From positions 829,503 through 893,502 of the forward strand of contig NZ_LR733312.1 of NCBI RefSeq assembly GCF_902506295.1: 64,000 nt of DNA, given 5' to 3'. The position numbers and the translations under genes were made by a program. This document shows, in pieces, positions 1-64,000 of the stretch. This DNA comes from Luteimonas sp. 9C. GTDB lineage: Bacteria > Pseudomonadota > Gammaproteobacteria > Xanthomonadales > Xanthomonadaceae. The notes beneath the pieces are model-generated. The model saw only the letters and a program-made list of their open reading frames with translations. It did no database searches and was not told the DNA's origin. Numbering within the stretch: the stretch's first letter is position 1; each line of letters opens with the position of its first letter.

Positions 1-51
1 TGAATGCCCCGCATAAAGCGGTGGCCCCCGTCCCCCCTTATCCGGATAATG

Positions 52-1509
<1,458 letters not shown>

Positions 1510-1543
1510 TCCGCTGCCGCACTGGACATCGCAGCCTGTGACA

Positions 1544-1573
1544 GACGAAGCCCCGCGCAAGCGGGGCTTCGTC
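1544..1573 (+). terminator. Rho-independent terminator after purA
   Basis: A perfect 13-bp GC-rich stem (GACGAAGCCCCGC, 1544-1556, with its complement at 1561-1573) closes on a GCAA tetraloop. It starts 34 nt after the purA stop. The T tract is weak (CGTT). Confidence 0.85.
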
Positions 1574-1681
1574 GTTCGGGGCGCGGCGCACGCCGTGGCG
1601 TGAATCGGTATACCCTCGACCGGACCCGCACGCGCCGGCATACGCGATGCCTGCGGGACAGGGACGTCGTCGGGGGGCGGC

Positions 1682-3787
1682 ATGCAGACAGGATTGGTCG
1701 GCGCATACGATTGGTCGCTGGTGATGACGTCGTTCGTCGTGGCGGCGACGGCGTCGTATGCCGCGCTCTCCACGCTGGGCCGCATCCGTGCGGCGCAGGA
1801 CGACACCGCGCGGCGCTGGTGGCTGGCCGGGGGCGCATCCGCACTGGGCGTCGGCATCTGGTCCATGCACTTCATCGGGATGCTGGCCTTCCGCCTGCCC
1901 ATTCCCGTCGGGTACGACCCGTGGATCACCGTCGCATCGTGCGGTCTGTCGGTCGCGGCCTCCGTCTACGCGTTCCGGCTGATGGCGAGCGGTCCGTCGA
2001 AAGGCGCGCGGCTGCTGCGGGGCGCGCTGGCGATCGGCATCGGCATCGCGGCGATGCATTACATGGGCATGGCCTCGATGCGCATGTATCCGGCGATCGA
2101 GTACCACCCGGGCTGGCTGGCGGCCTCGGTCGGCGTGGCGGTGCTCGCCAGCGGTGCGTCGCTGGCCATCGCCGACCGTCTGCCCCAGCTGGGCCGCCGC
2201 GCGCATCTGCACCAGGCCATGGCCGCGGTGGCCATGGGCGCGGCCATCGTCGGCATGCACTACACCGGCATGGCCGCCGCGCGGTTCGCCGATGGAGCGG
2301 TCTGCGGCGCCGCGCTGCGCAACGGGCTCGATCCCGACGCGCTGGCCACCCTGGTCGTGGTGTGCACGACCGCCGTGCTGGGCACTGCCATCCTCGTGTC
2401 CACGCTGGACCGGGTGCTGCAGGAGCGTACCGGACGGCTGTCGGCGTCGTTGCGCGATGCCAATGCGCAGCTCAGCCACCTCGCCCAGCACGACACCCTG
2501 ACCGGGCTGCCCAACCGCCGTCTGCTGCTTTCGCGCCTGCAGGACCTGATCGGGCGTGCGCTGTCGGACGGCGGCGCGTTCGCGGTGATCTACATCGACC
2601 TCGATGGATTCAAGGGCGTCAACGACGCCTTCGGACACGCGGTCGGCGACATTCTGCTGGCGCGTGTCGCCCGCATGCTGCGGGCCCTGTCGCATCCCGA
2701 CGGCATGACCGCGCGACTGGGCGGCGACGAGTTCGTGGTGGTGGCGCCGGTGCCGTCGCCCACGGGCGCGGCCGAGGTCGCGGAAGAGGTCCTGCGTCAG
2801 CTCGGCGGCGCGTTGACGCTCGACGGCTACGACGGCGTGCGGGTGACGGCGAGCCTCGGCGTGGCGCTGTATCCGGACGACGGCACGAGCGCCGACCTGC
2901 TGCTGGCGAACGCCGACGCCGCGATGTACCACAGCAAGCAGTCCGGGCGGAATCTCGTCAGCCTGTACCTGCCGGGCATGTCGGAAGACGCGCAGGTCCA
3001 GGGACAGCTGGCGCACGAGCTGCGGCGTGCGCTGGAATCCGATGCGCTCGCGCTGCATTACCAGCCGCAGGTCGACGGCATCGACGGGCGCTGCGTGGGC
3101 GTCGAGGCGCTGCTGCGCTGGGACCATCCGCGGCTGGGCATGGTGCCGCCGATGCGGTTCGTGGCGGTGGCCGAGCGCATGGGGCTGATCGTGGAGCTGG
3201 GGCAGTGGGCGCTGGAGGCCGCCTGTCGCCAGTACGCCGACTGGCGGGCTGCGGGCGTCGAGCTGCCGACCATCGCCGTGAACATCTCGCCCGTGCAGTT
3301 CCGCAGTGGACAGCTGGTGCACCAGGTCGAAAGCGTGATGCGCCGCTTCGACATGCCCGCGCACGCGTTGACGCTGGAGATCACCGAGTCGATGGCCATG
3401 CAGGAGCCCGACCGGGCCATCGAACTGCTCGAGCGGCTGGTGCAGGCCGGCGCCCGGATCTCCATCGACGATTTCGGAACCGGCTACTCCAGCCTCGCGT
3501 ATCTGGCCCAGCTGCCCGCGCACGAGCTCAAGATCGACCGGCGCTTCGTCGGCCGCATCGACAGCTCCACGCGGGATGCGGTGATCGTGCAGTCGGTGAT
3601 CATGCTGGCCCAGCAGCTCGGCATGGATGTCGTGGCGGAAGGCGTGGAGACACGCGCGCAGGCGGACGCGCTGATCCGCATGGGGTGCAGGCGTCTGCAG
3701 GGCTTCCTGATCGCCCGCCCGGGCCCGGCATGCGCTGGCGAGCCGGCGTGGTCCGCCGCCGCGGAAGCGGGCGCACATCCCGGGTGA
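1682..3787 (+). CDS. MHYT-GGDEF-EAL cyclic-di-GMP turnover protein
   Basis: This is a 701-aa inner-membrane protein. The N-terminal ~245 residues form a seven-helix MHYT sensor. Three repeats of the family motif are visible: MHFIGM near 62, MHYMGM near 125 and MHYTGM near 192. MHYT domains are proposed to bind copper and sense a diatomic gas. A GGDEF domain (~265-430) has an intact GGDEF at 347-351, so diguanylate cyclase activity is possible. An EAL domain (~440-690) keeps EAL at 475-477, plus ITES, IDDFGTGYSS, LKIDR and VAEGVET, the metal and substrate residues of active c-di-GMP phosphodiesterases. Both catalytic halves look intact, so the net direction cannot be told from sequence. The ATG at 1682 follows a G-rich Shine-Dalgarno-like run. 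Confidence 0.93.
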   Translation: MQTGLVGAYDWSLVMTSFVVAATASYAALSTLGRIRAAQDDTARRWWLAGGASALGVGIWSMHFIGMLAFRLPIPVGYDPWITVASCGLSVAASVYAFRLMASGPSKGARLLRGALAIGIGIAAMHYMGMASMRMYPAIEYHPGWLAASVGVAVLASGASLAIADRLPQLGRRAHLHQAMAAVAMGAAIVGMHYTGMAAARFADGAVCGAALRNGLDPDALATLVVVCTTAVLGTAILVSTLDRVLQERTGRLSASLRDANAQLSHLAQHDTLTGLPNRRLLLSRLQDLIGRALSDGGAFAVIYIDLDGFKGVNDAFGHAVGDILLARVARMLRALSHPDGMTARLGGDEFVVVAPVPSPTGAAEVAEEVLRQLGGALTLDGYDGVRVTASLGVALYPDDGTSADLLLANADAAMYHSKQSGRNLVSLYLPGMSEDAQVQGQLAHELRRALESDALALHYQPQVDGIDGRCVGVEALLRWDHPRLGMVPPMRFVAVAERMGLIVELGQWALEAACRQYADWRAAGVELPTIAVNISPVQFRSGQLVHQVESVMRRFDMPAHALTLEITESMAMQEPDRAIELLERLVQAGARISIDDFGTGYSSLAYLAQLPAHELKIDRRFVGRIDSSTRDAVIVQSVIMLAQQLGMDVVAEGVETRAQADALIRMGCRRLQGFLIARPGPACAGEPAWSAAAEAGAHPG

Positions 3788-3979
3788 TCGTCTGGCGGGC
3801 GATCGCACGCAGGTCCGGGTACCTGCGTCGGTGTCCCGCGCAGGCGCTTGCGGCACGCTGACGCGCCGCATACCGCGCGGCGCAGGACCTGGTCCGAAGA
3901 CGCCGACGTGGCGGCGATCGGCGCGGCTCCCCATACTTCGCGCTCCGCAGATCGCGCGCAGGCCCAGGACGATCCACCG

Positions 3980-5227
3980 ATGCATGCCGTCACCACCATG
4001 GAAGTGTTCCTGATCGCGATGGCGATCATCTTCTGCGTCCCGTTCCTGATCTGGCGGCTGGGCCGTACCGACTATTTCGCGCCGCTGGTGGTGGTGCAGA
4101 TCATCACCGGCATCCTGCTGGGGCCGGGCATCCTCGGCGCGGCGTTCCCCGGCTACTACGCGTTCGTGTTCACGCCCGACGTGGTGCAGATCCTCAACGG
4201 ACTGGGCGCGTGGGCGGTGATGCTGTTCGTGCTGATCGCGGGCATCGAGCTGGACCTGAGCAAGGCGTGGACCAACCGCCGCGAGAGCGGGATCACTGCG
4301 GGCCTGGCGCTCGGCGTGCCGCTGGTGTTCGGCGCGCTGGCGGCAATCGGCATGCTGCGCTTTCCCGGCTGGATCGGCGCAGAGGGGGCGAACTGGCAGT
4401 TCATCGTCGGCGTGGGCATGGCCTGCGCGGTCACCGCGTTGCCGATCCTGATCCTGCTGATGGAGAAGCTCGACATCCTGCGCCAGCCGATCGGCCAGCG
4501 CATCCTGCGCTACGCCAGCCTCGACGACATCGCCATCTGGGGCGTGCTGGCGCTGGTGCTGGTGGACTGGGAACGCATCGGCCGCCAGGTGGGTTTCCTG
4601 CTCGCCTTCGCGGTGGCCTGCGTGCTGTTCCGGCGGCTGATGCGCGCCATTCCCGAGCGCGACCGCTGGTACGTGATGCTGATCTGGCTGGCGGTCTGCG
4701 CGTTCGGCGCGGACTGGTCCGGCCTGCACTACATGGTGGGCGCGTTCCTGGCCGGTGTGGTGATCGACGCGGACTGGTTCGACCAGGCCGACATGGATCG
4801 CCTGCGCCACAACGTGCTGCTGGTGATCATGCCGGTGTTCTTCCTCAGCACCGGCCTGCGCACCGAATGGAACGTCGGCGGCGCGACCGTTTTCATCGCG
4901 GCCATCGTGCTGCTGGTGGCCTCGGTGGCCGGCAAGCTCGCCGGCGTGCACATGGCCGGCCGTATCCTGAAATGGGAACCCGGCGAAGCCTCGCTGATCG
5001 GCTGGCTGCTGCAGACCAAGGCGCTGATCATGATCATCTTCGCCAACATCCTCCTCGACAAGGCCATCATCTCCAGCGCCACGTTCACCGCGCTGCTGTT
5101 GATGGCGGTGATGAGCACGATGCTGACGATCCCGATGGCGACGCCGCGATTGCGCAGGATGGCGGAACGCCCGAGCGGCGGCGCATCCGACAGCGCGACG
5201 GACGTGGCGCCCGCGCCTCACCGGTGA
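3980..5227 (+). CDS. CPA2-type cation:proton antiporter (Kef-like)
   Basis: A hydrophobic protein of 415 aa with about 11-12 membrane helices and no TrkA-N/RCK domain at its C terminus. The family exchanges Na+ or K+ for H+ across the inner membrane. The conserved early block LQITGILLGPGILG-like sequence (residues ~33-47) and LFVLIAGIELDLSKAW are typical of the CPA2/Kef pore half. The open frame runs back to 3848, but that extension is not membrane-like. ATG 3980 (MHAVTTMEVF) is preferred, and ATG 3998 is the alternative. It lies 192 nt after the c-di-GMP gene on the same strand. The ion is not predictable from sequence. Confidence 0.85.
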   Translation: MHAVTTMEVFLIAMAIIFCVPFLIWRLGRTDYFAPLVVVQIITGILLGPGILGAAFPGYYAFVFTPDVVQILNGLGAWAVMLFVLIAGIELDLSKAWTNRRESGITAGLALGVPLVFGALAAIGMLRFPGWIGAEGANWQFIVGVGMACAVTALPILILLMEKLDILRQPIGQRILRYASLDDIAIWGVLALVLVDWERIGRQVGFLLAFAVACVLFRRLMRAIPERDRWYVMLIWLAVCAFGADWSGLHYMVGAFLAGVVIDADWFDQADMDRLRHNVLLVIMPVFFLSTGLRTEWNVGGATVFIAAIVLLVASVAGKLAGVHMAGRILKWEPGEASLIGWLLQTKALIMIIFANILLDKAIISSATFTALLLMAVMSTMLTIPMATPRLRRMAERPSGGASDSATDVAPAPHR

Positions 5228-5351
5228 CCAGTCGGGCTGCGGCGCATCGCGCGCCCGGCGGAGCGCCTGCCGCGCGGGCGACGGTCGCAGCCCCCGATGC
5301 CGCGCGCCCGGCGCACCGCGCCACGCGCCCCGGTGCGCGCGGCGTCGTGGA

Positions 5352-5468
5352 TCAGTCGAACAGACTCAGCGCCGCCGCGCCACGGAGGCGGCCGCGCGTG
5401 CGCACCCAGGACAGCCCCACGGCCCAGGCCATGAGCCAGCCTGCGATCACAGCCGGGAATACGTGCAT
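5352..5468 (-). CDS. 38-aa predicted single-span membrane peptide
   Basis: A small gene below usual length cut-offs. ATG at 5468 is preceded by AAGGAG (complement of 5476-5481) at a 7-nt spacing, a better ribosome site than that of the receptor gene upstream. The product begins MHVFPAVIAGWLMAWAVG, forms one hydrophobic helix (about residues 3-22), then has a basic stretch (RTRGRLR) and ends SLFD. That topology suggests an inner-membrane peptide with a cytoplasmic C terminus. It starts 57 nt after the TonB-dependent receptor stop on the same strand, so cotranscription is likely. I know of no family for it, and a function in receptor energising or metal export is only a guess. Confidence 0.55.
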   Translation of the reverse strand: MHVFPAVIAGWLMAWAVGLSWVRTRGRLRGAAALSLFD

Positions 5469-5525
5469 CGAAGATCTCCTTCGGTCGTCAGTGGTCTGCG
5501 GGGCGGCGCGTCCGTGCGGACGCCG

Positions 5526-7703
5526 TCAGAACGCCGCCCGCAGTTCGAGATCGAGCGTCCGCGGCTCGCCGAGGTAGACCATCTGCGCGCCGATCGCGTG
5601 CATCACGTAGGTCCGGTCGCCGAGGTTGCGGCCTCGCAGGGTGACCGCGAGCTGCGGCGTCGGGCGCCAGCGCAGATGCGCGCCCCACAGCGTGTAGCCG
5701 GCCGTCTCCAGGGTGTTGGCGCTGTCGGCGTAGCGGGCGGCGACCGCGCGCAGATCGGTGCCGACCGACCAGCGGGGTGACAACGCGTAGTCGACCCAGA
5801 GATTGCCCACGCGGGCGGGCGTGTTCGCAGGCCGGTTGCCCGCGCGCGACACCGGCACGCCGTTGGCGGTCTCGAAGAAATCATCGAGCCGTGCATCCAC
5901 CCAGCCCGCGTTCGCCTGCACGTGCAGTGCCTGCCACGGCCGGAATGCGAGCGTGGCTTCCACACCGCGTGCCGACTGCTGGCCGACCGGCAGCGTCTGT
6001 CCCGGATTGTCGGGATCGGTGATGGCGAGGTTCTCGCGCACGATGCGGTACGCCGCCAGCGTCGCGGTGCCGCGCCCCTGGGCGAAGTCGGTCTTGGCGC
6101 CGGCTTCGATCTGGCGGCCGCGGCTGAGGTCGAAATCGCGCAGGGCCGAGAATCCCGCGGTGGACAGGATGCCCGCCGGTGGATCCGCGGCCGTGCTGAG
6201 CTGCACGTAGACGTTGCTGGCCGGCGTCAGTTCGGCCGTCAGACCGACGCGCCCGGTCGTGGACGCATAGTCCCGGGCGAAGCGTGCGGGATTGGTCGCG
6301 GTCGCCGCCCGCCGGTTGACGACATCGAGGTCGATGCGCTCGTGGCGCACGCCCGTCATCAGCGAGACGCGTCCCCCCAGCCGGGTCAGGTTTTCCACCG
6401 ACAGCGACGCGGTGCGGACGCGGTTCGTCGCGCCCGGCACGTAATCGGGCGTCGTGCCGGGAATGTCGAAGAAGAAGCCGGGCGTGCGCGCATCGACCGA
6501 CACCAGATCGATCTCGCCGCCGATCGACTGCGGAAACCGCGTCTGACGGTTGTGACTCAGTTCGAAGCCGGCGGTCCACTGCGATGGTCTGCCCGCCAGG
6601 GTGCCGCTGCGGTGCCAGTCGGTCCGGTTGCCGGTCACCTGCTGGTCGTGCCGCTGCTGCAGGACACCGGACCGGGCGATGCCGCCGCGGACGGGATCCC
6701 ATCGATAGGTCTCGACATTGCGGTAATCGCGCAGCGCATCGTAGTGGTAGAGCGTGTTGACGATCCGGCCGAATGCGCCACCGTCCCATTCCAGTTTCGA
6801 GCGGCCCCAGGCCACTTCCTGCGCGTAGAAACCGTCGCCGACGTTGTAGTTGCGGCCGACACTGCCGGGCAGTGCATCGAGACGCCCGGTGGGGCCGATC
6901 ACCGCGGGCGTGCCCCAGTAGACGCGGCGGTTGTCCTCGTTCTGGTATTCGAGCGCGAGCGTGTGGGTGAGCGTCGGCGTCAGCCGCGACGCCAGCGAGG
7001 TGGCGAGCGTCCAGCCCTCGCGACGCTCGGCGTCGACCCAGCCGTCGCGGGTGCTGTAGGCGGCATCGAGGCGGAGCGCATGCGCCGTCTCGCCGGTGGC
7101 GAATCGATGGTTCACGCCGGCCGCCAGCACGCGACTGTCGTGACTGCCCACGCTGGAAAGCCCGCCGATGGCATCGGCGTCGAAATCGGCGGTGCGGGTG
7201 ACGTAGTTGATGGAGCCGCCCACCGCGCCGGCGCCATAGAGGAAGCTCGAGGGCCCGCCGATCGCCTCGACGCGCTCGTAGATCCACGCATCGACGGGTC
7301 GTGCGGCAATCGACGCGTACTTGACGTCGATGCCGTTGAACAGCTGGGTGATCTGCGCACCGGAGAAGCCGCGCCAGGTCACCGCATTGCCGTTGCCTGG
7401 CAGCGAGGCGACGACCAAGCCGGGAATCGCGAACAGGGCTTCCTGGGTGGAGCGCACGCCCCGCGCTTCGAGCGCTGCGCGGTCGATCCGGAACACCGAC
7501 GCGGGTGTCTCCCGGTCCGTGACCTCCAGCCGGGACGCGCCGCTGGCGTCGCGGTCGAGCGTGGAGCGCATGCCGCGCACCTGGATGCCGTCGAGTGTGG
7601 TCGCGGTGTCGCCCGTGGGCGTCTGCGCGTGCGCGGTGCACACCGCGCCGGGAAGCAGCAGGCAGCTGATGGCCGCCGCCAGGCGTCGAGGAGAATTCTG
7701 CAT
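5526..7703 (-). CDS. TonB-dependent outer-membrane receptor (metal/siderophore type)
   Basis: 725 aa. A signal peptide (MQNSPRRLAAAIS... cleaved after AHA near residue 27) is followed by a TonB-box-like segment (TTLDGIQVRG) and a plug domain with RGFSGAQI and GPSSFLYGAGAVGGSINYVT. The C-terminal ~22-strand barrel ends in a terminal Phe (ELRAAF), as needed for BAM insertion. The plug resembles ferric-siderophore receptors, but the upstream DUF2946 neighbour is often found beside copper-linked receptors, so the substrate is uncertain. The frame is open to 7871. ATG 7703 is chosen because it begins the signal peptide, although its ribosome site is weak. A 26-bp palindrome lies about 115 nt upstream. 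Confidence 0.9.
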   Translation of the reverse strand: MQNSPRRLAAAISCLLLPGAVCTAHAQTPTGDTATTLDGIQVRGMRSTLDRDASGASRLEVTDRETPASVFRIDRAALEARGVRSTQEALFAIPGLVVASLPGNGNAVTWRGFSGAQITQLFNGIDVKYASIAARPVDAWIYERVEAIGGPSSFLYGAGAVGGSINYVTRTADFDADAIGGLSSVGSHDSRVLAAGVNHRFATGETAHALRLDAAYSTRDGWVDAERREGWTLATSLASRLTPTLTHTLALEYQNEDNRRVYWGTPAVIGPTGRLDALPGSVGRNYNVGDGFYAQEVAWGRSKLEWDGGAFGRIVNTLYHYDALRDYRNVETYRWDPVRGGIARSGVLQQRHDQQVTGNRTDWHRSGTLAGRPSQWTAGFELSHNRQTRFPQSIGGEIDLVSVDARTPGFFFDIPGTTPDYVPGATNRVRTASLSVENLTRLGGRVSLMTGVRHERIDLDVVNRRAATATNPARFARDYASTTGRVGLTAELTPASNVYVQLSTAADPPAGILSTAGFSALRDFDLSRGRQIEAGAKTDFAQGRGTATLAAYRIVRENLAITDPDNPGQTLPVGQQSARGVEATLAFRPWQALHVQANAGWVDARLDDFFETANGVPVSRAGNRPANTPARVGNLWVDYALSPRWSVGTDLRAVAARYADSANTLETAGYTLWGAHLRWRPTPQLAVTLRGRNLGDRTYVMHAIGAQMVYLGEPRTLDLELRAAF

Positions 7704-7817
7704 GGAAGAAAGACCTGTTCCGGATGTAAGAAAGGGAAAGCGAACGGACGGCGACACGCGCTTCGGGCGGCCGCAGGCGTCACGACGGGGTGCTGGCATC
7801 GCAAAGGACACGCCGGA

Positions 7818-7843
7818 CGCCATGGCGCAGCTGCGCCATGGCG
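7818..7843. promoter_or_regulatory. 26-bp perfect palindrome upstream of the TonB receptor
   Basis: CGCCATGGCGCAG (7818-7830) is followed immediately by its exact complement to 7843, with no spacer. It sits in the 247-nt gap between the DUF2946 stop and the receptor start. It is consistent with a dimeric regulator operator. As a hairpin it would need an unpaired apex and has no T tract. The rest of the gap shows no gene. Confidence 0.5.
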
Positions 7844-7950
7844 ATGCCGCGCGCGGGCGGGCAACGCGCATGCGCGTGCATTACATGTGTGGAGAAGGCC
7901 GATCCGGAGGATCGGCCGGGCGCCGTGGCCCGGCGGGCCGGGCAGGGGCG

Positions 7951-8358
7951 TCAGGCCATCCGCGGTGGACCGCGGGAACCGAGTCCGCAGGGATGGCGTT
8001 CCGCGAGGCGGACGATGCGCGCGACCGGCGCCCGGTGCGCGACGTGCAGCAGGCGTGCGATCGCACACCACACCACCGCGAGCAGCGCGGTGGCGAGCAG
8101 CGGGCAGTAACCGCAGTCCTGCATGTCGAGATGCTCGGACGGCACCGGGCGTGGCGCGGCATCGTCGAGCAGGCTGCGGGGATCGACGATGCGGATCAGC
8201 GCGTCGCTGCCCATCGTGCACATCTCCATCAGGATCATCCGCGGCGATGCGTCCTGCGCATGCGCGAGCCGGCCGGCCGAGGGCAGCAATGCGAGCAGCA
8301 GCACGGCAGCCAGCGACAGCCAGGCGAATGCATGCTGGAAGCGGCGGCCGAGGATCAT
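7951..8358 (-). CDS. DUF2946 family membrane-anchored protein
   Basis: 135 aa. An N-terminal hydrophobic helix (residues ~9-30, ending LAHA) is followed by a short extracytoplasmic part with METC-like Cys/Met residues (MILMEMCTMGS). Then comes the DUF2946 signature DMQDCGYCPLLA and a second helix (LLATALLAVVWCAIARLL). DUF2946 proteins have paired Cys/His residues next to a membrane span and commonly sit with TonB receptors or copper chaperones, so metal handling is the usual inference. No enzymatic role is known. ATG 8358 is used, and an in-frame GTG at 8364 is the alternative. Neither has a strong ribosome site. It is the promoter-proximal gene of the receptor unit. Confidence 0.75.
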   Translation of the reverse strand: MILGRRFQHAFAWLSLAAVLLLALLPSAGRLAHAQDASPRMILMEMCTMGSDALIRIVDPRSLLDDAAPRPVPSEHLDMQDCGYCPLLATALLAVVWCAIARLLHVAHRAPVARIVRLAERHPCGLGSRGPPRMA

Positions 8359-8680
8359 GCGCACAGTCTAGGGGGCGATGCCGCGAAGTGGAGGCCCGAC
8401 GTCTGCCCGCAGGCTGCGACGGATCGTCGCAGCGGTCCGCGACGTCACGTCGAACGACGTCGGGACGCACCGCCCCTGCCGCGCGCGTGCATGGCGCTCT
8501 CGGCGACGGCTCGCGGCGCCAGTGCGTGTCGTGCCGCGCCCGCGGCGGAACATTGCCGCGCACGCGCCCCGTCCGCCATGATGGCCGCCGTCGATCCCAC
8601 CGGGGCGTGCCGTGCCAGCTTCCTCGTCGAACCCCGCAGCAGGGGCAGTGCAGGACGTGTTGCCGGGGCAGGATGGCCGC
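8359..8680. other. Divergent intergenic region with an inverted repeat
   Basis: These 322 nt separate the minus-strand DUF2946 gene from the plus-strand membrane protein and must hold both promoters. An 8-bp inverted repeat (GCTGCGAC, 8413-8420, with GTCGCAGC, 8426-8433, loop 5 nt) and several CGACGT repeats follow at 8449-8473. No additional gene is supported. Confidence 0.4.
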
Positions 8681-9916
8681 ATGTCGGGCGAAGACGCGCA
8701 CGCGTGGATGGCCATTCCGCGACTCGCCGGTCGTCTGCTGTGGCGTCACTGGCCTGCGCTGCTGGCGTGCTTCTTCGCTCAGCGCGTCGCGTACGACGTC
8801 CTGCTGTTCGGCGCCATCCAGTTGGCCGAAGCGGGCGTGCTGCTGTCGTATGCCGCCATCGCGGTGCTGATCGTGAGCCAGCTGGTCGGCGCCATCACGA
8901 TGTTCCTCGTGCTGCGGCCGTCGATGCCGTCCATGCAGTCCGCCGTCGGCCTGCCGTCCACGCTCGGGCAGCGCTCCTGGTTGCGCGTGCTCGCGGTGGC
9001 GCTGCTGCCGTTCTTCGCCTACTACGCGGCCTGGGGCCTGCTGGAGGGCGTCAAGCGCGACTTCGTGCTGACCTACCAGAGCTGGGTGTCGTTCGAGCGG
9101 CGCGAGCCGCTGCAGGACATCCTCGCGCTGCGTGGTCTGTGGATCGCGCTGGTGGTGTCGTGGGGTTTGCGCGAGGTGTCCAAGCGCAGGCTCGCCGCCA
9201 CCCAGCATGGCGTGTGGTCGCTGATCGTTGCGGCCTGCGAGGCGTACTGGCTGTTCGTCGGCGCCGCGGTCATCGCGCGCGGTTGGGCCTGGGCGACGGC
9301 ATGGTGGGAGTCGCGCGTCGTCTACGTCGCGCTGACGACCTGGTGGGACAACCCGTTCGTCGGGCTGGTGTCGCTCGCACCGCTCAAGCGTGTCTTCGAT
9401 CCGGCGTGGAGCGCCGTCTCGACCGCGGGGGGCGCGGTGGTGATGCCGCTGGTATGGCTGGCCATCGCGGCGATCGTCTACGGCATGGACCTGCGACGTC
9501 GCGCGCGCCTGGACCGGCACGACGCGCACGCGCGGCTGGTGAGCCGTCGCTACCGCAACCTGCATCCGGTCTGGAAGAAGGCCGTCGACAAGGCGAGCGG
9601 CGGCTGGAACGGCAAGGGCATTCCGATCCTCAATGCGATCCGGCTGGTGCTGCGTGCAGGATTGCCGGCGCTGCTGGTGCTGTGCGTGGGCTGGGCGCTG
9701 CTGGACTACATCGATGCGCACGCATGGGGTTTGGCGACGGCCGCGATCGGTCCGCAGCCCTGGGACGACTGGCGCGTCCTGGGGCAGCCGCTGTCGCTGC
9801 TGTTCAACGGACCGATGTCGTTGCGGCCCGCGCTGTTCACCCAGCTGCTGCGCGTGGTGCTGCTGGCGGCCACCTTCGACCGCGCGATCGCCGGACTGCG
9901 CGCCGCCCGCGGCTGA
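8681..9916 (+). CDS. Polytopic membrane protein of unknown function
   Basis: About 411 aa with eight or so predicted membrane helices, in two halves separated by a charged cytoplasmic loop. That loop carries RRRARLDRHDAHARLVSRRY and VWKKAVDKASGGW (residues ~270-310). I do not recognise a family, catalytic motif or transporter signature. Trp and aromatic residues are abundant in the spans. ATG 8681 (MSGEDAHAW) is preferred, with CAGGA upstream. A GTG at 8612 would add 23 residues of low-complexity sequence. The stop lies 6 nt from the stop of the facing three-gene operon, so the two units converge and may act together. That link is inferred from position only. Confidence 0.7.
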   Translation: MSGEDAHAWMAIPRLAGRLLWRHWPALLACFFAQRVAYDVLLFGAIQLAEAGVLLSYAAIAVLIVSQLVGAITMFLVLRPSMPSMQSAVGLPSTLGQRSWLRVLAVALLPFFAYYAAWGLLEGVKRDFVLTYQSWVSFERREPLQDILALRGLWIALVVSWGLREVSKRRLAATQHGVWSLIVAACEAYWLFVGAAVIARGWAWATAWWESRVVYVALTTWWDNPFVGLVSLAPLKRVFDPAWSAVSTAGGAVVMPLVWLAIAAIVYGMDLRRRARLDRHDAHARLVSRRYRNLHPVWKKAVDKASGGWNGKGIPILNAIRLVLRAGLPALLVLCVGWALLDYIDAHAWGLATAAIGPQPWDDWRVLGQPLSLLFNGPMSLRPALFTQLLRVVLLAATFDRAIAGLRAARG

Positions 9917-9922
9917 AAGCGC

Positions 9923-10558
9923 TCAGTCGCGCGGCGCGGGCAGGGGAAAGCGCAGATAGCGTCCCATCGTCGGCGTCGTGGTGGACGGCGGGAAGAACAG
10001 ATCGACCTGCATGCCTTCCACGGGCACGTCCGACGGAATCAGGTAGGCATGCGTGAACGCGAACGGCTGGCCCGCGACCGCGGCGGCGGGCGTGCCCCGC
10101 ACGCGCGTCCCGCAACGTCCGTCGAGGCCCTGACGCAGCATCCAGGTGGAGAGCTTCGCCGGGAAGTTCGCCTCCCACGCGCGGCCATCGGCATCGACGA
10201 GTCGCCCCTTGCACTGGTCGAGCCGTGCCGCGTCGACCTGTGCGCCGGCAAGGACCTCGAACTCGACGAGCAGCCGCGTCGCGTCGGCATGCAGGTATTC
10301 GGCCGCGGTCCCGGCGCGCGCGGGTTCGCGGCGGACGCCCGTGATGCGCCAGCGCGCGCCTTCGTACTCGCGCCACGCCGCCGCGTCGGCAGGCGCGGTG
10401 ACGGCGGTACGCGGCCGGATCCGGTCCAGTTCGCGCTCGTTGATGCGCCACGGCAGGTAGAAGGCCAGCACGCCGAGCACTGTCGCCGTGGGCAGCCAGT
10501 GACGGTTGCGCCGCCACCAGCCGGGCGCCGCGGCGTCGTCGTGCGCCGGCGCGCTCAT
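9923..10558 (-). CDS. Membrane-anchored protein of unknown function (third of three coupled genes)
   Basis: 211 aa: a short cytoplasmic N terminus with WWRRNRHW, one membrane helix (LPTATVLGVLAFYLPW, ~20-36), then an extracytoplasmic domain of ~170 residues. The domain looks beta-rich and contains RLLVEFEVLAGAQVDA, a Cys pair (DQCKG and DGRCGTR) that could form a disulfide, and DVPVEGMQVDLFFP. Its pattern of beta strands recalls DUF4352-like Ig folds, and it shares DGR-x-W/Y and DVPV-type segments with the preceding gene product. Start and stop overlap by ATGA with the upstream gene, so translation is coupled. No function is known. Confidence 0.72.
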   Translation of the reverse strand: MSAPAHDDAAAPGWWRRNRHWLPTATVLGVLAFYLPWRINERELDRIRPRTAVTAPADAAAWREYEGARWRITGVRREPARAGTAAEYLHADATRLLVEFEVLAGAQVDAARLDQCKGRLVDADGRAWEANFPAKLSTWMLRQGLDGRCGTRVRGTPAAAVAGQPFAFTHAYLIPSDVPVEGMQVDLFFPPSTTTPTMGRYLRFPLPAPRD

Positions 10559-11175
10559 GGCGCGGACTCCGGCGTGCGCAGGTCGAGTGTGGGCGCGGCG
10601 GCATCGCGCAACGCGGCGACCTGCGCCGCATCGAGGCGGAGATCGATGTCGACCAGGTGATCGAGCTGCGCCGGCGCACCGTTGCCGCTGTAGAACTGCA
10701 GATGCGCGCCTTCCAGCGCCGCGACGGGCACGTCGAAGAAATACGCGCCGCTGGCCGGCAGCCCCGTCACGAGATACATGTCGGTGAGGTTGAAGCCGCC
10801 GAGATCGGGGCGGCCGGCGGGGGCGGCGCGATAGACGCGTCCGTCGCGTGCGCGGAGCTGCGCACCCACGAATCCACTGGCCTGCGTCACTTCGACGTCC
10901 ACCAGTGCCGACATCCAGATCCCGTCCGCCTTCAGCGTGCGCGGCGGGCCGTCGCTGGTGCGCGGGTCCAGCAGATAGGCCTGCGCGAGTTTCAGCTTGC
11001 CCACCTTGACCGAGAAATTGCGCGCCTCAACCGTGTGACCGGCGGCGCCGTCGAGTCGCATGGGCGCGGTCCTGTCGTCCATCGAAGGCGCCTGCCTGCG
11101 AAGACCCGTGATCAGGATCAGCGACACGAGCGCGGCAGCGATCAGGCCCCATCGGACCGGCATCGACCGGCTCAC
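10555..11175 (-). CDS. Membrane-anchored protein of unknown function (second of three coupled genes)
   Basis: 206 aa with one N-terminal helix (MPVRWGLIAAALVSLILI, near residues 5-22) and an extracytoplasmic domain. The domain includes HTVEARNFSVKVGKLKLAQ, SALVDVEVTQASGFVGAQL, ARDGRVYRA and FFDVPVAALEGAHLQFYSG. It reads like an Ig-type or DUF4352-like beta sandwich and resembles its downstream neighbour in layout and in the DGR and DVPV blocks, so the two may be diverged duplicates. The GTG at 11175 is chosen because it overlaps the previous stop (GTGA). An ATG at 11163 would shorten it by four residues. Function unknown. Confidence 0.7.
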   Translation of the reverse strand: MSRSMPVRWGLIAAALVSLILITGLRRQAPSMDDRTAPMRLDGAAGHTVEARNFSVKVGKLKLAQAYLLDPRTSDGPPRTLKADGIWMSALVDVEVTQASGFVGAQLRARDGRVYRAAPAGRPDLGGFNLTDMYLVTGLPASGAYFFDVPVAALEGAHLQFYSGNGAPAQLDHLVDIDLRLDAAQVAALRDAAAPTLDLRTPESAP

Positions 11176-11801
11176 GCGGCGGGCCCCGGACACGCCTGCG
11201 CGACGGGCAGCACGAACTTCCAGCCCGGGCCGTCCTGCACCCACATCGATTCGCCGCTCGCACGGGTGCGCTCGATGAAGCGGCGCTTGAACAGGCCCCA
11301 GGTCGAGGTCGCCGGTGGTGCCATGCCGGCCGGCAGTTCCCAGACGAAATCGATCACCACCGGGAGTCCCGGTCCGAGGTCCTGCCCCAGCGTGGCGTCG
11401 TCGGCGCGCTGCGAGCGCTCCGCGGCCACGGGATCGCCATGGCCTTCGGGCAGCCAGACCACGTCTTTGTCCAGATAGGCGCGCATGGCGACCCAGTCGC
11501 GTGCCTTGCTGACCACCCGCGTACGCAGGATCAGGTAGCGCTGCGCGTCGTCCTGCGGCGCGCGCTGCCCGGGTCGCGTGTCGCTGTGCCACGCGCAGAG
11601 CGGGGTGACGACGAACGCATCCGATGCGATCGGCACGTCCGCGCCCGACACCGGCAGCGGACGATCCGTGGAACCGGCACGCCGGAAGCCGCCCGAGACC
11701 GCGACGATCGCGGCCACGACCACGGTCGACAGCAGCGCCAGTCGCCAGGTCCGGTGTCGCCAGAACAGGGGCAGGTCCTTGAACAGGCGGGGGGGCTCCA
11801 T
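11172..11801 (-). CDS. Membrane-anchored protein of unknown function (first of three coupled genes)
   Basis: 209 aa. A basic N terminus (RHRTWR) leads into a single helix (LALLSTVVVAAIVAVSGGF, ~21-39), followed by an exported domain. Visible segments are VVTPLCAWHSDTRPG, RYLILRTRVVSKARDWVAM, VVIDFVWELPAGM and WGLFKRRFIERT. The order (helix, beta-rich domain, strand with alternating hydrophobics, then a WELP/VPV-like strand) matches the next two gene products, though identity is low. It is the first gene of a three-gene unit joined by GTGA and ATGA overlaps. The 279-nt gap upstream to the DUF2231 gene holds the divergent promoters. No function can be assigned. Confidence 0.7.
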   Translation of the reverse strand: MEPPRLFKDLPLFWRHRTWRLALLSTVVVAAIVAVSGGFRRAGSTDRPLPVSGADVPIASDAFVVTPLCAWHSDTRPGQRAPQDDAQRYLILRTRVVSKARDWVAMRAYLDKDVVWLPEGHGDPVAAERSQRADDATLGQDLGPGLPVVIDFVWELPAGMAPPATSTWGLFKRRFIERTRASGESMWVQDGPGWKFVLPVAQACPGPAA

Positions 11802-12080
11802 GCGGGTGGCGATACCTTACCCAATCGGCGGTGCGTCGTGGCGGTCCGCTGCGACATGGGCCGGCATGCCATCGACGCATGCGCAAGCGCCCTTGCACGC
11901 GACCAAGGGACATCGCGACATGCGGTGACGGGCGCGCGCACGCGGACGTGGAAGCGGATCGAGCCGATGGCAGGGCCTGCGCAACGTGCGGCGCTTTCAC
12001 CATGCCGTGCACGCGCGTGCGGCACCGTATACAGCGCCACGCGTGCCCCGCACGCACTGTCCAACGCAGACGAGATCCCC

Positions 12081-12521
12081 ATGCACACACCTCCTGTCCT
12101 CGCGACGCGGCCCTATCGGCCGTTGAGCCCCCTGCACCTGCTGCTCGTCAGCAGTGCGTTCCCGCTGTTTCTCGGCGCATTGCTCGCCGACATCGCCTAC
12201 GCGCGGTCCTACGAGATCCAGTGGACCAACTTCGCGTCCTGGCTCCTGGTCGGCGCCATGGTGTTCGCGGTGATCGCGCTCGTCTGGGCGCTGGTGTCGC
12301 TGATCACGCCGACGGCGCGCACGCGCACGCGGTTTCTCTACGTAGGCCTGCTCGCCCTGACCTGCGTGCTCGGTTTTCTCAATTCGCTGGTCCACGCCAT
12401 GGACGCCTGGCAGAAGATGCCGCAGGCGCTGGTGTGGTCGGTGCTGTGCGTGGCGTCGATCGGCGCGAGCCTGTGGTTCGCGCTCGGCGGCACCTTGCGT
12501 CGCCGGGAGGTGCTGCCATGA
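12081..12521 (+). CDS. DUF2231 family inner-membrane protein
   Basis: 146 aa with four predicted helices and little else: an N-terminal MHTPPVLATRPYRPLSPLHL cap, helix pairs around residues 22-45, 55-75, 90-108 and 116-135, and a basic tail RRREVLP. DUF2231 proteins are small four-helix membrane proteins often found beside sorbosone or PQQ-type sugar dehydrogenases or cytochromes. An electron-transfer or haem role has been suggested but not shown. The last codons overlap the next start (ATGA), so it is coupled to the dehydrogenase-like lipoprotein. The frame is open far upstream, and ATG 12081 is chosen as the start of the hydrophobic protein. Confidence 0.82.
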   Translation: MHTPPVLATRPYRPLSPLHLLLVSSAFPLFLGALLADIAYARSYEIQWTNFASWLLVGAMVFAVIALVWALVSLITPTARTRTRFLYVGLLALTCVLGFLNSLVHAMDAWQKMPQALVWSVLCVASIGASLWFALGGTLRRREVLP

Positions 12522-13921
12522 ACCGCTCTTACTCGAAGCGTCCGAAGTCCGTCCTGATGACGCGCGCGCTGGTGCCCGCGCTGGCACTGGCACTCGTCGC
12601 ATGTGGCGGCACGCCGGATGAGACCTACACCGGCCCGTCGCCGGAGCTGCCCAAGCCGCAGCGCGGCCTGTTCCCGACGCTGAAGATTTCACTGCCCTCG
12701 GAATGGGGCGACCAGCTGCCGACGGTGCCGGAGGGTTACGAGATCGCGCCGATCGCCGACAACCTGCAGATCCCGCGCCAGATGCTGGTGCTCCCCAACG
12801 GCGACATCATCGTGGCCGAAGGCCGCGGCGGCCGGGCGCCCAAGCTGACGCCCAAGGACATCATCGCCGGCTTCATCAAGTCGCGCGGCAATACCCAGGT
12901 CGAGAGCGGCAACCGTCTGACCCTGTTGCGCGACGCCGATGGTGACGGCACCTACGAGAACCGCTCGATCTTCGCCGACAACCTCGACGCTCCCTACGGC
13001 CTCGCCTTCGGCAACGATTCGATCTACGTCGCCACCCAGGATGCGCTGTTGCGCTTCGCCTACACCGAGGGCGCCGTCAACGCCGGCGCCGCGCCGCAGG
13101 AGATCACCAAGCTGCCCGCGGCGATCAACCACCACTGGACCAAGGCGCTGACGATCAGCGCGGACGGCCGCTATCTGTTCGTCGGAATCGGCTCCGACAG
13201 CAACATCACCGAGCGCGGTCTGGCAGTCGAGGAGAGCCGTGCCATGGTCTGGCAGGTCGAAGCGGCCACCGGCTTCCATCGCGTGTTCGCCACCGGCCTG
13301 CGCAATCCGACCGCGCTGGCGATGCAGCCGGGCATGGACCAGCTGTGGGCGGTGGTCAACGAGCGCGACGAGATCGGCGGTGAGCTGGTCCCCGATTATC
13401 TGACCAGCGTGCGTCCCGGCGGCTTCTACGGCTGGCCGTACAGCTACTGGGGCCAGAACGTCGACGAGCGCGTGCGCCCGCAGAAGCCGGAAAAGGTCGC
13501 ATCGGCGATCGCCCCCGACTTCGCGCTGGGATCGCACGTCGCCGCGCTGGGCGTCGCGTTCTCCACGCCCACGATGGGCGCGCAGTTCGCGAACGGCGTC
13601 TTCGTGGGACAGCACGGCAGTTGGAACCGCGATCCGCCGGTGGGCTACAAGGTGTCGTTCGTGCCGTTCCGCGACGGCAAGCCGTCGGGCGAGATGATCG
13701 ATTTCGCAACCGGCTTCCTCGGTGAGGACGGCAAGGCGCGGGGCCGTCCGGTCGGTGTGACCGTCGATCCGCGGGGCGCGTTGCTGGTGGCCGACGATCT
13801 GGCCAACACCATCTGGCGCATCACGCCGACCGGTGGTGCAGCGGGCATGCCGTTGGCACCGGCCGCGCCTGCGCCTGCCGCCACGCCGCCCGCAACGGGT
13901 GCGACACCGCCCGCGGGCTGA
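12518..13921 (+). CDS. Sorbosone/PQQ-type sugar dehydrogenase lipoprotein
   Basis: 467 aa. The N terminus is a lipoprotein signal with lipobox LVAC (LALALVACGG, Cys near residue 28), so the protein is membrane-tethered in the periplasm. The rest is a six-bladed beta-propeller of the L-sorbosone / glucose-sorbosone dehydrogenase family: IPRQMLVLPNGDIIVAEG, DNLDAPYGLAFG, HHWTKALTISADG, RNPTALAMQP, VFVGQHGSWNR and VTVDPRGALLVADD mark the blades. Such proteins oxidise aldoses using PQQ. The cofactor residues cannot be verified here. The C terminus ends in an Ala/Pro-rich tail of about 30 residues. It is translationally coupled to the DUF2231 protein, and a strong terminator follows. Confidence 0.88.
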   Translation: MNRSYSKRPKSVLMTRALVPALALALVACGGTPDETYTGPSPELPKPQRGLFPTLKISLPSEWGDQLPTVPEGYEIAPIADNLQIPRQMLVLPNGDIIVAEGRGGRAPKLTPKDIIAGFIKSRGNTQVESGNRLTLLRDADGDGTYENRSIFADNLDAPYGLAFGNDSIYVATQDALLRFAYTEGAVNAGAAPQEITKLPAAINHHWTKALTISADGRYLFVGIGSDSNITERGLAVEESRAMVWQVEAATGFHRVFATGLRNPTALAMQPGMDQLWAVVNERDEIGGELVPDYLTSVRPGGFYGWPYSYWGQNVDERVRPQKPEKVASAIAPDFALGSHVAALGVAFSTPTMGAQFANGVFVGQHGSWNRDPPVGYKVSFVPFRDGKPSGEMIDFATGFLGEDGKARGRPVGVTVDPRGALLVADDLANTIWRITPTGGAAGMPLAPAAPAPAATPPATGATPPAG

Positions 13922-13942
13922 GTCCACGACGCGGCTGACCAG

Positions 13943-13970
13943 GACGAAGGGCCCCAACGGGCCCTTCGTC
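13943..13970 (+). terminator. Rho-independent terminator after the sugar dehydrogenase gene
   Basis: A 12-bp perfect stem (GACGAAGGGCCC, 13943-13954, and its complement 13959-13970) with a CAAC loop, 21 nt after the stop. Its outer arm, GACGAAG, is the same as in the terminator after purA. Confidence 0.85.
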
Positions 13971-14072
13971 GTATGTGGTCGCGCGCAATGTCCGCGCGTG
14001 CCGCGCAAAGCGCCGGGCATGCCTGTACGCGATCCGGCGAGAAGCGCTCTGCGCAGCCGCGCCCGCCAGGTC

Positions 14073-14477
14073 TCAGGCCGGCGCGCCCGTCGGCAGTCTC
14101 GCCACCACCTTGATCTCGAAATCGAAACCGGCCAGCCAGGTCACGCCGACCACGGTGGCGGTCGGAAACGGGGCCTCGCCCCAGTACTCCGGCACGATCC
14201 GCCACGCCTGCTCGAAGCGGCTGGCCGGATCGACGATGAAGAACGTCACGTCGACCACGTCGTCGAACGTGGCGCCCGCCGCGTCGAGCACGGCATTGAG
14301 GTTGTCGAAGGCGCGGCGCACCTGTTGCTCGAAGTCGGGTTCGGGCGAGCCGTCGGCGCGGCTGCCGACCTGTCCGGACACGAACAACAGGCCATCGACC
14401 CGGATTGCCGGCGAATAGCGGTGCTTGTCGTACAGCGCATGGCGGCCGGCAGGGAAAACGGCGTCACGGGTTGCCAT
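14073..14477 (-). CDS. Rid family (YjgF/YER057c/UK114) protein
   Basis: 134 aa with the full single-domain chorismate-mutase-like fold of the family: LLFVSGQVGSRADG, a Gln-Gln-hydrophobic helix (DFEQQVRRAFDNLNAVLDAAG), DVVDVTFFIVD and the C-terminal EIKVVARLP strand. Archetypal RidA deaminates reactive enamines and imines using an Arg in the P-x-R-S/T motif. Here that place reads FPTATVVGV, without the Arg, so this is probably a Rid subfamily member with another or unknown activity. The ATG at 14477 is chosen because CAGGAG (complement of 14484-14489) is 6 nt before it. The upstream ATG at 14483 abuts that site. It is divergent from the LysR gene. Confidence 0.85.
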   Translation of the reverse strand: MATRDAVFPAGRHALYDKHRYSPAIRVDGLLFVSGQVGSRADGSPEPDFEQQVRRAFDNLNAVLDAAGATFDDVVDVTFFIVDPASRFEQAWRIVPEYWGEAPFPTATVVGVTWLAGFDFEIKVVARLPTGAPA

Positions 14478-14483
14478 GGACAT

Positions 14484-14489
14484 CTCCTG
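14484..14489 (-). promoter_or_regulatory. Ribosome binding site deciding the Rid gene start
   Basis: CAGGAG on the minus strand lies 6 nt before ATG 14477 and 0 nt before ATG 14483, so the inner ATG is the credible start. Confidence 0.7.
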
Positions 14490-14610
14490 CGGGGAAGGGC
14501 CCCGGTGATTGCGATGGCGCCAGTCTGCGGACGCCGCCGTGCGCGATAAACACGCAGGACTGTCCAGCACTGTTCGTAGAATCCAAACAATTCCGATCGC
14601 GGGATCCCCG

Positions 14611-15558
14611 ATGGACCGTTTCGATGCGATGCAGGCGTTCGTCCGCGTGGTGGACGCTGGCAGCTTCACCAAAGCGGCGGAGACGCTGCACATGAGCCGG
14701 ACCACGGTGACCCAGCTGATCCAGCAACTGGAGTCGCGGCTGCGGGTGCGGTTGCTCAACCGCACCACCCGGCGGGTCGAGGTGACCGCGGACGGCGCGG
14801 CCTACTACGAGCGCGTGGTGCGTCTGCTGGCGGACATGGATGATGCCGAGACCAGCCTGTCGAGCGCATCGGCAGCGCCACGTGGGCGGCTGCGGGTGGA
14901 CGTGCCCAGTCCGTTCGCACGGATGATCCTGGTGTCGGCGCTGCCGGCGTTCCACGCACGCTATCCGGACATCCAGCTGGATCTGGGGGTCAGTGACCGG
15001 CGCGTGGATCTGATCGGCGAACACGTGGACTGCGTCGTGCGGGGCGGCACGATCACCGACCAGTCCCTTGTCGCGCGTCACGTCGGCGATCTGCCGCTGG
15101 GCGTGCATGCGTCGCCGGCGTATCTGCAGCGCATGGGCATGCCGCGCCATCCGCGGGATCTGGAAGACACGCATCACCGCATCGTGGGTTTCCTGTGGGC
15201 GCGCACGGGCAGGCCGCTGCCGTATGCGATGCACCGCGGGGCAGAGCGCGTGCAGGTCCAGGGGCGCTACGTGGTGGCGCTGGACGACGGCAATGCCTAT
15301 CTCGCGGCCGGACTCGCCGGTTTGGGGGTGCTGTGGCTGCCGGCTTATATGGCCCGCGCCCATGTCGCGTGCGGCGAGCTGCAGACGCTGTTCGAGGACT
15401 GGACACTCGATCCGATGCCGATGCACGTCGCGTTTCCACCGAACCGGCATGTCAGCGCGAAGCTGCGGGTGTTCATCGACTGGATCATCGAGCTGATGGA
15501 CATGCATGCACCGGTCGTGCGGCCTGCGTCGCATGGGACGCCCGCACCGCGTCCATAA
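14611..15558 (+). CDS. LysR family transcriptional regulator
   Basis: 315 aa. A winged helix-turn-helix fills residues 1-60 (MDRFDAMQAFVRVVDAGSF, then TKAAETLHMSRTTVTQLIQQLE and LLNRTTRRVEVTADG), and a periplasmic-binding-protein-like effector domain fills ~90-300. The RTTRRVEVTADG wing is typical of the CrgA/AaeR-like subgroup. It is transcribed away from the Rid-family gene across a 133-nt gap, the standard arrangement for a LysR regulator and its target, so the Rid gene is the first candidate target. The Pao-type operon converges from the other side. The inducer is unknown. ATG 14611 begins the conserved HTH. Confidence 0.92.
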   Translation: MDRFDAMQAFVRVVDAGSFTKAAETLHMSRTTVTQLIQQLESRLRVRLLNRTTRRVEVTADGAAYYERVVRLLADMDDAETSLSSASAAPRGRLRVDVPSPFARMILVSALPAFHARYPDIQLDLGVSDRRVDLIGEHVDCVVRGGTITDQSLVARHVGDLPLGVHASPAYLQRMGMPRHPRDLEDTHHRIVGFLWARTGRPLPYAMHRGAERVQVQGRYVVALDDGNAYLAAGLAGLGVLWLPAYMARAHVACGELQTLFEDWTLDPMPMHVAFPPNRHVSAKLRVFIDWIIELMDMHAPVVRPASHGTPAPRP

Positions 15559-15591
15559 CGGGATCCCGGCGGCGGGCCGTCTGCCACCGAA

Positions 15592-15615
15592 CCCCTCTCC
15601 CATGCTGGAGAGGGG
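15592..15615. terminator. Bidirectional hairpin of the CCTCTCC repeat type
   Basis: A 9-bp stem CCCCTCTCC (15592-15600) / GGAGAGGGG (15607-15615) with loop CATGCT lies between the convergent lysR and paoC stops. The arm sequence resembles the hairpin at 63663-63681 and dispersed CCTCTCCC repeats known in Xanthomonadaceae. Confidence 0.6.
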
Positions 15616-15633
15616 CGGTGGATCCGCAACCGG

Positions 15634-17835
15634 TCAGGCGATGGCCGGCAGTCCGTCGATGATCTTCTCCAGCGTGACCGGGTATTCGCGCACGCGCACG
15701 CCGGTGGCGTTGTGGATCGCGTTCGCGATCGCGGCGGGCACGCCGCACAGCCCGAGTTCGCCGACGCCCTTGGCCTTCATCGGCGAACTGTCCGCGTCGG
15801 CTTCGTCGAGGAACACGACTTCCTGCACCGGAATGTCCGCGTGCACCGCGACCTCGTAACCTGCGAGGTCGTGGTTGACGAAGAACCCCATCGTCGTGTC
15901 GACGGCGAGTTCTTCGCTCAGCGCAGCGCCGACGCCCATCGTCATCGCGCCGATCATCTGGCTGCGCGCCTGTTTCGGATTGAGGATGCGTCCGGCGGCG
16001 GCGACCGACAGCATGCGCCGCACGCGGGTCTCGCCCGTGTGCATGTCCACGCCGACCTCGACGAAATGCGCGGCGAACGTGCCGAGCTGTTTCTGCTTGT
16101 CGAGATCACCGAATTCGATCGCATCCTCGACGACGAGCTGCCCGGCGCCTGCCGCCTCCGCAAGCGCCACCGACCGGCCGCCGGCGCTGACCTTGCCGTC
16201 GGCGAATTCGGCGGTCGCCGGATCCAGCGCCAGGGTCGTGGCGATGACCTCGCGCAATTTCATGCACGCGGCGTAGACGCCCGCGGTCGCGCTGTTGGCG
16301 CCCCACTGGCCGCCGGAACCGGCGGAGGCGGGGAAGTCGGAATCGCCCAGCTTCACGTCGATCGCGTCGATCGGCAGGCCCAGCGTCTCAGCGGCGGTCT
16401 GCGCGATGATGGTGTAGCTGCCGGTGCCGATGTCGGTCATGTCGGTCTCGACCGTGATGCGGCCCGTGTCGTCGAGCCGCACGCGTGCCCCGGACTTCAT
16501 CACCGGTGCGGCGCGGAAGCCGGCCGCCATGCCCATGCCCACGAGCCAGCGACCATCACGCACGCTGGCGTTGGGCTTGCGCGCGTTCCAGCCGAACCGC
16601 TCGGCGCCCTGGCGCAGACACTCGACCAGCTGGCGTTGCGAGAACGGACGCTCCGGCTTTTCCGGATCCACCTGGGTGTCGTTGCGGATGCGGAATTCGA
16701 CCGGATCCATGCCGAGCTTCTCGGCCATCTCGTCCATGGCGATTTCCAGCGCCATCATGCCGGGCGTCTCGCCCGGCGCGCGCATCGCATTGCCTTCCGG
16801 CAGGTCGAGCGTCGCCAGGCGCATCTTGCTCATGCGGTGTTCGCCGGCGTAGAGCAGGCGCGTCTGCTGCACGGCGACTTCGGGACCGCCGCCTTCCAGA
16901 TCGCCCGACCAGCTCTCGTGGCCCATCGCGGTGATGCGGCCGTCGCGGTTCGCGCCGATACGGATGCGCTGCAGGGTTGCCGGCCGGTGCGTCGTGTTGT
17001 TGGCGATCAGGGGGCGCTGCAGCGCGACCTTGACCGCGCGCTTCGCGGCCTTGGCGCCGAGCGCGGCGAGTACGGCGTCGGCGCGCACGAACAGCTTGCC
17101 GCCGAAGCCGCCGCCGATGTAGGGCGATACCAGCCGGACCTTGTCCGGCGCGATGCCGAGGGTGCGGGCGACATCGCCCTTGCCCCAGGCGATCATCTGG
17201 TTGGAGGTCCAGATCGTGACCTTGTCGCCATCCCATTCGGCGAGCGAGGCCATCGGCTCCATCATCGCGTGCGACTGGTCGGGCGTGGTGTAGGTCTCGT
17301 CGAGCGTGACCTCGGCCGACGCGAACGCGGTGTCGAAATCGCCGACCGCGGTGTCGGCCGGCGTGTCGCCGCCCTGCGGCTTCACCGCGTTGTCCTTTTC
17401 GGCTTCCAGCGAGAAGCGGCCGCGGCTGCGGGTGTAGGCCACGCGCACCAGCGAAGCGGCGGCGCGCGCTTGTTCGAAAGTCTCGGCGACGACCAGCGCG
17501 ATCGCCTGGTGGTAGTGCTGGATATCGGGGCCACCGAGCAGCTTCGCGGTGTTCATGCGGCCCTGGCCGAGCTTGCCGGCGTTCTGCGCGGTGACGACCG
17601 CCAGCACGCCCGGCGCTCGTTCCGCGGCGCTGGTATCGATCGAGGCGATCCGGCCCTTCGCGATCCCGGCGCCGATGACGTGACCGTAGGCCGCGCGTTC
17701 GGTGACGTCGTGCCATTCGTAGGCGTAGTGGGCGGTGCCGGTGACCTTGCGGGGGCCGTCGATGCGGTCGAGCGGCTGGCCGACGACGCGCATCGCGTCG
17801 ATCGGGTTCTGGCCTGCGGGCGTGTCGAACTTCAT
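15634..17835 (-). CDS. paoC: Periplasmic aldehyde oxidoreductase, molybdenum-cofactor subunit
   Basis: 733 aa, xanthine dehydrogenase family large subunit. It binds the molybdopterin cytosine dinucleotide and oxidises aldehydes with water, passing electrons to the FAD and Fe-S subunits. Seen here: [11 protein letters not shown] near 34, the QNAGKLGQG region, GGGFGGK (residues ~243-249), [18 protein letters not shown], and GVGELGLCG with the invariant catalytic Glu at about residue 693, all intact. The start overlaps the previous stop (ATGA). It is the last gene of an operon with the FAD and 2Fe-2S subunits and the XdhC-like factor, matching E. coli paoABC(D). The mature complex should be exported on the Tat signal of the 2Fe-2S partner. 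Confidence 0.93.
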
Positions 17836-18791
17836 GACGTGGCCTCCTGTGCTTCGGCCAGTGCGGCGGCGATGGTCCGCTCGGCGAGCACCAGCTTGAA
17901 GCGGTTGTCCTCGGTGGGCGTTGCGCCTTCGAACAGGCGCGCGGCGACGGCCTTGGCACCCTGCGGCAATTCGGCGTCGGCGGCATCGCGCTGCCAGGGC
18001 TTGTGCGCCACGCCGCCGACGACCACGCGCCCGCTGCCGTCACGCTGCACGATGGCGGCCACCGACACGAGGGCGAAGGCGTACGACGCGCGGTCGCGGA
18101 CCTTGCGGTAGATCTGGCGGCCGCCGACGGGCGGCGGGAGCAGCACGGCAGTGATCAGTTCGCCGGCCTCGAGCACGGTGTCGCGCTGCGGTGTACTGCC
18201 GGGCGCGAGATAGAAGTCGTCGAGCGCGATGCTGCGCGACTGGCCGTCGGGTCGCACGGTCTCCACCATGGCATCGAGCGCCCGCAGGGCGACGGCCATG
18301 TCACCGGGGTAGGTGGCGATGCAATCGGCGCTGCCGCCGATGACGGCAAGCTGCCGGCTGTAGCCCTTGATCGCGCCGCAGCCGCTGCCCGGCAGGCGCT
18401 TGTTGCAGGGCTGATCGGTGTCGTAGAAATAGGGACAGCGCGTGCGTTGCAGCAGGTTGCCGGCCGTGGTCGCCCGGTTGCGCAACTGGCCCGAGGCGCC
18501 GGCGAGCAGGGCGCGCGACAGCAGCGGATAGTCCTTGCGCACACGACTGTCGGCGGCGAGATCGGTATTGCGCACGAGCGCGCCGATCCGCAGACCACCC
18601 GCGTCGCTGGCGTCGATCGTATCGAGCGCCAGTCCGTTGACGTCGACCAGATGGGTCGGCGTTTCGATCTGCAGCTTCATCAGATCGAGCAGATTGGTGC
18701 CGCCGGCGATGAACTTCGCACCGGGATTGCGCGCGGCGGCTGCGGCTGCGGCCGCGGGCGAGTCCGCGCGTTCGAATTCGAAGGCCTTCAT
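17832..18791 (-). CDS. paoB: Aldehyde oxidoreductase FAD subunit with 4Fe-4S loop
   Basis: 319 aa, molybdopterin-dehydrogenase FAD-binding family. [14 protein letters not shown] (27-40) is the FAD pyrophosphate loop, and [12 protein letters not shown] (105-116) is the second FAD segment. Immediately after it come three Cys at about 119, 129 and 138 ([21 protein letters not shown]). This insertion is what distinguishes PaoB-type subunits, where it carries an extra 4Fe-4S cluster, from ordinary xanthine dehydrogenase FAD subunits. The C-terminal CO-dehydrogenase flavoprotein domain ([16 protein letters not shown]) is present. Overlaps of 4 nt with both neighbours show translational coupling. 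It relays electrons from the Mo and Fe-S centres to an external acceptor. Confidence 0.92.
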
Positions 18792-19432
18792 GCGCGTGCT
18801 CCCGAGGTGCCGGCCACGTCTTCGATCGCATCGAGAATGTTGGCGTAGGCGCCGCAGCGGCAGAGGTTGCCGCTCATGCGTTCGCGGATCTCGTTGCCGC
18901 TGACGGCGGGCCGTGCGGTGAGATCGGCGGTGACATGACTCGGGATGCCGTCGCGGATCTCGCCCAGCACCGCAACCGCCGAGCAGATCTGGCCCGGCGT
19001 GCAGTAACCGCACTGGAAGCCGTCGTGCTTGACGAACGCGGCCTGCATCGGATGCAACCGCTCGGGTGTGCCGAGGCCTTCGATCGTGGTGACTTTCGCG
19101 CCTTCGCTCATCACCGCCAGGCACAGGCAGCTGTTGATGCGGCGGCCGTCGACGATCGTGGTGCACGCACCGCACTGGCCGTGGTCGCAGCCTTTCTTGG
19201 TACCGGTGAGCTGGAGTTCCTCGCGCAGGAAATCGAGCAGCGTGGTACGGGTGTCGACGTCGCGTTCGACTCGCTCGCCGTTGACCTCCATCGAGACGCG
19301 CTGGCGGACGGGCGGTCGCGACGGGGGCGGCGTGGTCGCGGCATTGGCGGCCTGGGCGACGGCGGGCATGGCGACTGCGCCGGCCGACGCGGCGCCGGCC
19401 TTCAACAGTTCCCGGCGGTTGAGGGGAGACAT
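18788..19432 (-). CDS. paoA: Aldehyde oxidoreductase 2Fe-2S subunit with Tat signal
   Basis: 214 aa. An N-terminal twin-arginine signal ([19 protein letters not shown], residues 5-23) is followed by a plant-type 2Fe-2S domain ([16 protein letters not shown], then SCLC) and an all-helical second 2Fe-2S domain ([10 protein letters not shown] and GNLCRCGAY). All eight cluster Cys are present. The Tat signal would carry the folded three-subunit enzyme to the periplasm. ATG 19432 is preferred because AGAGGA (complement of 19439-19444) is 6 nt before it. ATG 19438, two codons upstream, abuts that site. Its stop overlaps paoB (ATGA), and the XdhC-like gene ends 108 nt upstream. Confidence 0.93.
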
Positions 19433-19438
19433 GGACAT

Positions 19439-19444
19439 TCCTCT
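19439..19444 (-). promoter_or_regulatory. Ribosome binding site deciding the paoA start
   Basis: AGAGGA on the minus strand is 6 nt before ATG 19432 and touches ATG 19438. This is the same ATG-TCC-ATG arrangement as at the Rid-family gene. Confidence 0.65.
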
Positions 19445-19540
19445 GGCTGGCTCGATGGGCTGGCTGGGTACGCGGAAGCGCGCGAACGCAGCATGCGCGC
19501 CCGGGTGTTGTGATGCGGTCAATGCATCGCGGGCGTCTGC

Positions 19541-20578
19541 CTACGGCGTCGACGGCTGGCGCCGGCTACCGCGCCATTGCTGCAGCTGGGTGGCGATGCT
19601 CAGGGCGATGGCTTCCGGACCACGGCCGCAGCGGGGGGCACCCACGGGCGCGTGCAGGCGGCCCGCCAACGCTTCGCGCGCCTCGGGCCGCAGCAGCGTG
19701 CACAGGTCGTCGCGGCGGCGCCCGGGCCCGAGCAGGCCGACGAACGGAATACGCGAAGCGGCGAGCGCGGTGAGGGCGTCGAGATCGGACTCGAAGCCGT
19801 GGTGCATCACCAGGGCGACGTCGGCATCCGGATGTGCGGCTACCGCGTCGGCGGGCGACAGGTCACGCAGGTCTGCCTGCGGACCGGCCGCGTCGCGCCA
19901 TCGGGCGCGACGTTCGGCCACGGTGACCCGCCAGCCCAGCGACCGCAGCAGCGGGATCAGGGTCGGCGCCTCGGGGCCCGCGCCGAGGATCAGGGCCTCG
20001 GGTGCACGCTGCAGGACGAGCCGCCAGTCCCGCGCCAGTGTCTCGGGTACGGCGCCGACGGGCAGCGTCCACGCCCACGCGCGTGTGCCCACATGCCACC
20101 CGAGATGGCCGCTGCGCTCCAGCGCGATGTCCAGTGACTCACCACCTCCCAGCCAGGCGCGGAGCGCATCGGCGGCATCGCGCAGGGCCGCCAGCGGCAG
20201 CAGGGCCAGTACCTGTCGGCCGCGGCAGCCGACCGCGCTTGCCGAGAACAGCGCACTGTCGTCGGTGGTGTCGATCTCCAGCCATTCGATGCGGCCTGCG
20301 TCGCCGGCGATCGACGCGACGCGCGCGATCTCGGGCTCCAGACAGCCGCCACTGATCCAGCCGACCTGAGGCCCGTCGCCGAACAGCGCGAGCGCGCCGG
20401 CGGAGGCGTAGGTCGAGCCTTCGGTCTCGACGACGAGTGCGAGCACCGGTGCACCGCCGTCGGACAGGGCGTCGAGCGCGGCTTGCAGCACGCCACCGGG
20501 ATTGCCTGCGGCGAAGACGGGCGCGGACGCGCGCGGCGGCGTGACGGCGGGTGCGGTTGCAGAGGTGGCCATCGCCAT
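19541..20578 (-). CDS. XdhC/CoxI family molybdenum-cofactor maturation factor
   Basis: 345 aa. The N-terminal XdhC domain has [21 protein letters not shown] and [14 protein letters not shown], followed by a Rossmann-like C-terminal domain ([53 protein letters not shown]). Family members bind the Mo cofactor, help its modification and insertion, and act on the enzyme encoded beside them. PaoD of E. coli is the closest functional analogue. Here the gene precedes the structural genes, whereas E. coli has it last. The start is uncertain: ATG 20578 or 20572, neither with a good ribosome site. The frame remains open a long way upstream without family sequence. Confidence 0.85.
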
Positions 20579-20891
20579 CAATCGGCGCGTCGCGCGGTGG
20601 CGGCGCGTGCTCGCGGCACGCGCGTGGTTGGCGTGGGGCTGGCCATTGGAGATTCCGGACGGTTCGGCGCAAGAGTGTGCGCCGGGTCGTGAGTGTGGCG
20701 TGGACTGGACGAGGGGCAGGCGCGCGTGATCGGCGGGCCGCGCTCCAGTGCGCTCGGCGCGTCCGGGGCATTCGACGCATCCGGCACAGTTTTCCCAATG
20801 CACGCCAGACCCATTCCCGGCATCCTTGTGGAATCGTCCGCGTCCCACCGTCGGGCGTGACACGCCTGCCACCGCTTTCCAGGAGTCGCCG
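20579..20891. other. Divergent intergenic region without a gene
   Basis: The 313 nt between the xdhC-like and DUF885 starts must carry promoters for the Pao operon (minus) and for the hydrolase (plus). No clear operator, RNA or small gene was found. The only firm element is AGGAG at 20881-20885 before the plus-strand start. Confidence 0.4.
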
Positions 20892-22688
20892 ATGTCCGTC
20901 GCCCCGCGTCGCCACATGACGCTGTCCCATCTCGTCCTGTCCCTGTCGCTCGCGCTCGGCGTGACGACACCCGTGCTCGCGCAGGACATGCCTGCACCGG
21001 TGCTCGCGCCGCCGACGAATGCGGCCGAGACCGCGCTGCGCGACCTCTACACGCGCGAATGGGAGTGGCGGCAGGCGGAGTTCGTGCGCGAGAAGGTCAA
21101 TGGCCGCTGGCAGAGCAGTGACCGGATGCCCTCGGTCACGCCGGAGGCCTGGGCGCGCCGCGCGGCGTACTGGAAGGACACGCTGGACGCGCTCGACGCG
21201 ATTCCGCTGGATCAGCTGGGCCGCGAGGAGCGCATCAATGCCGCGGTGTTCCGCACCTCGCTCGAAGCCGACGAGGCCAGCGCACGCTGGCGCACGTACG
21301 AAGCCCCGTTCAACAGCGACAGCTTCTTCTGGGGCGGCATCACGCCGCGCCAGCCGTTCCAGACCGAGGCCGACTGGCGTCGTTTCATCGGCCGACTGTC
21401 CGACGTGCCGCGCTATTTCGACGAACAGATCGCGAACATGGAAACCGGCCTGGCACGTGGCTGGAGCGTGCCGCGCGCGACGCTCGAAGGGCGCGACAAG
21501 ACGCTCGAGTCCTACGTGGAGCCCGGCGAGACGAACCCGCTGCTGGTGACCTTCGACCGGATTCCCACCACGATTCCCGAGCCCGTGCGCACACAGCTGC
21601 GCGACGCAGGGCGGCGCGTGGTGCTGGAGCAGACGATTCCGGCATACGCCAGGCTGCTGACCTTCATCCGCGGCGAGTATCTGCCGCGCACGCGGACGAC
21701 CATCGCCGCCAGCGATCTGCCCGACGGCCGCGCGTTCTACCAGACCCAGATCCGCGAATACGTCACCCGCGAGATGACCGCGCGCGAGATCCACGACTTC
21801 GGTCTCGCCGAGGTCGAGCGCATCACCGCGCAGATGCGCGAAGTGATGGGGCGCGCCGATTTCGAGGGCGACCTGCCGGCCTTCATCGACTACCTGCGCA
21901 CCGATCCGAAGTTCTACGCCAAGACCCCGCGCGAGCTGCTGGGCGAGGCCTCGCTGATCGCCAAGAAGATCGACGGCCAGCTGCAGTACGTGGTCGGCAC
22001 GCTGCCGCGCTACCGGTTCACGATCCTGCCGGTGGCCGACGACATCGCGCCGATCTACACCTCGGGCCGCGGCGGCCTGGACGCCTGTTTCTTCAATACC
22101 TACGACCTGCCGTCGCGCCCGCTCTACAACCTGCCGGCGCTGGTGCTGCACGAATGCGCGCCCGGCCACAGCTTCCAGGCGGCGCTGGCGCTCGAGGCAC
22201 CCGCGCGTCCGGACTTCCGCCAGCAGACCTACTTCTCCGGCTACGGCGAGGGCTGGGGCCTGTATACCGAGTGGCTCGGCACGCGCATGGGCATCTACGA
22301 GACGCCGTACGAGGAATTCGGGCGCCTGACGTTCGAGATGTGGCGCGCCGCCCGTCTGGTCATCGACACCGGCCTGCACGAGTACGGCTGGAGCCGGGAT
22401 CAGGCGATCGACTATCTGGCCAGCCACACCGCGCTCGCGAAGCACGATGTCGTGACCGAGGTGGACCGCTACATCTCCTGGCCGGGGCAGGCGCTGTCGT
22501 ACTACATCGGCTACAAGACCATCCTGGACCTGCGCGCCGAGGCCGAATGCGAGCTCGGCCCGGCGTTCGACCAGCGCCCGTTCCACGACACCATCCTCAA
22601 CCTGGGCTCGGTGCCGCTGCCGGTGCTCGAGGAAGAAGTGCGTCGCTTCATCGCCGAGCAGAAGGCGGCGGGCGCCGCGAAGGGCTGA
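20892..22688 (+). CDS. DUF885 family exported metallohydrolase
   Basis: 598 aa with a signal peptide (LVLSLSLALGVTTPVLAQ, cleaved near residue 33). The DUF885 fold is a helical, thermolysin-like metallopeptidase relative. Its motif LHECAPGHSFQ (H420, E421, H426) corresponds to the family HExxPGH zinc site, and GYGEGWGLYTEWLG supplies the third ligand region (Glu in GEGW). Members are annotated as putative carboxypeptidases or esterases, and the substrate is unknown. The ATG follows AGGAG by 6 nt. The gene stands alone and converges with the hemerythrin gene. Confidence 0.88.
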   Translation: MSVAPRRHMTLSHLVLSLSLALGVTTPVLAQDMPAPVLAPPTNAAETALRDLYTREWEWRQAEFVREKVNGRWQSSDRMPSVTPEAWARRAAYWKDTLDALDAIPLDQLGREERINAAVFRTSLEADEASARWRTYEAPFNSDSFFWGGITPRQPFQTEADWRRFIGRLSDVPRYFDEQIANMETGLARGWSVPRATLEGRDKTLESYVEPGETNPLLVTFDRIPTTIPEPVRTQLRDAGRRVVLEQTIPAYARLLTFIRGEYLPRTRTTIAASDLPDGRAFYQTQIREYVTREMTAREIHDFGLAEVERITAQMREVMGRADFEGDLPAFIDYLRTDPKFYAKTPRELLGEASLIAKKIDGQLQYVVGTLPRYRFTILPVADDIAPIYTSGRGGLDACFFNTYDLPSRPLYNLPALVLHECAPGHSFQAALALEAPARPDFRQQTYFSGYGEGWGLYTEWLGTRMGIYETPYEEFGRLTFEMWRAARLVIDTGLHEYGWSRDQAIDYLASHTALAKHDVVTEVDRYISWPGQALSYYIGYKTILDLRAEAECELGPAFDQRPFHDTILNLGSVPLPVLEEEVRRFIAEQKAAGAAKG

Positions 22689-22755
22689 CGCGCCGCAGTC
22701 GGAAGCGCCGGCGCCGGGCGATGGCGCCAGCCCTCGTCACATGACGCGCCCGCGA

Positions 22756-22771
22756 GTTCGATGGATCGAAC
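22756..22771. terminator. Weak hairpin between convergent genes
   Basis: GTTCGA (22756-22761) pairs with TCGAAC (22766-22771) around TGGA, flanked by CGCG. It lies in the 96-nt gap between the DUF885 and hemerythrin stops. There is no T tract. It is possibly a shared terminator. Confidence 0.35.
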
Positions 22772-22784
22772 CCCCGCGCGACGA

Positions 22785-23243
22785 TCAGCCCTTGCGCAGG
22801 GTCTTTTCCATGCGCGCGTGGTCGCGGCGGTAACGCTGCGCTGCGCGGGTCTTCTGCGCGTCGGTCAGCAGTTTTCCCGACACCTGGAAGAATTTGCGCT
22901 CTTCTTCGCGCAGGTGGTGATGCACCTTTTCCGACAGCTGCTTCGCCTTCGCCATCCAACCCGCGCCCGCGTGGTCGCGGGTCTGCAGATCCTCGACGAG
23001 CTCGTCCATCTCGTGGTGCTCGTGCAGTGCGTGGCGCGACGCGTCGAGCCCGGCGTCGTGCATCAGGATCGGCGCGTACAGGAACCGCTCCTCGGCCGCG
23101 GCGTGCGCGGCGAGTTCGATGCGCAATTCGGTGAACAGCTCGACCCGGCGCGCGCTGTGCGGCGGCGCGCGCAACAGCTTGCGGCACAGCGAGCGCTGGC
23201 GTTCGTGGCTCTCGCGCAGGGCGTCGTAGATGGTTTCGGGCAT
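22785..23243 (-). CDS. Hemerythrin domain protein
   Basis: 152 aa, one four-helix hemerythrin domain. The diiron ligands can be followed: H13 in RESHERQ, HAAAEERFLY (H47, E51), the LHEHHEMDELVED helix (H74/H77, E78) and KVHHHLREEERKFF. Bacterial single-domain hemerythrins bind O2 or NO or act in iron and oxidative stress. Which of these applies is not readable here. The ATG at 23243 follows GGAG at about 6 nt. The C terminus is rich in Arg/Lys. It is transcribed divergently from the omega-amidase gene, with 157 nt between starts. Confidence 0.88.
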   Translation of the reverse strand: MPETIYDALRESHERQRSLCRKLLRAPPHSARRVELFTELRIELAAHAAAEERFLYAPILMHDAGLDASRHALHEHHEMDELVEDLQTRDHAGAGWMAKAKQLSEKVHHHLREEERKFFQVSGKLLTDAQKTRAAQRYRRDHARMEKTLRKG

Positions 23244-23400
23244 GGCGGACTCCGGGGCGGACGGCGTATGCGCACGTTAGGGCGTGGCCGGTGGAGTGCG
23301 TGTTCACACGGCCGCCCACCACCGCTGCGCTTGAGCGGGCAGGGGGCAGGGACGAGAATCACGGCATCGGTCGCGCAGATGCGACCCACAGGATGCCGCC

Positions 23401-24198
23401 ATGCAGAACCTTCGCGTCTCCACCGTCCAGGGCGCCACCCGTTGGCACGACCCGGCGGGCAACCGCGCCTATTACGGCGACCTCATCGCGCCCCTGCACG
23501 GCCGCACCGATCTCGTCGTGCTGCCCGAGACCTTCACCAGCGGCTTCAGCAATGACGCGATCGATCGTGCAGAAGACATGGACGGTCCGACCGTCGCATG
23601 GATCCGCGAACAGGCGGTCGCGCTCGATGCCGCGGTCACCGGCAGCGTGCAGCTGCGCGACGACGAGGGCGTCTACAACCGCATGCTGTGGGCGACGCCC
23701 GACGGCGCGTTGCAGCACTACGACAAGCGCCATCTGTTCCGCTACGCGAACGAACACAAGCGCTACGCCGCCGGCCGTGATCGTCTGACGGTCGAGTGGA
23801 AAGGCTGGCGGATCAATCCGCAGGTCTGCTACGACCTGCGTTTTCCCGTCTTCTGTCGCAACCGCTTCGACGTCGAGCGCCCGGACGGTCTGGATTTCGA
23901 CCTGCAGCTGTTCGTCGCCAACTGGCCGGCGGCGCGGGCCTATGCGTGGAAGACCCTGCTGCGCGCGCGGGCGATCGAAAACCTCAGTTACGTGGTCGGC
24001 GTCAACCGCGTGGGGACGGACGGCAACGGTCTGGCGTACTCGGGCGACAGTGCGGTGCTCGACATGCTGGGGCACCCGTTGAGCGAATCGATGGACGAGG
24101 AAGTCGTCTCGACGACGATGTTGTCGGCCGAGCAGCTGCGGGCGCACCGGGAGCACTTTCCCGCCATGCTGGATGCGGACCGCTTCGAAATCCGGTGA
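23401..24198 (+). CDS. Omega-amidase (nitrilase superfamily, YafV-like)
   Basis: 265 aa with the catalytic triad of carbon-nitrogen hydrolases intact: E43 in LPETF, K109 in HYDKRHLF and C143 in NPQVCYDLRFPVF. The RHLFRYANEHKRYAAG stretch and the Phe-rich surroundings match the omega-amidase branch. That branch hydrolyses alpha-ketoglutaramate and alpha-ketosuccinamate formed by glutamine and asparagine transaminases, closing the methionine-salvage transamination cycle. It is cytosolic, with no signal peptide. The ATG starts directly at the conserved strand. It is convergent with desT, 57 nt away, with no obvious terminator. Confidence 0.92.
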   Translation: MQNLRVSTVQGATRWHDPAGNRAYYGDLIAPLHGRTDLVVLPETFTSGFSNDAIDRAEDMDGPTVAWIREQAVALDAAVTGSVQLRDDEGVYNRMLWATPDGALQHYDKRHLFRYANEHKRYAAGRDRLTVEWKGWRINPQVCYDLRFPVFCRNRFDVERPDGLDFDLQLFVANWPAARAYAWKTLLRARAIENLSYVVGVNRVGTDGNGLAYSGDSAVLDMLGHPLSESMDEEVVSTTMLSAEQLRAHREHFPAMLDADRFEIR

Positions 24199-24255
24199 GG
24201 CGTCTCGCTTCTCGCCGCTGATCACACGACGCACCTACGGCGCCGCGAACAGCGA

Positions 24256-24933
24256 TCAGCGCGCGCCCTTCACCTTGCCCATCGCATGCGCGCCGCGCAG
24301 CAGCATGCGGATCATGTGCGACAGCTCGTCGACCAGGGCCTCGTCACGCTCGGGCGGCGAATCCAGGGCGGTCCCGCCCATCGCGAACACCAGTCGGGTG
24401 ATCGCGCGGGCCACCAGGCCCGGTTCGTGGAAGACCATGCCCTGGGCGCCGGCGATGCGGACCAGATCGGCCCGGAGCTCCACTTCGAAGAACTGCAGCT
24501 GGCGGTCGACCGCACGCTTGAAGGCGTCCGAGCCCACGGTGCCTTCGCGCAGCAGCACGTGCAGCAGCTTGTCGTCGGCGCGCAGTCGTTCCATGAACGC
24601 TTCCAGCGAACCGCGGACAATGCTGCGACCCGCCACGGCGCGCTTGCGGGCATCGCCGACGATCGTGCGCAGCGATTCGCCGGCCAGATCGATCAGCGCG
24701 ACCGCCAGCTCGTCCATGTCGTGGAACTGCCGGTAGAAGCTGTTCGGCGCAATCCCGGCCTCGCGGGCGACCTCGCGCAGGCTCAAGGTCGAGACGCTGC
24801 GATGGGCGCCGGTCAGCCGCAGGGCGGCGGCGATCAGATCCTCGCGGACGATCGTCGGTTTGCGTCCGGCCTGGCTGTCGGCAGCGCCCGGGCCGGGGTC
24901 GCCGCTGTCGGGTGCGAAGGTGCGGGCGGTCAC
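24256..24933 (-). CDS. desT: TetR family repressor of unsaturated acyl desaturation (DesT/FabR-like)
   Basis: About 225 aa. The HTH (TLSLREVAREAGIAPNSFYRQFHDMDELAVALID, written here in parts: SLREVAREAG, IAPNSFYRQF, HDMDELAVAL) is typical of the FabR/DesT branch of TetR regulators, which read the saturated/unsaturated acyl-CoA ratio. DesT of Pseudomonas represses the desCB operon, and here the divergent neighbours are exactly a ferredoxin reductase and an acyl desaturase. The GTG at 24933 is chosen since the frame further upstream would cross the palindromic operator region, but its true start could be downstream. The N-terminal ~25 residues are disordered and Gly/Pro-rich. Confidence 0.85.
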   Translation of the reverse strand: MTARTFAPDSGDPGPGAADSQAGRKPTIVREDLIAAALRLTGAHRSVSTLSLREVAREAGIAPNSFYRQFHDMDELAVALIDLAGESLRTIVGDARKRAVAGRSIVRGSLEAFMERLRADDKLLHVLLREGTVGSDAFKRAVDRQLQFFEVELRADLVRIAGAQGMVFHEPGLVARAITRLVFAMGGTALDSPPERDEALVDELSHMIRMLLRGAHAMGKVKGAR

Positions 24934-24978
24934 GGTCGGCCGTCGGAAGACTGGGCGGGCAGCATACCAGTGTCCATT

Positions 24979-25020
24979 AATGTACAAGTGTATACACGGC
25001 TGTGCGGATGGGTGTACATT
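24979..25020. promoter_or_regulatory. Palindromic operator region between desT and desC
   Basis: Inside the 94-nt gap lie a perfect 10-bp palindrome GTGTATACAC (24988-24997) and an inverted repeat of AATGTACA (24979-24986) with TGTACATT (25013-25020). The last arm ends 7 nt before the desC ATG. It is AT-rich against the local background and suited to a TetR dimer such as DesT. Binding is inferred. Confidence 0.65.
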
Positions 25021-25027
25021 GGCGTCC

Positions 25028-26134
25028 ATGTCGACCGTCCAGCCCTTGAAGCCGTCCCGCCGCAGCCGCCTGCGCAGGCTCGCCACGCCCTTCGTCGTGC
25101 CGCCCGTGTTCGATTTCTGGGCGCAGCGCCTGCATCCGACCTGGAGCTGGGAGCGTCCGTTGGTGCGCGTGGTCGGGCATGCGCCCGCTGCGTCGAACGC
25201 GGTCACCCTGACGCTCAAGCCCAACCGTCATTGGGCGGGGGCGCAGGCGGGTCAGCACGTGAACCTGACCGCCGATATCGACGGCGTGCGGATCACGCGC
25301 AGCTACAGCCTGGACGCGCCGGTCGCGGCCGATGGCCGCATCACAGTCACGGTGAAGGGCGTCGACGAAGGCCGCATGAGCCGGCACCTGCTGGCCGCCG
25401 CGCGCCGCGGTGACGTGTTCGATATCGGGCCTGCGTTCGGTGAGCTGGTGTTGCCGGCCCAGGTTGATGGCGCGTGGCTGTTCCTCGCCGCCGGCAGCGG
25501 TGTGACGCCGCTGATGGCACTGGTGCGTCAGCTGGCCGGGCAGGGCATGCCGGTGCCGGTCACGCTGGTCTATTGGGCACGCACGCGCGCCGAGCTGTGC
25601 TTCGTCGACGAACTGCGTGCACTCGCCGCGCGCCACGCCGGTTTCGATGTGCGCTTCGTGCTGACGCGCGACGCCGCGCTCGCGGACGACGAGGCGGCCG
25701 GTCGGATCGACGCAGCGCTGCTCGATGCGCTGGTGCCCGATCTCGCCACCCGGCAGGTGTTCGCCTGCGGCCCGGGCGGTTTCGTCGTCACCGCGACCGG
25801 GCTTCTCGAAGACCGCGTGCCGCTGCTGCGCACCGAAGCCTTCACGCCACCGCCGCGCCCGCAGGCCGACGACAGCGGCACGGTCGAAGTGCGCCTGGCG
25901 CGCAGCGGCCGCGCCCTGCAACTGCCGCGCGGCGTGCCGCTGCTGCAGGCGCTGGAAGCCGAAGGACTCAAGCCGAAATCCGGCTGCCGCATGGGCATCT
26001 GCAACACCTGCGCCTGTGGCAAGACGGCGGGCGCCACGCGTGATCTGCGGACCGGCGCCGCCAATACCGAGGCGACGGCCGCGCTGAAGCTGTGCGTCAG
26101 CAGCGCCGTGTCCGACCTCGTGCTCGATCTCTGA
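25028..26134 (+). CDS. desC: Ferredoxin reductase partner of acyl desaturase
   Basis: 368 aa: an FAD-binding domain with RITRSYSLDAP (RxYS motif, ~92-102), an NAD(P)-binding domain (AAGSGVTPLMALVRQL, then VFACGPGGFV), and a C-terminal plant-type 2Fe-2S domain with KSGCRMGICNTCACG and KLCVSSA supplying four Cys. It moves electrons from NAD(P)H to the diiron desaturase encoded 44 nt downstream, as Pseudomonas DesC does for DesB. ATG 25028 (MSTVQPLKPSRR) is chosen. The upstream extension would include the operator. Control by the divergent DesT is likely. Confidence 0.9.
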   Translation: MSTVQPLKPSRRSRLRRLATPFVVPPVFDFWAQRLHPTWSWERPLVRVVGHAPAASNAVTLTLKPNRHWAGAQAGQHVNLTADIDGVRITRSYSLDAPVAADGRITVTVKGVDEGRMSRHLLAAARRGDVFDIGPAFGELVLPAQVDGAWLFLAAGSGVTPLMALVRQLAGQGMPVPVTLVYWARTRAELCFVDELRALAARHAGFDVRFVLTRDAALADDEAAGRIDAALLDALVPDLATRQVFACGPGGFVVTATGLLEDRVPLLRTEAFTPPPRPQADDSGTVEVRLARSGRALQLPRGVPLLQALEAEGLKPKSGCRMGICNTCACGKTAGATRDLRTGAANTEATAALKLCVSSAVSDLVLDL

Positions 26135-26178
26135 ACCCCATCGTTTCGCAACATCCCGCTTCAGCTACCGGAGCCGTC

Positions 26179-27312
26179 ATGTCCAAGCTCACTGCCTCGC
26201 GCCGTCTCTCCACGCAGGAACTCGATGCCTTCGGCAGCGAGCTCGATGCGCTGCACACGCGCACGATGGCCCAGGTCGGCAAAGTCGACGCCACCTACAT
26301 CCGCCGCGTCGTGCGCTGGGTGCGTTACTGCGCCGTACTCGGCCGCGGCCTGCTGTTCGTGGGCGCGATCGGTGGCGCGTTCGTGCCGTGGCTGCTGTGG
26401 CCGGCGTGCATCGCGGGCGTGGTGTTCCTGGCGCTGGCCAAGATCCTCGAGAACATGGAAGTCGGCCACAACGTCATGCACGGCCAGTACGACTGGATGC
26501 ACGACCCCGAACTCGACAGCAAGAAGTACGAGTGGGACATCATGGCGACCGGCGACAACTGGCGGCATTCGCACAATTTCCGCCATCACACCTATACCAA
26601 TGTCCGCGGCATGGACGATGACATCGGCTACGGCCTGCTGCGCATCTTCCCCGAGCAGCGGTGGCGCCCGTTCTATCTGATGCAGCCGGTGATCGCGGTC
26701 GTGTTCGCGCTGTACTTCCAGTGGGGCGTGGCGATCCAGGAGCTCAAGCTGGGCCGCTTCTTCGCCGGCAAGATGCCCAAGGGCAAGCTGGCGCGCGATT
26801 TCGCGCCGGTAGGACGCAAGATGGGGCGCCAGCTGCTGAAGGACTACCTGATCTTCCCGCTGCTGGCCGGCCCGTTCTTCCTGCCGGTGCTGCTGGGCAA
26901 TCTGGCCGCCAACGGCATCCGCAACGTGTGGACGTACGTCGTGATCTTTTGCGGCCATTTCACCGCCGATGTCGAGACCTTCCCGAAGGAGAGCATCCGC
27001 AACGAATCGCGTGGTCACTGGTACATGCGGCAGCTGCGCGGGTCGTCGAACATCGGCGGCGGCAAGGTGATGAACCTGTTGACCGGCAACCTGAGTCACC
27101 AGATCGAGCATCACTTCTTCCCCGACGTGCCGGCGCATCGCTATGCCGCGCTGTCGGTCGAGGTGCGCGAGATCTGCAAGCGCTATGGCCAGCCGTACAA
27201 CACGGGTTCGCTGCCGCGGCAGTTCGCCGAAGTCAGCTGGCGCATCCTGCGCCACGCCTTCCCGAGCCGTCCGCGCCGCCGGGCACCGTCGGGCGAACTG
27301 CAGACCGCCTGA
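26179..27312 (+). CDS. desB: Membrane acyl-CoA/fatty acid desaturase
   Basis: 377 aa, membrane-bound diiron desaturase. The histidine boxes are visible: GHNVMHGQYDWMHD (HxxxH, ~95-108), HSHNFRHHTYTN (HxxHH type, ~127-138) and HQIEHHFFP (QxxHH, ~310-318). Hydrophobic helices lie near 48-85 and 170-260. It introduces a double bond into saturated acyl chains using electrons from the preceding reductase, adjusting membrane fluidity. The regiospecificity (delta-9 in the Pseudomonas counterpart) is assumed. CGGAG at 26168-26172 precedes the ATG. The gene ends before a U-tailed terminator, so desCB is a two-gene operon. Confidence 0.92.
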   Translation: MSKLTASRRLSTQELDAFGSELDALHTRTMAQVGKVDATYIRRVVRWVRYCAVLGRGLLFVGAIGGAFVPWLLWPACIAGVVFLALAKILENMEVGHNVMHGQYDWMHDPELDSKKYEWDIMATGDNWRHSHNFRHHTYTNVRGMDDDIGYGLLRIFPEQRWRPFYLMQPVIAVVFALYFQWGVAIQELKLGRFFAGKMPKGKLARDFAPVGRKMGRQLLKDYLIFPLLAGPFFLPVLLGNLAANGIRNVWTYVVIFCGHFTADVETFPKESIRNESRGHWYMRQLRGSSNIGGGKVMNLLTGNLSHQIEHHFFPDVPAHRYAALSVEVREICKRYGQPYNTGSLPRQFAEVSWRILRHAFPSRPRRRAPSGELQTA

Positions 27313-27355
27313 GCCGTTGCCGCGGCGCCGCCCCGGCGCCCTTGCAGGCTTCGAG

Positions 27356-27383
27356 ACGCGTCCGCTCCGGCGGGCGCGTTTTT
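27356..27383 (+). terminator. Rho-independent terminator after desB
   Basis: ACGCGTCCGC (27356-27365) pairs with GCGGGCGCGT (27370-27379), with one G-U pair and a TCCG loop, followed by TTTTT. It lies 44 nt after the desB stop. Confidence 0.88.
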
Positions 27384-27401
27384 GTATGTGTTCCTGTCGG
27401 A

Positions 27402-28514
27402 TCAGGCATCTGCGCGGTGTCGGCCGCGGCGATGGAAATAGACCTGCTCGGCCGCGCGACGCAGCAGGGGCGAATGCAGCAGCAGGTTCACCGGCCAATC
27501 CAGCTGCAGGTGGTCGAACGCCCAGCGCAGGCCGCGTTTGACGCGGAACCGGGGGGCAGCGCGCTCCGCGATCCGTTCGGGCGTGACATCGGCGCCGAGC
27601 CGGTGCTGGGCGATCGCGCGGCCGATCGCGTCGCCATGCGCCCAGGCCGAGTGGATGCCGCCCGCGGTCAGCGGCGACACGATGCCCGCCGCATCGCCGG
27701 TGAGGATCACGCCCGGCGCGGCGAGGCGCTCGACCGGTCCGCCGCAGGGAATCAGGCCGGCACGCGTGGCGTCCGGCTGCAGTGTCGACGGCACCCCCAG
27801 CGCCGCGCCGATGCGCGCCCGGAAGCCGTCGATGTCCGGCACGCCGTGGCGGTCCGGGCGATGCCGGAACGCGAGCCCGAGCTGCACCCCCGTCGGCGAT
27901 TGTGCCGCCCAGCCGATGTAACCGGGTGCGAGCGTGCGGCTGATGAAGCAATGCAGCGCATCAGGTTCCGCAAGCGCGGCGCCATGGAATTCGTGCTCGA
28001 CGCCGTACAGGAACGCGTCGACCAGACCGAGGCCGGCGCGTTGCGCGACGCGTGATTTCGCCCCGTCGGCGCCGATCAGCCAGCGTGTGCTGCCGAGTCC
28101 GGTAATCCGCCACCCCGCGCCGTCCCGCTGCGCATCGGTGAACGACTGCATCAATCGCAGATCGACACCGGCGTTGCGCATTTCCTCGGCCAGCCAGCGC
28201 AGCACGTTCGGCGTGTCGGTGGTCAGGAACGCATAGTCGTCGGCCTGCAGCTGCAGACTGTCCAGACTCGGGGCATACAGCCGGACGCGCGGCACCTCGC
28301 GGTAGAGCGACGGTGGCATGCGACCGAGCCGCGTCTGCGAGAACGCTTCGGCGACGATGATGCCGGTCGTGTGTAGCCGGATGCCGGGATCGTGCTTGCG
28401 CTCGAGCACGCAGACCCGCAGGCCCGCCTCGCGCGCGGCGAGGGCGCATGCGGCGCCGGCGAAGCTCGCGCCCACGACGACGACGTCGAAATCGAATTGC
28501 GCATATCCATCCAA
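27402..28514 (-). CDS. FAD-dependent oxidoreductase, geranylgeranyl-reductase family
   Basis: About 370 aa. The dinucleotide-binding start DVVVVGASFAGAACALAAREAG (as DVVVVGASF and AGAACALAAR) gives the FAD Rossmann motif near the N terminus. IGADGAKSRVAQRAG and PGVILTGDAAGIVSPLTAGGI are the second FAD motif and the GGR-type active-site loop. The family reduces isoprenoid double bonds or hydroxylates aromatics, and nothing nearby fixes the substrate. No ATG lies near the conserved start. The TTG at 28514, with GGAGA 7 nt upstream, is the best candidate, and the frame remains open to 28820. It is convergent with desB. Confidence 0.8.
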   Translation of the reverse strand: MDGYAQFDFDVVVVGASFAGAACALAAREAGLRVCVLERKHDPGIRLHTTGIIVAEAFSQTRLGRMPPSLYREVPRVRLYAPSLDSLQLQADDYAFLTTDTPNVLRWLAEEMRNAGVDLRLMQSFTDAQRDGAGWRITGLGSTRWLIGADGAKSRVAQRAGLGLVDAFLYGVEHEFHGAALAEPDALHCFISRTLAPGYIGWAAQSPTGVQLGLAFRHRPDRHGVPDIDGFRARIGAALGVPSTLQPDATRAGLIPCGGPVERLAAPGVILTGDAAGIVSPLTAGGIHSAWAHGDAIGRAIAQHRLGADVTPERIAERAAPRFRVKRGLRWAFDHLQLDWPVNLLLHSPLLRRAAEQVYFHRRGRHRADA

Positions 28515-28838
28515 GCTGCGGTCTCCATCCAGGCGGGAGACGTGACTGTGGATCGCGCACGTGGTGCGCCGGAGGCGGCGCGGTGAAGCGGGAATGAAGT
28601 CGGGCGCTGCGCGGGCCTGCGCGTGGTGCATCAGTGCGACGGCGCGACAGCCCGGTTCGCTTGCAACCGCACCGAGTCGTCCGTCGACGGCAGCGTCGGT
28701 ACGCCCGGGAGGCGGCGTTCGCGTCGGAGCGCCCGTCTGCCGGCACGTCGCAGGCGCCGTCTCCCGGCGTCTGCGCAGCCACACAGCAACACGGGGCCCG
28801 AAGGCCCCGTGCGTCAACACATCACGATGTGTCTGCGA
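28515..28838. other. Gap between rluB and the GGR-like gene
   Basis: The 324 nt contain the rluB terminator hairpin and otherwise no supported gene. The GGR-like frame stays open across it to 28820, so a longer N terminus for that protein cannot be excluded, but the encoded sequence is Arg/Ala/Pro-rich and not protein-like. Confidence 0.4.
28790..28811 (-). terminator. Hairpin terminator downstream of rluB
   Basis: A 9-bp stem CACGGGGCC (28790-28798) / GGCCCCGTG (28803-28811) with loop CGAA lies 27 nt past the rluB stop. The T tract is weak. Confidence 0.7.
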
Positions 28839-30446
28839 TCAGCGACCGCCACCACCGCGTGGGCCGCGATTGCCGCCGCCCGGCGGACGTCCGCCCGGAC
28901 CGCGGTTGCCGCCGCCGGGACCACCGGGACCCCGACCTCCCGGGCCCTTCGGCCCACGGTTGCCGCCCGGGCGCGGCCCGCGCGGACCGGCATTGGGATT
29001 GAAGCTGCCCGGATTGGCGTGATCGGACGGAAAACTCGGCGCGCTGTCGGGATGACCATAGGGCGCGCGTGGGCGTCCGGGGCCGCCACCGCCACCGGCA
29101 GGACGCGATGCCCACGGGCCCTGTCCACCGCCACTCGCACCGCGCGGACCCTGTGCGCCGCCGCCCGGCCCGCCAGGACCACGCTTCTTCGGGCCGCCGG
29201 CGCCGCCGTAGGGCTTCTTCGGCCCCCGGCCGTCGGCATTGCGGTGACCGGTCGGACCGGTTTCCACGCCGTCGGGCACGTACCAGCTGCGGAATGCGGC
29301 GGGATTGCCCTCGGGCAGGGCGCGCGAGCCCTTGTCGGCGCGCTGCTTGAACGGCTTCTGCGACTGCTTGGCCGCGGCGTCGCCGCTGACCGTCAGGCCC
29401 CCGTGCGGCTTGCGCGGGCCGCCGCGGCCACGACCGCGGTCTTCGCGCACGTTGTCGAAGCGGCGCAGCTCGCGGCCTTCGTCCGCGCCACTGTTGTGGC
29501 CGTTGACATAGGCCTTGCCGGCGCCGCCCTTGCCCAGGTGCACGGTCGACTTGGTGGCCTTGCGCTGGCCGATGACCGGCTGCAGCGTCAACGCCGGCGG
29601 CGGCCCTTCCTCGAGCTTGAGTTCCTTGCGCAGGGCTTCGACCTGCACGTCCGGCAGTTCCTGCGACTGGCCGCGCAGCAGCGGCTGCGGCAGCGTGACC
29701 TGGCCGTAGCGCACGCGCTTGAGCCGACTGACCTGGCAGCCCTGCGATTCCCACAGGCGGCGCACTTCGCGGTTGCGGCCTTCCTTGAGCAGCACCTGGA
29801 ACCAGTCGTGCGAATCGGTGCCGCCGATGCGCTCGATCTCGTCGAACTTGGCCGGACCGTCTTCCAGCGCGACGCCGCGCTTGAGGCGATCGACGAGCTT
29901 GTCGGACACGGTCTCTTCGCCTTCCGGCGCGCGCACGCGGCACACGTACTCGCGTTCGACTTCGTACGACGGATGCATCATCGCGTTCGCGAGTTCGCCG
30001 TCGGTGGTCAGCAGCAGCAGGCCGGTGGTGTTGATGTCGAGGCGACCGATCGCGATCCAGCGCGCACCCTTGAGCGCGGGCAGGGCCTCGAAGATCGTCG
30101 GACGACCTTCGGGATCCTCGCGCGTGGTGACTTCGCCTTCGGGCTTGTTGTAGATCAGCACGCGCGCCGGTTCGGTCAGCGCGCTGGCGACGAACACCTT
30201 GCCGTCGAGCTCGATGCGGTCGCTGCCCTTGATCGACATGCCGGTCTGGGCGACTTCGCCGTTGACCTTGACCAGGCCGTCGGCGATGCGCTGCTCGAGC
30301 GCGCGGCGCGAGCCGAGGCCGGCCTGGGCCAGCACCTTGTGCAGGCGCTCTTCGAGCTTGGGCGCGGCATCCGCGGCCGGGGCTTCGCCGCGCTTGAGCG
30401 ACAGCGGGGAACGGGCGGGTTTGTCGGTGTTGCGATGTTGCGTCAT
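28839..30446 (-). CDS. rluB: 23S rRNA pseudouridine synthase RluB with long Gly/Arg-rich tail
   Basis: 535 aa, much longer than E. coli RluB (~290). An S4 RNA-binding domain lies at ~31-78 (RLHKVLAQAGLGSRRALEQR) and the RsuA/RluB catalytic domain at ~95-260. The catalytic Asp is in GRLDINTTGLLLLT (D137), and EGRNREVRRLWESQG is typical of RluB, which isomerises U2605 of 23S rRNA. From ~285 to 535 the protein is a low-complexity tail of Gly, Pro, Arg and Asn (PGGPGGG, RGGGGR-type repeats) likely to be disordered and RNA-binding. The start overlaps the scpB stop (ATGA), so the gene is coupled to scpB. It ends before a hairpin terminator. Confidence 0.93.
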   Translation of the reverse strand: MTQHRNTDKPARSPLSLKRGEAPAADAAPKLEERLHKVLAQAGLGSRRALEQRIADGLVKVNGEVAQTGMSIKGSDRIELDGKVFVASALTEPARVLIYNKPEGEVTTREDPEGRPTIFEALPALKGARWIAIGRLDINTTGLLLLTTDGELANAMMHPSYEVEREYVCRVRAPEGEETVSDKLVDRLKRGVALEDGPAKFDEIERIGGTDSHDWFQVLLKEGRNREVRRLWESQGCQVSRLKRVRYGQVTLPQPLLRGQSQELPDVQVEALRKELKLEEGPPPALTLQPVIGQRKATKSTVHLGKGGAGKAYVNGHNSGADEGRELRRFDNVREDRGRGRGGPRKPHGGLTVSGDAAAKQSQKPFKQRADKGSRALPEGNPAAFRSWYVPDGVETGPTGHRNADGRGPKKPYGGAGGPKKRGPGGPGGGAQGPRGASGGGQGPWASRPAGGGGGPGRPRAPYGHPDSAPSFPSDHANPGSFNPNAGPRGPRPGGNRGPKGPGGRGPGGPGGGNRGPGGRPPGGGNRGPRGGGGR

Positions 30447-31333
30447 GAATGGCTCCGGTCGCTGTCGCCGTCTGCGGCGAGGGCGTCTTGTGCGTTGGGT
30501 GTTGCGGTGTCGTCGTCGGACGGAATGTCCGACGGGGTCTGGGTGTCGTCATCGGATGCGTCGCCGGCGCTGTCGCCGTCGTCGTCTCCGGGTGCTGCTC
30601 CGGCGTCCTGCACGTCGTGCGGGGCGTCGTCATCAGTCGCGGCGACGGCAGTGCCGTGTGCCGCGTCGCGTGTGGTGTCGTCGGCGTCGTCCGGATCGAC
30701 TTCGCCATCGCCATCGTTCGCGGCGTCGTCGTCCCCCGAGGCAACACCACCGACCGTGCGGTCCGTGGAATCGGTGCCGGCGAAGCGCAACTGCGGATCG
30801 AGCTCGGCGAAATCCTTGAGTTCGGACAGCGGCGGCAGGTCGTCGAGACGCCGCAGGCCGAAGTAGTCGAGAAAACCCTTGGTCGTGCCGAGCAGTTCCG
30901 GGCGGCCGGGCATGTCGCGATGGCCGACGACGCGGATCCACTCGCGTTCCTCGAGCGCCTTGATGATGTTGCTGTTGGTCGCCACGCCACGCACCTGCTC
31001 GATCTCGCCGCGGGTGATCGGCTGGCGATAGGCGATCAGCGCCAGGGTCTCCAGCGTGGCGCGCGTGTACTTGGTCTGGCGCTCGGTCCACAACCGGGAC
31101 ACCCAGCCGTGCACGTCGCCGCGCACCTGGTAGCGCCAGCCCGAGGCGAGCTCCACGAGTTCCACGCCACGCTCGGCGCAGGCGGCCTGCAGGTCTGCGA
31201 GCGCCTGCCTGAGGCTGCCCTCGGGCGCGGGTTCGTCGAGCGTGAACAGCGTTTCCAGCTGCGCCACGGTCAGCGGCTGCGAGGACGCGAGCAGGGCCGC
31301 TTCGACGATGCGGTTGATGAAGGTCTGGTCCAT
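30443..31333 (-). CDS. scpB: Segregation and condensation protein ScpB with acidic tail
   Basis: 296 aa. Residues ~1-185 form the two winged-helix domains of ScpB ([19 protein letters not shown], then [40 protein letters not shown] and [18 protein letters not shown]). A dimer of this protein binds ScpA in the SMC condensin. From ~198 to the end is an unusual ~100-residue acidic tail with many Asp runs, absent from most ScpB. It is preceded by scpA (28-nt gap) and overlaps rluB by 4 nt, an order seen in related genomes. ATG 31333 is used, and the frame extends to 31438 without homology. Confidence 0.92.
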
Positions 31334-31361
31334 CGGGACGTTCTGGAGATCCGGTCGGTGG

Positions 31362-32267
31362 TCAGGACTGGGCGGGTTCGGGGACATCGTCATCGAACTC
31401 GCTGGAGAATTCGGTCGGCGGCGCGGCGCCGTCGGCATCGGCGAGCGACTTGATGTAGATCGGCGCCAGCGGCGCCTCCTGCACGATGTCGAGCAGCCGT
31501 TCCTTGGTGAGCTCGAGGATGGACAGGAACGTCACCACGACGCCCAGCCGGCCCTCCTCGGGTTCGAACAGCGACTCGAAGCGGTGGAAATGCCCGCCGG
31601 TGAGCCGGGTCAGCACTTCGCCCATGCGCTGGCGCACGCTCAGCGCATCGCGACGGATCGCATGGCCGGTGAACAGCTCGGCGCGCTTGAGCACGTCGTG
31701 CAGCGCCAGCAGCATCTCGCGCAGATCGACCGGCGGCGGATCACGGTTGATCGTGCGCTCGGGCAGTTCCGCATGCGCCGGCGCGGTGTCGCGGTCCTGG
31801 CGCGGCAGGCGATCGATGTCTTCGGCCGCCTGCTTGAAACGTTCGTACTCCTGCAACCGGCGCACCAGCTCCGCGCGCGGGTCGCCCTCATCGCCTTCTT
31901 CCACCGGCGGCCGCGGCAGCAGCATCCGCGACTTGATCTCGGCGAGGATCGCGGCCATCACCAGGTACTCGGCGGCCAGTTCGAAACGCAGCTCCTGCAT
32001 CACGCCGATGTAGGCGACGTACTGCTTGGTGATGTCGGCGACCGGGATGTCGAGGATGTCGAGATTCTGGCGGCGGATCAGGTACAGCAACAGGTCGAGC
32101 GGGCCTTCGAACGCGTCGAGGATGACTTCCAGCGCATCCGGCGGGATGTACAGGTCCTGCGGGATCTGCAGCACCGGCTGGCCGTGCACCAGCGCCAGCG
32201 GAAATTCCTGCTGCTGCGGCTGGGCGGCTTGGGCGGACGCCCTGGCGTCGGATGCGGGCTGTGTCAT
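31362..32267 (-). CDS. scpA: Segregation and condensation protein ScpA (kleisin)
   Basis: 301 aa. The N-terminal SMC-head-binding part contains [31 protein letters not shown] (in parts: [30 protein letters not shown]), the diagnostic kleisin block. The [21 protein letters not shown] helix and a C-terminal winged helix ([20 protein letters not shown]) follow. ScpA bridges the two SMC heads with ScpB. Compared with short kleisins there is an Ala/Gln-rich N-terminal extension (~45 residues). ATG 32267 lacks a clear ribosome site. Its partner smc is far away at 58.9 kb. Confidence 0.93.
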
Positions 32268-32657
32268 TCGATAGGCAACAGCGGCAGGGCGCTCGGGCGC
32301 GGAATGTGGATCACGGGCAATGGATCGCTTGCAGGGCGGGGCGTCGGCTCGGCGGGCCGCAATGCGCGGATCCGGTCGGTTGCGCGGCTCGGGCCAGCGC
32401 GGGGACAACGGTGCTGCGGAACATCTTCGTCTGGGTCGGTCGTCGCCAAGCGCGAAGCGCGTCTGCATGCGGGGCAGGCGCGGCGATCGGAAGGGCGTTG
32501 GACCGGGCCGGTGGGGCGACCGCGTGCGGCAGCGTCCTTGGACGTGACGGGCGGCGAACTGGCCGGATGCTGGTGCACAGAGTACGCGGTGCCTGCCGGC
32601 ACTGTCCAGCGGCTGCGCTCGCTACACTGCGCGCCTCACGAACGGACAGGATGCGCC
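32268..32657. other. 390-nt gap without a supported gene
   Basis: This region lies between divergent scpA and the YciI gene. Short open frames exist on both strands, but they read as Arg/Pro/Ala-rich shadows without a ribosome site, and no RNA structure stands out. It presumably contains the scpA-scpB-rluB promoter. Confidence 0.4.
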
Positions 32658-32957
32658 ATGTGGTACGCGATCGAAGGCTACGACGGCGCGGACGTGCTCG
32701 CACGCCGGATCGAGGCACGTCCGGCGCACCTGGCGCGACTGACCGCACTGCGCGATACGGGGCGTCTGCTGCTGGCGGGTCCGTGCCCGGCGATCGACGC
32801 CGAAGATCCTGGCCCGGCCGGATTCAGCGGCAGCATCGTGATCGCGGAATTCGAGTCGCTGGCCGATGCGCGCGCCTGGGCCGACGCCGACCCCTATGTG
32901 GAGGCGGGTGTCTACACGCGTGTCGATGTGCGTCCCTTCCGTCGCGTCCTGCCGTGA
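32658..32957 (+). CDS. YciI family protein
   Basis: 99 aa, one dimeric alpha-beta barrel of the YciI/YCII-related family. [10 protein letters not shown] begins the first strand, followed by [22 protein letters not shown] with the conserved His that, with the downstream Asp ([21 protein letters not shown] helix), marks the putative active site. A terminal YTRVDVRPF strand closes the fold. Members are small proteins of mostly unknown function, fused or adjacent to many enzymes, and some dehalogenate or cleave small lactones. ACAGG sits 7 nt before the ATG. In several related genomes a YciI gene neighbours cell-division genes, but no role is shown. Confidence 0.85.
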
Positions 32958-33053
32958 ACGGGCATGCACGATCGACGGAATAGGCCGTAGTTCGCTGCAG
33001 ATATAGTGCAGTGCAGCATCGATTGTTCGTTACATCCGGTTTACACGGCATTG

Positions 33054-33067
33054 TGGAAACGCTTACA
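33054..33067. promoter_or_regulatory. CRE-like operator upstream of the LacI gene
   Basis: TGGAAACGCTTACA matches TGNAANCGNWNNCA, the catabolite-responsive-element shape used by LacI-family regulators. It ends 31 nt before the TTG start, consistent with autoregulation. Near-identical sites lie at 37443, 51313 and 57449. Confidence 0.75.
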
Positions 33068-33098
33068 GTCCGGCCCATCGCGGAAGCGGGAGTGCGGT

Positions 33099-34136
33099 TT
33101 GAGCGTGACGATCAAGGATGTGGCCAAGGCGGCCGGTGTCTCCGTGGCGACGGTGTCGCGCGCGCTCAACGGTCATCAGAACGTGGCCGACGCCGTGCGC
33201 GAGCGGGTGCTCGCCGTTGCCGGTGACCTGCGCTACAGCCCGCACCACGCCGCACGCAGCCTCAGCAGCCGACGCACGCAGACTGTCGGCGTCGTACTGC
33301 CCGACCTGCATGGCGAGTTCTTCTCCGAACTGATGCGCGGCATCGACCAGGTGGCGCGGACCCGCGGCCAGCATCTGCTGGTGTCGAGTTACCACGGCAA
33401 CCCGGAAGAGCAGGGCGCCGCCCTGCGTGCGATGCGTGGTCGGGTCGATGGTCTGCTGCTGATGTCGCCCTATGCGCACGACGTGGATTTCCTCGAGCGC
33501 AACGTCGATGCCAGTCTGCCGATGGTGCTGATCAACGCGGCGCAGGGTCGCGCGCAGCGCTCGGTCGGCATCGACAACTACGGCGGCGCGCGGACCATGG
33601 TCGCGCACCTGCTCGACGCCGGATACCGGCGCATCGCCTTCATCGATGGTCCCGAAGACAACGACGATGCCCGCGAGCGCAAGCGCGGATATCGCGACGC
33701 CCTGGCCGCCGCGGGCGCCGGCTACACGCCGTGGGAACTGCCCGGGCAGTTCGACGAGGATTCGGGACATCGTGCGGGGCAGGCCCTGCTCGCACTCGAG
33801 GCGCGGCCCGATGCGGTCTTCGCGGCCAACGACATGATGGCGATCGGGTGTCTGTATGCGCTCGGTCGCGGCGGCGTGCGCACGCCGGCAGACATCGCGG
33901 TCGTGGGCTTCGACGATATTCCGCTTGCACGCTACGTTCACCCATCGCTAACGACGATGCGCGTCGACATCGCTGAACTGGGTGCGCGCGCGTTGAAAGC
34001 GTTGCTGGAGATCGAGGAACCGGAGGCAGGCAGGGGGGCGGCTATCGCCCTGCTCGAACCCGGTCTCGTGATCCGCGATTCGAGTGGCACGGCCACCGAC
34101 CCATCGTCCAGTGGAGAGCCGTCGAACCGGTCTTGA
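33099..34136 (+). CDS. LacI family transcriptional regulator of the glucan/glucose locus
   Basis: 345 aa. The HTH and hinge occupy residues 3-62 (VTIKDVAKAAGVSVATVSRAL, in parts VTIKDVAKAA and GVSVATVSRAL, then HHAARSLSSRRTQTVG). The core is the periplasmic-binding-like LacI domain ending with FDDIPLARYVHPSLTTMR, typical of sugar-responsive members. The start is taken as TTG 33099, with GGGAG at 33088-33092, 6 nt upstream. A GTG at 33105 is possible. A CRE-like operator lies just upstream, and the same motif occurs before other genes of the locus, so it probably controls itself, the GH144-like gene, a paralogous (alpha/alpha)6 protein and the zwf/ATPase divergent pair. The inducer is probably a glucose derivative or sophoro-oligosaccharide (inferred). 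Confidence 0.9.
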   Translation: MSVTIKDVAKAAGVSVATVSRALNGHQNVADAVRERVLAVAGDLRYSPHHAARSLSSRRTQTVGVVLPDLHGEFFSELMRGIDQVARTRGQHLLVSSYHGNPEEQGAALRAMRGRVDGLLLMSPYAHDVDFLERNVDASLPMVLINAAQGRAQRSVGIDNYGGARTMVAHLLDAGYRRIAFIDGPEDNDDARERKRGYRDALAAAGAGYTPWELPGQFDEDSGHRAGQALLALEARPDAVFAANDMMAIGCLYALGRGGVRTPADIAVVGFDDIPLARYVHPSLTTMRVDIAELGARALKALLEIEEPEAGRGAAIALLEPGLVIRDSSGTATDPSSSGEPSNRS

Positions 34137-34145
34137 CCGGTCGAC
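34121..34145 (+). terminator. Hairpin overlapping the lacI stop
   Basis: GTCGAACCGGTC (34121-34132) is nearly complementary to GACCGGTCGAC (34135-34145), with one bulged A. The stop codon is in the apex. There is no T tract, so it may be a weak terminator. The remaining ~200 nt to the receptor start hold no gene and no CRE-like site. Confidence 0.35.
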
Positions 34146-34352
34146 GTCAGCGCCTTGGGAGGGGACGCATGACATCAAGTCCGATACCGATGGATCACCG
34201 TGTGTGCAGGGGCACATGGGTGGCGTCGCACGTGGGCGTGTGTGTCGTGGGCCTGTCCGACGGACGTTCGAGGTGACACCGCTGCCCGGCAGCACACAGG
34301 ACGAGGGCACCGCCTTCCGTCCCGACATCCCCTGAAGATAGAGACCGACGAC

Positions 34353-37300
34353 ATGACACACCCCGACACCCGGCCGCGCGCCTTCTCGCGCTCTCTCCTC
34401 AGTCTCGCGCTGGGCGGTTGCCTGGCGATGGCGGCGCCCGCGCTGATGGCGCAGTCGACGTCCGCCACCATCCGTGGCCAGGTGATGGTGGACTCGTCGC
34501 CGGCGACCGACGCGCGCATCACGGCCGTGAATACCGCCACCGGTCTGAGCCGCAGCGTGGGCGTGACCGCGAACGGCAACTACAACCTGGCGGGTCTGCC
34601 GCCGGGCACGTACCGGCTGCAGGTCGAAGCGAACGGGCAGAGCACGTCGCAGACGGTGACCGTCGCGATCGGCCAGACCGCCACCCTCAACCTGGGGGTG
34701 GGTGGCGTCGCCGAAGCGGCGCCCGCGGGCGAGGCGACCGACCTGGACGCGGTGACCGTCACCGCCGACGTGCTGGTGGAAACCAAGACATCGGAAATCG
34801 CGACCTACGTCTCGCAGAAGCAGATCGAGTCGCTGCCGCAGAACTCGCGCAACTTTCTCGCCTTCGCCGACACCGTACCGGGCATGCAGTTCGTCAACTC
34901 GCCCAACGGCACCGAGTCGCAGCTGCGCAGCGGTGCGCAGGGATCGAGCAACATCAATGTCTTCATCGATGGTGTCGGCCAGAAGAACTACGTGACGCCG
35001 GGCGGCATCACCGGGCAGGACGACAGCCGCGGCAACCCGTTCCCGCAGTCGGCGATCGGCGAGTACAAGGTCATCACCTCGAACTACAAGGCCGAGTACG
35101 ACCAGATCAGCAGCGCGGCGGTGACGGCAGTGACCAAGTCCGGCACCAACGACTTCAGCGGCAGCTTCTTCTGGGACCGTACCGCGGACGAATGGAGCGC
35201 CAGGACACCGCGCGAGATCCAGGATGGTGTGCAGCAGAAGCAGGTGACCGAGCAGTACGGCGTGACCTTCGGCGGGCCGATCATCCAGGATCGCCTGCAT
35301 TTCTTCTTTGCCTACGATGCCAAGGACTTCGTGGTGCCGAAGGACACGCGTCCGCCGACGGTATTCGACCCGTCGTTGCTCCCGGCCGACCTTGCGGGCC
35401 TCTACGGCGGCTACAGCGTGCCGTTCAATCAGGATCTCTATTTCGGCAAGCTCAGCCTGCAGCTCGCGGAAGCCCATCTGATCGAACTGTCGCTGCGCTA
35501 TCGGGAAGAGGATTCCATCAGTCCCGGCAACGACATCAGCACGCCGTCGTTCGCGACCAACTTCACCAACGACGAAACGCGCGCGGACCTGCGCTACCAG
35601 TTCAGCAGCACGAACTGGTTGAACGATGCCCACATCACATTCGAAGAAGCTGCCTACAACCCGGTGCCGGTGACTGCGGCGCCCGGGCGTCGCTACACGA
35701 TCGTCGATCCCAACAATCCCGCGGTTCTGGATCTGGGCGTGCTCAACATCGGTGGTGGTCCGACGTTCCAGGACAAGGGGCAGCGTGGCGTCGGTTTCCA
35801 GAATGACCTGACGTTCTTCGGATGGGAGGGACACACCGTCAAGATGGGCGTGAAGTACAAGCAGGTGGACCTCAACGCGTTCCAGCAGAATCCGCCATTT
35901 CCGCAGTACTTCTTCGATGTCAACGAAAGCCTGACGCAGCCCTATCGCATCACGTTCTCCGCGCCGCTCGAAGGCCGCAATCCGAACGTGGAGTCGAGCA
36001 ACAAGCAGTTCGGCATCTACATCCAGGACGACTGGGACGTCACGGATCGCCTGACGCTCAACCTCGGCCTGCGCTGGGACTACGAGGACAATCCCAGCTA
36101 CACCGACAACGTGATGGATCCCGGCATTGCGGCGGCGATACGCGGCTGGAGCAATCTGGACAACGCCGATTACAACCGCGAAGACTTCATCAGCAACGGC
36201 CGGAACCGCAAGAACCAGAAGAACGCATGGCAGCCTCGCCTCGGCTTCTCCTACGACCTGAGTGGTGACGAGACCCACGTGCTGTTCGGCGGCGCGGGTC
36301 GTGCCTACGACCGCAACATTTTCGACCAGATGGCACGCGAGTACTACGGCGGCGCGTTCACGGGCTACGAGATCCGCTTCGACACGCCGCTGCATCCCTG
36401 CGACTCGGCAGTGGCGTCGAACTGCGTGCCTTTCGATCCGGCATTGCTGACGCAGGAAGGCATCGATGCCTACACCGCCGCCAACCCCCGCTCCGGCGGT
36501 GAGGTGTATGCGCTCAACAACGATCTGAAAACGCCGTACTCCGACCAGTTCAGCCTCGGTATCCGCAGCCAGTGGGAGGTGATGGGCCACAACTGGAGCA
36601 CGTCGGCGACCGTCGCGCATATCCGCAGTCGCGACGGCATCTACTTCCGTCTCGGCAACCGCTACGAGGACGGCAGCTTCCATCGGATTCCGGGTGCTCC
36701 GGACGCGACGTGGGGCGGCGTGCCGTTCAACCAGCCCATCCCCGGTTACGGCAATCTGATCCTGGGTGACAACGGCATCGAGTACAACCTCAACTCCCTG
36801 CTGCTGTCGTTCGACAAGCCCTACACCGAAGATTCGGGCTGGGGTTTCAATGTGGCCTACACGTTCAGCGATGCCGAAGAGAACCGTTCGGACGCATCGA
36901 ACGGCGAGTCGTTCTATTTCGACGGGTCGCGCGTCGACCAGCGCTTCTACCGCTCGACCGGTCTGGCCCGACATCGTCTCGTGCTTTCCGGCATCTACGA
37001 GCTGCCCTGGGAGACGACCTTCAGTGCCAAGCTGATCGTCTCGAGCCCGAGGCCGCGCAACGCGACCAATTGCATCGCCGATCCGGCGCCGGGCAATCCG
37101 TACTGCTTCTACGATCCCTATACGCCCGACGGCACATTCGGTTTCAAGCAGTTCGATTTCTCGCTCGAGCGCCGCTGGGACACCGGCACGGATCTGTCGT
37201 TCAAGGTGCGCGCCGACGTGCTCAATGCGTTCAATTGGCGGAACTGGAACCAGTACGACCTGAACCGCGGTGGATGGGGCATCGACGACGCGCAACTCAC

Positions 37301-37388
37301 CGTCAACGAGAACTTCGGTTCGCGTAGCGGCAACGAGATCCTGCTGCCGACGCGGACGTTCAAGCTCTCCTTCGGTATCGACTTTTAA
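34353..37388 (+). CDS. Oar-like TonB-dependent receptor
   Basis: 1,011 aa. A signal peptide (cleaved near LMA-QS, residue 33) is followed by a carboxypeptidase-regulatory-like Ig domain (~38-115: TIRGQVMVDSSPATDARITAVN, in parts TIRGQVMVD and GLPPGTYRLQV) and a plug (~150-270: NSRNFLAFADTVPGM, INVFIDGVGQKNY). A large barrel follows and ends FKLSFGIDF. This architecture is the Oar/SusC-like type that Xanthomonads use for oligosaccharide and peptide uptake. Here it sits between the LacI regulator and glycosidases, so it likely imports glucan fragments through the outer membrane. An excellent U-tailed terminator follows. ATG 34353 begins the signal sequence. No CRE-like site lies directly upstream, so readthrough from lacI is possible. 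Confidence 0.92.
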   Translation: MTHPDTRPRAFSRSLLSLALGGCLAMAAPALMAQSTSATIRGQVMVDSSPATDARITAVNTATGLSRSVGVTANGNYNLAGLPPGTYRLQVEANGQSTSQTVTVAIGQTATLNLGVGGVAEAAPAGEATDLDAVTVTADVLVETKTSEIATYVSQKQIESLPQNSRNFLAFADTVPGMQFVNSPNGTESQLRSGAQGSSNINVFIDGVGQKNYVTPGGITGQDDSRGNPFPQSAIGEYKVITSNYKAEYDQISSAAVTAVTKSGTNDFSGSFFWDRTADEWSARTPREIQDGVQQKQVTEQYGVTFGGPIIQDRLHFFFAYDAKDFVVPKDTRPPTVFDPSLLPADLAGLYGGYSVPFNQDLYFGKLSLQLAEAHLIELSLRYREEDSISPGNDISTPSFATNFTNDETRADLRYQFSSTNWLNDAHITFEEAAYNPVPVTAAPGRRYTIVDPNNPAVLDLGVLNIGGGPTFQDKGQRGVGFQNDLTFFGWEGHTVKMGVKYKQVDLNAFQQNPPFPQYFFDVNESLTQPYRITFSAPLEGRNPNVESSNKQFGIYIQDDWDVTDRLTLNLGLRWDYEDNPSYTDNVMDPGIAAAIRGWSNLDNADYNREDFISNGRNRKNQKNAWQPRLGFSYDLSGDETHVLFGGAGRAYDRNIFDQMAREYYGGAFTGYEIRFDTPLHPCDSAVASNCVPFDPALLTQEGIDAYTAANPRSGGEVYALNNDLKTPYSDQFSLGIRSQWEVMGHNWSTSATVAHIRSRDGIYFRLGNRYEDGSFHRIPGAPDATWGGVPFNQPIPGYGNLILGDNGIEYNLNSLLLSFDKPYTEDSGWGFNVAYTFSDAEENRSDASNGESFYFDGSRVDQRFYRSTGLARHRLVLSGIYELPWETTFSAKLIVSSPRPRNATNCIADPAPGNPYCFYDPYTPDGTFGFKQFDFSLERRWDTGTDLSFKVRADVLNAFNWRNWNQYDLNRGGWGIDDAQLTVNENFGSRSGNEILLPTRTFKLSFGIDF

Positions 37389-37399
37389 GGTAACCCCTA

Positions 37400-37432
37400 C
37401 TGCCGGTCCCCTTCGGGGTACCGGCAGTTTTA
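37400..37432 (+). terminator. Strong terminator after the Oar-like receptor
   Basis: CTGCCGGT (37400-37407) pairs with ACCGGCAG (37420-37427), and CCCC pairs with GGGG around a TTC loop, with one bulged T. TTTTAT follows. This is a canonical intrinsic terminator 11 nt after the stop. Confidence 0.92.
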
Positions 37433-37442
37433 TACTGGCCCC

Positions 37443-37456
37443 TGTAAACGATTTCA
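37443..37456. promoter_or_regulatory. CRE-like operator before the GH144-like gene
   Basis: TGTAAACGATTTCA fits TGNAANCGNWNNCA at every fixed base. It lies between the receptor terminator and the start at 37476, in a 43-nt space that must also contain the promoter, so occupancy should block transcription. Confidence 0.75.
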
Positions 37457-37475
37457 GCGCGAGGTTTCCTTCACG

Positions 37476-39140
37476 ATGCAATCCCGTCACCGTGCGTTCC
37501 AACTCCTGATCTCCGTCGCGCTCGCCGCGTTGTTCCTGGCCGGCTGCGGCAATCAGGCGCCCGCCGAGCCGGATGTGCCGCCGCCGAAACCCGGCCCCAT
37601 CGAGCAGGTGCCGGAGGTGGTGGCGCCCGTGGAAGAAGCGAAGGGACCACCGGAGCTGCCGCCGCTGTTCGCCGACATCGAGCGCCGCACGTTCCAGTAC
37701 TTCTGGGATACGACCAACGAGGTCAACGGTCTGACGCCGGATCGCTTCCCGTCGCGTCCGTTCTCCAGCGTTGCCGCGGTGGGATACGCGCTGACGGCCT
37801 ATCCAATCGGCATCGAACGTGGCTGGGTGAGCCGGACGCAGGCGGTGGACCGCACGCTCACGACGCTGAAGTTCTTCAGCAACGTCAAGATGGGCCCGCA
37901 GGCGACCGGCACCGGTGGTCATCAGGGCTTCTTCTATCACTTCATCGACATGCAGGACGGCCACCGGTTCGAGCCGTGGGTGGAGCTGTCGAGCGTCGAT
38001 ACGGGCCTGATGATGATGGGCGTGCTGTTCGCGCAGTCGTACTACGACCGTGACGATCCGCGCGAGGCCGAGATCCGCAAGCTCGCCGACCAGCTCTACC
38101 GCAACGTGCGCTGGCCGTTTCTGCAGCAGCGCGCACCGCTGATCTCGATGGGCTGGTATCCGGAAAGCGGCTTCATCGAGCACGACTGGACCGGCTACGA
38201 CGAGGCGATGCTGGTCTACATCCTCGCCCTGGGTTCGCCGACGCATCCGGTCGGCCCGGAAGCGTGGGAAGTCTGGACGCGCACCTACGACAAGTCTTGG
38301 GGCGTCTTCCGCGGCCAGGAATATCTCAGTTTCGCGCCGCACTTCGGCCACCAGTACACGCACGTCTGGGTGGATTTCCGCGGCATCCGTGACGACTACA
38401 TGCGCCGCCGCGGCATCGACTACTTCGAGAACAGCCGACGCGCGACGTATGCGCAGCGCCAGTACGCGATCGACAACCCCATGGGCTGGAAGGAGTACGG
38501 CGAGAACGTCTGGGGTCTGACCGCCAGCGACGGTCCGCAGCGCACCGACCAGGATTTCAACGGCGAGCAGCGCGAGTTCCGTCACTACAGCGCACGTGGC
38601 GCCGGTCTCGACGTCGCATTCGACGACGGGACGCTCGCACCCACTGCAGCCGTCGCGTCGATCGCCTTCGCGCCCGAAATCGTGATCCCGGCGACCGAGG
38701 AGATGCACCGCCGCTACGGCGATTACCTGTACTCGAGCTACGGCTTCCTCGACTCGTTCAACCCCAGCTTCACCTACGAAGACGTGCCGTTGAAGACGGG
38801 TCGCATCGTGCCGGGCAAGGGCTGGGTGGCCAGCGACTACATCGCGATCGACCAGGGCCCGATCCTGGCGATGATCGCGAACTACCGGAACGACTTCGTC
38901 TGGAACGTGATGAAGAAGAACCCCTACATCCGCGCCGGTCTCGAGCGCGCGGGCTTCACCGGCGGCTGGCTCGCCGGCGAGGACGAGCCCAAGGATTCCG
39001 GCCCGCCGGACGCCGACGCCGCCATGGCGCGCTCGATGGGCATCGCCGAATCGCGCGCCGCCAACCAGCCGGCCGAGCGCGACGGTCGTGCACCCGCACC
39101 GGCGCCGGCACGCGCGTCCGATCCGGTTCCGGCGGAGTAG
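37476..39140 (+). CDS. GH144-like (Glycoamylase domain) lipoprotein
   Basis: 554 aa. A lipobox LAGC (Cys near residue 25) predicts a lipoprotein. After a Pro/Glu linker the catalytic region (~65-500) is an (alpha/alpha)6 barrel of the PF10091 Glycoamylase family: FADIERRTFQYFWDTTNE, SSVAAVGYALTAYPIGIERGW, GGHQGFFYHFIDMQDG, SVDTGLMMMGVLFAQ and ASDYIAIDQGPILAMIANYR. This family includes GH144 endo-beta-1,2-glucanases, so cleavage of beta-1,2-glucans is the leading guess. The name glucoamylase is historical. The C-terminal ~60 residues are Ala/Pro/Asp-rich. It carries its own CRE-like operator and leads directly (4 nt) into the binding-protein gene, making a five-gene run to the discoidin-type protein. 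Confidence 0.85.
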   Translation: MQSRHRAFQLLISVALAALFLAGCGNQAPAEPDVPPPKPGPIEQVPEVVAPVEEAKGPPELPPLFADIERRTFQYFWDTTNEVNGLTPDRFPSRPFSSVAAVGYALTAYPIGIERGWVSRTQAVDRTLTTLKFFSNVKMGPQATGTGGHQGFFYHFIDMQDGHRFEPWVELSSVDTGLMMMGVLFAQSYYDRDDPREAEIRKLADQLYRNVRWPFLQQRAPLISMGWYPESGFIEHDWTGYDEAMLVYILALGSPTHPVGPEAWEVWTRTYDKSWGVFRGQEYLSFAPHFGHQYTHVWVDFRGIRDDYMRRRGIDYFENSRRATYAQRQYAIDNPMGWKEYGENVWGLTASDGPQRTDQDFNGEQREFRHYSARGAGLDVAFDDGTLAPTAAVASIAFAPEIVIPATEEMHRRYGDYLYSSYGFLDSFNPSFTYEDVPLKTGRIVPGKGWVASDYIAIDQGPILAMIANYRNDFVWNVMKKNPYIRAGLERAGFTGGWLAGEDEPKDSGPPDADAAMARSMGIAESRAANQPAERDGRAPAPAPARASDPVPAE

Positions 39141-39144
39141 GACC

Positions 39145-40515
39145 TTGCGCGCATTCCGACGCGTGCCCGGCGCCCGCCGCTTCATTGCGGCGGCGCGTGG
39201 CGTCTGCCTGCTGTTCGCGCTCGCGTTGCTCGCGGCCTGCGCGAAGCGCGACGAGCAGACCGTCGTCCGCTTCTGGGCGATGGGCCGCGAGGCCGAGGTG
39301 GTCTCGGAACTGGTGCGCGATTTCGAACGCGAGCACCCGGACATCCGGGTCGAGATCCAGCAGATTCCCTGGACGTCGGCGCACGAGAAACTGCTGACCG
39401 CGTTCGCGGCCGATGCGCTGCCCGACATCTGCCAGCTCGGCAACACCTGGGTGCCCGAGTTCGCGGTGCTCGGTGCGCTGGAGCCGTTGCAGTCGCGGGT
39501 GGATGCCTCGGCTGTCATCGAGGAAGCCGACTACTTTCCCGGCATCTGGCGCACCAACGTCGTCGACGACACCCTGCTCGGTGTGCCCTGGTATGTCGAC
39601 ACGCGCCTGATCTTCTATCGCAAGGACATCCTCGCCGCGGCCGGCGTCGCGGCACTGCCGCGCACGTGGCAGGAATGGGAAACCGCGATGGCGGCGGTCA
39701 AGACGCACGTCGGCCCGGATCGCTTCGCGGTGATGCTGCCGCTCAACGAGTTCGAGCAGCTGCTGTCGTTCGGACTGCAGCAGCGCGATCCACTGCTGCG
39801 CGACGACGACAGTCGCGGCAACTTCACCAGCCCGGGGTTTACCCGCGCGCTGGGCTTCTACACCAACATGTTCGAGCAGGGCTGGGCGCCGCGGATGTCG
39901 GAGACCCAGATCTCCAACGTCTGGGACGAATTCGGCCGCGGCTTCTTTTCCTTCTACGTGTCGGGCCCGTGGAACATCCGCGAGTTCCGCAATCGCCTGC
40001 CGGCCGAATTGCAGGACCAGTGGGGCACCGCGCCGCTGCCGGGACCGGACGGTCCGGGTGCGGGCATCGCCGGTGGCACGTCGCTGGTGATGTTCCGCGA
40101 TTCGCCCAACAAGGACGCGAGTTGGCAGCTGATGGAGTTCCTGTCGCGCCCCGAGATCCAGCAGCGTTTTCACGCGATGATCGGCAACCTGCCGCCGCGT
40201 CGCAGCACCTGGGAATTCCCGCAGCTGCGCGAAGACCCGTACGCGCAGGCGTTCCGCGACCAGCTCGAGCGCGTCGAGCCGACGCCGAAGGTGCTGGAGT
40301 GGGAGCGCATCGTGCAGGAGATGCGCCTGATGAGCGAACGCGTGGTGCGCGGTGGCATGGCGCAGGACGAAGCGCTGCAGGCGCTCGACGCACGCGTGGA
40401 CACGCTGCTCGAGAAGCGCCGCTGGGTGCGTGCGCGCGAGATGGAAGAAGGCGAGGGCATCGGTGCGGCCAGTGCGCCGCACGCCGCGGACCAGGGAGCT
40501 GCCCATGCGCGCTAG
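39145..40515 (+). CDS. Sugar ABC transporter substrate-binding lipoprotein
   Basis: 456 aa, family-1 extracellular solute-binding protein (maltose/oligosaccharide type). The signal has lipobox LAAC (ALALLAACAKR, near residue 32). VVRFWAMGREAEVVSELVRDFEREHPDIRV (parts: RFWAMGREAE, FEREHPDIRV), LPDICQLGNTWVPEF and YVDTRLIFYRKDIL are the typical lobes. The start is the TTG at 39145 with GGAG (39134-39137) 7 nt before it, because no ATG lies close. The C-terminal ~70 residues form a charged helix. The stop overlaps the permease start by 11 nt. It delivers oligosaccharide to the two permeases, and no ATPase gene is in this operon. Confidence 0.9.
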   Translation: MRAFRRVPGARRFIAAARGVCLLFALALLAACAKRDEQTVVRFWAMGREAEVVSELVRDFEREHPDIRVEIQQIPWTSAHEKLLTAFAADALPDICQLGNTWVPEFAVLGALEPLQSRVDASAVIEEADYFPGIWRTNVVDDTLLGVPWYVDTRLIFYRKDILAAAGVAALPRTWQEWETAMAAVKTHVGPDRFAVMLPLNEFEQLLSFGLQQRDPLLRDDDSRGNFTSPGFTRALGFYTNMFEQGWAPRMSETQISNVWDEFGRGFFSFYVSGPWNIREFRNRLPAELQDQWGTAPLPGPDGPGAGIAGGTSLVMFRDSPNKDASWQLMEFLSRPEIQQRFHAMIGNLPPRRSTWEFPQLREDPYAQAFRDQLERVEPTPKVLEWERIVQEMRLMSERVVRGGMAQDEALQALDARVDTLLEKRRWVRAREMEEGEGIGAASAPHAADQGAAHAR

Positions 40516-41383
40516 TACCGCCGGCTGGATCTTCGCCGGGCCGGCGCTGATCGTGCTCGGCATCTTCTTCGGCATCCCGGTCGCGTCGGCGCTGCTGCTG
40601 AGCCTGACCGACTTCGATCTCTACGCCCTGTCGGACATGTCGAACCTGCGCTTCGTCGCGCTGGGGAATTACGTCGATCTGCTGCAGACGCCGCTGTTCT
40701 GGAAGTCGCTCGGCAACACCGCGTATTTCGTCGTCATCGGCGTGCCGCTGTCGATCGGTGTGTCGCTCGGCGCCGCGCTGCTGCTCAACGCGAAGGTTGC
40801 GCGGTTCAAAGGCCTGTTCCGCACGGCGCTGTTCGCGCCGGTGGTGACCACGCTGGTCGCGGTTGCGGTGATCTGGCGCTATCTGTTCCACACCAGCTAC
40901 GGCCTGGTGAACTGGGCACTCGGCCACATCGGCATCGCGCCGGTCGACTGGCTGGGCGATCCGACGTGGGCGATGCCGACGATCATCCTGTTCGCCGTGT
41001 GGAAGAACTTCGGCTACAACATGGTGATCTTCATCGCCGGCTTGGCCGCGATTCCCGAAGATCTCTACGAGGCCGCGCGGATCGACGGCGCCTCGCGCTG
41101 GAAACAGTTCGTGCACGTCACGCTGCCGATGCTCGGACCGGTGCTGCTGGTGGTCGCGGTGATCACCGTGTCCGGTTATTTCCAGCTGTTCGCCGAGCCC
41201 TATGTGATGACGCGGGGCGACCCGCTGCAGAGCACCGTCAGCGTGCTGTACTTCATGTACGAGGAAGGCTTCATGTGGTGGAACCTGGGCCGCGCGTCGG
41301 CGGTGGCGTTCCTGCTGTTCCTGATCATCCTCGGCGTCACCACATTGCTGCTGCGCTTCGGGCGCAAGCGGGAGCTGGTATGA
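40505..41383 (+). CDS. Sugar ABC transporter permease (MalF/UgpA type)
   Basis: 292 aa with six predicted helices. The EAA loop that docks the ATPase is present (EAARIDGASRWKQFVHVTLP, residues ~197-216). The N terminus (AGWIFAGPALIVLGIFFGIPV) has the usual first helix. It lacks the long periplasmic domain of E. coli MalF, as in most oligosaccharide importers. It overlaps the binding-protein gene by 11 nt and the next permease by ATGA, so the three are translated as a unit. Confidence 0.93.
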   Translation: MRASTAGWIFAGPALIVLGIFFGIPVASALLLSLTDFDLYALSDMSNLRFVALGNYVDLLQTPLFWKSLGNTAYFVVIGVPLSIGVSLGAALLLNAKVARFKGLFRTALFAPVVTTLVAVAVIWRYLFHTSYGLVNWALGHIGIAPVDWLGDPTWAMPTIILFAVWKNFGYNMVIFIAGLAAIPEDLYEAARIDGASRWKQFVHVTLPMLGPVLLVVAVITVSGYFQLFAEPYVMTRGDPLQSTVSVLYFMYEEGFMWWNLGRASAVAFLLFLIILGVTTLLLRFGRKRELV

Positions 41384-42231
41384 GCCGGATCGCGGCGTAT
41401 CACGAAGTCGGCGCGACGCGCTGGTCGGCCTGGGCGGTCAATGGCGCGCTGGTCGCGCTGGCGGTCGTCGCGCTCGCGCCGCTGCTGTGGATGCTGTCGG
41501 TCTCGTTCATGCCGACCGGCGAGGCGAGCGGGTTCCCGCCGCCGCTGCTGCCGTCGGCATTGTCGTTCGACAACTACCACGAGCTGTTCGCGCGTGCGGG
41601 CATGGGGCGCTACTTCGCCAACAGTCTGATGATCTCGGCCGCGATCACCGTCGGCGCGTTGCTGATCAACACCATGGCCGGCTACGCCTTCGCCAAGCTG
41701 CGCTTCAAGGGACGCGAGCGGATCTTCCAGATCCTGCTCGCCGCGCTGGTGATTCCCGCGCAGGTCGCGATGTTGCCGCTGTTCCTGATGATGAAGGGCA
41801 TGGGCCTGGTCAACAGTTTCGGCGCGGTCGTCATTCCGGGTCTGGCGACCGTGTTCGGGATCTTCCTGGTGCGCCAGTACGCGCGTTCTATCCCTGACGA
41901 ACTGCTCGAAGCCGCGCGCATCGACGGCGCAGGCGAGATGCGGATCTTCTTCCAGATCGTGCTGCCGATGCTCAAGCCGGTGCTGGTGACGCTGACCATC
42001 TTCACCTTCATGGCCGCGTGGAACGACTTCATGTGGCCGCTGATCGTGCTGACCGACCAGACCAATTACACGCTGCCGGTCGCGCTGGCCGCTTTGTCGC
42101 GCGAGCACATCCAGGACGTCGAGATGATGATGGCCGGCGCCGTCGTCACGGTCATCCCGGTGCTGCTGCTGTTCCTCGCGCTGCAGCGCTACTACATCCA
42201 GGGCTTGCTGCTCGGCAGCGTGAAGGGGTGA
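41380..42231 (+). CDS. Sugar ABC transporter permease (MalG/UgpE type)
   Basis: 283 aa, the second pore subunit, with six helices and an EAA loop (EAARIDGAGEMRIFFQIVLP, ~183-202). The C terminus ends YYIQGLLLGSVKG, typical of the MalG family. It overlaps the MalF-type gene by 4 nt. With the binding protein it makes an importer that still needs an ATPase. The only one in the window is the MalK/UgpC-like gene at 57557. The operon appears to pause here: 222 nt with a degenerate operator pair precede the next gene. Confidence 0.93.
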   Translation: MSRIAAYHEVGATRWSAWAVNGALVALAVVALAPLLWMLSVSFMPTGEASGFPPPLLPSALSFDNYHELFARAGMGRYFANSLMISAAITVGALLINTMAGYAFAKLRFKGRERIFQILLAALVIPAQVAMLPLFLMMKGMGLVNSFGAVVIPGLATVFGIFLVRQYARSIPDELLEAARIDGAGEMRIFFQIVLPMLKPVLVTLTIFTFMAAWNDFMWPLIVLTDQTNYTLPVALAALSREHIQDVEMMMAGAVVTVIPVLLLFLALQRYYIQGLLLGSVKG

Positions 42232-42349
42232 GCAAGCCCGCTTGCGGACCACGGGTCCGCGGGCTTGCGAACGCCAGGCCACGGATGGCATGGCCGGACC
42301 ATCCGGCGCCTGTGCAGTTCCGCCATGGACGGCAGCGGAATCGTCGTGT

Positions 42350-42375
42350 GTGAATCGCTTTCAGAAACGATTTCG
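42350..42375. promoter_or_regulatory. Degenerate tandem CRE-like sites before the first paralogue
   Basis: GTGAATCGCTTTCA (42350-42363) and CAGAAACGATTTCG (42362-42375) each match about 7-8 of the 10 fixed positions of TGNAANCGNWNNCA. The second shares the 10-base core AAACGATTTC with the site at 37443. They lie ~80 nt before the start at 42454. Confidence 0.45.
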
Positions 42376-42453
42376 AGCACCACCCCATCGCGCGAATGCG
42401 CAGCAACAGTCCAACCGCACCACCCGAATCGAACCACGGAGCCACCGCACCGC

Positions 42454-45400
42454 ATGAAGATCCTCGACACCCGCGCCGTTCGCGCGCCTGCCGACACCGA
42501 CATGACGCGGACTGACGTCGCCATCGCAGTTTCCGGCCGTGCCCGAATCGCGCGCGTCGCCGGCCTCGCCGCGCTGAGCACCGCGCTCGCGGCCTGCAAC
42601 GTCTCGCCGAGTCCCAGCGACGACGGCGCCGCGCCTGACGCAGGTGAGGGCATCCGCATCCTCGACGATTTCGACGATCCGTCGACGTGGACCGTCGTGA
42701 CCTCGAACCAGGTCACCGGCACCCTGCGCCAGGTCGATGTCGACGGCGGCAAGGCGCTGTGCCTGGACTACGACTACAACGGCGTGTCCGGTCATGTCGG
42801 GCTCCAGCGCGATCTGAAGATGACGTATCCGGAGAACTACCGGTTCGCGTTCCGGATGCGCGGCGAGTCGCCGGCCAACGACCTGCAATTCAAGGTCGTC
42901 GACGCCAGCGGCGACAACGTGTGGTGGGTCAACCGGCCGAAGTACGATTTCCCGACCGATTGGACCGACATCCGCTACCGCAAGCGGCACATCGACAAGG
43001 CCTGGGGACCGGATCCGGACAAGACGCTGCGCGCGAGCGAGAAGCTCGAGTTCACGATCTACAACAACGCCGGCGGCAAGGGCACGGTCTGTTTCGACCA
43101 GCTCACGTTCGAGGCACTGCCGCCCGACGACACCTCGCCACTGACCGCCAGCGCCGCGTCGACCACCACGCCCGACGGCGTCGACAACGTCGTCGACGGC
43201 AACGCGGAAAGCGCGTGGACCACGGCCACGGCGCCGCAGAACGTGGTGCTCGATCTGGGCACGCTGCGCGAATTCGGTGGCCTGCGCCTGCAGTGGCAGC
43301 CGGGCCGTCATGCGTCCAGTTATGCGGTGTCGCTGTCCGAAGACGGCGAGGCGTGGACGCAGGTCCGCGAGGTGACGCAGGGCAATGGCGGCGTCGACTG
43401 GCTGGCGCTGCCGGAAGCGGAGGCGCGCTACATCGGCCTCGATCTGCGCGATGGCCCGGCCGACGGTTTCGCGCTGTCCGAAGTCGCGGTGCAGCCGCTG
43501 GGCATGTCCGAACATCCGAACGACGTGCTCGAAGCCGTCGCGGCCGACCGGCCCAGGGGACAGTTCCCGCGGGGCTTCAGTGGCGAGCAGGCCTACTGGA
43601 CGATCCTCGGTCTCGACGGCGGCCTGCAGCAGGGCCTGATCGGCGAGGACGGCGCGATCGAAGTCGCTGCCGCCGGCTTCTCGATCGAACCCTTCGTGCG
43701 CGTGGGCGACACGCTGGTGACCTGGGCGGACGCGAAGATCGCGCAGACCCTGCAGGACGACTACCTGCCGATCCCGAGCGTTGACTGGACCCACGATGCG
43801 CTGGGCTTGCGCGTGACCGGATTCGCCCGCGGCACGCCGGAGGATTCGCAGCTGGTCGCGCGCTACCGGCTCAGCAATCCGGGCGGCGAGGCGCGTGATT
43901 ACCAGCTCGCACTCGCAGTACGGCCCATGCAGGTCAATCCGCCGACCCAGTTCCTCAACATCACCGGCGGCGTGAGCCCGTTGCGCCAGTTGGCCGTGAC
44001 CACTGACGGCGTGCGCGTCGACGGCAAGCCGCGCGTGTTCGCGCGTCAGCCTGCGCAGGCCGCCTTTGCGACCACGTTCGATGCCGGCATGGACGTCGAG
44101 CATCTGGCGACCGGCATCTGGCCGGCGACGACCGAGGTGGAGGATCCGCAGGCGTTCGCCTCGGGCGCGATGGTCTACACCGTGCGTCTGGCGCCGGGCG
44201 AGTCGCGCGAGTTCGATCTGCTGATCCCGATGACCGGCGACATGGCGCGCGCGCCGGCGGACTGGAACCCGCAGTCGATGCAGGACGCGATCGCGGGCGA
44301 GTGGCGCGACAAGCTCGACGAAGTGGGTTTCGACGTGCCGGCCGCCGGCAAGGATCTGGCCGACACGCTGCGCACGTCGCTGGCGCACATGCTGATCTCG
44401 CGCATCGGGCCGCGTCTGCAGCCGGGCACGCGCTCGTACGCGCGCAGCTGGATCCGCGACGGCGCGATGATCTCCGAGGGTCTGCTGCGCATGGGCCGTC
44501 CGGAAGTCGTCAAGGAATACGTCGAGTTCTATGCGCCTTACCAGTTCGACAACGGCAAGGTGCCGTGCTGCGTCGACGATCGCGGTAGCGACCCCGTGCC
44601 GGAGAACGACAGCCACGGCGAGTTGATCTTCAACATTGCCGAGTACTGGCGCTACACCGGCGACGACGCCTTCCTGCAGACGATGTGGCCGCACGTGCTC
44701 GGCGCGTACACTTACATGGAAGAGCTGCGCGCCAGCGAGCGCACGGAGGAGAACCGCAAACTCAACGCGGCCTTCTACGGGATGATGCCGGCCTCGATCA
44801 GCCACGAAGGCTATTCGGCCAAGCCGATGCATTCGTACTGGGACAACTTCTGGGCGCTGCGCGGCTACAAGGACGCGGTGGAGATCGCCGAAGCGCTGGG
44901 CAAGCCGGACGACGCCAGGCGCATGGCGGCCGCGCGCGACGAGTTCCGCGTCGACCTCGATGCCTCGCTGCGCAACGCCGCCGAGCAGCACGGCATCGAC
45001 TTCCTGCCCGGCGCCGCCGAGCTCGGCGATTTCGATGCGACCTCGACGACCATCGCGCTGGCCCCCGGCGGCGAACAGGGCCGTCTGCCCGAGCCGCTGC
45101 TGACCAATACCTTCGAGCGCTACTGGACCAAGTTCACCGATCGCCGCGACGGTCGCGAGCCGTGGAAGGACTACACGCCCTACGAGTGGCGCAATGTCGC
45201 CGCGTTCGTGCGCCTGGGCTGGCGCGCACGTGCGAACGAGGTGCGCGAGTGGTTCTTCGGCCACCGGGCGCCGCAGCCGTGGAACCAGTGGGGCGAAGTC
45301 GTCACGCCGACGCCGCGCACGCCGTTCTTCCTCGGCGATCTGCCGCATGCCTGGGTGGGCTCGGACTTCGTGCGCTCGGCGCTCGACATGTTCGCCTACG

Positions 45401-45711
45401 TACGCGAAGTCGACGACAGCCTGGTGCTGGCGGCGGGCGTGCCCGCCGACTGGTTGAACGAGGGCGTCGCGCTGCGCGGCATGCGGACACCGCAAGGCAC
45501 CGTCGGTTACTCGCTGCGCCGTGACGGCGATGCGCTGCTGCTCGACATCGCGGCCGGCAGCGGCTTGCCCGCGGGCGGTCTGGTGCTGCAGTGGCCGTAC
45601 GAGAGCGTGCCGGGCGCGACGACGATCGACGGCCAGGCCGCGAAGTGGGACGGCAACGAACTGCGCATCACGCGCGCCGGCGCGAAGGTGCGGATCGCGG
45701 GCGCGGGCTGA
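42454..45711 (+). CDS. Large lipoprotein: sugar-binding modules plus (alpha/alpha)6 glycosidase-like region
   Basis: About 1,085 aa. A lipobox LAAC lies at ~residue 48 if ATG 42454 is used. ATG 42502 gives a more usual signal length. Order: a jelly-roll module (~60-230, GIRILDDFDDPSTW), an F5/8-type discoidin module (~235-350, NVVLDLGTLREFGGLRLQW), a beta-sandwich (~360-610, FSGEQAYWTILGLDGGLQQG) and an (alpha/alpha)6 region (~640-960) with YARSWIRDGAMISEGLLRMG (D669), SISHEGYS (E785) and YTPYEWRNVAAF. The beta-sandwich plus toroid recalls GH94/GH15-like enzymes, but I cannot place it in a family. It is clearly paralogous to the minus-strand gene at 48091. The context suggests cutting of oligosaccharides or non-reducing ends. 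Confidence 0.8.
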   Translation: MKILDTRAVRAPADTDMTRTDVAIAVSGRARIARVAGLAALSTALAACNVSPSPSDDGAAPDAGEGIRILDDFDDPSTWTVVTSNQVTGTLRQVDVDGGKALCLDYDYNGVSGHVGLQRDLKMTYPENYRFAFRMRGESPANDLQFKVVDASGDNVWWVNRPKYDFPTDWTDIRYRKRHIDKAWGPDPDKTLRASEKLEFTIYNNAGGKGTVCFDQLTFEALPPDDTSPLTASAASTTTPDGVDNVVDGNAESAWTTATAPQNVVLDLGTLREFGGLRLQWQPGRHASSYAVSLSEDGEAWTQVREVTQGNGGVDWLALPEAEARYIGLDLRDGPADGFALSEVAVQPLGMSEHPNDVLEAVAADRPRGQFPRGFSGEQAYWTILGLDGGLQQGLIGEDGAIEVAAAGFSIEPFVRVGDTLVTWADAKIAQTLQDDYLPIPSVDWTHDALGLRVTGFARGTPEDSQLVARYRLSNPGGEARDYQLALAVRPMQVNPPTQFLNITGGVSPLRQLAVTTDGVRVDGKPRVFARQPAQAAFATTFDAGMDVEHLATGIWPATTEVEDPQAFASGAMVYTVRLAPGESREFDLLIPMTGDMARAPADWNPQSMQDAIAGEWRDKLDEVGFDVPAAGKDLADTLRTSLAHMLISRIGPRLQPGTRSYARSWIRDGAMISEGLLRMGRPEVVKEYVEFYAPYQFDNGKVPCCVDDRGSDPVPENDSHGELIFNIAEYWRYTGDDAFLQTMWPHVLGAYTYMEELRASERTEENRKLNAAFYGMMPASISHEGYSAKPMHSYWDNFWALRGYKDAVEIAEALGKPDDARRMAAARDEFRVDLDASLRNAAEQHGIDFLPGAAELGDFDATSTTIALAPGGEQGRLPEPLLTNTFERYWTKFTDRRDGREPWKDYTPYEWRNVAAFVRLGWRARANEVREWFFGHRAPQPWNQWGEVVTPTPRTPFFLGDLPHAWVGSDFVRSALDMFAYVREVDDSLVLAAGVPADWLNEGVALRGMRTPQGTVGYSLRRDGDALLLDIAAGSGLPAGGLVLQWPYESVPGATTIDGQAAKWDGNELRITRAGAKVRIAGAG

Positions 45712-45723
45712 GGCACGACACGC

Positions 45724-45749
45724 TGCGGGTGCACACGAGCGCACCCGCA
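45724..45749 (+). terminator. Hairpin after the first paralogue
   Basis: TGCGGGTGC (45724-45732) pairs with GCACCCGCA (45741-45749) around an 8-nt loop. No T tract. Possible weak terminator. Confidence 0.4.
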
Positions 45750-45855
45750 ACGGATTGATCCGCAGGCGCGGTGCATGGCTGCGACGGTTCGTCCACGCTG
45801 GACCCGTCGCGCGCATGGGCCGCGCCTGCACCACATTCGAGGGGAGGGGAGTTCG

Positions 45856-48069
45856 ATGAAGACCCGGACGTCGACGCGCACGCTGGTGTGCGCGTTGCTG
45901 GTGGCCGCGCCCGCGTTCGCGCAGGACGCGGCGGTTGCGCAGCCGTGGATGGACCCCGGCAAATCACCGGATGCGCGCGCCGCGCTGCTGGTCGCGGCGA
46001 TGACCCAGGACGAGAAGTTCGCGCTGATCCGCAGCCGCTTCGCGATCGGCGAGAAGAAGCCGGACGAGGCGCTCACCGCCGCCGGTTACGTGGCGCCGAT
46101 TCCGCGTCTGGGCATTCCGGCGCAGGGCCTGGTCGATGCCGGCCTCGGGGTGACCAATCCCGGCGGCGCGCGCGCAGGCGACCACGCGACGGCGATGCCG
46201 TCGGGCCCGATGACCGCGTCGACCTGGAGCCGCGACATCGCCTTCAAGGGCGGCGAGACCATGGGGCGCGAGGCCTGGCGCCAGGGCTTCAACGTGCTGC
46301 TGGCCGGCAGCGTCAACCTGCAGCGCGATCCGCGTAACGGCCGCAATTTCGAATACGCCGGCGAAGACCCGTTGCTCGCCGGCACCCTGGTCGGCGAATC
46401 GATCCGCGGCGTGCAGTCGCAGCACGTGCTGTCGACGATGAAGCACTACGCGCTCAACGACATGGAGACCGCGCGCAACTTCCACAGCGCCCAGATCGGC
46501 GACCGTGCGATGCACGAATCCGACCTGCTCGCATTCCATGTCGCGATCGAGACGGGACAGCCCGGCGCGGTCATGTGCAGCTACAACCGCATCAACGGCA
46601 CCTACGGCTGCGAGCACGACGAACTGCTCAACAACGTGCTCAAGCGCAACTGGCGCTACCCCGGCTACGTGATGTCGGACTGGGGTGGCGTGCACAGCGC
46701 CTCGAAGGCGGCGAACGCCGGTCTCGACCAGCAGTCGGCCGGCGAGGTGTTCGACAAGGCGGTGTATTTCGACGTGCCACTGCGCATGGCGGTCGGCGCT
46801 GGCGTGGTGCCGCAGGCGCGGCTCGACGACATGGTCCACCGCATCCTGCGCAGCTTCATCGCGGTCGGCGCGTTCGAACATCCGCCGCAGCGCCAGCCGG
46901 TGGATGCCGCGCTCGATGCAATCGGCTTCGATGTCGCCCAGCGCACGGCCGAAGCCGGCGCGGTGCTGTTGCGCAACGAGAACGGCGTGCTGCCGCTCGC
47001 GCCCGGTGTGCGCCGCATCGCGGTGATCGGCGGACATGCCGACAAGGGCGTGATCGCCGGCGGCGGTTCGTCGATGGTCGGCTGGACCTCGCGCGGCACC
47101 AGTGCCGTCACCGGCCTGCAGCCGACGACCTGGCCGGGCCCGGTGATGTTCCAGCCGTCCTCGCCGCTGCGCGCGTTGCGCGACGCGCTGCCGGATGCGC
47201 GCATCGACTACGTCGACGGTCGCGACCGCGCGGCTGCCGCGCGGCTCGCACGCGAGGCCGATGTCGCCATCGTGTTCGCGACGCAGTGGGCCGCCGAGTC
47301 GGTCGATCTGCCGGACATGCGGCTGCCCGACGGACAGGACGCGTTGATCGCCGCCGTCGCCGCGGCCAACCCGCGCAGCGTGGTCGTGCTGCAGACCAAT
47401 GGCCCGGTCGAGCTGCCGTGGCTCGATGCCGTGCCCGGCGTGCTGCAGGCCTGGTATCCCGGCATCCGTGGTGGCGAAGCCATCGCGCGGCTGCTGACCG
47501 GCACGGCGAATCCGTCCGGACATCTGCCAGTGACCTGGCCGGTCGACGTCTCGCAATTGCCGCGGCCCACGATTCCCGGGCTCGGCTTCAATCCGGCGGA
47601 CAAGCCCGAAGACACCATCGACTACGACATCGAGGGCGCCAACGTCGGCTACCGCTGGTTCGCGGCCAGAGGTCTTACGCCGCGCTATGCGTTCGGCCAC
47701 GGTCTGTCGTACACGACGTTCGCGATGTCGGGCCTGCAGGTCCGCGCGGACGGGGCGCGCATCACGGCGCGCTTCAGCGTGCGCAACACTGGCGACCGTG
47801 CCGGCGCCGTCGTGCCGCAGCTCTACGTGCATCTGCCGCGGGGCCACGCCACGCCGCTGCGCCTGGCCGGCTGGGAGCGCGTGGAACTGCAGCCGGGCGA
47901 AACGCGTGAGGTGGACGTCGCGCTGGCGCCGCGCCTGTTCGCGGATTACCACCCGGACGACCGCAGCTGGCGGATCGCCGCCGGTGACTACACGGTCGTG
48001 CTCGGACAGTCCGCCACCGATGCCGGCGTACGCGCCGCGCTGACGTTGCCGGCGCGGCGTCTGGATTGA
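45856..48069 (+). CDS. GH3 family beta-glucosidase
   Basis: 737 aa with a signal peptide (cleaved at AFA-QD, about residue 23), so periplasmic or secreted. The GH3 N-terminal barrel contains KHYALNDMETARNF (KHY motif) and VMSDWGGVHSA with the nucleophile D275. The alpha/beta sandwich domain follows (RIAVIGGHADKGVIAGGGSS), and a fibronectin-III-like domain comes last (GHGLSYTTFAMSG, ending ARRLD). All catalytic landmarks are intact. It would release glucose from beta-glucosides or short beta-glucans, feeding glucokinase encoded in the nearby Entner-Doudoroff operon. GGGGAG lies just before the ATG. It is convergent with the second paralogue, 21 nt apart. Confidence 0.94.
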   Translation: MKTRTSTRTLVCALLVAAPAFAQDAAVAQPWMDPGKSPDARAALLVAAMTQDEKFALIRSRFAIGEKKPDEALTAAGYVAPIPRLGIPAQGLVDAGLGVTNPGGARAGDHATAMPSGPMTASTWSRDIAFKGGETMGREAWRQGFNVLLAGSVNLQRDPRNGRNFEYAGEDPLLAGTLVGESIRGVQSQHVLSTMKHYALNDMETARNFHSAQIGDRAMHESDLLAFHVAIETGQPGAVMCSYNRINGTYGCEHDELLNNVLKRNWRYPGYVMSDWGGVHSASKAANAGLDQQSAGEVFDKAVYFDVPLRMAVGAGVVPQARLDDMVHRILRSFIAVGAFEHPPQRQPVDAALDAIGFDVAQRTAEAGAVLLRNENGVLPLAPGVRRIAVIGGHADKGVIAGGGSSMVGWTSRGTSAVTGLQPTTWPGPVMFQPSSPLRALRDALPDARIDYVDGRDRAAAARLAREADVAIVFATQWAAESVDLPDMRLPDGQDALIAAVAAANPRSVVVLQTNGPVELPWLDAVPGVLQAWYPGIRGGEAIARLLTGTANPSGHLPVTWPVDVSQLPRPTIPGLGFNPADKPEDTIDYDIEGANVGYRWFAARGLTPRYAFGHGLSYTTFAMSGLQVRADGARITARFSVRNTGDRAGAVVPQLYVHLPRGHATPLRLAGWERVELQPGETREVDVALAPRLFADYHPDDRSWRIAAGDYTVVLGQSATDAGVRAALTLPARRLD

Positions 48070-48090
48070 CGACGCGCGAAGCGCGCTGGC

Positions 48091-51000
48091 CTACCAGCGC
48101 GCTTCGAGGCGCCGGAACGGCTTCGACAGGCGCACGCCACGCGCGTCGAAGTCGTCCACCGCGCGGCCATCGACCATGACCACGCTCGGCCGCGTGCGGC
48201 TCGGCCAGATCACCTGGACCGGCAGCGCGTCCTGCAGCCCGTCCGCGAGCGTGATCTCGAGCCGCGTGCCGGACTGTTTCGCCGCCATCGTCAGCGGTCC
48301 GTAAGCGGTCGGCAGCGCCCGCACCGACAGGCCGTCGCCGTCGAGCCAGGCCTGCGGCGCGCCGGGCAACAGCTGCAGATCGTCGTCGCCTTCGTGCAGC
48401 AGCAGGCCGACCAGCGTGCGGACGTACTCGGCACCGATCCACGTATGCGGCATGTCGCCGATGTAACCGGGATAGCGCGGACGCGAATGCACGACCTCGG
48501 GCCACATCTGCCACGCCAGCGGGCGGCGGTCGGCCAGCAGCCCGTCGAGCACGGTCTGCGCGTCGCCGGGCCGGTCCAGATGCACGAAGGTCAGCACGTT
48601 GCGCAGTTCGTAGGGCGTGTAGGCCCACAGCGCATCGGGCGCGGTGCGGTCGCCGAACTGCCGGGCCAGGTAGCGGTCGAAGGTGGTGCGCAGTTCGCGC
48701 TCGGGCAAGACGTGCCGCGCGCCGGTGGGATCGAGCGCGATCGACACGCTGGTGGGGTCGCTGTCACCCAGATCGGCCGATGACGGAATGAAGTCGATGC
48801 CCTTCCACGCGATGGTCGCGCGCAGCGACGCGGCGACCGCGTCCGACAGCAACCGTCCCTGTTCGCGCGCCCAGGCCGCCGTCTCCGCGTCGCCGAGTGC
48901 GTCGGCCAGCCAGGCCCCGTCGTGCCAGCCCTTGATGCCGTAGAAATCGTCCCAGTAGCTGTGCGTCGGCGTGGAATAGCCTTCGTGGCTGATCGACGGC
49001 GCGAGGATGCCGCGAAAGCGTTCGGGCGAGGGATGCGTGCCCATGTAACCCGCCACCAGCGTGCGTTCGCGCAATTCCTGTAGGAACCGCATCGCTGCGG
49101 TCACCGCCGGCAGGTACTCGCGGACGGTGTCCGGCCCGCCATCGAGACGCGCCACGTCGGCGACCAGCTGGATGTACTGGCCCTGGCTGTCGTGTTCGAT
49201 GTCCGAGCCGAAGCCGCGGTTGATGCTGCCGTCCTCGTTGAGGATCGGCGAGATCATGCCGTTGGGGTTGAGCGCGTGGTCGGTGTACCAGCGCAGGTAG
49301 TCGCGCGCGATCTTCGGCTGGCCCAGGCGCAGCAGCGCCGTGGCGGTCGCCGCGCCGTCGCGCAGGAACGAGCGGTTGTAGTTGCGCGGGCCGGGCTGCA
49401 TCGCCGGGCCGGTCTGGTTGACCAGCATGTATGCCGCCTGCGCGCGCAGCATGTCGACGAGGTCCTGGTCGGGCAGGCGGATGTCGAAGCTGTTGAAGCG
49501 ATCCGCCCAGCCGGCGGCGATCCGCGCGGCATGCGTGTCGAAAGCCTCCGAGGGCGTCGCGGCATCGCCGGTGAGCGCGGCGAGATCGAGCGCCGGCGGT
49601 TCCGTCAGTTCGCCCTTGGACGGGTCGAGCGCCGTGTTCCCCAGCGGCAATGCGATCACGATGTCCTGCGTGGCGCCCGGCGCCACCCGCACCGGATACG
49701 CGAGCATGCCGGCAGCGAGCCCGGCGGCGTCCGATGCTTCGCGCGCGGCGGGCGGTGTGCCGCGCGCCGCATCGGCGGTGATCTCGGTCTCGCCGTGCGC
49801 ACCGAACGGCGCGGTGCCGGCGGCGCCGACCGGCGTCATCGAGGTCAGCAGGGTGCGGCCGTCGACACGCACGCGGGTGTGGTCGGCGGTCTCATCGATC
49901 GCGATCTGCCGGATCGGCGACCAGCCGCCGTGCTGCCACGGCGGATTGACCTGCAGCGGACGCACCAGCAGCGACAGCGTGCCCTCGACGGGCCGCCGGC
50001 CGGTGTTGTGCAGGCGGTAGCGCATCAGCGTCACCGGCTGCCCGTTCTGTTCCAGCGCGAAGGCCTCGTTGCGGATCGTCAGATCGCGCTGGCCCTGCCA
50101 CTCGACCGAGGGCATCGGCATCCATCGGTCGCGCAGGGCATGGCGACGCTGCGGATCGTTGTCGGCGACGCGCGCCCGGCCGTCGCTGCCGCGCCAGACC
50201 GCCTGCAGCATCGGGCCGCCCTTGAAGGGCTCGAGGTTGCCGGATGCGTCGAGCAGCGATTTCTGCCGCCCGGCGGGAATGCCGAGCGCGGTCCAGTAGA
50301 CCTGTTGCTGGTGCAGCGACGAGGGGAACAGCGCGCCGTGCGTGCGCGAGGCGACGATCTCGTAGCGCCGGGTCGGTGTCAGCAGCTGTTTCGGGCCGAG
50401 CAGGCGCAGCCGCGCGATGCCCGGCGCACGTCCTTCGACCTCGCCGACGACCAGGCGCAAGGCGGTCGGCGCCAGCGGCGCTTCGCCCGCGAGCCACGAC
50501 CGCGTGCCGTCGCCGCCCGGGTCCTCGGCCAGCACGGTCCAGCGACCGTCGGCATCGCGCACTTCGAGCGTCGCGCCGTTGCGGGGACCGTCCCACCAGA
50601 CTTCGAGCCCGGCGATAGAGTCGGCGCGCGGCAGCGCGACCTCGAGCTGGCGGGTGCCGGGCGCAGCGCCCGCGGCCTCGACGGTGGCCGGCGCCGCGTC
50701 GACGGCGAACAGCGTCGCGCCGTCCACGCCGGGTGCGAGCCCGGACAGGCGCGGCGCCGCGTCCGCGGCGAGCGGCTCGAACTCGAAGATCGACGTCGCC
50801 CAGTCGGAGGATTTCGACGGGCTGGCGATGCGGACGTAGCGGGCCTCGCGCGCGGGAAACACGAGGGTGTCGGTGTCGCCGCGCGAATCGGTGCTGGTGT
50901 ACGCCACGTCCCACTGCGTGCCGTCGAGCGAGGTCTCGAGCGTCCAGCGCACCGGAAAGCCGCTGTCCCAGAGGATCGCGACGCCGCCGACGTCGGCCGG

Positions 51001-51270
51001 TTGCCCCAGATCCACCTGGAACCAGTGTCCGGGCAGGAAGGAACCACCCCAGCGCGTCGTGCGGTCGCCGTCGATGGCGTGCTGCGGGGCGAGTGCATCG
51101 ACCTGGGTGGAGGATGCCGAGGCGGTCCAGTCGGCGCGTGGCGGCAGGGACGCCGCCGCAGTGGCAGCGCTTGCGCCGCCGAGCAGGGCGAGCAGCAGCC
51201 GGCCCAGTGTGTGGCGGCCGGTGCGAGCGGTCGGGACGAGCGAGTCGTGGCACCCGGATCGGAGGGTCAT
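48091..51270 (-). CDS. Large exported protein: discoidin module plus (alpha/alpha)6 glycosidase-like region
   Basis: 1,059 aa with an N-terminal signal (LGRLLLALLGGASAATAAA, residues ~22-40) and no lipobox. A discoidin-type module (~45-165: DGDRTTRWGGSF, FQVDLGQPADVGG, YVRIASPS) is followed by a second beta module (~175-295), a beta-sandwich (~305-560) and the (alpha/alpha)6 region (~600-960). Blocks shared with the protein at 42454 include YNRSFLRDGA (D638), SISHEGYS, HSYWDDFYGIKGW, GIDFIPSSADLGD and YTPYELRNVLTF. It is therefore a paralogue on the opposite strand, soluble where the other is lipid-anchored. A perfect CRE-like operator lies 43 nt upstream. The enzymatic activity is unknown, probably a glycoside hydrolase or phosphorylase-related fold. 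Confidence 0.82.
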   Translation of the reverse strand: MTLRSGCHDSLVPTARTGRHTLGRLLLALLGGASAATAAASLPPRADWTASASSTQVDALAPQHAIDGDRTTRWGGSFLPGHWFQVDLGQPADVGGVAILWDSGFPVRWTLETSLDGTQWDVAYTSTDSRGDTDTLVFPAREARYVRIASPSKSSDWATSIFEFEPLAADAAPRLSGLAPGVDGATLFAVDAAPATVEAAGAAPGTRQLEVALPRADSIAGLEVWWDGPRNGATLEVRDADGRWTVLAEDPGGDGTRSWLAGEAPLAPTALRLVVGEVEGRAPGIARLRLLGPKQLLTPTRRYEIVASRTHGALFPSSLHQQQVYWTALGIPAGRQKSLLDASGNLEPFKGGPMLQAVWRGSDGRARVADNDPQRRHALRDRWMPMPSVEWQGQRDLTIRNEAFALEQNGQPVTLMRYRLHNTGRRPVEGTLSLLVRPLQVNPPWQHGGWSPIRQIAIDETADHTRVRVDGRTLLTSMTPVGAAGTAPFGAHGETEITADAARGTPPAAREASDAAGLAAGMLAYPVRVAPGATQDIVIALPLGNTALDPSKGELTEPPALDLAALTGDAATPSEAFDTHAARIAAGWADRFNSFDIRLPDQDLVDMLRAQAAYMLVNQTGPAMQPGPRNYNRSFLRDGAATATALLRLGQPKIARDYLRWYTDHALNPNGMISPILNEDGSINRGFGSDIEHDSQGQYIQLVADVARLDGGPDTVREYLPAVTAAMRFLQELRERTLVAGYMGTHPSPERFRGILAPSISHEGYSTPTHSYWDDFYGIKGWHDGAWLADALGDAETAAWAREQGRLLSDAVAASLRATIAWKGIDFIPSSADLGDSDPTSVSIALDPTGARHVLPERELRTTFDRYLARQFGDRTAPDALWAYTPYELRNVLTFVHLDRPGDAQTVLDGLLADRRPLAWQMWPEVVHSRPRYPGYIGDMPHTWIGAEYVRTLVGLLLHEGDDDLQLLPGAPQAWLDGDGLSVRALPTAYGPLTMAAKQSGTRLEITLADGLQDALPVQVIWPSRTRPSVVMVDGRAVDDFDARGVRLSKPFRRLEARW

Positions 51271-51312
51271 GCAGGCAGGGTAGGCGAAGGGAGAGCGGAC
51301 GCTACCACCGGC

Positions 51313-51326
51313 TGGAACCGGTTACA
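51313..51326. promoter_or_regulatory. CRE-like operator before the second paralogue
   Basis: TGGAACCGGTTACA matches TGNAANCGNWNNCA fully, and its centre AACCGGTT is a perfect palindrome. It lies in the 136-nt gap between eda (same strand, upstream) and the start at 51270, so it most likely governs the minus-strand glycosidase-like gene. Confidence 0.75.
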
Positions 51327-51406
51327 TGCTGCGTTGCGGTGTAACGCACCCACCTGGCCGACGGTCGTGCACCGCGCGTCTGCCCTGTGCCGGGCGGAGC
51401 GCCGTC

Positions 51407-52074
51407 TCAGCCGCGCGCGTCGCGCACGATCTGCGCCGCACGCGCTGCGGTCTCGCGCACCCGGCCATAGTCGCCGGCGTCCAGCCAGCCCTTGTCGAGC
51501 ATCCACGAGCCGCCGATGCACAGCACGTTGGGCTGGGCCAGGAATTCGGCGGCGTTGGATTCCGAGATGCCGCCGGTGGGGCAGAAGCGCATGTCGTGCA
51601 GCGGTCCGGCGAGACCCTTGAGCATCGCCAGGCCACCGACCGCACTGGCCGGAAACAGCTTGCAGTTGCGGAAGCCACGCGCGCGCAGGGCCATGAATTC
51701 GGTCGGCGTCGCAGCGCCCGGCACGACGGGGATGTCGGCCTCGGCCAGGGCGTCGGCCAGTGCCGGCGGCGTGCCGGGCGTGACCAGGAAATCCGCACCG
51801 GCGTCGATCGACGCGCGGATGTGGTCGGCATCGAGCACGGTGCCGGCGCCGATCACGATGTCCGGGCGCTCGCGCTTGAGCATCGCCAGCGCGTCGATCG
51901 CGACCGGCGTGCGCAGCGTGAGCTCGAGCGTGTGCAGACCGCCTTCGAGCAGCGCATCGGCGATCGCGCGGGCTTCGTCGAGCGCGTGCACGGTGATCAC
52001 CGGCAGCACGCCGGCAGCACGCAGGAGCTCGGCTGCGCGCTGCTGGCGCTCGGACATGGTGGAAGCAGTGGCCA

Positions 52075-52075
<1 letters not shown>
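51407..52075 (-). CDS. eda: KDPG aldolase (2-keto-3-deoxy-6-phosphogluconate aldolase)
   Basis: 222 aa. Eda splits 2-keto-3-deoxy-6-phosphogluconate into pyruvate and glyceraldehyde-3-phosphate. The Schiff-base Lys is K139 in [13 protein letters not shown], with E51 in LELTLRTP and the phosphate-loop GGISESN. The length and motifs are normal for the class I trimeric enzyme. The start shares one base with the edd stop (TGATG), so it is coupled as the last gene of zwf-glk-pgl-edd-eda. A second Met at residue 7 is possible. Confidence 0.96.
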
Positions 52076-53991
<1,916 letters not shown>

Positions 53992-54079
53992 GGGCGGCGG
54001 CGATGTGAGAAACGGGCGCCCCGGGACGGGGCGGGGACGCGCGGATCGCACTGCGCGCAACGGTCGAACGGGGTGCGTC

Positions 54080-54832
54080 TCACGGACACCAGTGGACGTG
54101 CAGCGCGGCGCCCGGCGTGGTGAAGGCGATGCGCGCCGGAAACTCGGTCGCGTCGTCGCTCTGCAGCAGGCGATCGAGCAGGGCGCGCTTCTTCTCGCCG
54201 CGGATCAGCAGGATGCGGGTGTGCGCAGGTGTCAGGCCGGCGGGCGTCAGACTGATGCGACGCTGCCAGGTGCCGGCGCCGGGGCTGCCGCCGGCATCGA
54301 CGCCGACATAGGGCGAGGTGGCGGCGAGCGCGGCGTCGAGATCGACCATGCCGGGGAACAGCGAGGCGGTATGGCCATCGTCGCCCATGCCCAGCACGAC
54401 GACACCCGCGGGCTGGCGCGCGTGCAGATTGGCGGTGGAGACCGCTTCGTCGAACGGGCGGCCGGCGCGGGTGAGGGTTTCCAGCCGCGCCTTCTGCGCC
54501 TTGTTCTGGATCAGCGTCTCGCGCAGCAGGCGCGCATTGCTGTCGGGATCGTCGGGCAGCAGCCAGCGCTCGTCGACCAGCGCGACATCGACGCGGTCCC
54601 AGGCGAGCGGCGATTTCGACAGCGCCGCATACACCGGTCCCGGCGTCTTGCCACCCGAGAGCAGCACGCGCGCGCGCGGCTTGAGCTCCAGGTCGCGCGC
54701 GATGGCGGAGGAAATCGCGATCGCGGCGCCCCAGGTCCACTGGGTCGCCGATTCGTAGGCGTGCAGCTGCATGCGTCCATCGTCGCCGATTCCGCCTGCG
54801 ATGCCAAAGGCCGGGGCGCCGGTCGGCGTCAT
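54080..54832 (-). CDS. pgl: 6-phosphogluconolactonase
   Basis: 250 aa, DevB/SOL family. It hydrolyses 6-phosphogluconolactone made by Zwf. The NagB-like fold is shown by VLLSGGKTPGPVYAAL, VDVALVDERWLLPDDPDSN and VLGMGDDGHTASLFPG, the last being the catalytic His region. The N-terminal ~25 residues extend beyond the family start, so the inner Met (MQLHAYES, about residue 21) could be the actual start. ATG 54832 is preferred for its ATGA overlap with glk. Confidence 0.92.
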   Translation of the reverse strand: MTPTGAPAFGIAGGIGDDGRMQLHAYESATQWTWGAAIAISSAIARDLELKPRARVLLSGGKTPGPVYAALSKSPLAWDRVDVALVDERWLLPDDPDSNARLLRETLIQNKAQKARLETLTRAGRPFDEAVSTANLHARQPAGVVVLGMGDDGHTASLFPGMVDLDAALAATSPYVGVDAGGSPGAGTWQRRISLTPAGLTPAHTRILLIRGEKKRALLDRLLQSDDATEFPARIAFTTPGAALHVHWCP

Positions 54833-55827
54833 GCCGCTGCCCTGCGCGTGGCGATCGCAGCCGCGCCGAGCAGGCCGGCATGCGGATGCAGCACCGCGAC
54901 GGAAGGCACGCGGCCCATGTTCGGCGAGAAGCGGCCCTTGTGCTCGAAGCGCTGGCGGAAGCCCGAATGGCGGATCGAGTCGAGCATCTTGGGCACCAGG
55001 CCACCGGTCAGGAACACGCCGTCCCAGGCGCCGAGCGTCAGCACCAGATCGCCCGCGATCGCGCCGAACACCGCGCAGAACACGTCCACCGCACGTGCGC
55101 AGCGGGCGTCGCCGTCCCTTGCCCGCGCGGTGATGTCGGCAGGCTGCATCGGGCCCGGGTCGACCCCAGCGATTTCGCTCAGCGCGCGGTGGATGTTGAC
55201 CAGACCGGGACCGCAGATCAGGCGTTCGTTGGACACGCGTCCGAACTGCGCCGACAGGCGTTCGAGGATGGCGGTTTCTTCCGGCGTGCCGGGCGGAAAG
55301 CTGACGTGGCCGCCTTCGGTCTCCAGCGGGTAGTGCCTGCCGTCGCGGATCACGAGGCCACCGACGCCCAGACCGGTGCCGGGCCCGATGACCGCATACG
55401 TGCACGGGCCGGCCGGATCCTTCGGCACCGACCACGGCACGCCGCCGATGGCGCTGTAATCGCCGGGCTGCAGCAGGGGAATCGCCATCGCCTGGGCGGC
55501 GAAATCGTTGGTCAGCACGACGTCCTCGATGCCGAGCCGCTGCTGGGTGCGCGTGCGCGAGATCACCCAGGGATGATTGGTGATGCGTGCGTTGTCGCCC
55601 TCGACGCGACCGGCGACCGCGAGTACGGCGCGCGGCAGCGCGGCCTTGCCGTCGTGACCGGTCTGCTGGAGATAGTGCAGGGCCGCGTCTGCCAGTGACG
55701 GAAAGTCGGCGACCGGGAAGACCTGGATCGTGTCGAGCTGCAGCGGCGTCGGGCTGGCGGTATCGGCGAGTGCGAAACGCGCGTTGGTCCCGCCGATGTC
55801 GGCGAGCAGGGCGAGCGCAGCCGTCAC
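54829..55827 (-). CDS. glk: Glucokinase
   Basis: 332 aa, bacterial ROK-independent glucokinase (PF02685). It phosphorylates free glucose, matching glucose released by the GH3 enzyme. LLADIGGTNARFAL (residues 8-21) is the ATP-phosphate loop, LTNDFAAQAMAIP contains the catalytic Asp, and VIGPGTGLGVGGLV and LTGGLVPKML are the other nucleotide segments. It starts at GTG 55827, overlapping the zwf stop (GTGA), and ends overlapping pgl (ATGA). The alternative upstream frame to 55938 lies inside zwf and is not credible. Confidence 0.94.
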   Translation of the reverse strand: MTAALALLADIGGTNARFALADTASPTPLQLDTIQVFPVADFPSLADAALHYLQQTGHDGKAALPRAVLAVAGRVEGDNARITNHPWVISRTRTQQRLGIEDVVLTNDFAAQAMAIPLLQPGDYSAIGGVPWSVPKDPAGPCTYAVIGPGTGLGVGGLVIRDGRHYPLETEGGHVSFPPGTPEETAILERLSAQFGRVSNERLICGPGLVNIHRALSEIAGVDPGPMQPADITARARDGDARCARAVDVFCAVFGAIAGDLVLTLGAWDGVFLTGGLVPKMLDSIRHSGFRQRFEHKGRFSPNMGRVPSVAVLHPHAGLLGAAAIATRRAAA

Positions 55828-57245
55828 GATTTGCGTCCGTTGTGGGTGGTCAGCGTGCGCGGCAGGAACGGCTGCGCTTCGACCGGCCCCCAGCTGCCGG
55901 CCGGGTAGTCGCGCACCGGCGTGCCGGCTTCGCGCCACGCGGCGCTGACGCTGTCGATCCAGCGCCAGGCGGCCTCGACCTCGTCATCGCGCACGAACAG
56001 CGTCTGGTCACCCTTGAGCGCGTCGATCATCAGGCGTTCGTAGGCGATGCGGCGCTTGGGTGGCAGCATCGCCAGATCCAGCGACATCGGCTGCAGTTCG
56101 TTGGCCGCCCATTCGGACGCGGCCAAGCTGCCCATCAGGCCGAGTTCGATCGTCTCTTCCGGCTGCAGGCGCACGCGCAGTTGGTTGGCACGCGCGCGCT
56201 TGCGCTCGCCCGGCCCGAAGAGCCAATGCGTGACCGGCTTGAACGTCACCACGACCTCGGTCGTGCGCGAGGGCATGCGCTTGCCGGTGACCAGCCGGAA
56301 CGGCACGCCGGCCCAGCGCCAGTTGTCGATCCATGCGCGCAGGCCGACGAAGGTTTCCACGTCGTCATGACCGCCGTGCTTGAAGCCCTGCACGGCCTGG
56401 CCGTCGACGACGCCGGGCGCATAGCGGCCGCGCACGCTGTCGGCCGCGGCATCGGCGGGCGACATCGGCCGCAGTGCGCGCAGCACCTTCTTCTTCTCTT
56501 CGCGGATGCTGTCGGTATCCATCGCCGCCGGCGGCTCCATCGCTATCAGCGCCAGCAGCTGCAGCATGTGGTTCTGCACCATGTCGCGCAGCGCGCCGTA
56601 GTCGGCGTAATAGCCTTCGCGGCCGTCCACGCCGGCGGTCTCGGCGACGATGATGTCGACCGACTCGATCCAGCGCCGTTCCCACGTCGCCTCGAACAGC
56701 GTGTTGCCCAGGCGCAGCGCGAGCAGGTTCTGCACCGGCGCCTTGCCCAGGTAGTGGTCGATGCGGAAGATCCGCGATTCGTCGAGCGCCGACTTCAACG
56801 TGGCGTCGATTTCCTGCGCACTGGCCAGGTCGTGGCCGATCGGCTTCTCGAGCACCAGCCGCGACGGCGCTTCCAGCAGTCCCGCGGCCTTGAGCCCGCG
56901 GCAGGCGGATGCGAACAGGTTCGGCGGCGTCGACAGGTAGCTCACCGCCGGCCGGTCCGCGAAGCGCGACAGGGCCGCCGCCATCCCATCGGCATCGCCG
57001 AGGTCCACCGCCACGTACTGGATGCGGCGCAGCAACTCGTCGACCAGCGCACTGTCGTACTCGTCGCCCAGGCGCTCGCGCAGCCAGTCGCGGAAGCTGG
57101 CGTCGTCGTGCTCGCTGCGCGCGATCGCGATCACGCGGAAGGTGTCCGGCAGCAAGCGGTCGCGCTGCAGGTGCAGCAGGGACGGGAATAGATAGCGTTG
57201 CGCCAGGTCGCCTGTGGCGCCGAACAACAGCAGGGAGTCGTGCAT
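55824..57245 (-). CDS. zwf: Glucose-6-phosphate dehydrogenase
   Basis: 473 aa. Zwf oxidises glucose-6-phosphate to the lactone with NAD(P)+, the entry to the Entner-Doudoroff route. [17 protein letters not shown] (residues 5-21) is the coenzyme loop, [10 protein letters not shown] follows, and FRIDHYLGK (160-168) is the substrate-binding signature with its Lys and His. First gene of the zwf-glk-pgl-edd-eda operon. The 311-nt region before it is shared with the divergent ABC ATPase and holds a perfect CRE-like operator. ATG 57245 begins the conserved strand. Confidence 0.96.
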
Positions 57246-57556
57246 GGGCGCCGGGACCGTCTCGGGTTCAGGAAAGGGAATCACGGAGTGTGTCGCCGGA
57301 GACGTGCGGATCGCAACGCCCGGAGACCGATGCGTCGAGTGGAACATGTCCAGCGCTGTCAGTCGACGTGCGGCGCGCGATGCGCGCTTGGATGGATGCG
57401 GTCGTTCGTTGCGCCACGCTGTGCCTCCCACACATCCGCCGGCTGGAATGGAAACGATTACATGCCAGAATAGCGCAATCGCATCACAGCGCGCGGTTCA
57501 CGCGGGCGACGGCACGATGCGGTCCACGACGGTTTGCGACACACACGGGAGCGTGC
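57246..57556. other. Shared promoter region of zwf operon and ABC ATPase
   Basis: The 311 nt between divergent starts include the CRE-like site at 57449-57462, 95 nt before the ATPase start and about 204 nt before zwf. No gene or RNA is supported. One regulator bound here could act on both directions. Confidence 0.55.
57449..57462. promoter_or_regulatory. CRE-like operator between zwf and the ABC ATPase
   Basis: TGGAAACGATTACA differs by one base from the site before the LacI gene and fits TGNAANCGNWNNCA completely. The shared motif ties glucose catabolism and transporter ATPase expression to that regulator. Confidence 0.75.
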
Positions 57557-58654
57557 ATGGCACAGGTGCGGTTCGACGCGGTACGGAAGGTCTACCCCAA
57601 CGGATTCGTCGGCGTGGCCGGCGCGACGTTCGAGGTGGCCGATGGCGAGCTGCTGGTGCTGGTGGGCCCGTCGGGCTGCGGCAAATCCACGCTGCTGCGC
57701 ATGGTCGCGGGGCTGGAGGCGATCAGCGACGGCACGCTGACCATCGGCGAGCGGGTGGTCAACGACGTCGCGCCGAAGGACCGTGACATCGCGATGGTGT
57801 TCCAGAGCTATGCGCTGTACCCGCACATGAGCGTGGCCGAGAACCTCGCGTTCGGCCTGAAGCTGCGCGGCCAGTCGAAGACCGAGATCGCCGCGCGCGT
57901 CGATGAAGCCGCCCAGGTGCTCGAACTCGACCAGGTGCTCGACCGCAAACCCGGCCAGCTCTCCGGCGGCCAGCGCCAGCGCGTGGCCCTGGGCCGTGCG
58001 CTGGTCCGGCAGCCGCAGGTGTTCCTGCTCGACGAACCGCTGTCGAATCTCGACGCCAAACTGCGCAGCGGCATGCGCGTCGAGATCGCCCGGCTGCACC
58101 GCAAGCTCGGCACGACGATGATCTACGTCACCCACGACCAGATCGAGGCGATGACGCTGGGCCAGCGCATCGTGGTGCTCAAGGACGGCCACATCCAGCA
58201 GATCGACACGCCGATGGCGCTGTACGAGCGGCCGGCGAACCTGTTCGTCGCGACCTTCCTGGGCAGCCCGGCGATGAACGTGCTGCGCGGGTCACTGGCC
58301 CGGGCTGCGGGCGGCTGGACCTTCGACGCAGGCGCGGGCATCACGCTCGCCCTCGGCGACGCCGGCTTCCCGGCCGAGTGGAACGGCCGGACGGTCGATC
58401 TGGGCATCCGCCCCGAACATCTGCTGCCCGCGACGGACGCCGAGGCATCGCTGTCGCCGGTGGTCGAGGTGGTGGAGCCGGTCGGCAGCGAGGTCTTCGT
58501 CAACCTGCGCCTGGGCACACACGCCCTGATCGCCCGTCTGCCGCCCGACCGTGTGCCGGTCCCGGGCGAGACCCTGGCGCTGACGATTCCGGCCGGCCGC
58601 GTGCACGCATTCGATGTCGAGACCGGCGAGCGGCTGCTGCAGCAGACCGGTTGA
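57557..58654 (+). CDS. MalK/UgpC-type ABC transporter ATP-binding protein
   Basis: 365 aa. Walker [10 protein letters not shown] (37-45), Q-loop in [12 protein letters not shown], signature [15 protein letters not shown] (from 135), Walker [13 protein letters not shown] and the switch His in [12 protein letters not shown] are all intact. A C-terminal OB-type regulatory (TOBE) domain lies at ~235-360. Such MalK/MsmX ATPases energise carbohydrate importers and may serve several. It stands alone here, but the operator it shares with zwf and the nearby sugar importer lacking an ATPase (39145-42231) make that importer its likely partner. CGGGAG is 5 nt before the ATG. Confidence 0.93.
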
Positions 58655-58890
58655 GCCGCGCGACGCCAGGCCTGCGTCTTCGCGGAAGCGCTCTCCCTGT
58701 GCGTCCGACAACGGCACACCGGCCGGGAATCGCCGCGCCGGAACTCTCGCTATACTGACCGCTTGCGCGCGCGAGCGGCGCTCCGTGCTTGTGGAATCAA
58801 CCACTTGCGATGGAAATATCGCGTATCGCATGACACGCTATCCGTCATCCATCGCGCCCTGACGGGCGCCAAGAGGCCACCAAAGCCCGC

Positions 58891-61800
58891 ATGCGCCTGT
58901 CCACGATCAAGCTCGCCGGTTTCAAATCCTTCGTCGATCCGACCGCGCTGCACCTGCCGACCAACATGACCGGCGTGGTGGGTCCGAACGGTTGCGGCAA
59001 GTCGAACATCATCGACGCGGTGCGCTGGGTCATGGGCGAGTCGTCTGCCAGCCGCCTGCGTGGCGACTCGCTGACCGACGTGATCTTCGCCGGGTCGACC
59101 GCGCGCAAGCCGGTGTCGCAGGCGATGGTCGAGCTGGTGTTCGACAACTCCGATCACACGATCGCCGGCGAGTTCGCCGCGTTCAACGAGATCTCGGTCA
59201 AGCGCACCGTCAGCCGCGACGGACAGAGCGGCTATTACCTCAACGGCACCAAGTGCCGCCGCCGCGACATCACCGATCTGTTCCTCGGCACCGGTCTGGG
59301 CCCGCGCAGCTACTCGATCATCGAGCAGGGCATGATCAGCCAGGTCATCGACGCCAAGCCCGAAGAACTGCGCGTCTACCTGGAAGAGGCGGCGGGCATC
59401 TCCAAGTACAAGGAGCGTCGCAAGGAGACCGAGACCCGCATCCGCCACACCCGCGAGAACCTCGATCGCCTGAGCGACCTGCGTGAGGAAGTCGGCAAGC
59501 AGCTGCAGCATCTCGCGCGGCAGGCCAAGCAGGCCGAGCAGTACACCGCGATCCAGGCCGAGCGCCGGGTCCGCGACGCCGAATGGAAGGCGCTGGAATG
59601 GCGCACGCTCGACGCGCGCCTGCGTGCGCTGCGCGAGGGGCTGGCGCAGGAGGAAACGAAGCTCGAGCAGATCGTCGCCGAGCAGCGCGAGGCCGAACGC
59701 GAGCTGGAAACCGGCCGCGAGCGTCGCCACGAGGCCAGCGAGGGGCTCAACCGCGCGCAGGCCGAAAGCTACGAAGTCAGTGGCGCGCTGGCCCGCGTCG
59801 AGCAGCAGATCCAGCACCAGCGCGAGTTGTCGGCGCGCCTGCTCAAGGCCCGCGACGAGGCCCAGGCGCAGCTGGCGGAGATCGGCGCACACATCGACCA
59901 GGACCAGCTCCGGCTCGACACCCTGCACGAGAGCATCGCCGACGCCGAGCCGCGTCTGGCCCAGCTGCAGGACGAGGATGCCCTGCGCCAGGACACGCTG
60001 CGCGATGCCGAAACCGCGCTGGCCGACTGGCAGACGCGCTGGGAGACCCACAACCGTGAGCAGGGCGAGGCGGCCCGCGCCGGCGATGTCGAACGTACCC
60101 GCGTCGACTACCTGGACAAGCAGTCGCTGGAAGCCGACCGTCGCCGCGAGCAGTTGCAGGCCGAACGCGGCGGCATCGATCTCGAGGCGCTGAGCGAGGC
60201 ATTCGCCGACCTGCAGATCCGTCACGACGAGCAGAAAGCGGCGCTGGAGACGCTCGGCGACGATTTGGAAACGCGCAAGGCCGCGGCGGTCGATCTGCAG
60301 GACGCGCAGCGCGGCGCCCAGGAAGAACTCTCGGTCGTCCGCAAGCAGGCGCAGGAAGCACGCGGTCGGCTGTCGTCGCTGGAAACCCTGCAGAACGCGG
60401 CGCTCGGCCAGGAGCAGGGCGCGGCGGTCGAATGGCTGCGCCAGCGGGGCCTGGATGCGTCGGCGCGCGTCGGCGAGCGCCTGCGCGTGGACTCGGGCTG
60501 GGAATTCGCCGTCGAAAGCGCGCTCGGCCAGCTGATCGAAGGCGTGCTGGTCGAAGGCGAGGGCGTGCCGGCCGAACTGGTCGATGCGCTGGGCGAACTG
60601 GGTGAAAGCCGGCTGGCACTGGTGTCGAGCGAGACCGGTGATGAAGCCTTCGCGCCGACCTCGCTGGCGGCCAAGGTGCAGGGGCCGCTGGCGATCCGCC
60701 GGCTGCTCGCGCGCCTGCACGTGGCCGAGACCCTGGCCGAGGCGCGCGCGCTGCAGGCGGGCCTGGGCGATGGTGACTCGGTGATCACCCGCAGCGGCGA
60801 GCGGCTGGGCGCCGGCTGGGTGCGCGTGTCGCGCTCGGGCGCGGCGAAGCAGGGCGCGCTGCTGCGCGAGCGCGAGATCCAGTCGCTGCGCGAGTCGATC
60901 GCCGCACTGCAGGAACAGGAACAGTCACTCGAAGCGCGCATTGCGCAGGGCCGCGAACAGCTGCTCGGCGTCGAGCAGCAGCGCGAGGAAGCGCAGCGTG
61001 CGCTGTACGTCGCGCACCGCGGCGTCTCCGAACTCGCCGGCCAGGTCCAGAGCCAGCAGGGTCGTGTGGAGGCGGCGCGCACGCGGATCGAGCGCATCGA
61101 TACCGATCTCGCCCAGCTGCACGAGACGCTCGATACCGCCGCCCAGCAGGCGCGCGATGCCCGCGGCCGACTGGAAGACGCGGTCGAGCGCATGGGCGAG
61201 TTCGAAGCCGCGCGCGCCGCGCTCGACGCCGAGCGGCGCGGCCTGGTGGACGCCCGCGACCAGCTGCGAGCGGCCGCGCGCGAATCGCGCGACACCGCGC
61301 ACGCACTCGCGCTGACGCTCGAGTCGCAACGCGCCCAGATCGGCTCGCTGACCCAGGCGCTCGCGCGCATGGGCGGCCAGCGGGGCCAGATCGACAATCG
61401 TCTCGGCGAGCTGTCGGCGCAGCTGGCGACCGGCGATGCGCCGGTCGACACGCTGGAGCAGCAGCGTCAGGTCGCACTCGAAGCGCGCGTGCGCACCGAA
61501 CGCGCGCTGGCCGAAGCACGCTCCGCGCTGGAAGGCGTGGACAACGAACTGCGCACGTTCGAGCAGGTGCGCCAGCAGCGCGATGCGCAGGCGCTGACCC
61601 AGCGCGAGGCGATCGGACAGCGCCGGCTCGACCAGCAGGCGCTGGTGATCGCGGCCGACCAGTTGGCCGCCCAGGTGGTCGAAGGCGGATTCGTCGTCGA
61701 CGACGTGTTGAACGGTCTCGAGGCATCGGCGAATGCCAGGGACTGGGAAAAGATCGTCACCGACTTCGATGCGCGCCTGCGCCGTCTGGAGCCAGTGAAC

Positions 61801-62403
61801 CTCGCCGCGATCGCGGAACACGCCGAAGCCGCGCAGCGCAAGGACTATCTCGACGCGCAGGACGCCGATCTCAACTCCGCCCTGGAGACCCTGGAAGAGG
61901 CGATCCGCAAGATCGACCGCGAGACCCGCGGCCGCTTCAAGGACACCTTCGACAAGGTCAACGCCGGCGTGCAGGCGCTGTATCCGCGCCTGTTCGGTGG
62001 CGGCCATGCGTATCTGGAACTGACCGGCGAGGACCTGCTCGACACCGGCGTGGCGATCATGGCGCGGCCGCCCGGCAAGCGCGTGTCCAACATCTCGCTG
62101 CTGTCCGGCGGCGAGAAGGCGATGACCGCGGTCGCGCTGGTGTTCTCGATCTTCCAGCTCAATCCCGCGCCGTTCTGCCTGCTCGACGAGGTGGACGCGC
62201 CGCTCGACGAAGCCAATGTCGGCCGCTTCACGGCGATGGTCCGCGAGATGAGCGAGCAGGTGCAGTTCCTGTTCGTCAGCCACAACAAGGCGACGATGGA
62301 AGCGGCCTCCCAGCTCAGCGGCGTGACCATGCGCGAGCCTGGCGTGAGCCGTCTGGTGTCGGTCGATCTGGCCGAAGCCGCGCGGCTGGCCGGCGCCGCC
62401 TAG
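58891..62403 (+). CDS. smc: Chromosome segregation protein SMC
   Basis: 1,170 aa, full-length bacterial SMC. The N-terminal head has Walker A GPNGCGKSN (31-39) and LRVYLEEAAGISKYKERR. Long coiled coils (~165-490 and ~640-1000, dense in Glu, Gln, Arg and Ala) flank a hinge at ~495-620 (LRVDSGWEFAVESALGQLIEG, in parts SGWEFAVESALG). The C-terminal head has the signature LLSGGEKAMTAVAL (~1070) and Walker B CLLDEVDAPLD. It forms the ring condensin with ScpA and ScpB encoded at 30.4-32.3 kb. It is followed by zipA and ligA, an order typical of Xanthomonads. ATG 58891 starts the conserved first strand, and the 236-nt gap upstream holds its promoter. Confidence 0.97.
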   Translation: MRLSTIKLAGFKSFVDPTALHLPTNMTGVVGPNGCGKSNIIDAVRWVMGESSASRLRGDSLTDVIFAGSTARKPVSQAMVELVFDNSDHTIAGEFAAFNEISVKRTVSRDGQSGYYLNGTKCRRRDITDLFLGTGLGPRSYSIIEQGMISQVIDAKPEELRVYLEEAAGISKYKERRKETETRIRHTRENLDRLSDLREEVGKQLQHLARQAKQAEQYTAIQAERRVRDAEWKALEWRTLDARLRALREGLAQEETKLEQIVAEQREAERELETGRERRHEASEGLNRAQAESYEVSGALARVEQQIQHQRELSARLLKARDEAQAQLAEIGAHIDQDQLRLDTLHESIADAEPRLAQLQDEDALRQDTLRDAETALADWQTRWETHNREQGEAARAGDVERTRVDYLDKQSLEADRRREQLQAERGGIDLEALSEAFADLQIRHDEQKAALETLGDDLETRKAAAVDLQDAQRGAQEELSVVRKQAQEARGRLSSLETLQNAALGQEQGAAVEWLRQRGLDASARVGERLRVDSGWEFAVESALGQLIEGVLVEGEGVPAELVDALGELGESRLALVSSETGDEAFAPTSLAAKVQGPLAIRRLLARLHVAETLAEARALQAGLGDGDSVITRSGERLGAGWVRVSRSGAAKQGALLREREIQSLRESIAALQEQEQSLEARIAQGREQLLGVEQQREEAQRALYVAHRGVSELAGQVQSQQGRVEAARTRIERIDTDLAQLHETLDTAAQQARDARGRLEDAVERMGEFEAARAALDAERRGLVDARDQLRAAARESRDTAHALALTLESQRAQIGSLTQALARMGGQRGQIDNRLGELSAQLATGDAPVDTLEQQRQVALEARVRTERALAEARSALEGVDNELRTFEQVRQQRDAQALTQREAIGQRRLDQQALVIAADQLAAQVVEGGFVVDDVLNGLEASANARDWEKIVTDFDARLRRLEPVNLAAIAEHAEAAQRKDYLDAQDADLNSALETLEEAIRKIDRETRGRFKDTFDKVNAGVQALYPRLFGGGHAYLELTGEDLLDTGVAIMARPPGKRVSNISLLSGGEKAMTAVALVFSIFQLNPAPFCLLDEVDAPLDEANVGRFTAMVREMSEQVQFLFVSHNKATMEAASQLSGVTMREPGVSRLVSVDLAEAARLAGAA

Positions 62404-62482
62404 AGACTGTCATCATGTGCTGTCATGCCCCACGTGCCCGGCGCCTGCGCATAATGTGCGCCCCCGAAGGAGAACTCCGCGA

Positions 62483-63235
62483 ATGACCGACGACTGGATG
62501 ATGCGTATCGGGATCCTGGTCGCAGGCCTGCTGCTGATGGGGGCCATGTGGTATTTCGGCACCCGCCCGCGCAGCGGGCAGGGTCGCCGTGTCGCCAGTA
62601 CGGACGATCGCGAGCAGCGCCTGGAGCCCACGCTCGGCGCGCAGCTGGAACAGGATCTCGGCGAAGCCGGCGTGCCGCGCGCCGAGGGCGAGACCGATGC
62701 CGTGCAGGCGGAGATGGACCTGCTGGACCAGACCGTCGGCGCCGTGTCGCCCAACAGTGAACTGGGCAAACGCACCAGCGACGACTTCGACAAGATCGTG
62801 ACGCTCTACATCGCCGCGCGCGCCGGCAACGTGCTGCGCGGCCCGGACATCGTGGTCGCCGCCGAGAAGGCCGGCCTGACCTACGGGCACATGAGCGTGT
62901 TCCACCGGCTGGTCGACGGCCATCCCGAGCGCGGTCCGATCTTCAGCGTCGCCAACATCCGCAGCCCCGGCAGCTTCGACATGAGCGAGATCCAGGGGCT
63001 CGAAACCCCGGCGATCGCGTTCTTCCTGACCCTGCCGGCACCGGTCCGCGCGCTGGATGCGTGGGACGCGATGCTGCCCACCGCCGAACGCATGGCGGAA
63101 CTGCTCGATGGCGTGCTGCTGGACGAGCAGCGCAACGCGCTCGGCCGCCAGCGCATCGCCGGCCTGCGCGACGAACTGCGCAGCTGGGACCGCGAGCACG
63201 AAGTTCCGCCGGTGACGCGCAGCCCGCGCTGGTGA
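62483..63235 (+). CDS. zipA: Cell division protein ZipA
   Basis: 250 aa, shorter than E. coli ZipA (~330). One N-terminal helix (MRIGILVAGLLLMGAMWYFG, ~7-26) anchors it in the inner membrane. A charged linker (~27-105) is only about half the usual length. The C-terminal FtsZ-binding domain (~110-245) contains KIVTLYIAARAGNVLRG, GLTYGHMSVFHRL, FSVANIRSPGSFDMSEI and TPAIAFFLTLP. It tethers FtsZ filaments to the membrane at the division site. AAGGAG at 62467-62472 precedes the ATG by 10 nt. It lies between smc and the VOC/ligA genes, with which it is probably cotranscribed. Confidence 0.95.
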   Translation: MTDDWMMRIGILVAGLLLMGAMWYFGTRPRSGQGRRVASTDDREQRLEPTLGAQLEQDLGEAGVPRAEGETDAVQAEMDLLDQTVGAVSPNSELGKRTSDDFDKIVTLYIAARAGNVLRGPDIVVAAEKAGLTYGHMSVFHRLVDGHPERGPIFSVANIRSPGSFDMSEIQGLETPAIAFFLTLPAPVRALDAWDAMLPTAERMAELLDGVLLDEQRNALGRQRIAGLRDELRSWDREHEVPPVTRSPRW

Positions 63236-63245
63236 GTCCGGCGCG

Positions 63246-63686
63246 ATGTCGATCTCCGGCATCAGCCACCTGACCTTCGTCGTCCACGACCTCGACCGCA
63301 CGGCCCGTCTGTGGGTCGACGGCCTGGGTGCGCGTGAGGTGTACGACAGCGGCGATCGCCCGCATTCGCTGTCGCGCGAGAAATTCTTCGAACTCGGCGG
63401 CGTGTGGGTCGCGGTGATGGAGGGCGAACCGCTGCCACAACGCTCGTACCGCCATGTCGCCTTTGCGGTCGAAGTGGCCGCTTTGCCGGCGTATCGCGCG
63501 CGGCTGGACGCGCTGGGTGTGGATATCCGCCCGCCCCGGCCGCGGATCGAAGGCGAGGGCGAGTCGCTGTATTTCCACGATTTCGACAACCACCTGTTCG
63601 AACTGCATGCCGGGACGCTGGCCGCGCGCTTGCAGGCGTATCGCGCGGCCCTCACGCCAACTCCTCTTCCAGGGGAAGAGGGTTAA
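63246..63686 (+). CDS. VOC family metalloprotein, FosX-like
   Basis: 146 aa, one glyoxalase/bleomycin-resistance fold. The likely metal ligands are H8 (SISHLTFVVHDLD), H70 (YRHVAFAV) and E119 (HLFELHAGTL), the same pattern as in the FosX/FosB fosfomycin-modifying group. Whether it acts on fosfomycin is not known, since many homologues do not. The last ~10 residues (LTPTPLPGEEG) are encoded by a hairpin repeat that contains the stop, so they look acquired by repeat insertion. It starts 10 nt after zipA and is followed 42 nt later by ligA. Confidence 0.85.
   Translation: MSISGISHLTFVVHDLDRTARLWVDGLGAREVYDSGDRPHSLSREKFFELGGVWVAVMEGEPLPQRSYRHVAFAVEVAALPAYRARLDALGVDIRPPRPRIEGEGESLYFHDFDNHLFELHAGTLAARLQAYRAALTPTPLPGEEG
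63663..63681. repeat. CCTCTTCC-type hairpin repeat in the 3' end of the VOC gene
   Basis: CCTCTTCC (63663-63670) pairs with GGAAGAGG (63674-63681) around AGG. The repeat supplies the C-terminal residues and lies just before the TAA at 63684. A related hairpin lies at 15592-15615. Confidence 0.6.
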
Positions 63687-63728
63687 GGGCAGACGCCCGC
63701 GCGAGCCCCACCGTCCTACAATTCCCCC

Positions 63729-64000
63729 ATGTCGAAGCCATCTCCCGCCGGGCGCGTCGCCGAACTGCGCGCGCTGATCGAAGACGCCAATCATCGCTAT
63801 TACGTGCTCGACGATCCGTCGATCCCCGATGCCGAGTACGACGCGCTGCTGCGCGAGCTCGAAGCGCTGGAAACCGCGCATCCCGAGCTCGCCAGCGACG
63901 ACTCGCCGACCCGCACCGTCGGCGTGCGACCTGACGGCGGTTTCCCGGAAGTCACCCACGCCATCCCGATGCTGTCGCTGGCCAATGCCTTCGAGACCGC
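63729..64000 (+). CDS. ligA: NAD-dependent DNA ligase LigA, N-terminal part (runs off the window)
   Basis: The first ~90 codons of a protein normally near 670-820 aa. Domain Ia is present: [30 protein letters not shown] with the NAD-binding His/Tyr (parts: [20 protein letters not shown]). The start of the adenylation domain, [15 protein letters not shown], also fits. The catalytic Lys lies beyond the window edge. LigA seals nicks in replication and repair using NAD+. ATG 63729 starts the conserved region, and no strong ribosome site is seen. It lies downstream of smc-zipA-VOC on the same strand. Confidence 0.93.

What the first reader, a model, noticed from the sequence alone, without database searches (positions are those of the whole stretch)
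33054..57462. A CRE-like LacI regulon linking glucan uptake, glycosidases and the Entner-Doudoroff operon
Four 14-bp sites (33054, 37443, 51313, 57449) fit TGKAAMCGVTTWCA and match the TGNAANCGNWNNCA shape at every fixed base. They sit precisely before the LacI gene itself, the GH144-like gene, one large glycosidase-like gene and the divergent zwf/ATPase pair. I saw no fully matching site elsewhere in the window by eye. One sugar-sensing repressor would then control outer-membrane uptake, hydrolysis, inner-membrane import and glucose catabolism together.
Basis: partly seen in the sequence, partly recalled or inferred. Interest (0 to 1): 0.75.

Follow-up and report, generated by a model that had tools for sequence, protein, structure and literature searches.

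The report
Glucan-and-glucose LacI regulon in Lysobacteraceae
A single sugar-sensing repressor protein appears to switch on, together, the genes by which these bacteria take up and cut a bacterial glucan and the genes that burn the resulting glucose, and the same DNA switch is found in many genera of their family.

Summary
The four sites are the only matches in the window (0.39 expected), and the genome holds 11 full palindromes against none of a reversed control. Comparison makes this a well-supported regulon. All 39 genus genomes with the LacI orthologue and a close zwf orthologue carry the operator upstream of the Entner-Doudoroff operon; the two with zwf but no LacI do not. A 24-bp "-10 box + operator" module occurs once per genome in 93 of 297 family genomes (15 of 54 genera, control 0), and 91 of these 93 have the LacI orthologue. 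The glucan is most likely beta-1,2-glucan: the GH144 protein closely matches a characterised Xanthomonas endo-beta-1,2-glucanase. Operators overlap core promoters, so repression relieved by a sugar is likely; binding, effector and expression are untested. The regulon is wider than four sites: a GH3 gene, a second TonB receptor, a glycosidase-like paralogue (one-mismatch site) and, strikingly, a DUF481 gene near the glucan-synthesis genes opgGH. The mechanism is ordinary; eight literature searches showed no description of this circuit.

The parts
33054..33067 (+). operator TGGAAACGCTTACA, first base 45 bp before the lacI start, in the spacer/-10 region of the lacI promoter (TTTACA 33040-33045, TACAGT 33064-33069, inferred)
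   Evidence: full palindrome at the same place in the first 20 of 20 loci; 44 full + 28 one-mismatch of 78 relatives
33099..34136 (+). LacI-family repressor, 345 aa, recognition pair VA in GVSVATVSR
   Evidence: Pfam LacI + Peripla_BP_3; orthologue in 45 of 52 genus genomes
34353..37388 (+). TonB-dependent receptor without a plug-domain hit (start inferred)
37431..37456 (+). -10 TATACT (37431-37436) plus operator TGTAAACGATTTCA (37443-37456)
37476..39140 (+). GH144 endo-beta-1,2-glucanase-like protein, close homologue of XcSGL/XCC2207
   Evidence: 883 bits to 8xul; SGL residues E243/F290/Y371 conserved
39088..40515 (+). ABC solute-binding protein (ORF limits; true start later)
   Evidence: Pfam; PDB 3uor, then Lin1841 5ysb
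40505..41383 (+). ABC permease 1 (start inferred)
41380..42231 (+). ABC permease 2
42265..45711 (+). large CBM32-bearing protein, paralogue of 48091-51270 (31% identical over the alignment), ORF limits
45775..48069 (+). GH3 beta-glucosidase-like protein
48091..51270 (-). 1059-aa protein, CBM32 plus predicted beta-sandwich and helical barrel, glycosidase-like, no family assigned
   Evidence: low-confidence model
51299..51326 (-). operator TGTAACCGGTTCCA (51313-51326) with extended -10 TGGTAGCGT downstream (TAGCGT 51299-51304, inferred)
51407..52303 (-). eda, KDPG aldolase (ORF limits)
52075..54060 (-). edd, phosphogluconate dehydratase (ORF limits)
   Evidence: TIGR01196, above cut-off
54080..54832 (-). 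pgl, 6-phosphogluconolactonase
54829..55938 (-). glk, glucokinase (ORF limits)
55824..57245 (-). zwf, glucose-6-phosphate dehydrogenase
57449..57472 (-). 24-bp module TATTCTGGCATGTAATCGTTTCCA: -10 of the ED operon (57467-57472) plus operator (57449-57462)
   Evidence: operator in 39 of 39 genus genomes with LacI and a zwf orthologue; exact module in 93 of 297 family genomes
57557..58654 (+). MalK/MsmK-like ABC ATPase, probable motor of the 39088-42231 importer (inference)
   Evidence: Pfam

Best explanation
This is an autoregulated LacI-family repressor regulon. Without inducer the LacI protein sits on 14-bp palindromes (TGNAANCGNTTNCA) that overlap the core promoters of (1) lacI plus the downstream TonB receptor, (2) the GH144-ABC importer-CBM32 protein-GH3 operon, (3) the second CBM32 protein, and (4) the divergent zwf-glk-pgl-edd-eda operon and ABC ATPase. 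An inducing sugar from beta-1,2-glucan breakdown (glucose or a sophoro-oligosaccharide most likely; a phosphorylated Entner-Doudoroff intermediate is possible) releases it. Outer-membrane uptake, hydrolysis, import and Entner-Doudoroff catabolism then rise together. Shown computationally: the sites, their conservation, their place over likely promoters, co-occurrence with this LacI, gene identities. Inferred: binding by this protein, repression, operon limits, effector, substrate.
For: Sites far above chance (349 against 18 control matches in 52 genomes). Full palindrome 45-57 bp before lacI in the first 20 of 20 relatives listed, and full or one-mismatch within 250 bp in 72 of 78 relatives incl. 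Rhodanobacter, Luteibacter and Massilia. ED operator in 39 of 39 genus genomes with LacI and a zwf orthologue of 72% identity or more; absent in the 2 such zwf genomes without LacI. LacI-less genus genomes: 5 palindromes in 7 genomes; LacI-bearing: 344 in 45. Module in 93 of 297 family genomes, 91 of them LacI-positive; 18 of 18 non-genus loci fetched (of 78 such matches; 14 genera) place it between the ATPase and GH1/zwf/glk genes. A -10-like box abuts the operator. GH144 and binding-protein identities. The three other LacI-domain hits of the genome have other residues at the recognition pair, MK, QP, KA.
Against: No binding, expression or ligand data. 86 of 177 LacI-positive family genomes lack the exact 24-bp module; part of this is the strictness of the pattern (G021 and G034 have the operator, but not the exact module), the rest was not resolved. 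G008 has a partial LacI match (residues 1-203) and its 51%-identical zwf has no operator. Of the 7 LacI-less genus genomes 5 are 90% complete or less, and the two with zwf, G030 and G036, are 89% and 73% complete. Genomes share ancestry, so the Fisher value overstates independence. The TonB receptor in the window has no operator of its own. Two of the 20 near relatives (L039, L041) show only the lacI operator in the stretch held.
Confidence: 0.85

Rival explanations
1. The palindromes are bound by a different LacI-family protein or by several, and this LacI controls only its own gene and the GH144 operon.
For: LacI-family operators are alike (recalled); the genome has three other LacI-domain hits, and many genus genomes carry further LacI paralogues, 39% identical or less.
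Against: The site before lacI itself is of the same type as the others; the other three hits have different recognition residues; operator presence tracks this orthologue.
Confidence: 0.1
2. The protein is chiefly a regulator of central carbon metabolism sensing a phosphorylated Entner-Doudoroff intermediate (like CceR), with the glucan genes as one branch of its regulon.
For: The ED/ATPase module recurs once per genome in 15 genera; CceR, a LacI-family regulator sensing 6-phosphogluconate, exists (PMC5507952, passages seen).
Against: lacI lies next to the glucan genes in the first 20 of 20 relatives; in 7 of 18 fetched loci the module fronts GH1 with no zwf seen in the stretch; six genus genomes without a close zwf orthologue keep LacI.
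Confidence: 0.25
3. The sites are chance or compositional matches.
For: One-mismatch matches are no commoner than the control in this genome; one full site, before ahpC, has no counterpart in three relatives.
Confidence: 0.01

Closest known systems
GluR of Caulobacter (CC2053), Ravcheev et al. 2014 (PMC4052901, abstract lines and passages seen)
   Same: LacI-family regulator predicted to control zwf-pgl-edd-glk, with a site before its own gene and glucose proposed as inducer; BglR paralogues predicted to control beta-glucoside genes.
   Different: Alphaproteobacteria; a 20-bp consensus whose letters are not in the passages I read; no beta-1,2-glucan operon mentioned there. Orthology with our LacI was not tested.
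Listeria innocua lin1838-lin1843 cluster (PMC3960220, one passage seen)
   Same: LacI gene beside an ABC importer and a putative GH3 beta-glucosidase for beta-1,2-gluco-oligosaccharides; the binding protein Lin1841 is our second-best PDB hit.
   Different: Uses a GH94 phosphorylase; no TonB receptor, GH144 or ED operon in that passage; regulation only suggested there.
Xanthomonas campestris XCC2207 (XcSGL) and XCC2208 (PMC12102758 and PMC1790865, passages seen)
   Same: XcSGL hydrolyses beta-1,2-glucan and has a solved structure, 883 bits to ours; XCC2208 is a TonB receptor without a canonical plug, as ours.
   Different: No regulator or operator of these genes in the passages I read.
CcpA/CRE of Firmicutes (recalled)
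   Same: Operator shape and LacI-family protein; CcpA is among the better PDB hits of our LacI.
   Different: Here the regulator lies beside its targets and the set of full sites is small (11); HPr was not examined.

Membership tests
LacI-family transcription factors | N-terminal LacI HTH and periplasmic-binding-protein-like sensor domain | tested here: met
   Pfam PF00356 and PF13377 above cut-off
LacI-family transcription factors | even palindromic operator with central CG, at the own gene and at targets | tested here: met
   as sequence and conservation; binding not shown
LacI-family transcription factors | effector-controlled DNA binding | not testable with these tools
   needs purified protein
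GluR (Caulobacter) | a LacI protein controls the zwf/ED operon | tested here: inconclusive
   supported by operator conservation and co-occurrence, not by binding or expression
GluR (Caulobacter) | orthology with CC2053 | not tested
   CC2053 was not fetched
GH144 endo-beta-1,2-glucanase | sequence family | tested here: met
   PF10091; XcSGL 8xul 883 bits over residues 17-537
GH144 endo-beta-1,2-glucanase | SGL-clan residues E239, F286, Y367 (XcSGL numbering, PMC12102758) | tested here: met
   E243, F290, Y371 in alignment; the offset was set on my reading that the Q in the PDB chain is the paper's E239Q mutation, and F and Y then fall in place
GH144 endo-beta-1,2-glucanase | activity on beta-1,2-glucan | not testable with these tools
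   enzyme assay needed
CcpA global catabolite control | HPr-Ser-P co-repressor and genome-wide CRE regulon (recalled) | not tested
   only the number of full sites was counted (11); HPr not examined

The most novel reading that the evidence does not exclude
The same repressor couples use of beta-1,2-glucan to the cell's own periplasmic glucan system. A DUF481 (outer-membrane-protein-like) gene near opgGH carries the operator at its start in all 14 loci with a homologue of 44% identity or more, among 20 opg loci not picked by their sites (10 full, 4 with one mismatch). The circuit may therefore be a glucan recycling or exchange system, with glucose from shed osmoregulated glucan fed straight into the Entner-Doudoroff pathway.
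Probability: 0.3. Interest if true: 0.7.

Novelty: new member of a known kind. Interest (0 to 1): 0.52.

Why it matters
If true, it gives Lysobacteraceae a defined local regulator that ties a bacterial glucan's uptake and digestion to glucose oxidation. It predicts roles for several unassigned genes (two CBM32 glycosidase-like proteins, a plugless TonB receptor, a DUF481 protein near opgGH). It also gives a testable link to the cyclic beta-1,2-glucan that Xanthomonas, of the same family, makes (PMC11228985, abstract lines and passages seen).

Tried and rejected
opgG itself as a target. Full palindromes about 445-700 bp upstream of MdoG were seen in seven loci; in the four I opened (L274, L276, L279, L280) they lie inside the upstream gene. 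Those 22-37 bp before the MdoG domain match (L270, L271, L296) lie inside the MdoG open frame. The one-mismatch site before our own opgG (C2:633) has no full or one-mismatch counterpart in the opg loci of G012, G014 and G047. Dropped.

ahpC site (C2:1640224): no counterpart among the site-centred pieces of G012, G014, G047; dropped. Sites between pyrG and a gyrB-like gene (C2:1401619), after dnaG (2259607) and before a phasin gene (2067765, in 2 of 3 relatives) are conserved, but the DNA there is 78-94% identical anyway, so I leave them open.

The first DUF481 set (10 loci) was partly chosen because a site was known nearby (6 of 10); the set of 20, not picked by sites, is the one counted. In it, one further hit at 27% identity (G046) has no operator before it (a full palindrome lies about 0.7 kb away) and 5 loci have no DUF481 hit. 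G041, without a LacI orthologue, has one of the four one-mismatch sites.

Structure of the 1059-aa protein: mean pLDDT 67.5; Foldseek's best hit is an exo-arabinanase (8ic6), followed mostly by GH94 phosphorylases, with GH15, GH116 and GH95 enzymes lower, TM by query length at most about 0.4. A broad fold, not a function. The second structure job was not used.

A script to tally recognition pairs in relatives matched only 16 of 80 sequences and is not used.

Literature: one search returned no paper; searches showed no description of this regulon in the listings, and none was in the passages read. Most subscription journals are not in that library.
Full report
Setting. The window is C2:829503-893502 of a 3.35-Mb genome in two contigs. 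The nearest named relatives by the LacI protein are Luteimonas and other Lysobacteraceae (the best 80 of 171 relatives were kept), so I treat it as Luteimonas-like.

The observation. In the whole genome there are 11 full palindromes and none of the reversed pattern (places). With one mismatch allowed, matches do not exceed the control (38 against 45), so I use one-mismatch sites only where position is conserved.

Genes. The cluster reads lacI, TonB receptor, GH144 enzyme, ABC binding protein, two permeases, a large CBM32 protein and GH3 on the plus strand; then on the minus strand a paralogous CBM32 protein and zwf-glk-pgl-edd-eda; then a MalK-type ATPase on the plus strand. I saw no ATPase beside the permeases; the one across the 57449 operator is the obvious candidate (inference). 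The GH144 protein gives 883 bits over residues 17-537 to the solved Xanthomonas enzyme XCC2207, which hydrolyses beta-1,2-glucan (PMC12102758, passages seen). Its three clan residues are conserved. The binding protein's best PDB hits are 3uor and then Lin1841, 5ysb, whose cluster is linked to beta-1,2-gluco-oligosaccharides in PMC3960220 (passage seen). Hence beta-1,2-glucan as the likely substrate.

Conservation at lacI. In the first 20 of the 20 loci L029-L048 a full palindrome begins 45-57 bp before lacI. Of 78 relatives with enough upstream DNA, 44 have a full and 28 only a one-mismatch palindrome within 250 bp, 6 none (2 of the 80 loci were dropped as too short). Inside the cluster the second operator moves: in the window's near relatives it precedes GH144, in others the TonB receptor, in two loci (L036, L038) both, in two (L039, L041) neither.

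Conservation at the Entner-Doudoroff operon. zwf was found in 42 of 52 genus genomes, 41 of them at 72% identity or more. Thirty loci came with that search and the upstream regions of the other 12 were fetched by hand. All 39 genomes that have both this zwf and the LacI orthologue show a full palindrome upstream. The ATPase is seen on its far side in 28 of the 39; in the other 11 the piece held ends before it. In four of those I looked for the gene between operator and zwf and found a GH1-type frame (L136, L139, L143, L147; Pfam run on L136 only), so the operator stays at the head of the operon. The two zwf genomes without LacI, G030 and G036, have no full palindrome there; they are 89% and 73% complete and show no close ATPase orthologue beside zwf. 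G008, with a partial LacI match and a 51% zwf, has none either. Across the 39 sites there are nine sequence variants; the TATTCT box just upstream is 90-100% conserved at each base. The fixed operator bases are identical by choice of the pattern; what counts is that none of the 39 lacked it.

Family-wide. The 24-bp module TATTCTNNCATGTAANCGNTTNCA occurs once per genome in 93 of 297 genomes, 15 of 54 genera; the control pattern occurs in none. Of the 78 matches outside the genus I fetched 18, from all 14 genera: all 18 lie between the ATPase and GH1, zwf, glk, pgl or edd genes. In 7 of the 18 no zwf was seen in the stretch and the module fronts GH1, which hints that the beta-glucosidase was an early target. 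The LacI orthologue (E 1e-70 or better) is in 177 of 297 genomes. Of the 93 module genomes 91 have it, the two exceptions (G168, G243) being 76% complete; of the 204 without the exact module 86 have it (Fisher 1.3e-23; relatedness not corrected). Some of the 86 carry the operator with a slightly different -10 (G021, G034).

Who binds. The genome has four LacI-domain hits. Their recognition pairs are VA (ours), MK, QP and KA; that an A at the second place goes with CRE-like operators is recalled from CcpA, not tested. LacI-less genus genomes carry 5 palindromes in 7 genomes, LacI-bearing ones 344 in 45; 5 of those 7 are 90% complete or less.

How it works. At GH144 and zwf the operator starts 6 and 4 bp after a -10-like box, at lacI it covers the spacer and -10, at the CBM32 gene it lies just before an extended -10 (promoter boxes assigned by eye). 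Steric repression fits all four. The inducer is unknown.

More of the regulon. Six of the seven full sites outside the window are at the same place in close relatives G012, G014 and G047 (one of them in 2 of 3). Two precede obvious partners: a GH3 gene, and a TonB receptor followed by a tryptophan-halogenase-like gene, the receptor frame beginning about 490 bp away. A 57% paralogue of the CBM32 protein (C1:7659) has a one-mismatch site, also seen in three relatives. The most surprising is a DUF481 gene near opgGH (opgG by Pfam; opgH by position and recall). In 20 opg loci not picked by their sites, 14 have a homologue at 44% identity or more and all 14 have the operator ending within about 10 bp of the start of the match (10 full, 4 one-mismatch); one further 27% hit has none and five loci have no hit.

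Known and new. A LacI protein over an Entner-Doudoroff operon is known as a prediction (GluR, PMC4052901, passages seen), and a LacI gene beside a beta-1,2-glucan cluster was noted in Listeria. The combination in this family I did not find in the literature searches listed. It is a new member of a known kind, unusually well conserved.

Noticed in passing
L109:7699-8388 (genome C2, minus) with operator 8392-8405: DUF481 gene near opgG with a conserved LacI-type operator at its start.
   Followed up: yes
window 42265-45711 and 48091-51270: Two paralogous CBM32 proteins with no assigned glycosidase family; the second has a low-confidence model resembling GH94/GH15-type folds. 19 of the 20 loci L029-L048 show the first beside the importer; L036 is cut short.
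   Followed up: partly
genome C1:7659-10733 (L225): A third copy, 57% identical to the 48091 protein, with a one-mismatch operator upstream also present in three relatives.
   Followed up: partly
genus genomes G004, G011, G015, G022, G031, G035, G038, G040, G041, G048: No zwf match in 10 of 52 genus genomes; five of them, G004, G022, G038, G040, G048, keep the LacI orthologue: apparent loss of the Entner-Doudoroff entry step, or divergence.
   Followed up: no
L052, L056, L059, L063, L078 (Massilia), upstream of lacI: Paired sites about 142 bp apart (full at about -194, one-mismatch at about -51), which would allow a repression loop.
   Followed up: no
L110:8425-13592: Operator upstream of a second TonB receptor and a tryptophan-halogenase-like gene; the operator letters drift but stay palindromic in relatives.
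   Followed up: partly
L111:8620, L114:8608, L113:7766: Full palindromes between pyrG and a gyrB-like gene, after dnaG, and before a phasin gene, conserved in close relatives; function unclear.
   Followed up: no
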